Assembly: GCA_026874595.1 (NCBI GenBank)
Contig: CM049317.1
Coordinates: forward strand, 42,308,401 to 42,372,400
DNA from: Sipunculus nudus
Taxonomy: Eukaryota; Annelida; Sipuncula; Golfingiida; Sipunculidae
Length of the DNA stretch: 64,000 nt
Reading direction: 5' to 3'
Numbering within the stretch: the stretch's first letter is position 1; each line of letters opens with the position of its first letter. The translations under genes were made by a program, and so were the position numbers. Below are positions 1 through 64,000 of the stretch, piece by piece. Below the pieces are notes generated by a model. It was not told where the DNA came from. It did not search any database and saw only the letters and a list, made by a program, of their open reading frames with translations.

Positions 1-1325
1 AGTTATCCCACTCACAAGGTTTTTCTGCGGCACAATGATGGTCTGAGGCAAAATATATGGTTGTTGAGCTATCAGGAACTAATCCTACAGCTTGCTCGAT
101 ACCTGTCAGTCTCAAAAGGAATACCACACAGGCCACACTTAAGATCAAAATATAGCAAAAGATCAAGGAAATCTATGCAAGAATTATTGTGAAACGGGTG
201 CTTCCATATTAATTTTTATTCAATACAAGTCAACTATACTGAGCTTTCATAAATGATGGTCATATTTATTAAGAAATCTTTGACCCAATGCAAGATAACA
301 TTAATATACATCCCACTGCATTCACTTTAATAGTTCTTGAGGAATTTAAAGATGGCTTCCTGGTGGCCATATTGGATTTCTGACAGGTCGGAAATTGAAC
401 AACAAACATCCTCTAAAAGGGACCAAACATCATAAAAAAATCACTGAAACTGCCCTGGCAAAAGGATTTCTGAAATGGCTACCTGGCAGACATAATGGTT
501 TTCTGACAAGTCTGACTTTTGATATCACACATCCTCCAATAAGACACTAAACTTGTAGCAATTGCTTCAAAGAATGTAACAGTTATAAATGTCCAAAACA
601 ATTCAAAAGGCATGATCAGGTTGGAGAGCTCTCATATCAGATTTATGGACATGCAAATGTAAAAAAGTGCAAGTCCAATTTGTTTTAATTATCAGCTTAC
701 TATTCAATGGGGTCAGCAGGGTAGGTAAACTGCAAGACCTAAAAGAAAAGAAATGCAGAAAGCATCACTAAAAGTCTTGTAATCAAATAAAGCCATCCTA
801 AATCCAGGTAAAGACCCACATATTATCAGAACAAACACTTGCTGGTATATCTGATGATTTGTATAATAATATTCAGATATCTAGAAAACTAAGTTTATTG
901 CTATGATTCCATGAAATAAACTGCAAAATGTTCCCATCATTTTATAAATCAGTAGCTAAACCTTAACACTTAACTCTCATAGTCTTAATGCCTGGCCAAA
1001 GCATTCCAGCAACAGTGTTTTTGTTATGCACTAATGATATATCCTTATCACTCCATGAGCTGATACAAAAGGGAGTCATATATCACAAGTGTCACTAACA
1101 ATTATGGGGTCATAGTGACATGTACCAGTTGAGAGTGCCATGGTTATATATACAAGAAAACAAGAAAAATAGAGATGGTCTACAAAATAAGTTATTGTGA
1201 ACATCCCTGACCTATGACCTTGGCCTTCTGCCCACATATCAACTGGATTCTTTCTAAATGATGGGTAACTACTAACCACTTACATTTGGCCGGGTGTAAT
1301 TACTTGGCAACCAATGAGTGAATAA
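1..1325. other. Intronic DNA with no recognised gene
   Basis: No coding gene is supported here. The only structure I see is a diverged pair of units of about 125 bp (about 350-470 and 473-545), each carrying ATGGCTNCCTGG, then TTCTGACA, then ACATCCTC. They look like an old tandem repeat. Confidence 0.4.
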
Positions 1326-2302
1326 CTTAGACCTGCAACCTTTAACCTCCTGACCAGCTGACCTCAAAATCAATTAATTAGTTCTTCATGCAAAAAGACC
1401 CATAAATATGAAGTTTGAATCACATTCAGTGAGGCATAGATGTGGCATATGTGAAAGACTGAAGGTTTGGGTTAAACAGTTTCACTTTAAATATATGTTC
1501 ACAAGCATTTAGAACAATATTGTGACCTCGACCTTTGACCTTTTGAACTCAACATCAATAGGCTTCTTCCCCTATTGGTAGGTAAGCCATATATGACAGA
1601 TGGAAAGTATAGATTGAAAAGTTTGCCTGAAAATGACTCCACGCAAGAAGAGGGTGCTGTGAACTTGACCTTTGACCTCAAAATCAACAGGTCTGTTCCC
1701 CTGTTGGCAGAGAAGCGATATCAGTGCTGAAAGGTTTGGAATGAAAGGTCTAGCTTGAAATGTGTCCACAACCTTTTCAAAGAGGTGGATCCTGTGACCC
1801 TGACCTTTGACCTTGTGACCTCAACATCTATAGGATTCTTTTCCCACTTAGTAGGTGAGCTATATGTGAAAGATCAAAGAATTGGGATGAAAGGTTTGGC
1901 TTAAAATGCATCCTGAGGCTTTTCAAAGAAGTTGGTTCTGTGACCTTGACCTTTGACCTTGTGACCTCAAAATAATTATGGTTCTTCCCCTGTTGGTAGG
2001 TTAGCTGTATGTGAAAGATGGAAGGTTTTGGATGAAAATTTTGGCTAAAAGAAGTATTTCTGGGGGGTGCAAACACACCCCATAACTTCGAGAATATAGG
2101 TCGCAGTGACCTAATTTCAGGTTTGCAAGGAGATCTTTTTAGAACCTCTAAGACTGCATAGGGTTCATGGCCCTAGCCCCTACGGTTACAATTTGTGCCC
2201 TGCTAACGGCCGGACGGACGGACAGACGGACGGACAGACGGAAGGACGCCGGACAAAGACCCATCGCTATAGCCCAGCATGACTTAAAGTCAGCTGAGCT
2301 AA
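1326..2302 (-). mobile_element. HLE-1 fragment with TGACCTTTGACCT tandem core and hairpin end
   Basis: About five diverged units of about 140-165 bp, each with a block like gtgaccttgacctttgacctt (near 1523, 1666, 1801 and 1947; a decayed copy near 1334). They are followed by a core-2-like unit (2060-2200), a GGAC/ACGG-rich tract (2210-2262) and the HLE-1 terminal hairpin ending CTAA at 2302. The palindromic opposite end is missing. Strand is assigned by the orientation argument given for the endonuclease remnants. Confidence 0.65.
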
Positions 2303-2305
2303 AAA

Positions 2306-2545
2306 CCAGAACAAATACAGGTGGTGCCACCAGTCTGCAGGAACTGATGGAACATCTCATGATCAAAATGTATGCCAAAAATCATGACCATCAGTGATGT
2401 AGTTATTGAGATATTGAAGTTTTTGTATGAAATTTTTGACTATTCTGGGGGTTACTTTGGGGCCCCATAGCTCGAAGGATATGGGTAACAGAGACCTAAT
2501 TTCTGGTTTCAAAGGCTCTTGTTTCAAATTTTCCATTTTCTAGAG
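2306..2545. repeat. Single truncated HLE core-2 unit
   Basis: Begins with the aggtggtgccaccagtctgcag block, runs through the ctcatgatcaa...tatgccaaaaatcatgacc stretch and the 'cccatagctcgaaggatatgggtaacagagacctaatttc' block, then breaks off. It matches the 336-bp units at 19977-22260 and 26430-28395. Confidence 0.7.
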
Positions 2546-2573
2546 GGGCACTTTTTGTGCTTGAAGAATATGA

Positions 2574-2576
<3 letters not shown>

Positions 2577-2640
<64 letters not shown>
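2577..2640. repeat. (AT)n microsatellite
   Basis: Nearly uninterrupted AT dinucleotide tract of about 64 bp. Confidence 0.98.
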
Positions 2641-2736
2641 GAATATTTCAGTTGATTCACATTTCTAAATTGCTTCAACATTCATAGCTAATTAATCTGG
2701 TTTATAGTACCTGTCAACAGAATGGGGTGCAGGGAG

Positions 2737-2883
2737 AATGGGAGGCTTAGGGGTGAGAGAGAATGGGAGAGAGAGAGAAAGAAAGAGAGAGAGAAAGAGA
2801 GAGAGCAATAGAGAGTGAGCTAGACTGTCGTGGAGAGAAAGAGAGAGAGAGTGATATAAGAGAGAGAGACAGACAGAGAGAGG
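2737..2883. repeat. GA-rich (GAGA)n simple-sequence tract
   Basis: Dense GA/GAGAGA with occasional A or GAGT interruptions. It lies after a 'gtcaacagaatggg' motif that also precedes the poly-G tract at 37994, suggesting the two loci are diverged copies of one repeat. Confidence 0.9.
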
Positions 2884-2999
2884 CTCTCTGGTAATTACTG
2901 CCTGACTCAGCCTGACCCAGACAATCACAGAGGCAGTGGCTAGGTCAGAAGTTGAACTGGTTATGTAATACTGCCCAAGCACACATTTCACTGACTTGA

Positions 3000-5352
3000 T
3001 GATAACAATCAAGGCATGGTGCTTGAAAACTTGAATGACATCTACAGTTTTTGATCAATTGGTTTCAAATTTCAGATTTTATCAGATGAAATGCTTATGC
3101 TGTGAAAATTAAATCCACAGCACTAACACTAGTAACAGGAAATAAATGTCCACTGTAAGTCATGTTAATTATCATGCATGCTTTTTACAAATGAGTTAAC
3201 TGTTATTCAATAATTTCACGTTGCCCATAGCCAAAAGTACCACTGGCACAAATGATATGAGAGTTAAACTATTCATTAAAAATTAATTGGAATTATTGGG
3301 CAAAATATTATTTTAATTGAAAAATATTAACAGTAACATTTGAAAAGATTTCTTTTAATAATATAATTGAAAAAAAAATGATTAAAATAAATTATAAAAT
3401 ATATATTTATGAATGCATTAATGAATAAACTTTGAAAGTATTTGCACTCAAATTCTTTCTTTTTACCTGTATTAGTATTTGTATTAATTTTCATTACTGA
3501 ACTATTGAATTTTTTTAATCATATTTGAATACAATTATTAAGTTTTCACTCAAGGTCTCATATTTATTCAGTTTCAGTCGAACGAAACTGTTGAGAATCC
3601 AGAATATACAAATATCACAAATTTAAATAATGATTGTAACTACCTGGTTTTATGGCTTTAATTTATAAAAAAAATATTATAATCACTTTTGAATAATTTT
3701 CACATCACTGTCAAGACACTTATAACAATAATTAAAATTATAGACATCATAATGAGAACTTGTCTTTAAGACTTGATTTTTTATCACATTTTAAACATTT
3801 TATTTTTTTTTTAATTTGTATCAGAAAAAAAGAAAATAATCTCTACTACGAAACTAATACATGTGTTAAAAGTAACCCAAGGATCAAAACAAACCAATAT
3901 ATTATACAAGGAGCAAACTGGAGTTGTTTGAATGTTTAATTTTATTAACTGAAATAAAGTTATCAGAAATATGAATTTTGATTATTTACCCAGTATCAAT
4001 GTAACAGCTGATACAGCCATGAGTCTGAATGTTATTATTCAAACATATTGACATCTTTAAAGAGCACTTGTCTGAGTAATTTTTTTTTAATTTTTGACAT
4101 ATTTCATTTTTTTTAAATTTTGTAATAAAAAAACCCTACAAATTAAACACCTGGAAAAGACCTGGAAATTTAGAATATTTAATATGATCAAATGCATCCT
4201 TGTCTATCATTAACTTGCTTCACATAATCCCTTATAGTAAACAACAATTTTATTTAATTATTTATTTTTCATTTTTATGATTAAAATTAAAAAATACCCA
4301 ATGGTGACTGCATGGTGTCATTTGAAATATATTTTCAGCAATCCATGAAAGATCCATAAAACATCAGTAATTTCAAGGTCCCTGTTACTCATTAACCATA
4401 AAATTACTTTTCCATTTATTTTTCTTTGAGTTGTTATTGTAAACCAATAATTTTTTAAAATTATTTTTTATTGTTATGTTTTTGGCCAAACAATTACAAG
4501 AGGAGTGGGGGGGGGGGGGGGGGGGGTTGAATAGCTATATCCAGCTGAGGCCACCCAAGAGCTGGCTGGCTGCAGTATATGCCTCGCTTCAAGCATGAAA
4601 GGTCAATATGGGGACATATAGAGGGGCTTCAGTACAGCCTAGGTGTGACATGGTCTCATAAAAAATGTAATAAAAGCTACAGTTTTTAGTCAATTCCTTT
4701 CAAATTTCAGAATTTAGAAGATGAAATTCTTACGTGTGCATGATATGAAAATTAAACCAACAGTACTTACAGGGAAAAAAGTGCCATGCCCAAATTTGGG
4801 CAAAATTTTAGGTACTGATTTCATATTTATGCGAATAACTTGAAAAATTCACATCTAATTTTCGGTAAACAATTGAATCTTGATTAAATGGAGTTATATC
4901 CCTGAAAAGAAGTCTCTAGCTTCAGCCATTCTTATGTTAAGTGAGTTAATATACTTCCTGATTTTTTTATGAGGTGCATTATGTTCCCGCCCATAACTTC
5001 AACAAATTACGCAATACTGACCTAATTTTTGGTATGTACATAGAAAATGTATGGAATAATATGCATATTCACTATGATCAAAATCAGATCAGTGGTTTTA
5101 ATATTAAGCAGTCTTGTAGTGTAACAATGGTTTTTTTATGGAAAATGGAGGTTTTTCCTTAATATCTCGAAGGAACGAAGTCCTAATGACCCAATTTTCG
5201 GTATGGTAACAGATTTTGGGGACATCTAACTGTATGCTGAATTTCGGATTCGTAGGTCTAACGGTTTCAAAACGTGCCAGTTTAACGGACGGACAGCCGA
5301 CGGACAAAGAACCACGACTAAAGCTCAGATGACTTATAGTCAGCTGAGCTAA
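3000..5352 (-). mobile_element. HLE-1 type-B fragment (AT-rich body plus hairpin end)
   Basis: Carries the recurrent type-B body: 'tacagtttttgatcaattggtttcaaatttcag', 'gtgccatg..caaa.ttgggcaaaat', 'cataacttcaacaaattacgcaatactgacctaattt' and 'tatctcgaaggaacgaagtcctaatgaccc'. A short GGAC tract (5284-5305) and the terminal hairpin ending CTAA at 5352 follow. A 20-base poly-G tract interrupts it at 4507-4526. No coding capacity is recognised. Confidence 0.7.
4507..4526. repeat. Poly-G tract (about 20 G)
   Basis: Uninterrupted G run inside type-B HLE sequence, at a point where related copies have only 'gagttgggttgg'. Confidence 0.95.
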
Positions 5353-7110
5353 TAAGGTGTTATTTGGAATACTTTTTCATCCATCCATACAAAATCCATA
5401 AAACATCTGTAATTGCAAGGTAATTCCCTGTTACTCATCAACTATCAAATTCCTTTTCTATTGATATTTCTTAAAGTTGCTATTATAGACCTATAAAAAG
5501 TTATTTATTTATTGTTTATTTATTGTTTTGATGTTGGTCAAAACAACTAAATGATGAGTTGGGTTGGACACCTGAATCGACTGTGGCCTGCCTTAAGCCT
5601 GTGTCACATATTCAACGGCCTCCAGCCGAATTCGTAGATCGCCAGAAGGTTGCCCGCCAGGAAGTCGAGCGTATTTTACTCTTAAAATCTAACCTGTCAC
5701 ATATCGGACGGGTGGTGGCCACTGAACAATGGTGATCAAACATCGCCCGTCAGACACCCTGGCGACGCCCAGGTGGTCTCCGCCAGAAGTCCTGCCTGAG
5801 GTCGTCCAACGTCCACGCCTCGAGTATATATATGACATGTAAAAAGTTTATCACATCATATTTCTTAAGTCTCAGAGAGTGAAAAGCACTGCACAGGTAC
5901 TAAGTAATTCTGGCTATTTAAGACACCGCAAAAGAAGACCCAGGGAGCAAAGAAACCCGTTTCTAAGAAGACAATGGCACGAGTCTGAGTCCATTTCATC
6001 GGAGCATGAATAGGAAGCTGAGCTGACAGAAGGAACCCGGATGGAGGCTGAAGTAGCCACCCAATGGCGGCCCGACACCTGCACGGAGCACATTCGACTT
6101 TGTACAAGTCCGACAGGATACGGGAGGGGGTCTTTTGATTATCGTAGGGAGCCCATGCGGCGGCCGCTCAGCTTTGTTGACCTCCGTCTGAATTTTAAAG
6201 GAGATATTCATCTAAAATTGTCGGATTTCTGCCTGAATATCGATCGATTGTTGGTGTGCGCGAAGGGGTTTACGGGTGACCTGTTTACGAGCTCTGCAAC
6301 CTCAAAAATCGCGATGGGAAAATCACTAATTTAAGAACAGGTTTCGGTGCCCTGCGATCATCAGCCTACCCCTAAAAATCAGGGCGGTGTCCGCAGTGAT
6401 CGAGCAAACACATCACAAAAATGCCCTTTTCAGCTCGCAGAGAAGTCAGAAAGGCTCCGTTTTGGATATTTGACGCAGGCTTTAAGCTGCCTGGCTGACC
6501 AGTATATGCCCCACCTCAAGCATATTGGGGTGAAAGGACAGAGGACATACAGGTGACCTAAAAGAGGGGCTGGGTAGAGCCTGGGTCGGACATGGTTTCA
6601 TAAAACTTTATTAAAGTTACAGTTTTTGGCCTATTTCTTTCAACTTTCAAAACTAACAAGCTAAAATACTTATTCCTGCATGATATGAAAATTATATTAA
6701 AAGTGCTTACAGGAACCAAATGAGCCATGGTCAAAGTTAGGCAAAATTTAAGGTACTTATTTTATATTTATGCTAATAACTTATAAAATTTGAAAAATTC
6801 AAAACTAATTTTGGGTATACAAATGAATCTTAATAAAATAATGTTATTTCCCAGACAAAAAATCTCTAGCTTCAGCAATTCTCATGTTAAGTGAGTAAAT
6901 ATATTTCCTGATTTTTAAAAAATTGCATTATTTGGACCCATAACTTCAACACAATACTCAGTACTTACCTAATTTTTGGTATGTCAATAGAAAATGTATG
7001 GAAGAATAAGAATACTAAATATAATCACAAACAGACCAGTGATTTCGATATTAGACAGCCTTGAAGTGTAACAATGGCTTTTTTCATGGAAAACGGAGGA
7101 AAATGTGTCG
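5353..7110 (-). mobile_element. HLE-1 type-B fragment interrupted by a TIR element
   Basis: Type-B body sequence occurs on both sides of the 5597-6480 insertion. On the left is 'ggtgttatttggaatac...catccatacaaaatccataaaacatc' and on the right 'gctgcctggctgaccagtatatgcccc' through 'gatattagacagccttgaagtgtaacaatgg'. It stops near 7110 without a hairpin end, so it is truncated. Confidence 0.6.
5597..6480. mobile_element. Short DNA transposon with imperfect terminal inverted repeats
   Basis: The left end reads GCCTGTGTCACATATTC. The right end, reverse-complemented, reads GCCTGCGTCAAATATCC. Flanks are TTAA on the left and TTTAA on the right, so the duplication is TAA or TTAA. Paralogous type-B copies (17365, 49905) read through from 'ctgtggc..gcc' to 'taagctgcct' and act as empty sites. 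The interior is GC-richer than its surroundings and has only short frames (for example a 97-codon frame at 6041) that I cannot relate to any transposase. A 3-4 bp TA-rich target would suit a PIF/Harbinger-, Kolobok- or piggyBac-type element; I cannot choose. Confidence 0.6.
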
Positions 7111-9300
7111 TGGCCACGAGCTAATAATCCTTTAAAGTCATATGGCGGAGTCAGCTCAGTCATGATACATGCAGGACATATTAATTAAATGCATTTGCCA
7201 GTCTTAAATTAGAAGCGTATTATAGCGTATATATATATATAGTGACGGTGACTCAGTGACAGTAAAATATAAAGACCAAAGATGCAGATTTTCGATATGC
7301 ATGCGCACGGTGTATTCAAAATGATGAGAAACCAGGTGGACAAATTAGACTGAAATCCAATTATACCTTTCCATTGCTGTAAGATCAGATTAAAAAGACG
7401 CAGGTATACAAATATATCTATATTGCAAAATGTTTGATGGCTTTGTCTCAAACTTGCCCCTTTCGAAGATCTAAAATATCACAGGGTGTCGGCTTCTATT
7501 TTTACCCACTCGATTTTGTCATTTGCATGTTTTATTGACAGTTTTATTTGCACAAGGCAATTTTCCAATCACACAGACGATGTTTGGCAGAAAGAAGCAC
7601 ACAACATGTGGCCAACCAGGTGGGGATTTGGAGTGAAAATTACGACTTAAATTGGCATCTGTTACATTAATCATCAAAGGATAATGACATCATTTACAAT
7701 GTTCCGGAACCAAACGACATGTATAATAGCAAGGTGTAGGTCATAGTCCGCGTCTCTTCAGCTGACAGGACTGGTGAATACAAACTAAATAAATAAACAA
7801 ACACCCAAGAGATTATAACTTATTAGAAGTTTTTGGAACATTCCAGGTGCTTCTTTAGAATTATTGAATTGTTGCTACATGTTGTTTTATAATTAACTGG
7901 AACTCTGCATTTCTGTGAAATCACCACCTTGCAGCCTGGAGAGACCACATGCTATCCTGCTGAAACTGAAGTTTTATCTGCGGGGACTTCTGACTATATG
8001 AGGGCTCAAAAATGTAATTACAAAGTTGCATACGGAGGTTACCAGATTAGATATATGATTTTAAGTTAGGTCTCGTGAAGGAACTGTGCGTCTCAAAATT
8101 ATAAATAAACTTCCTACTTTTCTTCAAGTGAAGTTGAATTGAATACATGTTATTATATATTTCCATTTTATATTAATTTTATATGAAGTAATTATGCTTC
8201 ATTTTAATGTCACTGAAATAAAGTGCAAATTGAATACCTGGATATGTAAGTGAAGATATGTACATGCAATTTTCCTTTAAGATATTAGAAAATACTGCAA
8301 TGAAATCAAAGTAACTAGGCATAATTTTGATAGGCATTGCTGGACTTACGTAGGCCTATATATTTGAATAACATAACATACACAGAAATGTACTGTGAAA
8401 AAAATGTGTCTTTGGTGTTACTTCACAGTTAAGTATCGTTTTTCCATGTTTATAAGCTTTGGTATTATGTGTATTATCCCCAATAGCACATTTTAAAAAC
8501 ACCTTTCCAACAATAGAAATTATTGATTTTCCATTATTTTATATTCTTGTTCATAAAGATAAAGATTTGTTTACATTAATGTGCATATATATTATATATG
8601 TAATAAATTATTGTTCTACTAGTACTACCAGTGTTCTCATTGTTTCTGATCCCTTTGGGAAAGAATCCATTCTAATGCATATATTGCATGACATGAGAGG
8701 ATGGTTCCAGGAAACTCCAACTAACCCCCCCCCCCCCATAATAATTCGACCAGACCCAGTCATGTGAACCTTGTCCATTTAAAAGACTTTTCAAAATAAA
8801 CACGCCAGACCATATCACCTGAACCTTGCCAATGTAAAAGTAGATCCGATTGGGTGAGAAAAGTTTGCAGTGTCTCTGCGTCATCGCTGGCTGAGGGATG
8901 ATGCGGTAGATTTTCACCGTTCAGGAAAAAAACCCAAACAGACGTGTCATCTTGCATCTTAATTGCCTGGTAAATGTTTTATTTATTTTTTTTCCCGATA
9001 TATTGACCTGATAGGATAATCCTGCAACTGAAGTCTGCAAAACTGCCTCATTAATGTACCATGTGTGCTACATATTGCTAAATTACTCATTATCGCTCAA
9101 ACACCGTCAGCCGCGGAGAGGCGAGTACTTCAAAAGAAAATTGCATGGATACCCTCACTTAGGAAAATAACAGTTTTCACAAATGTAAGACATATTTGTT
9201 TTTTTTTTTATTTCACATTTTGGTACATCAGCACTGTTTTGAATGGAAAAGATTTGGATATATCAATGTTTATTTAGGCTAATCGTGATCCAACCAAGTG
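7111..9300. other. Intronic DNA with no recognised gene or element
   Basis: Mixed-composition sequence with no family match and no convincing exon. It contains a 13-base poly-C run (8725-8737). The longest open frame, about 100 codons at 8459-8767, is low-complexity and AT-rich and looks non-coding. Confidence 0.4.
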
Positions 9301-10925
9301 CACACCTGTTTACCTGTCGCTCCTGGATTTTCACCTGTGCAGCATGAACCGACAGACCAACTAAACAGCAATTTTATTATTGCATGAAATGTTAACAACC
9401 AGAGTAGACACAATTTTCAAGATTTTTATTTTAAAATCCATCAGTGATTTTTTTGCCTGCCCAGGTTAAAATATATTTATTTGACATTAAAAGATATATT
9501 ACAGGTTACCAGATAATTAGTACATTTTACACCCATAAATTATATATTTTGAACACTGCACAAAAATTAATAGTTTTTATTGCGATGTCCTTTATAACAA
9601 GTATAAATATATAATTTAAATAAAAAAAACTGAGAATTTACCTTTATTTACCTGATCTTACCTGTGCTGTTGGGAATGACAGGTAGCAATTTACAAAATT
9701 GAAATACACAAGTTTTGTGGCTGTGAAGTTGATTAAAAAATAGCTTCTGCATATTTTTTTGACTCCTTCAAAAATTTCCTTTCCACTTTTAAAATGAAAA
9801 GTTGTCTTTATATTCTGTACTTGCAAAGGTAATTAAATCTGTTTGAGATCAAAGGTATCATTTCAGGTAACCCAATAAATAGTGCAGTTAGTACCTGTAA
9901 TTCATAAATTTTACACATGGCACTCAAAATTAAGTTGTTTTTTTTTTTGCTCTCCCTTATTTCATGTATAAATATATACTTCATTAAAAAAAATTTACCT
10001 GTATTTACCTGAACTCACCTGTACAGGTGAGTATATTTTAATGTGTAACCAAAACTAAAATTATCAATTTATGTTTTACATGTCTGAAAAATCAAAATAT
10101 AATGGTTTTACATAGTTGACACTAGTTCATCCATATTCTTCTCAGCCACTATTCGACATGATTTTGTTACTGCCACAGGTAATTAGATCAGTTGAAGAAC
10201 AAAGGTATTCACATAAGTAACTTAATTACTGTACTTAAAAGCACCTGTTCTTATATCAAAATGAATTATACAGTCAATAAATAGTAACTATAATGATTAA
10301 CAAGGTGTTTGCGTACGCATTCAGAAAAAAAAATAATTTACCTTTACTTACCTTTACTTACCTGTACAGGTAAACATATGTGTTATATGTTAATAGAGTC
10401 ATAGAATGTGCTTCTTGGGTCAGCAAGCTTTTCAGGTGAAAAATATTTGATTTCCACAGCAAAATCCAATTTTACTAGCACATTCTGGTTCGTCGGTGGT
10501 TCCCTTTCCATTATTAAACCAAATCATTTACCTTTTTCTTACCTTTAATTAATAGTTACCTGAGAGTGAAAAAAAATCCTTACATTTCCCCTTTTTTAAT
10601 CAAATGGTTAATGGGTTATCTGAACAGGATGAAGGGGTCACTTTGGTGATATACCAGTGAGTGGAAATACAGGTAGTACAAATTTACCTGTTTTTACCTG
10701 TATATACCTTAGTTACATACATATCAAATCAGGTATGTAAAAAATAAATAAAATAACACAGAGAACATATACCTGACAGTAAATGCTGAAAATTTCACAA
10801 AGATACCTTTAATGGTTACTGAGTTAATGTCTCTTCTAAAGATTCATGTCAAAATGTGGAAAAAAATGCAAAATTAATCTGAACAGTAGGAGTATGACAA
10901 TCCGCAGGCTAATCTGAACAGTAAA
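9300..10925. repeat. Degenerate tandem array of about 345-bp ACCTGT-rich units
   Basis: The block 'aatttacctgtatttacctgaactcacctgtacaggtgag' or a close variant recurs near 9640, 9995, 10337 and 10683, spacings of 342-355 bp. Intervening parts such as 'aaaggtaattaaatctgtttgagatcaaaggta' also recur. Several units contain the palindrome ACCTGTACAGGT. Confidence 0.65.
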
Positions 10926-11232
10926 GGGTTAAATAAAGTTAAATCCCTGAAAAAAGGCCCAAGCTACAGCAATTCTCATTTTAAGTGAGTAAATATATTT
11001 CCTTACTTTTTACAAAGTGCATTATGTCCCATAACTTAAACAAGGCCTACAGGCCTAATGCGAACCTGTGCAATGAGATTACACCAGGTATAATGCTTCA
11101 ATGCTGGACCATTACTTTTCAAGAACATGTGTAACATGTATATGAACAATGCAAGTACTAAACACTTAGAACAAGAAACAATTTAATGAACATCACTGCT
11201 ACAATTCTGGCATGGGTGCACACAACACAAAA

Positions 11233-12977
11233 ACTAGAATATGAGTAGTAAACAAGCGACTACGTGTATCCTCCAAAATCAGAGTGGGAAAGGTGAAGTG
11301 AGGCATGGATTGAGAGACAAGGGGAAATAGAGTGAGGTGTGTTGCATAATAGCCTGGATGTTTGCAGCTGAAATGTGTATGTAGGTTGCGCCACCTACCA
11401 CAAAATCCAGAAAGCTGTCCAAGATGTATAAACATGCATAATTTTAGGCAGATAAGTCAAACCACTACTGAGATGTGAGTGATTTTAGCCCACAGCAGAC
11501 AAACAGACAGAAGCTGTGCAAAAATGGTGGCAGGTGGCACCACCAATTTTGTGTATGATTAAGAGCTATGTGACATCTATACACATGCAAAATTTCAGGG
11601 GGATATGTCAAACCAGCCCTGATATATAAGCCTGAATGTGTGCAGTGTATACATAAATATAGGTGGCGCCACATGCCATAAAATCCAGAAAGCTATCCAA
11701 GATGTATAAACCTGCAAAATTTTAGGCAGATAAATCACACCACTACTGAGATATGAGTGATTTTAGCCCACAGCAGACTTACAGACAGAAGCTGTGCAAA
11801 AATGGTGGCAGGTGGCACCACCAATTTTGTGTATGATCAAGAGCTATGTGAGATCTATACACATGCAAAATTTCTTGGGGATATGTCAAACCAGTCCTGA
11901 GATATAAGCCTGAATGTCTGCAGCGTATACATAAATGTAGGTGGCGCCACCTGCCACAGAATCCAGAAAGCTATCCAAGATGTATAAACCTGCAAAATTT
12001 TAGGCGGATATGTCAGACTACTGCCGAGATATGAGTGATTTTATCCTACGGCAAACAAAAAGGACGCTGTGCAAAAATGATTGCAGGTGGCACCACAGCT
12101 TTTGCGTATGAGAAAGACCTATGTGAGATCTATGAACAATCAAAATTTTTGCCCAATCAGTCAAATGGTTCCTGAGATGTGAGCTTGGATGTCTGCAGCA
12201 TAATTTTGAATGTAGGTGGCACCACCTGTCATAAAATCAAGAAAGCTGTTAAGGATGTATAAAACTGCAAAATATCAGGTGGATAAGTAAAACCACTGCT
12301 GAGATATGAGTGATTTTATCCCAAGGCAGATAAACAGATGGACGCTGTGCATAAGTGGTGGCAGGTGGTGCCTCCAGTTTTGCCTATGATGAAGAGCTAT
12401 GTGAGATCTATACACATGCAAAATTTTGACCCAACTGGTCAAACGGTTCCTGAGATATGAGCTTGGATATATGCAGCTTAAACATGAATGTAGGTGGCGC
12501 CAACTGTCATAAAATCAAGAAAGCTATACAGGATGTATACACATGCAAAATTTCAGATGGATAAGTCCAACCAATGCAGAGATATGAGTGTTTTTATCCT
12601 AAGGCAGATGAACAGATGGACGCTGTGCAAAAATGGTTGCAGGTGGCACCACCATTTTTAGTGTATGTTATAAAGCTTTCCAAGGGCTACATTTGTGCAA
12701 AATCTTTAGCCTTATCGGTCAAACAGTTCCCGCGATATGTGGGTTTATGTGTGGAAACAGACCAACAAATGGAAGCTTGGCAGAGAGGAAAGGTCAGAGG
12801 TCACCCAAAAATGAGGGCGCAGCAGTTCACATGTGACCAATCATAATTCTGAATTTTGAAAAATTCTGCCCAGTGGTTATGAAGGAGTTCTCCGGAAACC
12901 TATGCGGCGATGGCGGCAGCATAGTCGTCCGACTGAAAACTTACTAGTATCCGCAAAACTCTGTTTTGGCGGATACA
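11233..12977 (-). mobile_element. HLE-3 element nested in HLE-2 copy 1
   Basis: The left end is ACTAGAATATGAGTAGTAAACAAGCGACTACG followed by TGTATCCTCCAAAATCAGAG. The right end is AACTCTGTTTTGGCGGATACAA. The interior is a tandem array whose units alternate between a '..tgtcataaaatcaagaaagctatccaggatgtata' type and a '..gtatgataaagagctatgtgagatctatacacatgc' type. Both are centred on AGGTGGCGCCACC or variants. A GC-rich 'ggcggcagcatagtcgtccgactg' segment lies just inside the right end. Confidence 0.75.
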
Positions 12978-13386
12978 ATGATTGTAGATGGCACCACCAG
13001 TCTAATATACAACAAAGAGATATATAAATATGCCCAATGTCAGTCTGACCCCTCCTGTGAAATAAGCAGGGACATACACTGTGCAAAAATTATTGTAGGT
13101 GGCGCCACCAGTCTTGTACACTATAAAGCTACCTGATATGTATAAACATGCCCAATTTTAGGCTGATGTATCAAATTCCTCTGAAGAAATAAGCAGGCAC
13201 ATGCACTGCAAAAGTCAATGTAAGTGGCATCACCTGTCTTGTAAATGAGAATACCATCAAAGACGCATAAACAGGTCAAAATATCAGTCCAATACATCAA
13301 ACTTCCCCAGAGTTTGATGCACTGGGCTGACAAGGCTTAGGTGAGTAAGGCAGTTGCCCCCAAGTGACCTGTGACATATTGCTGCC

Positions 13387-15021
13387 CAGGGTTTCCGCCA
13401 GGGTTGAAAAAGTGTGTCCGTTTTTACTTTGTGACAGGGAATGAACCTGGCGTGGGGGCGAAGCCCCCAGGGGGGGCGGAGGGTGTGGGAGGGGGTTCCC
13501 CCCTCCCACGGTGTGGAAATTTTACAAAATCAAGGTTGAAAACAACGTTTCTGATGTTCTTTTTCAGCTTAGTATCACGCCCATGGAGGGCGTAAAAATA
13601 TACCAGTAAAACAGTAAAATAGTATTTAGGCCTTCATGTGATGCAGCATGCACGTACAAGTCGTGTCTCCCTGACATATGTGGGCCCACAAACTGGCCTT
13701 TTACTTAACTATTCCTTGGAAAGGATTCGCCTAAACATCTGTTTTGGAAACTTGCGCAAACCGAATTGACGAAGATAAATATAATAAATATAGGGCCTGT
13801 TCTGCCCAAGCGATGTCCACATTGTTTTTATTATATCGTGCACGCTTCCTGTGTATCCCCAAGCTATTGACCAATTCAACATACCCCTCCAGGGACTAAC
13901 GGTTTCCCGCGCTCCCCGATTACCCGCGCCTGGTGCTTACCGCGTGATCTCCGCTGACCGGGTGTTCACGATGGGCCCGCACTACAGCCGGCATTTTGTC
14001 GGCTGCTGCAACGCATTCAACGGCCGGCTGCTTTTCTCAAAGTTAAATGACAAAAAATATATATTGCTGTCGCATGCTTTTACTTAAAATTCGTGCAATA
14101 TCCTTGAAATTTAGTGTGTTAGGCCTACTTGTTATAGGCCCAACATTTGATTCTGCGAAATCCCTGATTGCGATCTTGTCCGAGACGGCCCAATCATTGA
14201 CCAGCATAACCTGTTTCTGCACGTGTGACATTCAGTTGAATTATTCAGAACTTCCTCGGACGCTATTGGCTGCATTTGCCACAAGTTTTTATTTCAATAG
14301 GGAATTCCCTCATGGATATTCGCACATAGAACAGCGCATTCACTACGCTCCGGCCTTTTGAATTTTGTTCGGTAAAGTCAAGACAAAAGCCCTTTGCATT
14401 GTGACCTCGCTGCAAGGCTCGCGGTATGTTAATATGTCAAAGCAGCGATGTCCACAGCGACTGCATGATGAAAATGATTCACCTTCTTCAAATTTTGAAA
14501 AATATATCATCACAACCAAATAAAACACAAATTTAATTTCCATTATCGATAGGTTTATCATTTTTACTGACTACAGAGACTGAATGTACAGTTGTCGAAC
14601 GATTAATTATAATATCACACCTTTGGCCGGTAGCGCATGTTCAGGGCCGACATCGTACGTCCGACATCGTACGTCCACAACCTATGGTTACACAACTGAT
14701 TACCTTCTCCAGAAAATTAAATGGCGAGACAGCATAAAAACTATTTGCGCAGATGTTGTACATGTATAAGGAATCTTTTTACTGATCTATTCTTTTCAAA
14801 GTTTTTCAGAAATTGTCAGGACAGTGACTGATTGGCACCGAACAGGCGACAGGGGCGCGCAAATCTGATACATAGTTTGAAGATGATGAAGACAGCACGA
14901 CACTCGTGCTTGAGTTATTTTTAAGCTCTCTCAGCCTCTTTGACTGGGGGAATTTTTAATGACCCTCGCAGGGGGAAAGAGTCCGTTTACCGGCCTTAAT
15001 TTTAGGGTCGCGGAAACCCTG
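13387..15021. mobile_element. DNA transposon with 12-bp TIRs and a 5-6 bp target duplication
   Basis: Ends are CAGGGTTTCCGC and GCGGAAACCCTG. CTGCC (or GCTGCC) is directly repeated at 13382-13386 and 15022-15026. The sister HLE-2 copy is uninterrupted at this point (near 47096: 'aaattgctgcctcaagctactgc'), which proves insertion. The 1635-bp interior has a GC-rich subterminal region (gggggcgaagccccc, gggagggggttccccc) and no recognisable transposase. CAGGG ends occur in several hAT lineages, but hAT duplications are normally 8 bp, so I leave it unclassified. Confidence 0.8.
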
Positions 15022-18000
15022 CTGCCTCAAGCTACTGCACTGAGTGAACTCTTGACCTGCACCTGGCTAGACTGAGAGAACTTTTGACCTGTACCTGGCT
15101 GCACTGAGTGAACTCTTGACCTGTTGCATAATCTGACACAGCTGGCAGTCTGCCAAAGCTATAAATAGATTCAGGCTGAACTTTGGTTCCAAATATGATG
15201 CAGTGAGCAGTCTGCCAAAGCTATAAATAGGATGCAGCTACTGCACTGAGTGAACTCTTGACCTATACCTGGCTGCATTTCTTCCAATCCTGGCACTGTG
15301 CCAGAACTATTTATAGAGCTGACATCATCTTGGCTAATGGCCAACATCAAGGCACTCACTGGCAATCTGCCAATAGTAAACAAAGTGCTGTCATCTGTAC
15401 ACAAAAGTGGTCCCTACTTGAAACAACTTTGAAATTTATTTTCCCAATCCAAAATGCTTTTCAGCTGACTTTTATTAAAAAGAAATCAGGAATATATGTA
15501 AAATTATTACAGATGCATACTGAATGCAAAATTAAAACAAGTGACCCATGGGTCATGACGCTCAGCTGACTGGGAAGAGATTCACAAAAGGAAATTTTAT
15601 CATCAGAATGGTAGATACCCATTCAACTGAAGCATCAAACAGATTAACCAACAGGCCAAGATTTAGTCTGTATTTATATATCTGAAAAATAGAGAAAAAA
15701 TGTGTAAACTTTAAAAACTAGAACACGGGTAACCGACAAGTGACTACGTGTATCTGCCAAAATCAGAGTGAAGTGAGGCATGGATTGAGTGGCAAGGGGA
15801 AACAGAGTGAGGTATGTTGCATATTAGCATGGATGTCTGCAGCCTAAATGTGTATGTACGTTGTGCAACCTACCACAAATCCAGAAAGCTGTCCAAGTTG
15901 TATACATATGCAAAATTTTAGGCAGAAAAGTCAAACCACTACATGGATATGAATGATTTTAGCCCACGGCAGACAAACAGACAGACGCTGTGCAAAAATG
16001 GTTGCAGTTTTGTGTATGATAAAGACCTATGTGAGATCTAAACACAAGCACAATTTTGGCCCAATCGGTCAAATGGTTCCTGAGATATTAGCTTGGATGT
16101 GTGCAGCGTTAACTAGAATGTAGGTGGCGCCACCTGTCATAAAATCAAGAAAATTATCCAGGATGTATAAACCTGCAAAATTTTAGGCAGTTATGTCAAA
16201 CCACTACAGAGAAATGAGTGATTTTAGGCCACGGCAGACCAACAGACAGACGCTGTGCAAAATGTGCAACAAGGGACCTATGGGTCACGGCGCTCAGCTG
16301 TTATATATGATTAAAAAATATGATTTAGGAATGAGGCATATGCTGGTTTGGTGTGGTAATAAATATAAGCTTTATTATGAGTTGTTGGTGTTTAGCTTAT
16401 GTATGATTATGATATTATCTTTGGAGACAGGGAAGAGGATTGATTTCATTTATTTTATTAACAAATGGAGTACTATTGTCACACAGATTTTGACTTGGCC
16501 ATATAACTTATAAGCAGAACATATAATATAAGAGTTTAACTATTTATTTTAAAAAAAAATTACAAATATTGTCGCAAATATAATTTTTATTAAAAATAAT
16601 AAGAGAATCTTATGATTTTTTAAAATGAAATATAACTGAAATGATTATTAAAATAATATCAAAGAATATATTCATGAATGCATTCATGAATACATTTTGA
16701 AAGTATTTGCACTGGTATTCATATACTTTCATTTTTACCTGAATTCCAATTCTTTATGCAAGACATTTTATAATGGAGTACATATTCATATTCGTATTTA
16801 AATACAATTGCAAATTTTTCCCACCATTACTGGCATTTATTCAGTTTTCACCAAACAATTATGTTGAGAATCCAGAATATACAAAATTCACACATTTAAA
16901 TTATGATCAAAAGTACCTGGTTTTATGGCTTTTATTTATATTAAAAAAAAATGTAATATATTCATTTTGGACTAATTTCACATCAATGTACACACTAGAC
17001 ACAGTAGGAATCTAGATTAATAATATCAACTGCATCTTTGTCTATCATTATTTTCCTTCATATGATCCCTAATGATTAGTAATGAATAATATGATTTACT
17101 TTTTTATCATTAAAATTGAACTGAAAAATACCATAGGTGACTGCATGGTGTTATTTGGAGTACGTGACATTCTATCCATCGATACAAGATTCTTTTATCA
17201 TCAGTAACTGCAAGTTGATTTCCTGTTATTATAAACTAACAAATTCTCTTTTATTTTTCTTTAATTTGTTATTAAAAAACAATAAAAATTTATTAATTTA
17301 TTGTTAATTGTTATGTTGTTGGTTAAAACTACTAGATGAGTTGGGTTGGACACCTGGATCAACTGTGGCTGGCCATAAGCTGCCTACCTGCAACAGTGTA
17401 TGGCTCGCCTCAAGCATGCATAATTTGCTGAAAGTTCAACAAGGTCAACATACAGGTGACTCAAGAGGGGCTGGAGAGAGTTAAGGTCTGACATGGTCTC
17501 ATAAAAACATTAATAAAAGCTACAATTTTTGGCCAATTTCTTTCAGCTTTCTAAACTAAAAAGCTGAAATCCTTGTGTGCATGATATGAAAATTATATCA
17601 ACCGTGCTCACAGGAAACAAATATGCCATGGTCAAAGTTGGGCAAAATTTAAGGTACTAATTTTATATTTATACTAATAACATATAAAATTTGAAAAATT
17701 CAAGACTACTTTAGGGTATTCAATTGAATCTTGATTAAATAATGTTACATCCCTGGCAAAAAAACTCTAGCTTCAGCAATCCCCTTGTTAAGGGAGTAAA
17801 TATATTTCTTGATTTTTTACATAGTGCATTATGTTTGGGCCCATAACTTAAAACAATTACGCAATACTGACATCATTTCTGGCATATGCATAGAGAATGT
17901 ATAGAAAAATATGTATATTATATATGATTAAAGTCACATCAGTGGTTTTGATATTAGGCAGTCTTGAAGTGTAACAATGGGTTTTTAATGGAAAAATGAA

Positions 18001-18818
18001 GTTTTTCATTAATATCTCGAAGGTATTAAGTCCTAGTGACCAAATTCTTGGCATGGTAGGGAAGTTTGGAGACATCTAATTGTATGCCAAATTATAGGAA
18101 CTGAGAGCTGAAACTGGGGAGCTGAGCTCTTGCAAACTGCATAACACTAGCTTGATGTAAACAATTTGTTACATGGTGCTTGAAAACTTGAATAAAATCT
18201 ACAGTTTTTGATCAACTGGTTTAAAATTTTTGGTGTTAACAGACAAAATGCTAACAAAAACATGCTGTGAAAATTAAATCCACAGTACTTACAGTAAAAA
18301 AACGTGCCATGGTCAAAGTTGGGCAAAATTTAAGGTACCAATTTTTTATTTTTGTTTATATTTTAAAAAATTTAAAAGATTTTGATCTAATTTTGGGTAT
18401 ACAATTTAATTTTGATAAATTAAAGTTATATTACTGGAAAAAAAGTCCATAGCTTTAACAAGTTTTGTGTTAAGTGATCAAATATCTTTCCTGATTTTTT
18501 ACAAAATGCATTATGTTTAGGCCCATAACTTTTTTAAATTATATAATACAGACATAATTTCTGGCATGTACATAGGAACTATATAGAAGAATATTTATGG
18601 TAAATATGAGGGAAAACAGATGAGTGGTTTTGATATTAGGCAGTCCTGAAGTGTGAAAATAGGTTTTTAATAAAAAATTGAGGTTTTTCCTTAATTTCTC
18701 AAAGGAACGAAGTCGCAAAGACCCAGTTTTCGGCTTGGTAGGAGATCTTGGGGACATCTAACATTATGCTGAATTTTGGATTCCTAGGTCTTACGGTTTC
18801 AAAACGTGCCACATCTAC

Positions 18819-18866
18819 GGACGGACGGACGGACGGACGGACGGACAGACGGACGGACGACGGACA
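18819..18866. repeat. (GGAC)n microsatellite
   Basis: About eight near-perfect GGAC/GGACA tetranucleotides immediately before the HLE-1 hairpin. Equivalent tracts are at 2210-2262, 22267-22298, 28397-28442, 39008-39055, 46463-46512 and 61725-61770. Confidence 0.95.
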
Positions 18867-18879
18867 ATGGACCACGACT

Positions 18880-18912
18880 ATAGCTCAGATGACTTATAGT
18901 CAGCTGAGCTAA
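18880..18912. other. HLE-1 terminal hairpin (best-preserved example)
   Basis: TAGCTCAG pairs with CTGAGCTA (8 bp). Inside it TGACT pairs with AGTCA (5 bp) around a TAT loop, with one A/G mismatch between the stems. The element ends CTAA directly after the stem. The same structure recurs at about 5320, 22313, 23987, 28457, 39070, 46531, 51748, 56092, 61526 and 61787. Confidence 0.85.
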
Positions 18913-19976
18913 AAATGGTTGCAGGTGGCCCCTCCAGTTTTGTGTATGATAAAGACCTATGTGAGATCTATACACATGCAAAATTTTGGCCCAATCGTTC
19001 AAACGGTTCCCGAGATATGAGCTTGGATGTCTGCAGCATAAACTAGAATAAAGGTGGCGCCACCTGTCATAAAATCAAGAAAGCTATCCAGGATGTATAA
19101 AACTGCAAAATTTTAGGCATATATGTCAAACCACTGCCAAGATGTGAGTGACTTTACTGCACGGCAGACAAACAGACAGACGCTGTGCAAAAATGGTTGC
19201 AGGTGGTGCCACCAGTTTTGTGTATGATAAAGAGCTATGTTAGATCTATACACATGCACAATTTTCGCCCGATCGGTCAAACGGTTCCCGAGATATGAGC
19301 TTGGATGTCATCAGCGTGAACGTGAATGTAGGTGGTGCCACCTGTCATAAAATCAAGAAAGCTATCCAGGATGTATAAAACTGCAAAATTTTAGGCAGAT
19401 ATGTCAAACCACTGCCGAGATATGAGTGACATTATTGCACGGCAGACAAACAGACGCTGTGCAAAAATGGTTGCAGGTGGCGCCACCAGTTTAGCGTATG
19501 ATAAAGAGCTATGTTAGATCTATATACATGCAAAATTTTGGCCCGATCAGTCAAACGGTTCCCGAAATATGAGCTTGGATGTCATCAGTGTGAATGAGAA
19601 TGTAGGTGGCGCCACCTGTCATAAAATCAAGAAAGCTATCCAGGATGTATACGCATGCCGAATTTCAGGTGAATTAGTCAATTCACTGCAGAGATATGAG
19701 TGATTTTAACCAAAGGCAGATGAACAGATGGACACTGTGCAAACATGGTTACAGGTGGCGCCACCATTTTTTGTGTATGTTATAGAGCTATCCAAGGGCT
19801 ACATTAGTATAAATTTTATTTCCTGATCAGTCAAACGGTTCCCGAGATATGAGCTTGGAAAGCTGATAAAATCAAGTCCCAGAGGAGCTCTCTGGAAACG
19901 AACACGGCAACAGCGGAGGAACCCGGTCAAAAACATAGTATCCACAAAACTTCGTTTTGGCGGGTACAAAAATACA

Positions 19977-22260
19977 GGTGGCTCCACCAGTCTGCAGAAA
20001 CTAATAAAAACACTTACAAACATCAATATCCATGCAAAGAATCATGGTGATCTCCCCATTAGTTGTTCAGATACTTCAGCTTTTGTATCAAATTGTCCAT
20101 TATTCTGAGGGATACTTCGGAGTCCTATAGCTTGAAGGATATGGGTAACAGAGACCTAATTTTAAGTTTCCACAGGCACTTTTCATGGGCCCCTTGCATG
20201 ACAAGAATGAAGATTCTAGGTCCAGTTGTTGCGATTTGTACCCTGTTGACAGATAACCACATCTTTAAAGGTATCAAAAATAGAGAAAAAAAATCCTAAT
20301 AATTTGAAAAAAATAGAGGTGGCGCACCCAGTCTGCAGGAACTGATGGAACAGGTCATGATCAATATGTATGCCGTAAATCATGACCATCAGTGTTGTAG
20401 TTATTGAGATACTGCAGTTTTTGTATCAAATTTTCCATTATTCTGGAATTATTCATTATTAATTTGGAGCCATACAGCTTAAAGAATATGGGTAACAGAG
20501 ACCTAATTTCAGGTTTCCATGGAGACTTTTCATGGGTCTCCCTGTGTGTCAAGAATGAAGATTCTAGGTCCAGTTTTAATGATTTGTGCCCTGTTAACAG
20601 ATGTTCATAACTTTAAAGGTCTCAAAAATAGAGAAAAAATTCGTAAAAAAACCCGAACAAATACAGGTGGTGCCACCAGTCTGCAGAAACTGATGAAACA
20701 CTCCATGATCAATATCCATGAAAACAATTATGGCGATCCCTGCATTAGTTGTTCAGATACTTCAGCTTTTGTATCAAATTTTCCATTATTCTGAGCTGTA
20801 CTTTGGAGTGCCATAGCTCAAAGGATATGGGTAACAGAGACCTAATTTCAGGTGTCCATGGAGACTTATCATGGGTCTCCCTGTGTGTCAACAGTAGATT
20901 CTAGGTCCAGTCCTTACGATTTGTACCCTGTTGACAGATAACTACATCCTGAAAGGTCTCGAAAATAGAGAAAAAAAAAATTGTGAAAATTTGAAAAAAT
21001 ACAGGTGGCACCACCAGTCTGCAGGTACTGATGAAACACCTCTTGATCAATATGTATGCCAAAAATCATGACCATCAGTGTTGTAGTTATTGAGATGTTG
21101 CAGTTTGTTTTTATCAAATTTTCCATTATTCTGGGGGGTTATTGGGAGCCCCCCATAGCTCAAAGGATATGGGTAACAGAGACCTAATTTCAGGTTTCCA
21201 TGGAGACTTTTCAGGGGTCTCCCTGTGTGTCAAGAATGAATATTCTAGGTCCAGTCTTTATGATTTGTGCCCTGTTAACAGCTGTTCACATTTTTAAATT
21301 CGTAAAAAATCGAAAAATTTAGGTGGCGCCACCAGTCTGCAGGAAGTGATGGAACATCTCATGATCAATATGTATGCCAAAAATCATGACCATCAGTCAA
21401 GTAGTTAATGAGATATTGAAGTTTTTGTATGAAATTTTTGACTTTTCTGGGGGGTACTTTGGGGCCCCATAGCTCGAAGGATATGGGTAACAGAGATCTA
21501 ATTTATGGTTTCCACGGAGACTTTTAATAGGTTTCTCAGTGTGTCGAGAATGAAGATTCTAGGTCCAGCGGTTACGATTTGTGCCACGTTAACAGATGAC
21601 AGCATCTTTAAACGTCTCAAAAATAGAGGAAAAAATTGTAAAAAAATCGAAAAATACAGGTGGCGCCACCAGTCTGCAGAACTTATGGAACATCTCATGA
21701 TCAATATGTATGCCAAAAATCATGACCATCAGTGTTGTAGTTATTGAGATATTGAAGTTTTTGTATGAAATTTTTTACTATTCTGGGGGGTACTTTGGGG
21801 CCCCATAGCTCGAAGGATATGGGTAACAGAGACCTAATTTCTGGTTTCCAAGGAGATTTTTCATGGACCTCTCAGTGTATCAAGAATTAAGATTCTAGGT
21901 CTAGGCTTTACGATTTGTGCCTTGTTAACAGATGTTCACATTTTTAAAGGTCTCAAAAATAGAGAAAAAAATTTGTAAAAAATCGAAAAATACAGGTGGC
22001 GCCACCAGTCTGCTGGAAGTGATGGAACATCTCATGATCAATATGTATGCCAAAAATCATGACCATCAGTCAAGTAGTTGATGAGATATTGAAGTTTTTG
22101 TATGAAATTTTTGACTTTTCTGGGGGGTACTTTGGGGCCCCTTAGCTCGAAGGATATGGGTAACAAAGACCTAATTTCTGGTTTCCAAGGAGATTTTTCA
22201 TGGACCTCTCAGAATCCCCAGTTACAAGGTTCTAGGTTCAGCGGTTACGATTTGTGCCTG
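19977..22260. repeat. Core-2 tandem array, seven units of about 336 bp
   Basis: The block GGTGGCGCCACC-AGTCTGCAG or a variant starts units at 19977, 20318, 20666, 21004, 21322, 21658 and 21995 (spacings 341, 348, 338, 318, 336, 336 and 337). Each unit then has 'atgatcaatatgtatgccaaaaatcatgacc', 'tagctcgaaggatatgggtaacagagacctaattt' and 'gattctaggtccag'. The units are diverged from each other, so the array is not freshly amplified. Frames of 60-90 codons in it only mirror the repeat. Confidence 0.9.
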
Positions 22261-24019
22261 GTTAACAGACGGACAGACGGACAGACGGACAACGGACAAA
22301 GAGTGATCGCTATAGCTCAGATGACTTTCAGTCAGCTGAGCTAAAAAAACAGATATATCTCATTGATGGCCAATTCTTGAATTAAGTTGAGTAGGGATAC
22401 CAATAATTTATAATCCACTTACAGTTTTCTTTATATAGCCACAGAGAGCTGAATATCCATGATTGTAACACTGCCTGGTATGATGAATAAATTAATTCAT
22501 TAATCTAAATTTTTTAAAAGCTTTTAAAAAACTTTGTCAATATTAACCAAAGATAACCTGAAATCTAAATGTCTAGTGGCATGATGTAATAGATGCTGAT
22601 AAACTGGTGCCAGGCTAGATGTAACAGCATAACACAGCTAACATATATGGTAAAATGACTCAATTCAATCTCCATAATTCAGCCAAAAATCATTCATGTG
22701 GAACCATTAATGACAATTATTATAAGAATTATTGTAGGGATTATTCTTGTAAGATATTTAACAAACTGGCTTCAGTGACATCAGTCGAAAAACATTTCGC
22801 AGGTTTATAACTCATATAGGAAGATACAGCAAACTGGCTAAGTTCAGCTTCCCGTAACTCAGCCAAAAAGCACTGAACCAAAACCATTTGAACAAACTTG
22901 AATTATCAACATCTGAGGACAGTTAATTTGTGAGATTTAAGAATTTGGCCCAGTGGTTTTAGAGAAGATCTTTGTTGCCACTGAGCTAAAATTAGCTGTT
23001 ATGGCATAATACTAAATTCAGCTTTCCATAACTTAGCCAAACGTCACTGAAAAGAGACCATTTGAACAAACTTCAGAAAGCACTGGCCTAGGATTATTTT
23101 TGCGTGATATTAAACATTTTGGCCACATGGTTTCAGAGAAGAAGTTTTTTGTAGCCCTCAGTGTGATACAGGCACTGATGACCCCGTAACAAAAAAGGCT
23201 GATGCAGGTGGTGCCACCAATACCTCAATTTCAGATATGACACTGACATAAAATTTGGTGATGATAGCTCCAGCCGTTTCTGAGACTTAAATTTTAATTT
23301 TTAATTGTGCTTTTTTGCCAAAAATCTCCGAACTGGAACCATTCGAACAAACTTGAGAAAGATTGTTCCAGGGATCATTTCTGTGAAATATTGGACAATT
23401 TGGCTGGAAAGTTTCAGAGAAGATTTTTAAAGTTTTTTTCAGCTTTTTCCCTATTAAATCTAAGAAAATGCAGTTAGAAAAAAAATAAACAAAATCTGAT
23501 ATAGTTTTTTGGATGACTGATTATTTGCAAAAAAATTGATGATGCTAGCTCCTGCTGTTTTTGAGATAGATATGGTTACCATACAGACGACGCAGGACAC
23601 ACGACACAGGACGCATGACACACGACGAACAACGGACGCCGCCGCACCATCGCATAAGCTTACAGGTTCGCTAAAAAAAATAAGGCAATACTGACCTAAT
23701 TTCTGGTATGTACTTAGCCATTGTATAGGGGAACATGCATATGATCAAATGATCAAAGTCATATCAATGGTTTTGATATTAGGCAGCCTTGAAGTATAAC
23801 AATGGGTTTTGTATGGAAACTGAGGTTTTTCCTTAATATCTCAATGGGACAAAGTCCTGGTGACCCAATATTCAGTACATATTATTGGGCCTATAACTGT
23901 ATGCCAAATTTTGGATTTGCAAGTCCAGCGGTTACAAAACGTGCTCTGTTGATTGACGGCCAGTTGACGGACAAAGGACCATGACTATAGCTCAGATGGC
24001 TTATAGTCAGCTGAGCTAA

Positions 24020-24225
24020 AAACAGGTTGATGCAGGTGGTGCCACATAAACCTCAATTTAAAATATGATTCATGTGACCAGATGGCCGATGAAATAATAG
24101 AAAGAGGACAGACACTGACCCATCTTTGTAGCTGAAGTGACCCTCAGTAAATACAAGTGTTGGAGCCTTGGGTTAATTTTACACAGTATGAGCAGTATTA
24201 CATTGAACAGTCCACCGTGACTTAC
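24020..24225. repeat. Residual HLE-2-like unit before the SH2 exon
   Basis: 'ggttgatgcaggtggtgccacataaacctcaattt' matches the internal HLE-2 block near 23200 and 48440 and ends near 24085. The remaining 140 bp up to the exon look unique. Confidence 0.5.
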
Positions 24226-24342
24226 CTGATAGCTAGTGTATACTGGCCAGGAGCACGCTGACTTTCACGGATCAGGTAACTGCCGTCTCCTTCCTTGGCA
24301 AGTAACTGGTCAGCTTCCTCCCTAGATATTGCTCCATGATAC
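24226..24342 (-). CDS. Chimaerin-like gene, exon encoding N-terminal half of the SH2 domain
   Basis: A 117-bp minus-strand exon with acceptor CTGCTACAG and donor GTAAGT. It encodes the SH2 start [14 protein letters not shown], followed by a GSYLIRES block and QYTLAI, with a split Arg codon (AG) at the donor. The Arg in LIRES is the conserved phosphotyrosine-binding residue of SH2 domains (FLVRES motif), and the Arg in ISREEAD is at the usual alpha-A position. The block SYLIRESQR-x-PG-x-YTLA is characteristic of alpha- and beta-chimaerins, Rac GTPase-activating proteins with SH2, C1 and RhoGAP domains. The rest of SH2 and the C1 and RhoGAP domains are not found in 1-24225 and should lie beyond the left edge. 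An HLE-1-like end sits about 22 bp from the acceptor AG (see findings). Confidence 0.92.
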
Positions 24343-24365
24343 CTGTAGCAGACCAGTTCCATTAA

Positions 24366-24780
24366 TAAGTGACCCATGTGTCATGAAACTTAGCTGCAAA
24401 GCATGACAGATGACATTATTGGCTGAAACTCACAACTTCTAGTCAAATATTTGAAGAATTTGTCTGCATATTTTAGTTAAACCTCTGAGGATGACAGGAA
24501 TATATGTCTGGTTAAAGCACAAATGACCAATGGTCTAAATCAAACTATACAATTAAATAGCCCCACCAGTCCTGTGCAAGTGGTGAAACTCTCCGTGACC
24601 AATGAGACAAGTTTATGGGTAACTCAGCAACAGACACCACTGCAGTGATTTTAAAAAAAAATACAGTAACAGGTGGACGCCATGCCAAAACGATTACAGA
24701 TGGTGCCACCAGTCTTGAGAACAAGATGGAGGTGTCCAAGGTCTATGGACATGCATAATTTCAGGCCAATACACCAACCA
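24366..24780. mobile_element. Decayed HLE-1-like fragment next to the SH2 exon
   Basis: 'TAAGTGACCCATGTGTCATGAAACTTAGCTG' is a diverged HLE-1 palindromic end. It is followed by decayed core units containing 'gatggtgccaccagtcttgagaac' and 'atggacatgcataatttcaggccaatacacc'. Confidence 0.6.
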
Positions 24781-25010
24781 TGTTACATGTTTAAATAATG
24801 CAGCCCTCCTTGTGTGAAATAGTTTCCAGGTATTGTCCCTGGTGTGGTGACGTCACTTTTATAGTTCACCTGGAATAAAACTGTTTTTGTTCATGTCACA
24901 TACTTTCAGAAGTGTTTTAACATGGTGGCAGAGGGGCTCCGATTCTAAAGGACACATGGTGGTAAGATGACAAACCTGTAGATAATGCCCACAGTCTCTA
25001 TAGTCACCGC
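24781..25010 (+). mobile_element. Possible 5' end of an old Ty3/gypsy element (short LTR, PBS-like site, leader)
   Basis: 24781-24922 starts TGTTACATG and ends TTTTAACA, has a 'ggaataaaa' polyadenylation-like signal, and is followed at 24923 by TGGTGGCAGAGGGG, which could be a tRNA primer-binding site. The sequence then continues, across the 25011-34802 insertion, into a gag-like pseudogene. No second LTR copy is visible to confirm it, so the LTR call is tentative. Confidence 0.35.
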
Positions 25011-25528
25011 TGTCACCCCTAACTTAACGTGATAACTTTACAACGGATATATCCTATAAAACAATAGGATGGGTTAACGCTCGCCACTTGATTTCATTAA
25101 TCAAGAAATTAGATCCCGGTCATTACAGGTGACATTTCCAGGTTCTTTTAAGGACGTGTATAAAAATACCAGACAATCATACACCCAGATCAATAGAAAC
25201 TATGAGACATCAGGTTAAATTCACAAATATAATTCAAGACAATACTTACAAAGACGTAGATGTAAGTGTGTGTGCGTTGATGTGTCAATGCGACAGTCCT
25301 TCACATTAAAAATACAGGATATTTACCGAGTCCGTGGTTTGTATAAACAAGTGACCCATGGGTCATGACGCTCAGCTGACTGGGAAGAGATTCGCAAAAG
25401 GAAATATTATCACCAGAATGGTAGTATATACCCATTCAACTGAAGCATCAAACAGATTAACCAACAGGCCAAGATTTAGTCTGTATTTATATATCTCAAA
25501 AATAGAGAAAAATGTGTAAACTTTTAAA

Positions 25529-26421
25529 ACTAGAATACGGGTAACCGACAAGTGACTACATGTATCTGCCAAAATCAGATAGTGAGGCATGGATTGAGTG
25601 GCAAGGGGAAATAGAGTGAGGTATGTTGCATATTAGCATGGATGTCTGCAGCCTAAATGTGTATGTAGGTTGTGCCACCTACCACAAATCCAGAAATCTG
25701 TCCAAGTTGTATACACCTGCAAAATTTTAGGCAGAAAAGTCAAACCACTACATGTATATGAGCGATTTTTGCCCATGGCAGACAAACAAACAAACACTGT
25801 GCAAAAATCTTTGCAGGTAACCCCTCCAGTTTTGTGTATGGTAAAGACCTATGTGAGATCTAAACACATGCACAATTTTGGCCCTATCGGTCAAATGGTT
25901 CCTGAGATATGAGCTTGGATGTGTCCAGCGTTAACTAGAATGTAGGTGGCCCCACCTGTCATAAAATCAAGAAAGCTGTCCACGATGTATAAACCTGCAA
26001 AATTTTAGGCAGTTATGTCGAACCACTACAGAGAAATGAGTAATTTTAGGCCACGGCAGACTAACAGACAGACGCTGTGCAAACATTGTTACAGGTGGCG
26101 CCACCATTTTTTGTGTATGTTATAAAGCAATCCAAGGGCTACATTTGTATCAATTTTATTTCCTGATCGGTCAAACGGTTCCCGAGATATGAGGGTTTAT
26201 GAGTGGAAACAGACCCACAAATGGACACTGGATAGAGAGGAAAGGTCAGAGGTCAATGCAAATTGGTTAGGCACCAGTTCACATGTGACCCGATAATAGG
26301 TGTAAGTTTGGGAAAAATCGGTCCATTAGTCTCCGAGGAGCTCTCTGGAAACGAACGCCGCCACGGCGGAGGAACACGGTCAAAAACATAGTATCCGCAA
26401 AACTTGGTTTTGGCGGATACA
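25529..26421 (-). mobile_element. HLE-3 carried inside the HLE-1 composite, copy 2
   Basis: The left end is ACTAGAATACGGGTAACCGACAAGTGACTACATGTATCTGCC. The right end is CAAAACTTGGTTTTGGCGGATAC. It sits at the same position of the host HLE-1 as the HLE-3 in copy 1 but has fewer tandem units. Confidence 0.82.
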
Positions 26422-26429
26422 AAAATACA

Positions 26430-28395
26430 GGTGGCTCCACCAGTCTGCAGAAACTAATAAAAACACTTAATGGTCAATATCCATGCAAAAAATCATGGTG
26501 ATCTCTGCATTAGTTGTTCAAATACTTCAGTTTTTGTATCAAATTGTCCATTATTCTGAGGGATACTTCGGAGTCCTATAGCTTGAAGGATATGGGTAAC
26601 AGAGACCTAATTTCAAGTTTCCACAGGCACCTTTCATGGGCCTCCTTGCATGACAAGAATGAAGATTCTAGGTCCAGTTGTTGCGATTTGTACCCTGTTG
26701 ACAGATAACCACATCTTTAAAGGTCTCAAAAAAAAGAAAAAAAATTGTAAAAATTTGAAAAAAAAATAGAGGTGGCACACCCAGTCTGCAGAAACTGATG
26801 GAACAGCTCATGATCAATATGTATGCCGAAAATCATGACCATCAGTGTTGTAGTTATTGAAATACTGCAGTTTTTGTATCAAATTTTCCATTATTCATGG
26901 GGGGGGGGGTATTTTGGACCCATACAGCTTAAAGAATATGGGTAACAGAGACCTAATTTCAAGTTTCCATGGAGACTTTTCATGGGTCTCCCTGTGTGTC
27001 AAGAATGAAGATTCTTGGTCCAGTTTTTATGATTTGTGCCCTGTTAACAGATGTTCATATCTTTAAAGGTCTCAAAAATACAAAAAAATTTCGTAAAAAA
27101 AAACAAACAAATACAGGTGGTGCCACCAGTCTGCAGAAACTTATGAAACACTCTATGATCAATATCCATGCAAACAATTATGGTTATCTCTGCATTAGTT
27201 GTTCAGATACTTTAGCTTTTGTATCAAATTTTCCATTATTCTGAGCTGTACTTTGGAGTGCCATAGCTCAAAGAATATGGGTAACAGAGACCAAATTTCA
27301 GGTTTCCATGGAGACTTATCATGGGTCTCCCTGTGTGTCAAGAACGAAGATTCTAGGTCCAGTCGTTACGATTTGTACCCTGTTGACAGATAACTACATC
27401 CTTAAAGGTCTCAAAAATGGAGAAAACAATTCGTGAACATTGAAAAATACAGGTGGCGCCACCAGTCTGCACAAACTGATGAAACATCTCATGATCAATA
27501 TGTATGTCGAAAATCATGACCATCAGTGATGTAGTTAATGAGATATTGAAGTTTTTGTATGAAATTTTTGACTATTCTGGGGGGTAATTTTGGGCCCCAT
27601 AGCTCGAAGGATATGGGTAACAGAGACCAAATTTCTGGTTTCCATGGAGACTTTTCATAGGTCTCTCAGTGTGTTGAAAATGAAGATTCTAGGTCCAGTC
27701 GTTACGATTTGTACCCTGTTGACAGATAACTACATCCTTAAAGGTCTCAAAAAAGGAGAAAACAATTCGTGAACATTGAAAAATACAGGTGGCGCCACCA
27801 GTCTGCAGGAACTGATCGAACATCTCATGATCAATATGTATGCCAAAAATGAAGACCATCAGGGATGTAGTTATTGAGATATTGAAGTTTTTGTATGAAA
27901 TTTTTTACTATTCTGGGGGGTACTTTGGGGCCCGATAGCTCAAAGGATATGGGTAACAGAGACCTAATTTCTGGTTTCCAAGGAGATTTTTTATGGACCT
28001 CTCAGTGTGTCAAGAATTAAGATTCTAAGTCCAGTCTTTATGATTTGTGCCTTGTTAACAGATGTTCACATTTTTAAAGGTCTCAAAAATAGAGAAAAAA
28101 ATTCGTAAAAAATCGAAAAATACAGGTGGCGCCACCAGTCTGCAGGAAGTGATGTAACATCTCATGATCAATATGTATGCCAAAAATCATGACCATCTGT
28201 CAAGTAGTTAATGAGATATTGAAGTTATTGTATGAAATTTTTGACTTTTCTGGGGGGTACTTTGGGGCCACATAGCTCGAAGGATATGGGTAACAGAGAC
28301 CTAATTTCTGGTTTCCAAGGAGATTTTTTATGGACCTCTCAGAATCCCAAGTTACAAGGTTCTAGGTCCAGCGGTTACGATTTGTGCCTGGTTAA
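26430..28395. repeat. Core-2 tandem array, six units of about 337 bp
   Basis: Units start at 26430, 26771, 27116, 27452, 27788 and 28125 (spacings 341, 345, 336, 336 and 337). It is unit-for-unit comparable to 19977-22260, but one unit shorter. Confidence 0.9.
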
Positions 28396-29250
28396 CGGAC
28401 GGACAGACGGACAGACGGACAGACGGACAGACGGACGACGGACAAAGAGTGATCGCTATAGCTCAGATGACTTTCAGTCAGCTGAGCTAAAAAACCATAA
28501 AGTCCAGTTCCTTCAGAGATCTCTGGTTACTGTTTAGTGTAGAATCTAGCGTATGGTTAGTACCATATAGATCTAGTCTTTCTGAGTTTAGCGGTCTTCA
28601 ACTGATCTTGCTTGTCTTTGTTTACGTATAGCTTAGAGTCCTTGACCTTGCTCGTGTAGCAATGGTTTCTCGGCTTACGGCGGTTAAGTATCTAGGTCAA
28701 GCTGAACTAGGCCGGCAGGTGACGAGCGCGCTCTCTCTATATCGCCAATACGAAGCTCTTTCGGCAGCACGGCTGAGTTCTTATGAGCTGGGTCCTTGCT
28801 TCATGTAGAAGCTTGCTTCTAAGCTTGCTTCTATGCCGTTCCTGGCGTTTCAATGTTCCTACTCCCGTTCGTGCGTGCTGCCACCTCAAGCTTCAAGACC
28901 CAACTGAAGGCAGCTTCCAGCGTCTCTCCCTGAACTCTGACGTCACAATCGTCGTCACAATATGGCGATCCGGTTCTCTGATTGGCTTATGGCTCAAGTG
29001 TCCCATATAAGGTTATATGTGACCTGGTTTGACTGCTAGCGTCACCATGGCGACCCACACACGATGCGTGACACGGATAAATCAGCTGATAGCTGATGGG
29101 ATTTCATACAAGAATACACAATATATATATATACAATCAAGACCTGTCAACGCTTTAGGATGACGCTTCACGTCAATATCAATAGAGAACAGACTTCGTT
29201 AAACTATGATACAAAACACCGTACATATTGTCACCTATTGTCTGGTGACA

Positions 29251-29272
29251 TCACCCCCTCCTTTTAAAGAAA
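29251..29272 (-). promoter_or_regulatory. Polypurine tract adjoining the 3' LTR
   Basis: The minus strand reads TTTAAAAGGAGGGGGTGA immediately before the LTR start TGTCACC, the expected plus-strand primer. Confidence 0.75.
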
Positions 29273-29470
29273 ATACACGGTATTTTCTCGATACATCGTA
29301 TCGTTCTATCTCACAGGGTCCAGCTAAACATATTTACATGTAGCAATACATAGCAATACATAAGGGTCATGTAACAAGTTGTCATTAGTACATGCCCACG
29401 GTCTATGACACAGGGCAAAATCTAGTACATGTTTAGACTTAACTGGCTAAACATTATAGCTCATTACATC

Positions 29471-30067
29471 CTAACACTCAGGCAGTCTGCTAAGAAAATC
29501 AGGTCCATGGTTTAGTTTACCTGACACTGCTTCAATATCAAATCTAAACTCTTGTAGAACCAGTGCCCATCTCATTACTCTCTTATTAGCACATTTTGAT
29601 TTGCTAATACACTCTAATGGTTTGTGGTCGGTCTGAATGGTGAACGGTCTACAAGCCAGGTACATCTCAAATTTCTGTACAGACCATACAATTGCTAATG
29701 ACTCTTTCTCGATGGTGGAGTAATTTCTCTCCCTGGGCAATAGTTTACGACTGGCATAAGCTACTGGGTGCATGATCCCCTCGTGTCTTTGCATCAGGAT
29801 ACAGCCAATACCCACATCAGATGCATCACATTTCAAATAAAATGGTTTACTGAAATCAGGTAGCTTCAGTATGGGAGGGTCTGACAGTTTAGCCTTTAGA
29901 GAACAGTACGCGTTCTCGTGTACGGGTTTCCAGTCTAGTTTGTTAGGTTGACCTTTACGCGTTAGATCAGTCAAGGGCACCGCTATTTCCGCATAGTTTG
30001 GCACGAATTTTCGATAGTACCCTGTAAGACCTAGGAATGCTCGCAAAGCCTTCTTTGTCTTAGGTCT
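29471..30067 (-). pseudogene. RT C-terminal edge plus RNase H of the Gmr1-like retrotransposon
   Basis: The frame opens at RPKTKKALRAFLGLTGYYRK, the connection after the RT thumb in Ty3/gypsy elements. It runs through a full RNase H: CDASDVGIG (Asp), the Glu in IEKESLA, TDHKPLE (Asp) and PDFLSR (Asp), so all four catalytic acidic residues are present. It lies in a different frame from the gag-protease-integrase ORF, about 20 bp after its stop. RT motifs A-E are gone, implying an in-element deletion of roughly 1 kb. No proper start codon exists. The stop lies about 220 bp before the 3' LTR, so RNase H is the last pol domain, as expected for integrase-first order. Confidence 0.88.
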
Positions 30068-30068
30068 A

Positions 30069-32996
30069 TCAGTGCTCTGTTTCCCCGTCTACACCGTCAG
30101 GATCATGTATAGAATCAGGTGCGCCCTTGGCTACCGCTGCCAGAATATGCTGGGGCTCATTTCTAGCATGGTACCGTTTCAGCATATTCACATGGAAGGT
30201 TTTAACCTTATCGCCAATCTTAATCCGATAGTCTAAGTCCCCAACCCTGTTTACAATAGTATAGGGGCCTTTCCACTGTACCATTAATTTGTTCCGCTCC
30301 GTCGGGAGTAACAACAAAACTTCGTCTCCGGCCTCAAACCTGCGCGTGCATTTACCTCTATCATATAACAGTTTGTGTCTGTTCGCTGATTTGTTCAACG
30401 CCTCTCTAGCTAACGCGCATGTGTCGCTTAGTTTGTCTTGTAGGTCCAGGACGTATTGGTACGTGGTTTTAGTCTCGACGCTAGTATCTCGCTTGGTCCA
30501 CAGATCCCTTAGAATCCGCATCGGTCCTCTAACGATCCTACCATAGAGCAACTCAAAGGGTGAGAACCCTGTGCTTTCATGTGGCGCTTCTCGGTACGCA
30601 AAAAGCACGGCGCTGAGGTACCGATCCCAATCTCGCGGTCTTTCCTCGCACATCCGTTTCAACATTAACTTTAACGTTCCATTGAATCTCTCCACCATTC
30701 CGTTGCACATAGGATGGTAAGGAGTAGTGGTGAGCTGTCTTACAGACAAAACACGGCTAACTTCTCGCATGTGGTCTGACGTAAATTGTGTTCCCATGTC
30801 AGTAAGCACCTCTGACGGCACTCCTAACCGCGCATAAATATCAACTAGCGCATCAGCCACAGAGACTGTATCTATGTTCTTTAAAGCAACAGCCTCCGGA
30901 TATCTAGTGGCATAATCCATAACGGTCAGAATATACCTGTGACCTCTCTCAGACGATGGATGGATCGGCCCAACCAGTTCCATCGAAATTCTACGCCAGG
31001 GCTCATCAATTAATGGCATCTGGCCTAACGTAGCTCCAGGCACCTTGCCTTTCGGTATGGTTTTCGGGCAAATGGGACAGGACTTGCAAAACTCAGCAAT
31101 GTCATTATTCATCCCTTTCCAGAAAAACTGAGTTCTCACGCGGTCGTGCGTTTTGTCTATGCCCTGATGGCCCGCCATAACCGCTTCGTGGCCCATCCTC
31201 ATTACGTCGTACCGTAACGTCTGAGGTACCACCACTCGAGATCCATCTTGATCTCCCCGTTTATCACTCACAACCCGAACTAAATATCCGTCCTCAATTC
31301 TAAAGGGACTATCATTTCTAGCCTCTCTAGCTAGCCTCCAATACGGCGCTAAAGACCCATCCTCCTCCTGCGCCTTCAAAAATTCGGCCGGACTCACATC
31401 GGCAACTGGGCTTGCAACATTCAAGCTACGCGTCGGTATCTGTTTCTCTCGTGCAGCGCTCCGTGTCTCCACCGCGGACGACACCTCCTTTTGTGACTCT
31501 ACACCGTCACACACTATGCCTGAGGACCGCTCAGACTTCCACGTCGGGTCCGGATCATACGGATCACGCGCTCCCGCTACGTTACCTAGCGCTAAATCAC
31601 ATACAGCATCCCCGACCACCATTGCCTCGATAGTACCGACAAAGTACGCACAGTCCACATTAATCCTAGCCGTAGGAAATTGTCTTACAGACCCGTCGAA
31701 CAACCTACACTCGACCTGGTGTCCGGTGAACTGATTCGGCTCCACGTACGACTCACGTATTCCTGCCGAGGAACATCCCGAATCCCGCAGCACCCTCGCT
31801 GACTTACCATTCACCAGCCCTTCACACACAGGTAACGAGATTCCGCCTTCTGTCTGGGCAGCAAATCCTAACGACTGACTCGGACTCTCTACTTCCGGTT
31901 TCACCGCACCGACTGTCTCCGTTTCCGCCTCGACTACTGCCATTGACATAGTCTCCGGTTTCTGTTTTGGGTTATACGGGGGGCTAAAATTAGTCCTATA
32001 CCTCTGCTGATCGCCAGCAGCACGCCCTACTTGAGGGGAAGACCTAGGCCTCGACCGGGCACTAGTCTTACATTCCCGCGCCTTATGTCCCAGTTCATTA
32101 CATAAATAACATCTGATGCCTCCTGATGGCTTAAATGTCTGACCGTCCGGACTGCGCTCAACCTCTCGCTTCTCTCTAGGCTGAGATACCGGTTGCGCTG
32201 GACGCGGCACATTATTGCCATAACGAGGACTTGCTGTAAGGCTGTGTACACCGTGAGCCTCCGTATAACTCTCGGCTAAGTCTACCATACTATCAAAGTC
32301 ACGACACCGTCTCTCTTTCAAAAACATAGAGAGATCCCTACTACAGCAGTTTACGAACTGCTCACACATCAACAGGTTAACTACCCCGTCGTAGTCACCT
32401 CCGACCCCTGCCATCCCTATCCAATGGTCTAGGTATCCACTCAGTCTCACCGCAAACTGACTCGGCGTTTCGCCTCGCTCAGGCCTACAAGTCCGAAACT
32501 TGTGTCCATAACCCTCTTCGGTCATTTGGTATCGCTTTAACAAGGCTATCTTTAACTTATCGTAATCCATGGCCTCACTAACCGATAACTGTGTGTAAGT
32601 CCCTAGCGCCTTACCCCGCAGTAACGGACTCAGGTGTAACGCCCAATTCTCCCTATCATAGCCTTGACATACAGCTAATCGTTCAAATCGCTCAAGAAAC
32701 GCATCTAGCTGATCGTGAGCCTCATCAAAAGGTGGAAGCTGGATTTTCGGGAATACATCCCTACTTCTCTCTTCTTTAACCCCAGAGTCAGACTTTAACC
32801 TTAGAACCTCTAATTCGTGGGCTCTAGCCTCTCGCTCACGCTCTAATTCCCGCTGTTCCTTCTCTATTTCACGTTGCCTGGCTCTTTCCTCACGTTCTTC
32901 ATCCGCACGCCGTCTAGCCTCAACATAATCTTGTAAAGCCTGGTCCTTAAGCCCCAAGGCCTGTCCGCATCTAACAAGTGACTCTAACGATTCCAT
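30069..32996 (-). CDS. Gag-protease-integrase polyprotein of the Gmr1-like retrotransposon
   Basis: An intact 975-residue frame. Residues 27-62 form a charged Arg/Glu-rich coiled coil. Residues about 80-250 are a capsid region with KFRTCRPERGETPSQFAVRL and EQFVN motifs, similar to the gag from which vertebrate SCAN domains derive. A CCHC zinc knuckle (CYLCNELGHKAREC) is at 296-309. An aspartic protease follows, with DSG at 405-407 and a DLALGN flap-like motif at 467-472. Integrase follows directly: a zinc-binding H603/H610/C640/C643 set, then a catalytic core with D733 and E769 exactly 35 residues apart, and a GPY module near 910. The first catalytic residue, expected Asp in the 'M-D-LVGP' motif, is Glu673. 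No reverse transcriptase lies between protease and integrase. The frame stops just before the RNase H remnant. Confidence 0.93.
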   Translation of the reverse strand: MESLESLVRCGQALGLKDQALQDYVEARRRADEEREERARQREIEKEQRELEREREARAHELEVLRLKSDSGVKEERSRDVFPKIQLPPFDEAHDQLDAFLERFERLAVCQGYDRENWALHLSPLLRGKALGTYTQLSVSEAMDYDKLKIALLKRYQMTEEGYGHKFRTCRPERGETPSQFAVRLSGYLDHWIGMAGVGGDYDGVVNLLMCEQFVNCCSRDLSMFLKERRCRDFDSMVDLAESYTEAHGVHSLTASPRYGNNVPRPAQPVSQPREKREVERSPDGQTFKPSGGIRCYLCNELGHKARECKTSARSRPRSSPQVGRAAGDQQRYRTNFSPPYNPKQKPETMSMAVVEAETETVGAVKPEVESPSQSLGFAAQTEGGISLPVCEGLVNGKSARVLRDSGCSSAGIRESYVEPNQFTGHQVECRLFDGSVRQFPTARINVDCAYFVGTIEAMVVGDAVCDLALGNVAGARDPYDPDPTWKSERSSGIVCDGVESQKEVSSAVETRSAAREKQIPTRSLNVASPVADVSPAEFLKAQEEDGSLAPYWRLAREARNDSPFRIEDGYLVRVVSDKRGDQDGSRVVVPQTLRYDVMRMGHEAVMAGHQGIDKTHDRVRTQFFWKGMNNDIAEFCKSCPICPKTIPKGKVPGATLGQMPLIDEPWRRISMELVGPIHPSSERGHRYILTVMDYATRYPEAVALKNIDTVSVADALVDIYARLGVPSEVLTDMGTQFTSDHMREVSRVLSVRQLTTTPYHPMCNGMVERFNGTLKLMLKRMCEERPRDWDRYLSAVLFAYREAPHESTGFSPFELLYGRIVRGPMRILRDLWTKRDTSVETKTTYQYVLDLQDKLSDTCALAREALNKSANRHKLLYDRGKCTRRFEAGDEVLLLLPTERNKLMVQWKGPYTIVNRVGDLDYRIKIGDKVKTFHVNMLKRYHARNEPQHILAAVAKGAPDSIHDPDGVDGETEH

Positions 32997-33694
32997 GGTA
33001 ACGCTCTAACCTAGTAAGATTCCAGTATCTAGTAATATCCGCTCTTAAAAATCCGTAAATACGTACTGTTAAAGCCAACCTAACGAACCGGCGGTATCCG
33101 TACAATAACACTACGGTAGCTCTACGCATCAAAATCTACTTATACGGACGGACGGACGGAAGGTCGGACGAAGGGTCAGACGGATGGACGGATGGATATC
33201 AAGATATCAATAAACACCATGCACCTATGATTACCATGCCAATCGGGAGGGGTAAACTTACCTGTCAAGAGACCCTACCACGTGACCAATCACAAACTAG
33301 TGTAGAAAAAATTATACCAGGGCGTATCTAACAACATCAAAAATTTTCACTCTAATCTGGGTTTATATCAACCCAATAATGATGTCCAGGTATCACTGAA
33401 CTAGCATTACTCACAAAACATGCATGTGTCCTAGCCAAATCTACAAGGTATATGCCGATCTTGAAACAATGTTGTGCTTCAGGTAATATTCTCACTGAAT
33501 AAATATTAACTCCTAACAGTGGGGTAATTTCATTGTGCAAGTATACACTACAACATCAGTTTGGTGTCATTTCCAATTATTAATTCAGATCAACTCTAGT
33601 TTGAGTATATGAATGTCTGGTTTCAGTACTGTTTTCTCAGTTCAAAACTTCTGAAACTTACTGTAATTAGCCAGTTTTTTTAAGGCTAATTATA
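32997..33694. other. Untranslated leader of the Gmr1-like element
   Basis: About 700 bp between the primer-binding site and the gag start. It contains a GGAC/GGAT-type tetranucleotide tract (33147-33197) similar to the HLE microsatellites. No gene is seen. Confidence 0.6.
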
Positions 33695-33711
33695 TCCTGG
33701 CACGCTCGCCA
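33695..33711 (-). promoter_or_regulatory. Putative tRNA primer-binding site
   Basis: On the minus strand TGGCGAGCGTGCCAGGA begins 5 bases after the LTR end, starting with the expected TGG complementary to a tRNA CCA end. I could not assign the tRNA. Confidence 0.6.
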
Positions 33712-33716
33712 TACAA

Positions 33717-34802
33717 TGTCACCCCTAACTTAACGTGATAACTTTACAACGGATATATCCTATAAAAAACAATAGGATGGGTTAACGCTCGCCACTTGAT
33801 TTCATTAATCAAGAAATTAGATCCCGGTCATTACAGGTGACATTTCCAGGTTCTTTTAAGGACGTGTATAAAAATACCAGACAATCATACACCCAGATCA
33901 ATAGAAACTATGAGACATCAGGTTAAATTCACAAATATAATTCAAGACAATACTTACAAAGACGTAGATGTAAGTGTGTGTGCGTTGATGTGTCAATGCG
34001 ACAGTCCTTCACATTAAAAATACAGGATATTTACCGAGTCCGTGGTTTGTATAAAAAAACCATAAAGTCCAGTTCCTTCAGAGATCTCTGGTTACTGTTT
34101 AGTGTAGAATCTAGCGTATGGTTAGTACCATATAGATCTAGTCTTTCTGAGTTTAGCGGTCTTCAACTGATCTTGCTTGTCTTTGTTTACGTATAGCTTA
34201 GAGTCCTTGACCTTGCTCGTGTAGCAATGGTTTCTCGGCTTACGGCGGTTATGTATCTAGGTCAAGCTGAACTAGGCCGGCAGATGACGAGCGCGCTCTC
34301 TCTATATCGCCAATACGAAGCTTTTTCGGCAGCACGGCTGAGTTCTTATGAGCTGGGTCCTTGCTTCATGTAGAAGCTTGCTTCTATGCCGTTCCTGGCG
34401 TTTCAATGTTCCTACTCCCGTTCGTGCGTGCTGCCACCTCAAGCTTCAAGACCCAACTGAAGGCAGCTTCCAGCGTCTCTCCCTGAACTCTGCATCACAA
34501 TCATCGTCACAATACGGCGATCCGGTTCTCTGATTGGCTTATGGCTCAAGTGTCCCATATAAGGTTATATGTGACCTGGTTTGACTGCTAGCGTCACCAT
34601 GGCGACCCACACACGATGCGTGACACGGATAAATCAGCTGATAGCCGATGGGATTTCATACAAGAATACACAATATATATATATACAATCAAGACCTGTC
34701 AACGCTTTAGGATGACGCTTCACGTCAATATCAATAGAGAACAGACTTCGTTAAACTATGATACAAAACACCGTACATATTGTCACCTATTGTCTGGTGA
34801 CA
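33717..34802 (-). repeat. 5' LTR (element orientation), intact
   Basis: 1086 bp. On the plus strand it starts TGTCACCCCTAAC and ends TGTCTGGTGACA. It is uninterrupted and supplies the empty site for the insertion in the partner LTR ('gtttgtataaaaaaaccataaagtcc' at about 34047). Confidence 0.95.
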
Positions 34803-35676
34803 ACCGCATTAACTGGAGATCGCTCGAACAGTCCAAGAACCCATATTATCGCTCACACGTGCTTGATGGCCAATATTTACCTTTACCAGATTGTTGGATT
34901 AAAACCCCAGTGTATCATAGCTTGTCATAATATAATGGACAGTGGTCTTATCAGCAAGCACACCATGGCTAATATTGCACAGAGTGATTCTCACATAGAA
35001 AATGAAAATGTGACAGCTCAGCTGTACTCAGCACAATCAATGCCTGTTTACAAAGACATACATATGTCAGAATTCTGTCCTGGCATAGACCCAGATGACA
35101 CTGGGGCCAAATGGAAACAGTGGACCAAAGAACTTTAAACACAGCTCAGATACTTCAGAATAACGGAAGTCCAAGACAAAATAGATGCATTAAACATATA
35201 TGGAGGTTATATTGTGAGGGAGTTAGTAGAGACACTTCCACCCAGGCCTCTCCAGCCAGGGGAGGAGCCAACTGATGAGTTTAAGTGCCAATTCCCTGAC
35301 AAAGAAGATGCAATCCACAGTAAACTGTTACAAGGTAGGAAGGATGGCAAACTCCGTCGTGAGGCAATGGTCAAATGATATGGCCTGACAGAGCTCCTTC
35401 TACATGCTGCCAACAAGGAAGATATAGAATGACAGGCATCCATGATTGAGACACAGCAAACAGAACAGCAAGTAAACCGCATAATTCAGCGAAAGCCAAA
35501 GACTCCCAAGTCATTCAATAAAGACACTACCACCAGCGCCGCGACAAACATCAGATAGTCCAGTAGAGACCAAAGATTGCCAGAACTGATGGTACAGACA
35601 TGCTGGTTCTAGATATTCATGCCCAGTATCTGGCAAAACATGCAAAAAATGTGGCAAAACATGGCACTTTGCAAAA
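34803..35676 (+). pseudogene. Gag pseudogene of the older Ty3/gypsy element
   Basis: A plus-strand reading from about 34965 begins MANIAQSDSHIENENV and continues 'EFCPGIDPDDTGAKWKQW', a Gag N-terminal type. It is broken by in-frame stops near 35137, 35376 and 35428 and then a frameshift, ending in a zinc-knuckle region (CPVSGKTCKKCGKTWHFAK) cut at 35676. The family's Gag is followed by protease and RT, which do not follow here because an HLE-1 end begins at 35677. The left boundary is the ACCGC target copy of the Gmr1-like insertion. It probably belongs with 24923-25010 and 51781-53834. Confidence 0.75.
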
Positions 35677-35834
35677 CTAGGGACCCATGGGTCTTGACGC
35701 TCAGCTGCATTTGTCTATAAGGATATATGTTTATGAGGTTTTCCAAAATATTGGTCCTGTGATCAGTTTGAAGCCAACCTGTCTACCCAAACTGGAGTTA
35801 TCATCCATGAACTAATTTGTGAATGGATGGGCTC

Positions 35835-37010
35835 TGTGACCTTAACCTTTGACCTTGTGACCCCAAAATCAAAAGGAAACTTCCCCTATTGGCAGGTGCA
35901 CCACATGTTGATGATGGAAGGTATGAGATGAAAAGTTTGGCTTAAAATGCAACCACATTCTTTCTAAAGTAGTGGGTCCTGTGACCTTGACCTTTGATCT
36001 CATGAACCAAGAATCAATAGTTCTTACTTTAGTGGTGGACTGTAAATAAGTCAAGTTTGAAACCAATATTTCAAACCAAACTGGTGTTATCACCTGGAAA
36101 CTAATATGTGGATAGATGGCCCCCATGACCTTTGACCTTGTGACCCCGAAATCCATAAGTTACTTCCATTACTGGCAGGTGAGCAACATCTGGAAGATAG
36201 AAGGTTTGGGACAGAAAGTTTGGCTAAAAATACATCAACAATCTTTTTAAAGAAGTAGGTCCTGTGACCTTGACCTTTGGCCTTATGACCCCAAAATCAA
36301 AGGGTTCTTACATTACTGGTGGGTCATATATAAGTCAAAATTGAAACCAATATGTCAATCCCAACTGGAGCTATCATCCAGAAACAAACATATGGACAGA
36401 TGGGCCCCTGTGACCATGACCTTTGACCTACTGATCCCCAAATCAATCAGGTTCTTCCCCTATTGGCAGCTCAGCTATATGTGCAAGATGGAAGGTTTGG
36501 GATGAAAAGTTTGGCTTAAAATGCATCAACAATCTTTCTAAATAAGTGGGTACTGTGACCTTGACCTTTGACCTCATGACCCCAAAATTGAACAGAATCT
36601 TCCCCTACTGGCAAGTTAGCAATATCTTGTAGATGGAAGGTTTGCGATGAAAAGTTTGGATTCAAATGCATATGCATTCTTTTTAATGAAATGAGTCCTG
36701 TGACCTTGACCTTTGACCGTTGGACCCCAAAATCGACATGGTTCTTACTTTAGTAGTGATTCATATATAAGTTAAGTTTGAAACCAATATATCAAACTAA
36801 ACTGGAGATATCCTCTGGAAACTAATTCGTGAACAGATGGACCCTGTGACCTTTGACCATGTAACCCCAAATTCATTTATGCTCTCCCCATACTGGCAAG
36901 ACAGCTAAATGCGCAAAATGGAATGTTTGGGATGAAAAGCTTGGCTTAAAATGCAGCCATTATCTTTTTAAATAAGTCAGTCCTGTGACCTTGACCTTTG
37001 ACCTCATGCC
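35835..37010. repeat. Tandem array of about 145-bp units with DR1-like motifs
   Basis: Nine units. The block TGACCTTTGACCT or a close variant recurs near 35845, 35991, 36129, 36274, 36419, 36564, 36709, 36849 and 36994, spacing 138-146 bp. Exact copies are at 36126-36138, 36417-36429, 36562-36574 and 36992-37004. Alternate units differ ('ttcccctattggcag' against 'tggtgggccatatataagtcaa'), giving a dimer of about 290 bp. Confidence 0.9.
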
Positions 37011-37993
37011 CCAAAATCATATAGGTTCTTGCTTTTGTGGTGGGCCATACCTGAGTCAAGTTTGAAATCCATGTGTCAATACAACCTGGAGTTATCATCT
37101 GGAAACAAATTTGTGTGGATGGACGGATGGACAGACAGACAGACAAACAGACATACAGACAGAGTGATTACTATATGGCACCCACTTGTGATTAATAAAC
37201 ACACCAGGTTTTTGGACACTAGATGTAATTACAGCTGAGAAACTGACATGATTGTTGTCATTTTATAGTTTAAACAAGGGACCTATGGGTCACGTCGCTC
37301 AGCTGAATTTTGGAAAATATTAGTAACTGCAAAATATTTTTGTTTCTTATGGTTTTTCCATGTATATTACCATTTGAAAAGCTAAGAGAAAATGGCCCAG
37401 CTTAAATGAAACTCTGTAAATTATAGAATAATGGACATGAGCATATGGACTGTGTAATAAATGAAACCTTTGGCCTGAAACCATTTAGTGATGCACCAAG
37501 GGAAAAAATGGGCTTACGGTAAGTGTCATATAAATGTTCCATTTCATAAACAAATAATGTGTGAAGGTAATTAATTTTTCAAAAGTTAAATATATGGCCA
37601 TATGAGTTAAAAATTAATCCCACAAAGTTTGACCAATATTTATAATTTTAAAAACTAGATAACTAGGCCCCACCAACTTTAAGAGATATGAACAAAATGC
37701 TACAAAGTATTTATGTCTTCTTGAATCTTGTCAGTTAGCACTTTCATTAGGTCCTAATATTTTACCATATATGAATATTAGGATTAAATTCCTGAACATT
37801 TTTTTCTTAAAAAAAATCAAAATTGTCCAAGTCTCAACAAAAAGAATTTTTTAACATTAAAATTATCAGCTTTGTCTTGTATATTAGTCCTGTGTATCGA
37901 AGCGGTGGGTTCAGTGAGGGGTCTCTGTTGTTACTGTTCATCGCTGAAATTATAAGATTCATCTTGTTTAGAGTACAGGTCTGTCAACAGAAT

Positions 37994-38017
37994 GGGGGGG
38001 GGGGGGGGGGGGGGGGG
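37994..38017. repeat. Poly-G tract (24 G)
   Basis: Uninterrupted G run in type-B HLE sequence, directly after 'gtcaacagaat'. Confidence 0.95.
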
Positions 38018-38199
38018 AGAGAGAAAGGCTCCCTGTGGTATTTATGCTGGCAGCCTGATCAAGCTCAACAAGAGAGAGGGCTTGCCAGAGTGATGGGATT
38101 ACATAACAGCCTGGGGAGCATAGAGAGTTGCATTGAATGACCTAGAGTGACCTCAGTGGACTGCTTGACAATGTAAGGGAATACAACATGAGCCTCCAA

Positions 38200-39103
38200 A
38201 AAAATTCAATAACTAGCCTAATTTTGCAGCTTTTATTTTCAAATTTCGATTTTAACAGATTAAATCCTTATTTGTACATGCTGTGAAAATTAGATCAACA
38301 GTACTTACATGAAAAAAACGTGCCATGGTCAAAATTGGGCAAAATTTAAGGTACCGATTTTTTATTTTTGTTAATATTTTTAAAAATTTAAAAGATTTTG
38401 ATCTAATTTTGGGTATACAATTTAATTTTGATAAATTAAAGTTATACTACTGAAAAAAAGTCCATAGCTTTAACATGTTTTGTGTTAAGTGTTCAAATAT
38501 CTTTCCTGATTTCTTACAAAATGCATTATGTGTGGGCCCATAACTTTTTTAAATAATATAATTTACAATATTCAGATCTAATTTTGGGTAAACAATTGAA
38601 TCTTAATTAAACAAAGTTATATACTTGAGAAAATAGACTCTAGTTACAAAATTTTTCATGTTAAGTGAGTTATTATTTTTCCTGATTTTTTACAAAGTCC
38701 ATTATGTTTGGGCCCATAACTTAAAGAATTTATACTTTACAGACTTAATTTCTGGCATGTACATAGGAACTATATAGAGGAATATTTATGGTAAATATGA
38801 GGAAAAACAGATGAGTGGTTTTGATATTAGGCAGTCCTGAAGTGTGGAAATAGGATTTTAATAAAAAATTGAGGTCTTTCCTTAATTTCTCAAAGGAATG
38901 AAGTCGCAAAGCCCCAATTTTCGGCTTGGTAGGAGATCTTGGGGACATCTAACATTATGCTGAATTTTGGATTCCTAGGTCTTACGGTTTCAAAACGTGC
39001 CACATCTACAGACAGACGGTTGGACGGACGGATGGACAGACGGACGGACGACGGACAATGGACCACAACTATAGCTCAGATGACTTATAGTCAGCTGAGC
39101 TAA
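38200..39103 (-). mobile_element. Type-B HLE-1 fragment with hairpin end
   Basis: Contains 'cgtgccatggtcaaaattgggcaaaatttaaggtacc', 'ttggattcctaggtcttacggtttcaaaacgtgccacatctac', a GGAC-like tract (39008-39055) and the hairpin ending near 39103. It matches 18290-18912 and 45940-46564 closely. Confidence 0.75.
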
Positions 39104-39475
39104 AAACGTGCCATGGTCAAACTTGGGCAAAATTTAAGGTACCAATTTTATATTTTTGCCAATGACATATAGTCAGCTGAGCTAAAAATTGATAACAAAT
39201 ATTGTGTCAAATATAATTTGAATTACAAATAATAACAGTATCATCTTTTTTTTATCAAAGATTTTTTAATATTATCAAAATAAAATTTTATTAAAATAAT
39301 ATTATAGAATAATAAGGGAACTGGGAATATATAAATCTGATTATTTACATAGTCTTGTGACAGCTGATACAGCTAGCATCTTTATGTCATTAGTGAAATA
39401 TATTGACATTTTAAATCTGTACTTATTGAGTAAAATTTAAAAATTTTGAAATATTTTATTTTTTTTTTTTTAATA

Positions 39476-40546
39476 CCGCATTTATTCTAATTTGGCGACC
39501 ACTTAAAAATAATTAATTTTCTCAGAGGTCGAGATAATGGAGGATATTTGAAAATTATCTTCCTGCAGAATATGCGATGGTCGAGACTTTAGAGGCATGT
39601 GGTTTGATAATCTTCCGTAGAGACGCAGGGCCACTCTGACACTCGAGCGGTCATATGAATTGAGTGATAATTTGGTCGTTTATCAGTTTGTTAGCTTAAC
39701 AGTATTTCCTACAAACGGGCTTCCAACCGTCACATGAATTATACGGAGTCCGCAAATGATTAATCAAACTGAGCTCAATCACTTCACAAAATGATCACTA
39801 CTTCGCGTATAGGTACGATCACTTAATATAGACTGCAACTCATGTAACTATCAGCTGTTTCAAGTTAACCCACCAGGCGACGATATCGGCAGGCTGAAAA
39901 GGGACAAGCAGCTGCACGGAAGTTGGAAGAAGACTTAATAAAAAATAACTGCCTATTATCAGATAACTTTTATTTGCATAATACTTAATAAATATAGGAA
40001 AGTAAAGGTGCGTTAATATATATGACCGGAAATGGTCCTAGCTCGCGTGCCCTCGATCGGGCCCTGTTTTGTACGTGCGGTCACCTATCCAAAAACTAAC
40101 CGGGGTCGTTTAAACTTTGACAGTTTCAACTGTGTCACAGTTGTTCCACCGTGGGTACCTTCCGCATACTTAAATATTATTGCTAAAGATCCCACGTAAA
40201 TTGTACACAAGGCACGTGCGTACCAAGAATGGTACACGAGTTTGCTTCGTCAAGGACACCCATTTTGATCTTGAACGCTTTATCATGTTTATATATTATG
40301 AAAAACGCATCTTTGTATCTTCAAAAATTTTATTGGAAACAAGTTTGATGTGGATGCTCAATGTAATAAGAATCTAGTCAGATACAAACTGTGGTGCCCG
40401 TGAGAGACGGAGGCATTTCACCTTAACATCGTCGACAGAAAACATCGTTGGCAGTCGCGAAATTAGAGTCATTTTAGAAATTATGCTTTCAAAATATTTT
40501 TTGGGGTGTAGAAATAAGAGGGATCGCCAAATTGGAATAAATACGG
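39476..40546. mobile_element. Tc1/mariner-like (pogo-type) non-autonomous DNA transposon
   Basis: Ends are CCGCATTTATTCTAATTTGGCGACC and, reverse-complemented from the right, CCGTATTTATTCCAATTTGGCGATCC: inverted repeats of about 25 bp with three mismatches. TA flanks both sides (39474-39475 and 40547-40548), the Tc1/mariner duplication. The 1071-bp interior has no recognisable DDE transposase; the longest frame (40180-40377) is unlike one. It sits in type-B HLE sequence. Confidence 0.8.
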
Positions 40547-43500
40547 TAAATATAAATTAACAATTAACAAATTTAGATTAATATTATCAACTGCATCTTT
40601 GTCTATCATTAATTTTCTTCATATAATCCTTAATAGTATAGAACAAAATAATTTATAAATTTTTATCATTAAAATTGAAAAGACAAGGCCTACAGGCCTA
40701 ATGCAAACCTGTGCAATGAGATTACACCAGGTATAATGCTTCAATGCTGGACCATTACTTTTCAAGAACATGTGTAACATGTATACAAACAATGCAAGTA
40801 CTAAACACTTAGAACAAGAAGCCTGAATGTCTGCAGCATAACATAAATATAGGTGGCGCCACCTGTCATAAAATCAAGAAAGCTGTCCAGGATGTATACA
40901 CATGCAAAATTTCAGGTGGATAAGTCCAACCAATGCAGTCCAACCAGTGTTTTTATCCCAAGGCAGATGAACAGACGGACGCTGTGCAAAAATGGTGGCA
41001 GGTGGTGGCACCAATTTTGTGTATGATTAAGAGATATATGAGATCTATACACATGCAACATTTCAGGGGGATATCTCAAACCAGTCCTGAGATATAAGCC
41101 TGAATGTCTGCAGCATATACATAAATGTAGGTGGCGCCACCTGCCACAAAATCCAGAAAGCTATCCAAGATGTATAAACATGCAAAATTTTAGACAGATA
41201 AGTCAAACAACTGCCGAGATATGAGTGACTTTATCCCATAGCAAACAAACAGAACGAGGCTGTGCAAAAATGATTGCAGGTGGCACCACCAGTTTTGCAC
41301 ATGATAAAGAGCTATGTGAGATCTATTAACATGTAAAATTTTTGCCAAATCAGTCAAATGGTTCCTAAGATATAAGCTTGGATGTCTGCAGCATAAATTT
41401 GAATGTAGGTAGCGCCACCTGTCATAAAATCAAGAAAGCTGTCAAGGATGTATAAACCTGCAAAATTTTAGGCAGATATGTCAAACCACAGGCGAGATAT
41501 GAGTGATTTTATCCCACAGCAAACAAACAGACGGAGACTGTGCAAAAATGATTGCAGGTGGCGCCACCAGTTTTGCGTATGATAAAGATCTATCTGAGAT
41601 CTATAAACATGCAAAATTTTTGCCCAATCGGTCAAATGGTTCCTGAGATATGAGCTTGGATGTCTGCAGCATAAATTTGAATGTAGGTGGCATGACCTGT
41701 CATAAAATCAAGAAAGCTGTTAAGGATGTATAAACCTGCAAAATTTTAGGCAGATATGTCAAACCACTGGCGAGATATGAGTGATTTTATCCCAAGGCAA
41801 ACAAACAGTCGGATGCTGTGCAAAAATGATTGCAGGTGGCGCCACCAGTTTTGCGTATAATAAAGAGCTATGTGATATCTATAAACATGCAAAATTTTTG
41901 CGCAATCGGTCAAATGGTTCTTGAGATATGAGCTTGGATGTCTGCAGCTTAAATTTGAATGTAGGTGTCGCCACCTGTCATAAGATCAAGAAAGCTTTCC
42001 AGGATGTATACACATGCAAAATTTCAGGTGGATAAGTCCATCCAATGCAGAGATATGAGTGATTTTATCCCACGGCAAACAAACAGACGGAGGCTGTGCA
42101 AAAATGATTGCAGGTGGCGCCACAAGGTTTGTGTATGATACAGAGCTATATGAGATCTAAAAACATACAAAATTTTTGCCCAATCGGTCAAATGGTTCCT
42201 GAGATATGAGCTTGCATGTCTGCAGCATAAATTTGAATGTAGGTGGCGCCACCTGTCATAAAATCAAGAAAGCTGTCAAGGATGTATAAACCTGCAAAAT
42301 TTTAGGTAGATATGTCAAACCACTGCCGAGATATGAGTGATTTTATCCCACAGCAAACAAACATATGGATGCTGTGCAAAAATGATGGCAGGTGGTGCCA
42401 CCAGTTTTGTGTATGATAAAGACCTATGGGAGATCTATAAACATGCAAAATTTTTGCCCAATCGGTCAAATTGTTCCTGAGATATGAGCTTGGATATCTG
42501 CAGCTTAAACGTGAATGTCCAACCAATGCAGAGATATCAGTGTTTTAATCCCAAGGCAGATGAACAGATGGACGCTGTGCAAAAATAGTTGCAGGTGGCG
42601 CCACCATTTTTAGTGTATGTTATAAAGCTTTCCAAGGGCTACATTTGTGCAAAATCTTTAGCCTTATCGGTCAAACGGTTCCCGAGATATGTGGGTTAAT
42701 GTGTGGAAACAGACGCACAAATGGACGCAGGGCAGAGAGGAAAAGTCAGAGGTCAACCAAAAATGAGGACGCAGCAGTTCACATGTGACCAATCATAATT
42801 CCGAATTTCAAACAAGGGACCTATGGGTCACGACGCTCAGCTGTTATATATGATAAAAAAATATTATTTAGAAATGAGGTACATGCTGGTTTTGTGTGAT
42901 AATAAATATAAGCTGTATTATGAGTTGTTGTTGTTAAGCTTATGTATGATTTTGATAGTTCCTTTGGAGACAGGGAAGAGCATTGATTTCATTTATTTTA
43001 TTAACAAATGGAGTACTACTGTCACACAGATTTTGACTTGGCCAAATAACTTATAAGCAGAACATATAATATGAGTTTAACTATTTATTAAAAAAAATTA
43101 CAAATATTGTCCCAAATATAATTTTTATTAAAAATAATAAGAGAATCATATGATTTTGTAAAATGAAATATTACTGAAATGATTATTAAAATAATATTAA
43201 AGAATATATTCATTAATGCATTCATGAATACATTTTGAAAGTATTTGCACGAGTATTCATATACTTTCATTTTTACCTGAATTCCCATTCTTTATGCAAG
43301 AAATTTTATAATGGAGTACATAATCATATTCGTATTTAAATACAATTACAAAGTATTCGCACCATGTCTGGTATTTATTCAGTTTTCACCAAACAATGAT
43401 GTTGAGAATCCAGAATATACAAAATTCACACATTTAAATAATGATCATAAGTACCTGGTTTTATGGCTTTTATTTATATTAAAAATAACTGTAAAAAATT

Positions 43501-44701
43501 CATTTTGGACTAATTTCACATCAATGTACACACTAGACACAGTAGGAATCTAGATTAATATTATCAACTGCATCTTTGTCTATCATTAATTTCCTTCATA
43601 TGATCCCTAATGATTGTAATGAATAATATGATTTACTTCTTTATCATTATAATTGAACTGAAAAATGCCATAGGTGACTGCATGGTGTTATTTGGAATAC
43701 GTGACATTCTACCCATCCATACAAGATTCTTATATCATCGGTAACTGCAAGTTAATTTCCTGTTATTATAAACTAACAAATTCCTTTTCTATTTTTCTTT
43801 AATTTGTTATTAAAAACCAATAAAAATTTATTAATTTATTGTTTTTTGTTATGTTGTTGGTTAAAACTACTAGATGAGTTTGGTTGGACACCTGGATCAA
43901 CTGTGGCTGGCCATAAGCTGCCTGGATTCCATGTATGCCTCACCTCAAGCATGCATAATACAGGTGATTCAAGAGGGGCTGGAGAGAGCCAAAGTCTGAC
44001 AGGGTCTCATAAAAAACATTAATAAAAGCTACAATTTTTGGCCAATTTCTTTCAGCTTTCTAAGCTGAAATCCTTATGTGTGCATGATATGAAAATTATA
44101 TCAACAGTGCTCACGGGAAACAAATGTGCCATGGTCACAGTTGGGCAAAATTTAAGGTACTAATTTTATATTTATACTAATAACTTATAAAATTTGAAAA
44201 ATTAAGAACTAATTTTGGGTATTCAATTGAATCTTGATTAAATAATGTTACATCCCTGACAAAAAAATCTCTAGCTTCAGCAATGCCCTTGTTAAGGGAG
44301 TAAATATATTTCTTGATTTTTTACAAAGTGCATTATGTTTGGGCTCATAACTTAAAACAATAACGCAATACTGACATCATTCTGGCATGTGCATAGAGAT
44401 TGAAAAATATGTATATTATTTATGATTAAAGTCAGATCAGTGGTTTTGATATTTGGCAGTCTTGAAGTGTAACAATGGGTTTTTAATGGAAAAATGAAGT
44501 TTTTCATTAATATCTCGAAGGTATTAAGTCCTAGTGACCAAATTCTTGGCATGGTAGGGGATTTTGGAGACATCTAACTGTATGCCAAATTTAAGGAACT
44601 TAGAGCTGAAGCTGGGGAGCTGAGCTCTTGCAAACTGCATAACACTAGCTTGATGTAAACAATATGTTACATGGTGCTTGAGTCACTGTGCTCAGCTGAC
44701 G

Positions 44702-44967
44702 TTAACCTTGAAGGTAAAAATCTAAAATAATATCAAATGGAGATAAAGTATAAGAGGAAGAGGTGATAAAGGCCATGGTTGGTTTATATGATTGGTTTGT
44801 ATTGATGAGCAAGAAATTGTTGCAAATAATATTTTGTGACCTGACCATGTGTTTCCTAATGTTGAAACTGAAGCATGTGAGCAGTTTGTGAACAAATGAT
44901 CTGTACAATTACCATGATCATTAGTTGGCTTTTCGATTAACTGTTGACTTTTCAGTAGTTTACACAT
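44702..44967 (-). pseudogene. APE-type endonuclease remnant 1
   Basis: A minus-strand frame with KPTNDHGN, LFTNCSHASVSTLGNTW and SGHKIL, the C-terminal part of apurinic-like endonuclease domains found in CR1-type non-LTR elements and in Helentrons. The Ser-Asp-His motif is SGH here, so a catalytic residue is lost. It starts about 15 bp inside a truncated HLE-1 end ('gtcactgtgctcagctgacg'). Confidence 0.65.
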
Positions 44968-45637
44968 TTGTTCAATCGAATCTTTTTTTTTGTATAATAT
45001 ATATTATTAAATATATGTTTTTTTTATGAAATGTATACAGTTGAAATATAACTAATTAACAACATAAAACATGGCAAACAAAGCCTGATCTCAAATTCTG
45101 CTGATGCAGGAAAATAATGAACAAATGTTTGTAATAAATCCTCATTTTTTTATCACATTAATTTTTTTTCAATTTAAGTTTATATTTCTATACATTTTCA
45201 ATATAACATATATATCTGAATATAAAAGTTGATTCATAATTCTCAATTGCATCATCATAAATCCAATCTTGTCAGATAACATCATATCATGCATACAAAT
45301 GTTTATTTATTTTTTACCACAAAAATATATCTTTTAAATCTGCAAAACAATAAATATCTAAAAAAATACTTGATTTAGACTTCTCAATTTTTAATTGTGT
45401 CTTTATTTATCCATAATGTGCTTCATATTTTATCATAATTTAAGCACACTGATGGGTTCCATTATGATTGGTAAAATCATTTAAAAGAAAAATGATTCTT
45501 TAAAAATGCTACATTACACAACATTGCATCTTCTGGATTACACATTGAATTACTTTTTCAAGGAAAGTTTTTGCATATCAGAGTGGAAACAGCATTACAA
45601 TTAAGGAGATACAGTGAACACTTGGTGGGTAAGGTTT

Positions 45638-45665
45638 GGGGGGGGGGGGGGTGGGGGGGGGGGGG
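45638..45665. repeat. Interrupted poly-G tract
   Basis: Two runs of about 12 G separated by a single T. Confidence 0.95.
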
Positions 45666-46689
45666 TGATTGGGGTGGTGATATGAGAATAACTGTACACC
45701 TGTCACAGCAGGGGATCTCCCCCAGTGACTGTAACAAATCAGAAACCCTGGCATTGCTGACTTCCAGTGACCTGGAGTGGGACCCTGCATCTGTAATCAA
45801 AGCAAATGACTACAATAGAGCCTCAAGAAAAAAATCAATAACTAGCTTAATTTTCAAGCTTTTACTTCCAAATTTCAGATTTAAACAAACTAAATATTTA
45901 TGTTTACATGCTGTGAAAATTAAATCAATGGTACTTACAGAAGAAAAACGTGCCATGGTCAAAGTTGGGCAAAATTTAAGGTACTGATTTTATTTTTATG
46001 CTAATTACTTAAAAAATTTACAAAATTCAGATCTAATTTTGGGTAAACAATTGAATCTTAATTAAACATAGTTATATACTTGGGAAAATAGACTCTAGTT
46101 TCAAAATTTTTCATGTTAAGTGAGTAAATATTTTTCCTGATTTTTTACAAAGTCCATTATGTTTGGGCCCATGACTTAAAGAATTTATACTTAACAGACT
46201 TAATTTCTGGCATGTACATAGGAACTATATAGAAGAATATTTATGGTTAATATGAGGAAAAACAGATGAGTGGTTTTGATATAAGGCAGTCCTGAAGTGT
46301 GAAAATAGGATTTTAATAAAAAATTGAGGTTTTTCCTTAATTTCTCAAAGGAACAAAGTTGCAAAGACCCAGTTTTCGGCTTGGTAGGAGATCTTGGGGA
46401 CATCTAACATTATGCTGAATTTTGGATTCCTAGGTCTTACGGTTTCAAAACGTGCCACATCTACGGACGGACGGACGGACAGACAGACGGACGGACGACA
46501 GACAACGGACGACGGACAATGGACCACAACTATAGCTCAGATGACTTATAGTCAGGTGAGCTAAAAATTCTGCCCAATGGTTATGGAGGAGTTCTCTGGA
46601 AACCTATGCGGTGAAGGCGGCAGCGTAGGCGTCCGACTGAAAACATAGTATCCGCAAAACCCTGTTTTGGTGGATACAATGATTGTAGC

Positions 46690-47600
46690 TGGCACCACCA
46701 GTCTTATATACAATGAAGAGATATATACATATGCCCAATGTCAGACTGATATGTCAAACCCCTCCTGTGAAAAAAGCAGGGACATACACTGTGCAAAAAT
46801 TATTGTAGGTGGAGCCACCAGTTTTGTACACTATAAAGCTACCCGATATGTATAAACATGCCCAATTTAAGGCTGATGTATCAAATTCCTCTGTAGAAAT
46901 AAGCAGACCTATGCATACACTGCAAAAGTCAATGTATGTGGCACCACCTGTCTTGTAAATGAGAATACCATCAAAGACGCATAGACAGGTCAAAATATCA
47001 GTCCAATACATCAAACTTCCCCAGAGTTTGATGCACTGGGCTGACAAGGGTTAGGTGAGTAAGGCAGTTGCCCCCAAGTGACCTGTGACAAATTGCTGCC
47101 TCAAGCTACTGCACTGAGTGAACTCTTGACCTGCACCTGTCTAGACTGAGTGAACTTTTGACCTGTACCTGGCTGCACTGAGTGAACCGGACCTGTTGCA
47201 TAATCTGACACAGTTGGCAGTCTGCCAAAACTATAAATAGATTCAGGCTGAACTCTGGTGCCACATATGATGCAGTGAGCAGTCTGCCAAAGCTATAAAT
47301 AGAATGCAGCTACTGCACTGAGTGAACTCTTGACCTATACCTGGCTGCACTTCTTCCAATCCTGGCACTGTGCCAAATCTATTTATAGAGCTGGCATCAT
47401 CTTGGCTAATGGCCAACATCAAGGCACTGGCAATCTGCCAATAGTAAACAAAGTGCTGCCATCTGTACACAAAAGTGGTCCCTACTTGAAATAACTTTGA
47501 AATTTATTTTCCCAATCCAAAATGCTTTTCAGCTGACTTTTTATTAAAAAGAAATCAGGAATATATGTAAAATTATTACGGATGCATACTGAATGCAAAA
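46690..47600. repeat. HLE-2 internal repeats
   Basis: Three units with 'ggtggcaccacc(a/t)gtcttgta', then repeats of 'ctgcactgagtgaactcttgacctg.acctggct' and 'cagtctgccaaagctataaatag'. The same order is in copy 1 at 12978-13386 and 15022-15537. Confidence 0.75.
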
Positions 47601-48966
47601 TTAAAATACATATCTCATTGATGGCAAATTCTTGAATTAAGTTGAGTAGGGATACCAATAATTTATATTCCATGTACAGTTGTCTTTATATAGCCACAGA
47701 GAGCTGAATATCCATGATTACAACATTGCCTGGTATGATGAATAACTTAAATCATAAATCTAAATTTTTTGAAAGCTTTTAAAAAAACTTTCTTGTCAAT
47801 ATTATCCAAAGATAACCTGAAATCTAAATGTCTAGTGGCATGATGTAATAGATGCTGATAAACTGGTGCCAGGCTAGATGTAACAGCATCACACAGCTAA
47901 CATATATGGTAAAATGACTCAATTCAATCTCCATAATTCAGCCAAAAATCTTTCATGTGGAACCATTAATGACAATTATTATAAGAATTATTGTAGGGAT
48001 TATTCTTGTAAACTATATAACAAACTGGCTTCAGTGGCATCAGTCGTAAAACGTTTCGCAGGTTTATAACCCATATAGGAAGATACAGCAAACTGGCAAA
48101 GTTCAGCTTCCCGTAACTCAGCCAAAAAGCACTGAACCAAAACCATTTGAACAAACTTGAATTTTCAACATCTGAGGATAATTAATGTGTGAGATTAAAG
48201 AATTTGGCCCAGTGGTTTTTGAGAAGATCTTTGTAGCCACTGAGCTAAAATGGGCTGTTATGGCATATGACTAAATTCAGCTTCCCACAACTTAGCCAAA
48301 AGCCACTGAAAAGAGACCATTTGAATAAACTTCAGAAGCACTACCCTAGGATCATTTTGGCCATATGGTTTCAGAGAAGAAGTTTTTTGTAGCCCTCAGT
48401 ATGATACAGGCACTGATGACTCCGTACAAAAAAGGCCGAGGCAGGTGGCGCCACCAATACCTCAATTTCAGATATGACCTATGTGACCAACATTGGTAAA
48501 AAATTTGGTGATTATAGCTCTAGCCATTTCCGAGATTTAAATTTTAATATGCTTTTTTGCACAGTTAGCAAAGTTCAACCTCCTGTAACTCAGCCAAAAA
48601 TCTCCGAACTGGAACCATTCGAACAAACTTGAGAAAGATTGTTCCAGGGATCATTTCTGTGAAATATTGGACAATTTGGCTGGACAGTTTCGGAGAAGAA
48701 GATTTTTAAAGCTTTTTTAGCTTTTTCCTTATAAAATCTAAGAAAATGCAGTAAGAAAAAAAATAAACAAAATCCGATATAGTTTTTTGGATGACTGATT
48801 ATTTGCAAAAAGTTTGGTGAAGCTAGCTCCTGCCGTTTTTGAGATAGCTATGGTTAACGTACAGACAACGCACGACGTACGACGCATAACACGACGGACG
48901 ATGCCACACCATTGCATAAGCTCACAGGTTCGCTAAAAAATACCATAGGTGACTCACTGGTGTTAT

Positions 48967-49685
48967 TGTTATGGAGTAGGAAACTGCATATTTGTGACTT
49001 AACACATATTTCAAGGAATATTTCACATTTCATATTTCACAAAGACAAGCTCAGTTTCAGGCATGTCAGACTGAACAATGAATGACTTATTGATGACACA
49101 GACAACCAGCCATCCAGTCACACACAAATAGGCTTCTCTCCCAATTTAATCAGAGAACAGTACACCCAACCATTAAGACCTATTTTAAGTCTGTGTAAAC
49201 AGAAATAGTGTCACAGAATGACTTATGTGTTAAGTCTTTATGAGGGAATGGTAGAAAACAATTAAAACATGTTATTTTATGAGACTCCACATGTGTATAT
49301 AAGCACTGTCCTCCAGATAGGACTGAAATAAGATTGAGTTCAGTCTATACCTGATCTGTATCAGTTCAATATAATCTTATGTAAAATGATGACATGCATA
49401 ATTATGTCAAATGTCAGGTCACCATTACCATCCGATCCAATAGCAGCTTGTATCAGTGATGTAACTGAGGGTAAATGAATATACATCGATAATGTCATTC
49501 CAAACTCTGTATTAAAAAGTCTTGCATGGTGCGCGATTGGGGCAGTCAAAGGCAGAGAGACAGCACAGACTGAAGGAGACTACCCTTCTGCTGTAACAAC
49601 ATGTCAACTGATCTGGAATAAAGTTAAGTGTCTACCAACCTAGTCTTGTGTCTCTCTCACAACCTGTGTTACACGGATTGTAACA
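48967..49685 (+). mobile_element. Solo LTR (719 bp) in type-B HLE sequence
   Basis: Starts TGTTATGGAG and ends ATTGTAACA (TGTTA/TAACA inverted ends). It has a TATA-like 'gtatataagcac' near 49295 and an AATAAA signal near 49617. Flanks are TTAT (48963-48966) and TTAC (49686-49689), a 4-bp duplication with one change. Related type-B copies read 'ggtgttatttgga' through the site. No internal retrotransposon sequence adjoins it. Confidence 0.75.
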
Positions 49686-51401
49686 TTACTTGGAAAACAT
49701 TTTCATCCATCCATACAAAATCCATAAAACATCAGTATTTGCAAGTTAATTCCCTGTTACTCATCAACTATCGAATTCCTTTTCTATTAATTTTTCTTAA
49801 AGTTGTTATTAAAGACCTATAAAAATTTATTCATTTATTGTTAATTGTTATGCTGTTGGTCTAAACAACTAATAGATAAGTTGTGTTGGACACCTGAATC
49901 AACTGTGGCCAGCGGTGGTAAGCTGCCTGGCTGAACAGTATATGCCCCACCTCAAGCGTGCATAATTGGCCTGAAAGGTCAACTGGAGGACATACAGGTG
50001 ACTGAAGAGGGGCTGGGTAGAGCCTGGGTCTGACATGGTCTCATAAACACTTAATAAAAGCTGCAGTTTTTGGCCAATTTCTTTCAACTTTCAAAACTAA
50101 CAAGCTGAAATCCTTATTTCTGCATGATATGAAAATTATATCAACAATGCTTACTGTCAAACATGCCATGGTCAAAGATAGACAAAATTTAAGGTACTGA
50201 TTTTATATTTATGCTAGTAACTTATAAAACTTGAAAAAATTCAGAACTAATTTTGGGTATACAATTGAATCTTGATTAAATAATGTTATATCCCTGACAA
50301 AAAATCTCTAGCTTCAGTAATTCTCATTTTAAGGGAGTTAATATATTTCTTGATTTTACAAAGTGCATTATGTTCAGGCTTACAACTTAAAACAATTATG
50401 CAATACTGACATCATTTCTGGCATGTGCATAGAAAATGAGTAGAAGAACATGTATGTTATATATGATCAAAACCAGATCAGTGGTTTTGATACTAAGCAG
50501 TCTTGAAGTGTAACAATGGGTTTTTAATGGAAAATTGAAGTTTTTTCTTAATATCTCAAAGGAATGAAGTTCTAGTGACCAAACTTTTGGTATGGTAGGA
50601 GATTTGGGGGATATCTAAATATATGCCTGGGAGCTGAGAGCTGGCCTGGGAAGTCTGGGAGCTGAGCTCTAGCAAACTGCATAAAACTTGCTTGATCTAA
50701 ACAATACTTTACATGGTGCTTGAAAACTGGTTTCAAATTTCAGATGTTAACAGATGAAATGCTTGTAGTAACATGCTGTGAAAATTAAATCCACAGCAGT
50801 TACAGGAAAAAAATGTGCCAAAATTTAATGTACTGATTTTTATATTTATGCTAATAACTTGAAAAAAAAATGAAAAATTCAGATCTAATTTTGGGTATAC
50901 AATTGAATCTTGATTAAATACAGTTATATACCTGACTGAAAGTCTCTGGCTTCAGCAATTCTCAAGTTAAGGGAGTAAATATATTTTCTGAATTTTTAAA
51001 AAGTGCATTTTGTTCAGGCCCATTACTTCAAGAATTTAAAAAATACTGAACTAATTTCTGGTATGTACATAGGAAATATATAGAGGAATAAATATATTAA
51101 AAATGATCAATATCAGGTTAGTGGTTTTGATATTAGGCAGTCTTGAAGTGTAACAATGGGTTTTTAATGGAAAATGGAGGTTTTTCCTTAATATCTTGAA
51201 GGAACAAGGTCCTAGTGACCCAATTTTCGGTATGGTAGGAGAATTTGGGGACATCTAACGGTATGCCATATTTCAGATTCATAGGTCAAATGGTTTCAAA
51301 ACGTTCCAGTTTAATTAACAGACAGACAGACTGACGGACAGACCGTCAGCCAACGGACAAAGGACCACAACCATAGCTCAGATGACTTACAGCTGAGCTA
51401 A
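49686..51401 (-). mobile_element. Type-B HLE-1 sequence, right part, with hairpin end
   Basis: Contains 'catccatccatacaaaatccataaaacatcag' and the type-B body, including a partial duplication ('tacatggtgcttgaaaactgg' onward), then a GACAGAC tract and the shortened hairpin 'catagctcagatgacttacagctgagctaa'. Confidence 0.65.
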
Positions 51402-51780
51402 AAATCATAAAAAATCGATAGAATACAGGTGGTGCCACCAAACTGCAGAAACTGATGAAACACTCCATGATTAATAGCCACGCAAAAATCATGGTGATCA
51501 ATGCATTAGTTGTTCAGATACTTGAGCTTTTGTATCAAATTTTTCATTATTCTGGGGGGTACTTCAGAGCCCCATAGCTTGAAGAATATGGGAAATAGAG
51601 ACCTAATTCCAGGTTTACTAGGAGATTTTTCATGGACCTCTCTGGATATAAAGTTAGAAGATTCCAAGTCCTGTGGTTATGATTTGTGCCCTGTTAACGG
51701 ACAGACAGCCTGACTGCCTGACAGACAACAGACAAAGAGTGATCGCTATGGCCCAGATGACTTACAGTCAGCTGAGCTAA

Positions 51781-53834
51781 AAAGAATGGAGACATCTGTC
51801 TCTGCATAGACCCTCAAGTCCTCAATCAGGCTTTGAAGTGCGAGATCCATGCAATTTTGGATGATATTTTGCCAGATTTGGCAAAAAGCTAAGGTGTTCT
51901 CCATATTTGACCTTAAAAATGGTTATTGGCATTGCCAACTTGATGAGCCATCCAGTTACCTGACCTGCTTCATCACTCCGTTTGGGAGATACCGCTGGCT
52001 GAGACTACCCTTCCAGCTAGCAGTATCAAGCGAAATATTCCAAAGAGACTGCTTTCTGCTCTGGAAGGTTTTAAAGGACTGGCCTGCATCGCAGACAACA
52101 TACTAGTGTTGGGCATTGGAGATACAGAGACAGAGGCCAACATAGACCATGATAAGAAAGTAGAGCAGCTACTCACCCGTTGTGATCAATACGCGATCAG
52201 GCTGAACCCTGACAAAACCGAGATGAGACAAACCAGCATACCATTTCAAGGTCACATCATTACAAAGGAAGGAATCCTGCCAGATCCTGATAGATACATG
52301 CAATCACACACATGCAAGAGCCTCAAAATGTGACTGATGTTCAGTGACTGGCAGGTATGGTGAATTACCTAGCCAGGTTTTTACCAAATTTGTCTCAAGT
52401 CATGGAACCCATACAATGTCTGACGTGTAAGGATGTCAAGTGGCATTGGGGTCAAAAACAGAAGGATGCATTCTCAAAAGTGAAGGAGTTGGTCACTGGT
52501 TTATCCACTTTAAGGTACTACAGGCATGACCTACTGTAAGTGATCCAGTGCGATGCCAGCCAGAGTGGCTCAGGAGCAACGCTTCTGCAGAATGGCCAAC
52601 CTTTGTACTACATGAGCCGAGCTCTTACCCTCACAGAGACTAGATATGCTTTACTGAAAAAGATGTTGGTCGTGGTGTTTGCGCTAAACAAAATTCACCA
52701 ATATACGTTTGGCAGGCATACTACTATGCTTAGTGACCATATGCCACTAAAGTCTATCTGAAAACCACTAGATACAGCTCCTTGCAACCTACAGGGCATC
52801 CTCATGAGAACATAGCAATATGTCACTGAGATTACTTTCTGAAAGGAACTGAGATGCACATAGCAGGTCTGTTGTCGCGAGCACATCTTGATACCACAGA
52901 AGGTGGTCAGGAATTTGAGGCTGTAAATATGGTTCACTACCTGCCTATCAGACAGGAACGCCTAGACAGAATTTGCACAGGCGTCATGAATGATTCAGTC
53001 ATGTACCTTCTAACTGAAACCCTATTACGTGGATGGCCTGAAGACAAAAAGGCCGATGTCCCACATTAACTACTGCCCTGCTTTCATAGGAGAGAGGAGT
53101 ATGCAGTCCAGGACAGACTTTTTTTCAAGGGTGAACGAGTCATTAACCTGGAGTCTCTAAGGCCAGAGATAAGAAAAGCTCTGCACTTGTCACACCTTGG
53201 TGTTGAATCCTGTCTGCGCAGAGCACGAGAATGTGTGGACTGGACGGGATGAATAGCAACATCCGCGAGAGCATATGTCAATGCGACATCTGCAATTCAC
53301 AACCTAAGTCACAACCTAATGAACCATTGAAGTCACACAAGATCCCAGATCACCCCTGGGAGAAGGTCGGAGTAGACCTGTTTGAGGTGAAAGGTGTATC
53401 ATAAATTGTTACGGTGGACTATTTTAGCAATTTCTGGGAAGTAGATCGCCTTGTTAGTACAACAACAAAAACAGTTATCCACAAGCTCAAAATGCACTTT
53501 GCCCGGTATGGTTCACCAGTGATACTCATCAGTGACAATGGAGTTCTCAAAATTTGCCAGTGAGTGGGATTTTGGGCATCAGACAAGTAGCCCACATCAT
53601 CCTCAAGCCAATGGCATGGCCGAGTCGGCAGTTAAGACTGCAAAACCGTTGATCCTCAAGTGCACCAAATCGAAACAGGACATGTATATGGCATTCCTAG
53701 ATTATCACAATACCCCTACACAAGATAAGTAGTCAAGCCCAGCTCAACGTATGCTAGGGCGTCAAACACGTACTCTGGTTCCTACTACTGACATGTTGCT
53801 ACAACCACAAGCAGTCAGCACCAATATCACAAAA
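51781..53834 (+). pseudogene. Ty3/gypsy pol pseudogene: RT, RNase H, integrase
   Basis: Plus strand, decayed by frameshifts and stops. Domains in order: RT from motif A (GDICLCIDPQVLNQALK; FSIFDLKNGYWHCQLD), the region of the catalytic YxDD box decayed to 'ADNILVLG' (52098-52121), and the thumb (NPDKTEMRQTSIPFQGHIIT). RNase H follows (IQCDASQSGSGATLLQNG; SDHMPLKS, 52543-52758). Integrase comes last, with its zinc finger (HLSHLGVES...CQCDIC), GVDLFEVKG around the first catalytic Asp (53370-53395) and SDNGV around the second (53532-53545). This is the standard gypsy order, so it is unrelated to the Gmr1-like copy. Protease and the N-terminal RT are missing. Both edges coincide with HLE-1 ends (51780 and 53835). 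Confidence 0.85.
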
Positions 53835-54898
53835 CAAGGGACCAATGGGTCACGTCGCTCAGCTGAATTTTGGAAAATATTAGCAACTGCAAAATATTTT
53901 TATTTCTTTTGGTTTTTCATGTATATGAGCATATGAAAAGCCAAGAGAAAAAGGCCCTGCTACAATTAAACTCTGTAAATTATAGAATAATGGACGTGAG
54001 CTCATATGCACTGTGTAATAAATGAAACCTGTGGCCTGAAACCATTTAATGATGCACCAAGGGATAAAATAGGCTTACGTTAAGTGTTATATAAAGGTTA
54101 CATTTCATAAACAAATAATATGTGAAAGTAATTAAGTTTTCAAAAGTTTAATATATGGCCATATGAGTTAAAAATTAATCCAACAAATGTTGACCAATAT
54201 TCCTAAGATGGTGTTTTTCACACCTAAGCCCGGCCAGCTTTAAAAAATATGAATGAAATGCTACAAAGTATTTATATCTTCTTAAATCTAGACAATATTA
54301 GGATTAATTTCCTGAACATTTGTTTCTTTAAAACAAGGGACCCATGAGTCACGGTGCTCAGCTGAAGTTTGAAATTTTTGCAAATGCAAAATATGCAAAA
54401 TATTCTATTGTAAGGTTTTTCATATATAGAAGCACATGAGAAGCTAAGAGGAAAGGGCCCTCCTACTTGGTTATAGTAAGGTGCTAAATATATGATTGCA
54501 AAACTAATACTCTGACAAGACTGTCATGAAGAAAAACAGAAAAGTTTTGAGATACTGTGATGCATATGAAAAATTTACAGATGGACAGGCAAGTGGACAG
54601 AATGGACTAATACCTTTATTTCACTTTCAAGGGTATAATGCACTTAAGTTTACAGATTCATTTTTTTATTTACAAGTTTTATAAATTTGTAATAAAAAAT
54701 CTGAAAATATAAGTTAAAATATCAGAATTCTAAGTTGTGATTATTATTTATCCAGAGTGTAGCTCATATCGGGTCTTATTATGCATACACATATATTTTA
54801 TTATTTTTAAATCACAAATGTTTAAACTGAATTTAAAAGAAAACAAGGGACCCATGGGTCTCTGTGCTCAGCTGAAGTTGACCTTGAAGGTAAAACAT

Positions 54899-55144
54899 CT
54901 AAAATAATATCATTTGGAGATAAAGTCTAGGAGGAAAAGGTAATATAGGCCATGGCTGGTTGACATGATTGGTTTGTATTGATAAGTAAGAAATTGTTTC
55001 AAATAATATTTTGTGACCAAACCATGCATTTCCTAATGTTAAAACTGAAGCATGTGAGCGGTTTGTGACCATAAGATGAATATTAATACCATGATCATTG
55101 GTTGGCTTTTTGATAAACTGTTGACAGTTCAGTAGTTTACACAT
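54899..55144 (-). pseudogene. APE-type endonuclease remnant 2
   Basis: Minus-strand frame with KPTNDHG, VTNRSHASVLTLGNAW and FGHKIL. It aligns with remnant 1 at nearly every position and sits about 55 bp inside an HLE-1 palindromic end (54844). The catalytic SDH is replaced by FGH. Confidence 0.65.
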
Positions 55145-55155
55145 TTGTTAAATTG

Positions 55156-55158
<3 letters not shown>

Positions 55159-55212
<54 letters not shown>
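55159..55212. repeat. (AT)n microsatellite
   Basis: Uninterrupted AT repeat of about 54 bp. Confidence 0.98.
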
Positions 55213-55214
<2 letters not shown>

Positions 55215-56326
55215 TTAAATATATGGTTTTTTTTTCTATTTTATAAAATATATACAGTTGAAATATAACTTATATCCCCAGTCCAAAGATGGAAGGACTT
55301 GGTTGTGATGGGGGGGGTGAGGAATGATGGGATTAAAGTTTAACATATGCAATATTACTCAACTGAGTATATAAGTTTCTTTCAAATTTCAGACTTTAAT
55401 AGCTTAAATCCATACACATACAGCATATGAAAGTTATTTCAACAGTGCTTAAGGAAAAAATTTCATAATTAATATATATAGATATTTAATGATAATGGAG
55501 AGATGATGGGCAGACTGAGCTGATCACTATGTTCCATTCTCCTGAGGCAAGAATATGTTTCAATTAGATCTTTATTTTTTTCTTATCCAAGAATGCAGTT
55601 AGAAAAAAAAATAAACAAAATCCGATATAGTTTTTTGGATGACTGATTATTTGCAAAAAATTTGGTGATGTTAGCTCCTGCCGTTTTTGTGATAGCTATG
55701 GTTAAGGTACAGACGACGCAAAACGCCTGACACACGACGCCGCACCATCGCATAAGCTCACAGGTTCGCTAAAAATCCAGGTGGCGCAACCAATCTGCAG
55801 GAACTGATGAAACTCTCATGATGAATATGCATGCAAAGAATCATGGTGATCAATGATTAGTTGTTCAGATACTGGAGCTTTTGTATCAAATTTTTAATTA
55901 TTCTTAGGTGTACTTCTGAGCCCTACAGCTCCGAGGATATAAATAACAGAGGCCAAATTTCAGGTTTGCAAGGAGATTTTTTATTGACCTCCCTGCATGT
56001 CAAGTTAGAAGATTCCAGGTCTAGCCATTACAATTTGTGCCTGGTTAACGGACAGACAGACTGATGGACACTGGACAAAGGGTGATCGCTATAGCTCAAA
56101 TGACTTTCAGTCAGCTGAGCTAAAAATTATTCATTTCACATGCAGTGAACAAAAGGGCAAAACATAATCCTGGTGAAGGTATATCAAGGTGTCATATTAA
56201 CACAGTCTTAATATATAACATTAGTGTATGCTTTCGGCACCATAAAACCAATTATAACTAGATATATCAACAATCACTGCACATAATTTAAAACAATTGA
56301 ATAATCTGATGAACTATTGTACTCAC

Positions 56327-56358
56327 TCTTTGCCATAGAATGATGGTCTGTTGTGGAC
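56327..56358 (-). CDS. Chimaerin-like gene, 32-bp microexon linking N-terminus to SH2 domain
   Basis: Minus-strand microexon with acceptor TGTGTTTATAG and donor GTGAGT. It encodes VHNRPSFYGK plus two bases (GA) of the next codon. The first base of the SH2 exon (G at 24342) completes that codon as GAG (Glu). Chimaerins have the pattern V-x-NRP-x-(F/Y)YG-(R/K)-E immediately before the SH2 core, so sequence, phase and order all agree. At 32 bp the exon depends on strong splice sites, and both are close to consensus. The downstream intron, to the SH2 exon, is about 32 kb and filled with nested transposable elements. A minisatellite starts about 280 bp upstream of the acceptor, on the right-hand side. 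Confidence 0.85.
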
Positions 56359-56639
56359 CTATAAACACAAAAACATGTATTATATTAATTCCATTTAGCC
56401 TTGTTGTGTTGACTTTTAATTCTCAGCCTGTTGTTAATATCCACAATATTCCAAAGATAATGTCATATAACCTAGTCAGCTCTCAAGTGAATATTTCTTA
56501 ATCTTTTTCAAAAACTGACCAGAGAGTTACCAATCAACTCACAAACATGCACTATTCATCACAAAATGGGAAAAACTATATTGGCAATGAACTGTATTTG
56601 GCTCTGACATTGCTCCTTATAGCATCATCACCCATCAGA

Positions 56640-57517
56640 ATGGCCTCTAGTTAACTAACCCCTTAGTGTGGCCTCTTCTTTACTAACCCATTAAGATGGC
56701 CTTTTATTAAACAAAACATTAGTTAGGCCTCTTGTTAATAACCATTAGTGTGGCCTCTTGTTAAATAACCATTAGTGTGGCCTAATGTTAATTAGTAAGG
56801 CCTCTTGTTAATTAATCAAATAGTTAGGCCTCTTTTTAATTATAGGCTACCATTGTGGTCTGTAGTTAACTGACCCATTAGATTGGCCTCTAGTTAATTA
56901 ACCCATTAGTGTGGCCTCTAGTAAACTAACCCATTAGTGTGGCCTCTAGTTAACTAACCCCTTAATGTGACCTCAAACTAACCCATTAATGTGGCCTCTA
57001 TTTAACTAACCCATTAGTGTGTCCTCTAGTTAACTAACCCATTGGTGTGGCCTCTAGTTATCTGACCCATTAGAATGGCATCTAGTAAACTAACCCATTC
57101 ATGTGACCTCTAGTTAACTAACCCCTAAGAGTGGCCTCCAAATAACTAACCCATTAGTGTGGCCTTTAGTTAACTAAGCCATTAGTGTGACCTCAAACTA
57201 ACCCATTAATGTGGCCTCTATTTAACTAACCCATTAGTGTGTCCTCTAGTTAACTAACCCATTGGTGTGGCCTCTAGTTATCTGAAACATTAGAATGGCA
57301 TCTAGTAAACTAACCCATTCATGTGACCTCTAGTTAACTATTAGTTAACTCCTTAGAGTGGCCTCCAAATAACTAACCCAATAGTTTGACCTCTAGTTGA
57401 CAATGCCATTAGTCAGGCCTCTAGTTAACTAACCCATTAATGTTGCCTCTAGTTATCTAACCCATAAGACTGGCCTCTAGTTTACTAACCCATTAGTGTG
57501 GCCTCTAGTTAACTGAC
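56640..57517. repeat. 28-bp minisatellite with a 220-bp higher-order repeat
   Basis: About 30 units of GGCCTCTAGTTAACTAACCCATTAGTGT with substitutions and small deletions. A block beginning 'gtgacctcaaactaacccattaatgtgg' occurs at about 56966 and again at about 57186, and the following 170 bp match almost base for base: a recent duplication of eight units. It lies in the intron just upstream of the 32-bp exon. Confidence 0.92.
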
Positions 57518-57654
57518 AAGTTAAGGGAGTAAATATATTTCCTGAATTTTTACAAAAGGCATTATATTTGGGCCAATTACTTCAAGAATTAAAAAAATAT
57601 TAAACTTATTTCTCGTATGGTCATAGGAAATACATAGAGAAATTAATAAATTAA

Positions 57655-60600
57655 CAAGGGACCTATGGGTCACGGCACTCAGCTGAATGAGACAGATACA
57701 ATTGTGTCACTATTGTTGTATGTAGGTCTGTAAGATTTCATTTTGACAGATGTAATTTTTTGTATTAATTATGTAGTTGAGCGGAATAGTTATCAGTATT
57801 TTAAATATGAACATGAATGTGTGTCTAAAATATTGCAATGGGAATGACCAGATGTTGTAAATTGCAGAGGAAGGAAGTGGAGATTTGCAAGTATAAAAAT
57901 ACAAATTTAATAAATCAAAATATTTATGGAAAAGTAGAAAACTTATATGTTTTGGGAAGCAGTTGTTGCTGAATTAGAGAGGAAACAGAATGTCTCAAAA
58001 AGTATCTATAGAGAAGAAATTGTAGATTAAGCTGTGAGAAGTTGCCATGTTTGATCTGAATTGAAGAATGGGGGATTGTTGCTAATAATATCTTGTGATC
58101 TGACCATGTGTTTTCTAATGTTGAAACTGAAGCATTTAAACAGTTAGTAAAGACAAGATCTATGGTATTTCCATAGTCATTGGTTGGTTCTCTGACTAGT
58201 TGTTGACATTAAAGAGTTGACATAATTGTTTCAATATGGTGTTATATATTATATTAGAAATGTCAATATTGAAATTGCCCATGATCACTATAGGCAGGAT
58301 GTGGTCAACTTGAGAGACTAAAACTTTGGAGTTCAGCGAAGAAGTTACTGATGGGACATCCGGGTGACCTATAGAGGAAAACAATCTGAAGTGACTGAGT
58401 CTAAGTGTGAATATAGAGAAGAGATGACTCAAAATCTGGTATTGTGTGGTGGTGAAGGGTTACATGGGGACTCAGCTGTTTAACCTGATTGGGGGTGGGG
58501 GGGGGGGGGGGGGGGGGAGGGAGGATGAGAGTTTAAAAATACCTTTGTAACTCTGTATATTTATTTCTTTATTTACCAGTTATAAATTTTATGCAGTTGC
58601 CAGAAGAATATTGTCCTAAACAAATACTCAGTGGAGTGAGGAAAGTTACAACACCTTTGCATAAACATACAGGATACAAAATTTAATCTTACAGGTAAAA
58701 AAAAGTTTTATTCATAATTATTGAATATTTAAAAAAAGACAGAGAGATATAAAAACAAAGCATATCACTTTAATTCCCATTCTACTGAGGCAGAAAAATA
58801 CTGAACGAATGTTTGCATTAGGTCCTCATTTTTTTATTACATCATTTTATTGTTAAGGGAAATTTTGGAAAAAATTTATAAATTTTACTGTACATTTACA
58901 ATATATATCAATTATATTTGAAAATTTAAGTTGGTTAACAATTCTAAATTGCATCAACATTTGCAGTTAATCTGCTCAGTCAAACAATTATGTCACATTA
59001 TATACACAGATGTATTTATTTTTTCTTAAAATATATTTTTTTATATATTATCTGAAAATAACACTTGATTCAGGAAAAGTTGTATACATTGGATCGTAAA
59101 CAGCAATGCAATTAAAGTATGTAACTAATGCAACATATCTGTTGGGGGGGGGGGGAGGGAGGGAGGTCAGGGTTGCCATGTGATTCTACATTTGTGACAG
59201 CAGTGTTGCATCACTAACAGGCAAGGCTGTAGGGACCAGACATGGCTAGTCTGGAGGTTCAAAATGAAAATACATTAGAGCCTCAGAAAAACTTCAACAA
59301 CTAGAACAATTTTTAAGCTTTTACTTTGAAATTTCAGAATTTAACAGATTAAATCTATATATATGGACTGTGAAAAGTAAATCAAATGTTCTTACAAGAA
59401 AGAAACATGCCATGGTCAAACTTGGGCAAAATTTAAGTTATATAGAGGAATATTTATGGTAAATATGAAGAAAACCAGATGAGTGGTTTTGATATTCGAC
59501 AGTCTTGAAGTATGAAAATAGATATTTAATAGAAACACAGGTGTATTTAATTTTTTCTAAAAATATATTTTTAAATTATAACTTTTTAAAATTATATAAT
59601 ACTGACTAAATTACTGGCACGTACATAGGAACTATACAGAGGAAACAGTTAAAGTTTTGAAATACTGTGATGCATATGAAAAATTTACAGATGGACAGGC
59701 AAGTGGACAGAATGGACCAATACATTTATTTCACTTTCAAGGGAATAATGCATTTTAAGTTTATATATAAGCCTATTTTTTTAGCATATCCACTTTTACC
59801 ATTAATAGTTTTAAATCTGATTCATTTTTTTTATTTACAAGTTTTATAAATTTGCAATAAAACAACTGAAAATATAAGTTAAAATATTAGAATTCTAAGC
59901 TGCAATCATTATATATCCAGAGTGTAGGTCATATTGGGTCATATTATGCATACACATATATATTTTTTTTTAAATCACAAATGTTTAAACTGAATTTAAA
60001 AGAAAATAATGCCACAACATGGCATCTAATAGATTATTCCTTGAATCACTATTAAAAAGTTTTGCACATTGGAATTTTCAGTACATACTTAATTTTATTC
60101 ACCAAAATAAAATAAAAGATTCAGTAAATTGGATAAAATAAAAACATCCTTTCAAATAAAGTATACACACTTTTGGTTGAATGAAGGACAAACAATATCA
60201 TTATGCTAATTACAATCTCAGCAATAATTTATTACTGGAATTAATAGTCAATTTCACACCTGGTGAAGTTTTTACTCTTCTGAAGTAAGGAATTACTTAT
60301 CTGATGAACATCCACACTTTCATAGCAATACACCACTTTGTGGACACTATTAAATGAGCACTTTAATCATTGTAACCCTGGTGGTACAATACAAAATCTA
60401 AAATGTAGCATAGCCATGAATAAAATAAAATACAGAAAATTATAACATTCATCTAGTTAATGCACCATCGGGGGGGGGGGGGGGCAGGGCAGAGGGGAAG
60501 CCATAATGCAAGTGATGGCTGTTCTACTAGGTGGGCCAGATGTAAACAACACTTGACATGGTGTATGAAAACTTGAATAAAAGCTACTCTTTTCTATCAA

Positions 60601-61256
60601 TTCCTTTGAAATTTCAGATTTTAAAAGATTAAATCCTTATGTATGTATGCTGTGAAAATTAAATCAACAGTGCTTACAGAGAAAAAAAGTGCCATTCCCA
60701 AAGTTGGACAAAATTTAAGGTATTAATTTTTTATTTAAGCTAATAACTTGAAAAATTTGCAAAATTCAGATCTAATTTTGGGGAAATCATTGAATCTTGA
60801 TAAAATAAAGTTATATTCCTGAAAAAAAAGTCTCCAGCTTCAGCAATTCTCACGTTAGGTGAGTAAATATATTTCCTGATTTTTTAAAAATTGCATTATA
60901 TTTGGGCCCATAACTTCAAAATAATACCCAATACTGACCTAATTTTTGGTATGTTCATAGAAAATGTATTGAAGAATATGAATACTAAATATGACCAAGA
61001 ACAGATCAGTCGTTTTAATATTAGGCAGCCTTGAAGTGTAACAATGGCTTTTTTATGGAAAACATAGGTTTTTCCTTAGTATCTCGAAGGAACGAAGTCC
61101 TAATGACCCAATTTTCGGTATGGTAGGAGATTTTGGGAACATCTAATGGTATGTATAATTTTGGATTCGTAGGTCTAACAGTTTTAAAATGTGCCCTGTT
61201 AACAGACGACGGACAAAGGACCACGACTATAGTCAGCTTATAGTCAGCTGAGCTAA
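57655..61256 (-). mobile_element. HLE-1 element with endonuclease remnant
   Basis: The left end is CAAGGGACCTATGGGTCACGGCACTCAGCTG. The body includes the endonuclease fragment (58060-58432), poly-G tracts (58491-58518, 59143-59153, 60471-60484), type-B sequence, and a hairpin ending CTAA at 61256. Two further hairpin ends follow at 61558 and 61816 with partial type-B units between, so the right side is a stack of truncated copies. The pairing of ends is inferred. Confidence 0.6.
58060..58432 (-). pseudogene. APE-type endonuclease remnant 3 (best preserved)
   Basis: Minus strand. The upstream frame (58196-58432) reads IGHPDVPSVTSSLNSK and then PIVIMGNFNID, the GDFN metal-site motif with Asp changed to Asn. 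After a frameshift near 58200 the domain continues with REPTNDYGNTIDLVFTN, STLENTW and SDHKILLA, which retains the catalytic Asp-His pair. About 400 bp of non-coding sequence separates it from the HLE-1 palindromic end at 57655. The order and orientation fit the C-terminal endonuclease of a Helentron replicase. A CR1-like LINE is the alternative source. Confidence 0.72.
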
Positions 61257-61816
61257 AAATGGTCAATATCAGGTCAGTGGTTTTGATATTAGGCAGTCTT
61301 GAAGTGTAACAATGGGTTTTTTATGGAAAACGGAGGTTTTTCCTGAATTATTCCTTATGAAGTCCTAGTGACCCAATTTTCGGTATGGTAGGAGATTATG
61401 GGGACATCTAAAGGTATGCTGAATTTCAGATTCGTAGGTCCAATGGTTTCAAAACGTTCCAGTTTAATGGACAGATGGTGGGTCAGACGTACGGACGGAC
61501 AGCCAACAGACGAAGGACCAAGACTATAGCTCAGATGACTAATAGTCAGCTGAGCTAATAAAAAATTTAGGTTTTTCCTTAATATTTTGAAGGAACGAAG
61601 TCCTACTGACCCAATTTTCGACATGGTAGGAGATTTTAGGGACATCTAACTGTATGCCAAATTTCAGATTCCTAGGTCCAATGGTGTCAAAACGTGCCAG
61701 TCTTACAGACGGTTATCCGGACAGACTGATGGACGGACGGATGGACAGCTAGACGGACGGACATCGGACAATGGACCAGGACTATAGCTCAGATGACTTA
61801 TAGTCAGCTGAGCTAA
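61257..61816 (-). mobile_element. Two truncated type-B HLE-1 right ends in tandem
   Basis: Each has 'cctagtgacccaattttcggtatggtaggagatt', 'gacatctaa..gtatgc' and 'tccaatgg.ttcaaaacgt.ccagt'. Each then has a GGAC-like tract and a hairpin ending CTAA (61558 and 61816). Confidence 0.75.
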
Positions 61817-63270
61817 TTGTATCCGCCAAAACAGAGTTTTGCGGATACTATGTTTTCAGCTGCACGCCGCCGCCGCGTAGGTGTCTGGAGAACTCCTCCG
61901 TAACCGCTGGGCGGAATTTTACGAAACCCGGGATTATGTTCGGGTCACATGTGAACTGCTGCGCCCCGATTTTGTTTTGACCTCTGACCTTTCCTCTGCG
62001 CTCTGCGTCCGTTTGTGCTTCTGTTTCACACATAAACCCACATATCTCGGGAACCGTTTGACGGATCAGGAAAATTTTTTTGCACAAATGTATCCCTTGA
62101 AGAGCTTTATAACATACACAAAAAATGGTAGCGCCACCTGCAACCATGTTTGCACAGTGTCCATCTGTTCGTCTGCCTTGGGTTAAAATCACTCATATCT
62201 CTGCAGTGATTTGTTTAATTCACCTGAAATTCGGCATGCGTATACATCCTGGATAGCTTTTCTGATTTTACGACAGGTGGCGCCACCTACATTCACGTTT
62301 ACGCTGCCGACATCCAAGCTCATATCTCGGGAACCGTTTGACCGATTGGGCCAAAATTTTGCATGTGTATAGATCTCACATAGCTCTTTATCATACGCAA
62401 AACTGGTGGCGCCACCTGCAGCCATTTTTGCACAGCTCCCGTCTGTTTGTTTGCCATGGGATAAAATCACTCATATCTCTGCAGTGATTTGACTAATTCA
62501 CCTGAAATTCGGCATGCGTATACATCCTGGATAGCTTTTCTGATTTTATGACAGGTGGCGCCACCTACATTCACGTTTACGCTGCAGACATCCAAGCTCA
62601 TATCTCGGGAACCGTTTGACCGATTGTGCCAAAATTTTGCATGTGTATAGATCTCACATAGCTCTTTATCATACGCAAAACTGGTGGCGCCACCTGCAGC
62701 CATTTTTGCACAGCTCCCGTCTGTTTGTCTGCCATGGGATAAAATCACTCATATCTCGGCAGTGGTTTGACATATCTGCCTAAAATTTTGCAGGTTTATA
62801 CATCCCCGACAGCTTTCTTGATTTTATGACAGGTGGCGCCACCTGCATTCAAGTTTATGCAGCAGACATCCAAGCTCATATCTTGGAAACTGTTTGACCG
62901 ATTGGGCCAAAGTTTTGCATGTATATAGTTCTCATATAGCTCTTTATCATACGCAAAACTGGTGGCGCCACCTTCAACCATTTTTGCACAGCGTCCATCT
63001 GTTTGTCTGCCACGGGCTAAAGTCACTCATAAACATATAGTGGTTTGACTTATCTGCCTCAAATTTTGCATATGTATACAACTTGGATGGCTTTCTGGAT
63101 TTTGTGGTAGGTGGCGCAACCTACATACACCATTTGGCTGCAGACATCCATGCTAATATGCAACACTTCACTCTATTTCCCCTTGCCACTCAATCCATGC
63201 CTCACTTCATCCGTTCCACTCTGATTTAGGCGTATACACGTAGTCGCTTGTCGACTACCCGTATTCTAGT
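61817..63270 (+). mobile_element. Complete HLE-3 element, opposite orientation to the others
   Basis: The left end is TTGTATCCGCCAAAACAGAG. The right end, reverse-complemented, is ACTAGAATACGGGTAGTCGACAAGCGACTACG, with hairpin GTAGTCG/CGACTAC, followed by a weaker copy of the subterminal repeat. The interior is seven GGTGGCGCCACC sites (one diverged) at 62277, 62405, 62554, 62683, 62832, 62961 and 63110. Spacings are 128, 149, 129, 149, 129 and 149: a dimeric tandem repeat of 278 bp. It is inserted directly after an HLE-1 CTAA end. No coding gene is supported. Confidence 0.85.
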
Positions 63271-64000
63271 TATACCATTGTTAGTTCTGTATGTGACCAT
63301 TACCTGTAAAAGATGATTAATTATTCTCACCTCTTTGTGACACACAACTCTCCTTGGTTTTGGCGCCTGTTGTTGAAGCTGGTACACTAGAAACAGAAAA
63401 GTCATGTAAGATATCTCACATCCATATTTAAATTCCACAGGGATTGACATCCTTGAGAGACAAACAGTGACCTGCTACGGCGGTCAGACATACAAATTAA
63501 AGCTGGCAAATTGACAAAGGCCTGTGTAGAACTGGGTTCTCAAACTTTGTCATCAAAATTTATTAATTAAAATAATAAAGTTATGTTTTCACAGAATGAA
63601 TCAATTACATTTATTGTTAAGTTAGATTTCATGATGCCAAAGAACCTTGAACAATTTGTAGAATGACTTCCTGAGTGCTCAAAATCATATTTTTTGCCTA
63701 CAGTCCTCAAAAAATAGGTTACAGTGACCTTATTAAGGCTTTCCAAGAAGATTTTACCAGAACCTCCCTGGATGTTGTGTTAGAAGATTCTAGGCCTAAT
63801 GGATACAATTTGTACCCATCTGACTCATTGGATACATAAAATCATGTTTTTAGCCAGCAGTTTGCAGAATATAGGTCACCATGACCTAGAGAGAAGTGGT
63901 TTTGATTAATATTAGAGCTCTGAAATGTAACAAAAGGATTTTAAGGCAAAAAAATTAATTATATGTGTCTTAGGCACCGCCTAAGTCATTTTAAACCCTC
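63271..64000. other. Intronic flank of the upstream exon; core-2-like remnant at the edge
   Basis: Apart from the exon at 63331-63386, the stretch 63690-63810 ('ataggttacagtgacctta...agaagattctaggcctaatggatacaatttgtaccc') is a diverged core-2 unit. Nothing else is recognised. Confidence 0.45.
63331..63386 (-). CDS. Chimaerin-like gene, upstream coding exon (internal, partial gene)
   Basis: A 56-bp exon read on the minus strand. It is preceded by a pyrimidine-rich acceptor (TTTTCTGTTTCTAG) and followed by a GTGAGA donor. The first codon is split: two bases are here, and a preceding C would give Leu. It then reads YQLQQQAPKPRRVVCHKE and ends on a complete codon (phase 0). In vertebrate alpha2/beta2 chimaerins the same place, just before the SH2 domain, has a YQLQQ-x-AP-x-PRR segment, so the match is to the family's N-terminal region. 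The next exon (56327-56358) continues the family pattern in frame. The exon carrying the start codon is not recognisable between 63387 and 64000 and probably lies outside the window. The exon alone is too short for certainty; the three exons together make the case. Confidence 0.85.

Follow-up and report, generated by a model that had tools for sequence, protein, structure and literature searches.

The 64,000-nucleotide stretch of Sipunculus nudus DNA analyzed here (hereafter the window; contig CM049317.1 of assembly GCA_026874595.1) appears to be a stack of non-autonomous Helentrons (HINEs), in which each family has a matched pair of end keys and is probably mobilized by its own Rep lineage, and in which composites formed by nesting; we put the probability of this reading at roughly 85%. 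The membership of the window families among the non-autonomous Helentrons, already proposed in a first-pass annotation of the sequence, is supported by paired subterminal repeats, a 3' hairpin, T-rich insertion sites of A and B, and, for family A, a partner encoding Rep, helicase and endonuclease.

End keys and elements in the window

Three end-key families (A, B and C) are confirmed in the window, far above chance. Six motif searches recovered all the motifs named in the first-pass annotation, each enriched over dinucleotide shuffles: the palindromes GACCCATGGGTC (≤1 mismatch; 11 vs. 0.06 expected), AGGCCTACAGGCCT (≤2 mismatches; 4 rows at 2 places vs. 0.25) and GTAGTCGACAAGCGACTAC (≤3 mismatches; 4 vs. 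0.00), and the repeats GCTCAGCTGACT (≤1 mismatch; 28 vs. 0.13), GCGAACCTGTG (≤1 mismatch; 5 vs. 0.44) and TGTATCYGCCAAAA (≤2 mismatches; 12 vs. 1.34). The end with the palindrome corresponds to the 3' end of a canonical HINE, and 37 of the 39 ends scored (a count that omits 11 further rows, mirror images of the A 5' hairpin) lie in canonical minus orientation; the other two, on the plus strand, belong to the C element at 61817-63270. The elements mapped are as follows.

11040..23674, minus: B composite (3' key 11040-11070, 5' key 23648-23674; keys putatively paired), enclosing, from ends and flanks, C 11233-12978 and A(C) 15537-22344
11233..12978, minus: C element with 278-bp array, inside B (3' key 11233-11278, 5' key 12946-12978)
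15537..22344, minus: A(C) composite, C inside, 336-bp array (A 3' key 15537-15568, A 5' key 22315-22344)
15717..19969, minus: C element nested in A and interrupted in turn by A 16269-18912 (ends, flanks)
16269..18912, minus: A element within a 278-bp array unit (ends; flanks compared with the unit)
25347..28490, minus: a further A(C) composite, its C junctions as in the first; C at 25529-26422 (ends, flanks)
37274..39103, minus: A element with both keys (end scoring)
40683..48936, minus: B composite, keys putatively paired; 278-bp array 40820-42518, nested A 42812-46564, C 5' key 46647-46679
42812..46564, minus: A element in a T-run (uninterrupted relatives of the site: L033 and flank B_L089)
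54843..56123, minus: A 3' key probably paired with the nearest A 5' key; two more A 3' keys, at 53834 and 54333, lie just below (end scoring)
55746..55772, minus: B 5' key with no B 3' partner within the window (end scoring)
57654..58481, minus: endonuclease remnant at an A 3' end; 525 bp match autonomous copy E6 at 93% identity
61787..61816, minus: A 5' key directly adjoining the C element at 61817..63270 (end scoring)
61817..63270, plus: complete C element, the sole one scored plus; hairpin keys at both ends (the 3' one ends in CTAGT) around a 278-bp array at 62113-63159

The proposal of a single architecture is borne out in part. All three families have inverted subterminal repeats, placed near the 5' end and some way in from the 3' end, and a palindrome or hairpin near the 3' terminus, but the termini differ: A and B start with TTAGC and end with CTTGT before a T, C ends with CTAGT before a T, and a 5' hairpin is visible by eye in A and C but not in B. 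Likewise, the opposite ends had been described as the exact complement of the subterminal repeat next to CTAA or ACAA; the complement is present, adjoining TAA (A and B) or ACAA (C), but it is not always exact, and the full 12 bp are intact in only some A 3' ends, most of which retain the 9-bp core CAGCTGAGC. Across 31 A 3' ends (a set that leaves out L003 and L004), one hairpin pair covaries, being A-T in 27 and G-C in 4 with no intermediates.

Canonical Helitrons (Helitron1) begin with TC, end with a hairpin followed by CTRR, and insert between A and T. Families A and B start and end otherwise, and C ends with CTAGT and lacks a TC start. By eye, C has the hairpins at both termini and the asymmetric terminal inverted repeats of Helitron2.

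Genome-wide copies and pairing of ends

Exact pattern counts in the 1.43-Gb genome, with the reversed pattern as control, gave 26,425 copies of the A palindrome (control 36), 19,954 of A5, 5,033 of B3, 3,636 of B5, 2,750 of C3 and 5,052 of C5, with a control of 0 for each of these five. Pairing was assessed among the matches listed, the first 100 places for each pattern, which describe the start of one contig. The unstranded test used 78/100 rows for B5, 60/100 for C3 and full lists for A3, A5, B3 and C5; the stranded pairing and junction tests used 41/100 for A3, 62/100 for B5 and 18/100 of each junction list.

Within these matches, B ends pair within the family in 22/61 cases (1.0 expected), C ends in 33/100 (0.8 expected), and A ends, when strand is considered over the first 3.19 Mb, in 17/41 (4.3 expected), with 0/41 A ends over the same 3.19 Mb paired with B or C. 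The unstranded A pairing is weak among the matches listed (32/76 in the correct order and 25/76 reversed, control 14.6), and even the stranded test finds A5 out of order at 11/41 A ends, in both cases because A is dense. At 10 kb, C3 meets B5 above the control (7/78 vs. a mean of 1.15 and a maximum of 5, among the matches listed), as nesting would produce. The lengths of the listed C elements step by ~278 bp. The ends therefore pair by family, as had been suggested, and random mixing of the end types was not seen at the start of this contig.

Autonomous partners and key specificity

The A termini close Helentrons that encode Rep, PIF1 helicase and endonuclease: at eight independent loci from three subfamilies, pairwise alignments of independent gene-bearing copies stop 0-3 bases from the A key. 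The search for autonomous Rep-helicase elements bearing the keys thus yielded, for family A, a partner that ends at the A 3' key. This key lies downstream of 10/12 loci of one Rep lineage and 0/11 of another; the two exceptions, E4 and L035, have no A key downstream although they belong to the A-type lineage, and the A key at L028 is probably part of a different HINE. A-type partners contain Helitron_like_N, PIF1 and endonuclease/exonuclease domains, the endonuclease match of E5 falling below the Pfam cut-off. Three autonomous copies have an A 5' key upstream, a tentative candidate for their 5' end; its outer flank is common to the copies, so the key may be nested.

A second Rep lineage carries a different key, D, which was read off two gene-bearing copies and then searched for, giving 2,556 exact genome copies (control 0). 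An A 3' end downstream of E7 was rejected as its terminus, since alignment of E7 with L032 places the end of E7 earlier, at key D. The separate, specific replicases envisaged in the first-pass annotation are thus supported for two lineages, A and D, at the level of sequence association. For B and C, no 3' end was found downstream in the coding direction at any of the 49 Rep/helicase loci sampled, most over only 1.4-4 kb (14 kb at each of 7 Rep loci, 4-kb tails at 20, 1.4-kb tails at another 20, plus the two loci with the best Rep scores; up to 8-15 mismatches allowed), and the IHK-type lineage shows no recognized key within the stretches read. Other B and C keys near Rep loci are read as neighboring or nested insertions and not as ends belonging to the genes: C3 upstream of the E5 gene, C5 on the opposite strand in L025, C5 in L033, and B5 in L026 and L034. 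The same reading applies to a C 3' region, inverted and without its hairpin, that was recognized by eye downstream of L112 and L115.

It is conceivable, though we consider it unlikely, that one promiscuous replicase serves all keys, with the keys reflecting drift within one system and the pairing inherited by intact copies from a common ancestor. Descent alone would produce pairing in old copies, elements of A and B both start with TTAGC and end with CCTTGT, and the two families nest mutually. However, keys A and D belong to distinct Rep lineages (~32% identity across 1,122 aligned residues) and both recur at more than one Rep locus, and five further loci close with yet another CTAGT key.

Nesting, composites and arrays

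The interior arrays had been described as resembling one another and shared between families. This description is not supported as worded: both array types of the window carry the palindrome GGTGGCGCCACC, but sequence common to the 278- and 336-bp units is limited to about 17-23 bp around it, and most of the sharing comes from C elements nested within A and B, the composites having then been amplified. The interiors would look shared because A(C) and B(C) arose by nesting and were then amplified, presumably by their outer keys. The C-to-A junction string of A(C) 25347..28490 has 1,171 exact genome copies, and the C-to-B junction string of the B composite 11040..23674 has 707. Among the matches listed, an exact C5 lies 1,127-1,167 bp from 13/18 A(C) junctions, and an exact B3 lies 158-172 bp from 9/18 B(C) junctions; of the B(C) junctions, just 1/18 has an exact C5 no more than 4 kb away, and amplification as a unit is therefore better shown for A(C).

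We propose the following mechanism. Each family has a subterminal repeat beside its 5' end, and an inverted copy of that repeat adjoins its 3' hairpin. A lineage's Rep would nick at its own subterminal repeat, one strand would be displaced, and replication would halt at the lineage's own hairpin, a few bases before the cut between CTTGT and T. Such a Rep could mobilize anything between two ends of its own kind, including previously inserted C elements and their arrays, with insertion into T-runs; A(C) and B(C) would thus have formed by nesting first and been amplified by their outer keys second.

That the arrays themselves are the drivers, with satellite expansion capturing chance ends and composites arising by array recombination instead of nested insertion, seems to us quite improbable. 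The presence of GGTGGCGCCACC in both array types would fit it, as would the relation of oyster HINE arrays to classical satellites, drawn in the available sections of PMC7492417, and the flanks of A 16269-18912, which rejoin to a 278-bp unit not cleanly but with ~10 extra bases. Against this, each nested element is bounded by its own keys and lies in a T-run, and the C inside A(C) copies hardly varies in length, which fits a single insertion followed by transposition.

Insertion sites

The insertion sites are T-rich: T occupies positions -1, -2 and -3 of the A 5' ends in 30, 35 and 39 of 40 flanks, and those of the B 5' ends in 19, 20 and 19 of 20. Compared with uninterrupted relatives of its site, A 42812-46564 shows no target-site duplication beyond the T-run, and this one comparison is compatible with a duplication of a few Ts inside the run. 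Several 5' ends lie 8-25 bp past an array palindrome (three found by scan, L075, L085 and L097, and one by eye, L068, among the 40 A and 20 B flanks), which raised the idea of GGTGGCGCCACC as a landing pad attracting insertion; the idea was dropped and reduced to a note, because the T-run beside GGTGGCGCCACC can explain such cases.

That a DDE transposase moves these elements as MITEs, using the subterminal repeats as inverted repeats, is hardly credible and for family A nearly refuted: inverted subterminal repeats do exist, and pearl elements were originally described as MITEs (available sections of PMC7492417), but the ends are asymmetric, the A site with uninterrupted relatives has no duplication beyond its T-run, and the A key closes Rep/helicase/endonuclease elements.

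Orientation blocks

Of 123 ends from four families within the initial 1.2 Mb of one contig, 122 point in the same direction; the bias is weaker further in (full lists of the matches listed, except 87/100 for C3 and 73/100 for D3). Bacterial IS200/IS605 elements enter single-stranded DNA on one template strand, with the replication fork dictating their orientation. By analogy, the passing replication fork may set the orientation of Helentron insertion, probably into single-stranded DNA of one template strand; we advance this tentatively, the link to replication being a guess. Other possible contributors are the direction of transcription, regional duplication, and insertion into T-runs of older copies that already face the same way. 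If the replication hypothesis is true, copies would record fork direction as one-orientation blocks, tens of kilobases to a megabase long, across unrelated keys, and the blocks would offer both a readout of fork direction and evidence on target choice by eukaryotic rolling-circle transposons.

Significance and comparison with known systems

The A key led from 26,425 palindrome copies to a Rep/helicase/endonuclease lineage, and key D, taken from a second lineage, led to the prediction of a family with 2,556 exact ends. With lineages A and D linked to their keys, key specificity is directly testable with pairs from one genome.

Several described systems resemble the window families, as far as the available sections of the sources extend. 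Fungal Helitron2 elements share with family C the hairpins at both ends and the asymmetric terminal inverted repeats, and are without endonuclease (PMC5148889). Mite and Drosophila Helentron/HINE pairs, and DINE-1, have the subterminal repeat pair, 3' palindrome and central repeats, and the mite and Drosophila pairs have a partner with Rep, helicase and endonuclease; those pairs are >95% or >98% identical, whereas in Sipunculus a single window copy matches an autonomous copy at 93% identity over 525 bp, and the comparison for the others covers the keys (PMC4067079). The pearl elements of bivalves, first described as MITEs, were re-categorized as non-autonomous Helentrons with central repeats, and it is by this description that we liken them to the window families (PMC7492417). 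Cg_HINE of Crassostrea gigas comprises a 5' subTIR, a complementary IR, a GTCY/GTCC microsatellite, a tandem array, a 3' subTIR and a palindrome (PMC7492417), a layout that the Sipunculus elements match, as they do the several families with different keys and the T-rich insertion sites. The Sipunculus array units, at 278 and 336 bp, differ from those of Cg_HINE, mostly 140-180 bp. In the available account, none of 10 autonomous oyster elements could be related to Cg_HINEs (PMC7492417); Sipunculus, unlike the oyster, has amplified composites and a gene-bearing partner tied to a key.

Terminal keys and their pairing

The terminal motifs named in the first-pass annotation are present in the window, which spans C12:42308401-42372400, and enriched, and they recur thousands of times in the surrounding genome of 1.43 Gb (153 contigs). 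Read in the canonical direction of non-autonomous Helentrons (HINEs), family A has a 5' part TTA-GCTCAGCTGACT-(3 nt)-AGTCATCTGAGC, an interior with a (GTCC)n-like microsatellite and then an array, and a 3' part CAGCTGAGC-GYCGT-GACCCATGGGTC-CCTTGT; family B starts with TTAGCGAACCTGTGAGCTTATG and finishes with CACAGGTTCGCATTAGGCCTGTAGGCCTTGT, and family C starts with TTGTATCCGCCAAAACAGAGTTTTGCGGATACT and finishes with TTTTGGCGGATACACGTAGTCGCTTGTCGACTACCCGTATTCTAGT. The end first described by its palindrome is therefore the 3' end, and 37 of 39 scored window ends lie in the canonical minus orientation. Exact matches were counted on both strands, and the reversed pattern served as control. The A palindrome, which is its own complement, has 26,425 copies (control 36); the longer strand-specific A3 (the A 3' key) has 4,584, A5 19,954, B3 5,033, B5 3,636, C3 2,750 and C5 5,052, each with a control of 0. 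Forward and reverse totals are almost the same for every key counted.

Of 31 A 3' ends compared, 27 have A-T and four have G-C at one hairpin pair, and none has a mixed state. The G-C form is found in a gene-bearing A subfamily (L024, L030 and L031, the last with a further change), which suggests that the hairpin has been preserved through a double change, a reading whose weight is limited by the relatedness of the copies.

The ends match within families. On contig C1, listed 5' ends were searched for a 3' end within 5 kb in the correct order and strand, with shifted positions as control. B paired with B in 22/61 cases (shifted mean 1.04, maximum 5; reversed order 4/61) and C with C in 33/100 (0.83, maximum 5; reversed 2/100). 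For mixed pairs the counts were: B3 with C5, 2/78 (shifted 1.16); B3 with A5, 4/99 (8.4); C3 with A5, 0/99 (5.2); C3 with B5, 2/78 (0.5). Because the A palindrome has no strand, pairing of A is weak in an unstranded test (A3 with A5, 32/76 vs 14.6, maximum 28, reversed 25/76; with B5, 4/14 vs 2.7; with C5, 5/15 vs 3.1). The strand-specific A3 paired with A5 in 17/41 (4.3, maximum 11; reversed 11/41) and with B5 and C5 in 0/41 each (reversed 2/41 each). Random combination of the two end types, looked for on this contig, was not seen. At 10 kb, C3 with B5 rose to 7/78 (mean 1.15, maximum 5), an excess to be expected if C is nested in B. Paired C elements on the same contig group near 1,140, 1,433, 1,711 and 1,990 bp, in steps of one 278-bp array unit.

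Rep lineages and their keys

A profile search of the genome for the Rep domain PF14214 gave 143 matches among the best 150 of 195 candidates, none of these in the window. Sequence was read over 14 kb at seven loci, over 4 kb in 20 tails and at the two top-scoring Rep loci, together with 1.4 kb in each of 20 further tails picked by a helicase/endonuclease query (best 123 of 492 candidates scored); lineage names are our own. The first lineage, defined by the helicase motif AAKTIWKAQG and/or the endonuclease motif GDFNID, comprises E4-E6 and nine tails. Of its 12 loci, 10 have the A 3' key downstream in coding direction (E4 and L035 show none in the stretches read), against 0 of 11 in an IHKCQG/GDFNDD lineage. 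At L028 the key is probably part of a separate HINE. Within the first lineage, pairwise alignments break off 0-3 bases from the A terminus, in these groups:

L024, L030 and L031
E5, L029 and L034
E6 and L026 (L036 duplicates the E6 locus, with the flank in common)

In Pfam, E3, E4 and E5 each match Helitron_like_N and PIF1; additional matches are Exo_endo_phos in E5 (0.00044, below its cut-off), Exo_endo_phos_2 in E4 (7e-8), and Exo_endo_phos (1.5e-12) and OTU (1.1e-6) in E3. The window A copy at 57654 retains an endonuclease remnant with 93% identity to E6 over 525 bp. Upstream of Rep, the N-termini of two A-lineage proteins match Herpes_teg_N (E about 1e-11) and DUF6570:

L013:1849-8874, minus strand
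L011:905-8164, plus strand

A second Rep lineage carries another key. E7 and L032, with 98.6% identity over 1,189 bp, diverge just after GTGTCGTTCCGACACATCTAGT|TT, from which we read key D, a hairpin key with a C-like CTAGT end. E7 encodes Rep and PIF1 in two frames (Pfam), and its endonuclease is identified by tblastn alignment to E3 and E5. Exact matches to key D number 2,556 (control 0); despite this abundance, matches above 80% to the E7 fragment occur at few loci only among the best 123 of 492 candidates scored. Five further loci (L117, L124-L127) share a CTAGT-type 3' terminus, CTGACCTGTCAGTTTTCTAGT|TT. Different Rep lineages thus end in different keys, and to this extent, for A and D, the earlier proposal of separate replicases for separate keys is supported; the loci sampled here gave no partner for B or C.

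The IHKCQG/GDFNDD lineage is also abundant (L005, L007, L009, tails L019-L023, L027, L037 and L038), with some frames over 2,200 aa; no terminal key for it turned up in the stretches covered. In E1 and E2 the N-terminal frame holds ~69-bp tandem repeats. The two top-scoring Rep matches, L001 and L002 (with L044-L047), contain stops, gave no tblastn match to Helentron proteins at 1e-4, and perhaps represent another Helitron lineage. Downstream of the related genes L112 and L115, at the same place, lies an inverted C 3' region without the hairpin.

Target sites, nesting and arrays

The window features discussed here are:

42812-46564, A element with uninterrupted relatives of its site (L033 and flank B_L089)
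16269-18912, A element interrupting a 278-bp unit
15717-19969 and 25529-26422, C elements inside two A copies, with identical junctions
2320, 11940, 19053, 27116 and others, GGTGGCGCCACC sites (present also in L042)
56630-57514, 28-bp tandem array whose unit differs from those of the 278- and 336-bp arrays

Of 40 A copies, 30, 35 and 39 have T at positions -1, -2 and -3 before the 5' key; of 20 B copies, 19, 20 and 19 do. Compared with its two uninterrupted relatives, the first A site shows no duplication beyond the T-run; the flanks of the second rejoin save for ~10 extra bases. Older repeats, in differing registers, are present in many insertion flanks. Only L060 and L065, of the first 20 A flanks, align in register to the junction (76% identity); most are therefore separate insertions.

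The C-to-A junction recurs as 1,171 exact strings and the C-to-B junction as 707 (control 0 for each). In the compared C1 stretch, exact C5 lies 1,127-1,167 bp from the A(C) junction in 13/18; exact B3 lies 158-172 bp from the B(C) junction in 9/18, and exact C5 within 4 kb of it in only 1/18. For A(C), the best-fitting history is a single insertion that was then amplified via the outer keys; the same history is likely for B(C). The sharing of interiors first noted is explained mainly by the nesting of C in A and B; 278- and 336-bp units have only about 17-23 bp in common, around GGTGGCGCCACC. This 12-bp palindrome occurs in both array types, the remaining unit sequence being unrelated, and several 5' ends lie in the T-run directly after it.

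Orientation blocks

Orientation was followed through listed A-D end positions over 0-27 Mb of contig C1, plus the window ends. In the first 1.2 Mb, 122/123 listed ends are oriented alike (A 72/73, B 30/30, C 14/14, D 6/6), some elements being counted by both ends. All 16 ends at 1.229-1.399 Mb are opposite, seven at 1.504-1.551 Mb return, six at 1.592-1.619 Mb are flipped, and 13 at 1.703-2.064 Mb return again; a D end at 1.469 Mb is off-pattern, and orientation is more mixed from 2.07 Mb. The flips are common to different families.

For A5 (89/99) and B3 (77/99), agreement between adjacent same-family ends exceeds every one of 5,000 shuffles; for A3 (70/99), B5 (60/99), C5 (59/99) and D3 (45/72) it exceeds the mean and not the maximum, and for C3 (47/86) it is hardly above the mean of 42.7. 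Consecutive ends of different families more than 8 kb apart agree in 87/130 at 3.2-14.9 Mb (mean 64.8, maximum 84, 2,000 shuffles); at 0-3.2 Mb the result (34/41; mean 30.7, maximum 39) is not significant, because orientation is skewed overall there. Across three stretches of 3.2-26.6 Mb, cross-family agreement is 19/19, 23/23 and 14/16 at 8-15 kb. In the 15-30 kb range it is 34/48, 41/51 and 22/30, and in the 30-60 kb range 37/91, 49/78 and 31/46.

When orientation is predicted from A5 neighbours at 0-3.19 Mb, C3 (5/5) exceeds the 95th percentile of shifted labels, B3 (23/26) barely does so, and B5 (13/15), C5 (13/15), D3 (9/9) and A3 (32/36) do not. Prediction from other families at 3.2-14.8 Mb (A 22/33, B 47/67, C 42/66, D 18/29) is higher than the control mean (about half) and short of every control maximum. 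The pattern is strong at the start of the contig; elsewhere it is modest. A5 is frequent in that first stretch (55 in 1.15 Mb, the genome averaging 14 per Mb), which may therefore be special.

Comparison with known systems

IS200/IS605 elements are described as preferring the lagging-strand template, their orientation following replication (PMC5371812); Helitron Rep proteins belong among nucleases acting on single-stranded DNA (PMC5876387). A partial literature search found no published orientation blocks for Helitrons, and this pattern is, in our view, the part most worth testing. The link between Helentrons and HINEs is already known (PMC4067079). The oyster Cg_HINE families share the modules and T-rich sites described here, and their authors report that no autonomous element could be tied to them (PMC7492417). 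Families A, B and C are new members of the HINE kind.
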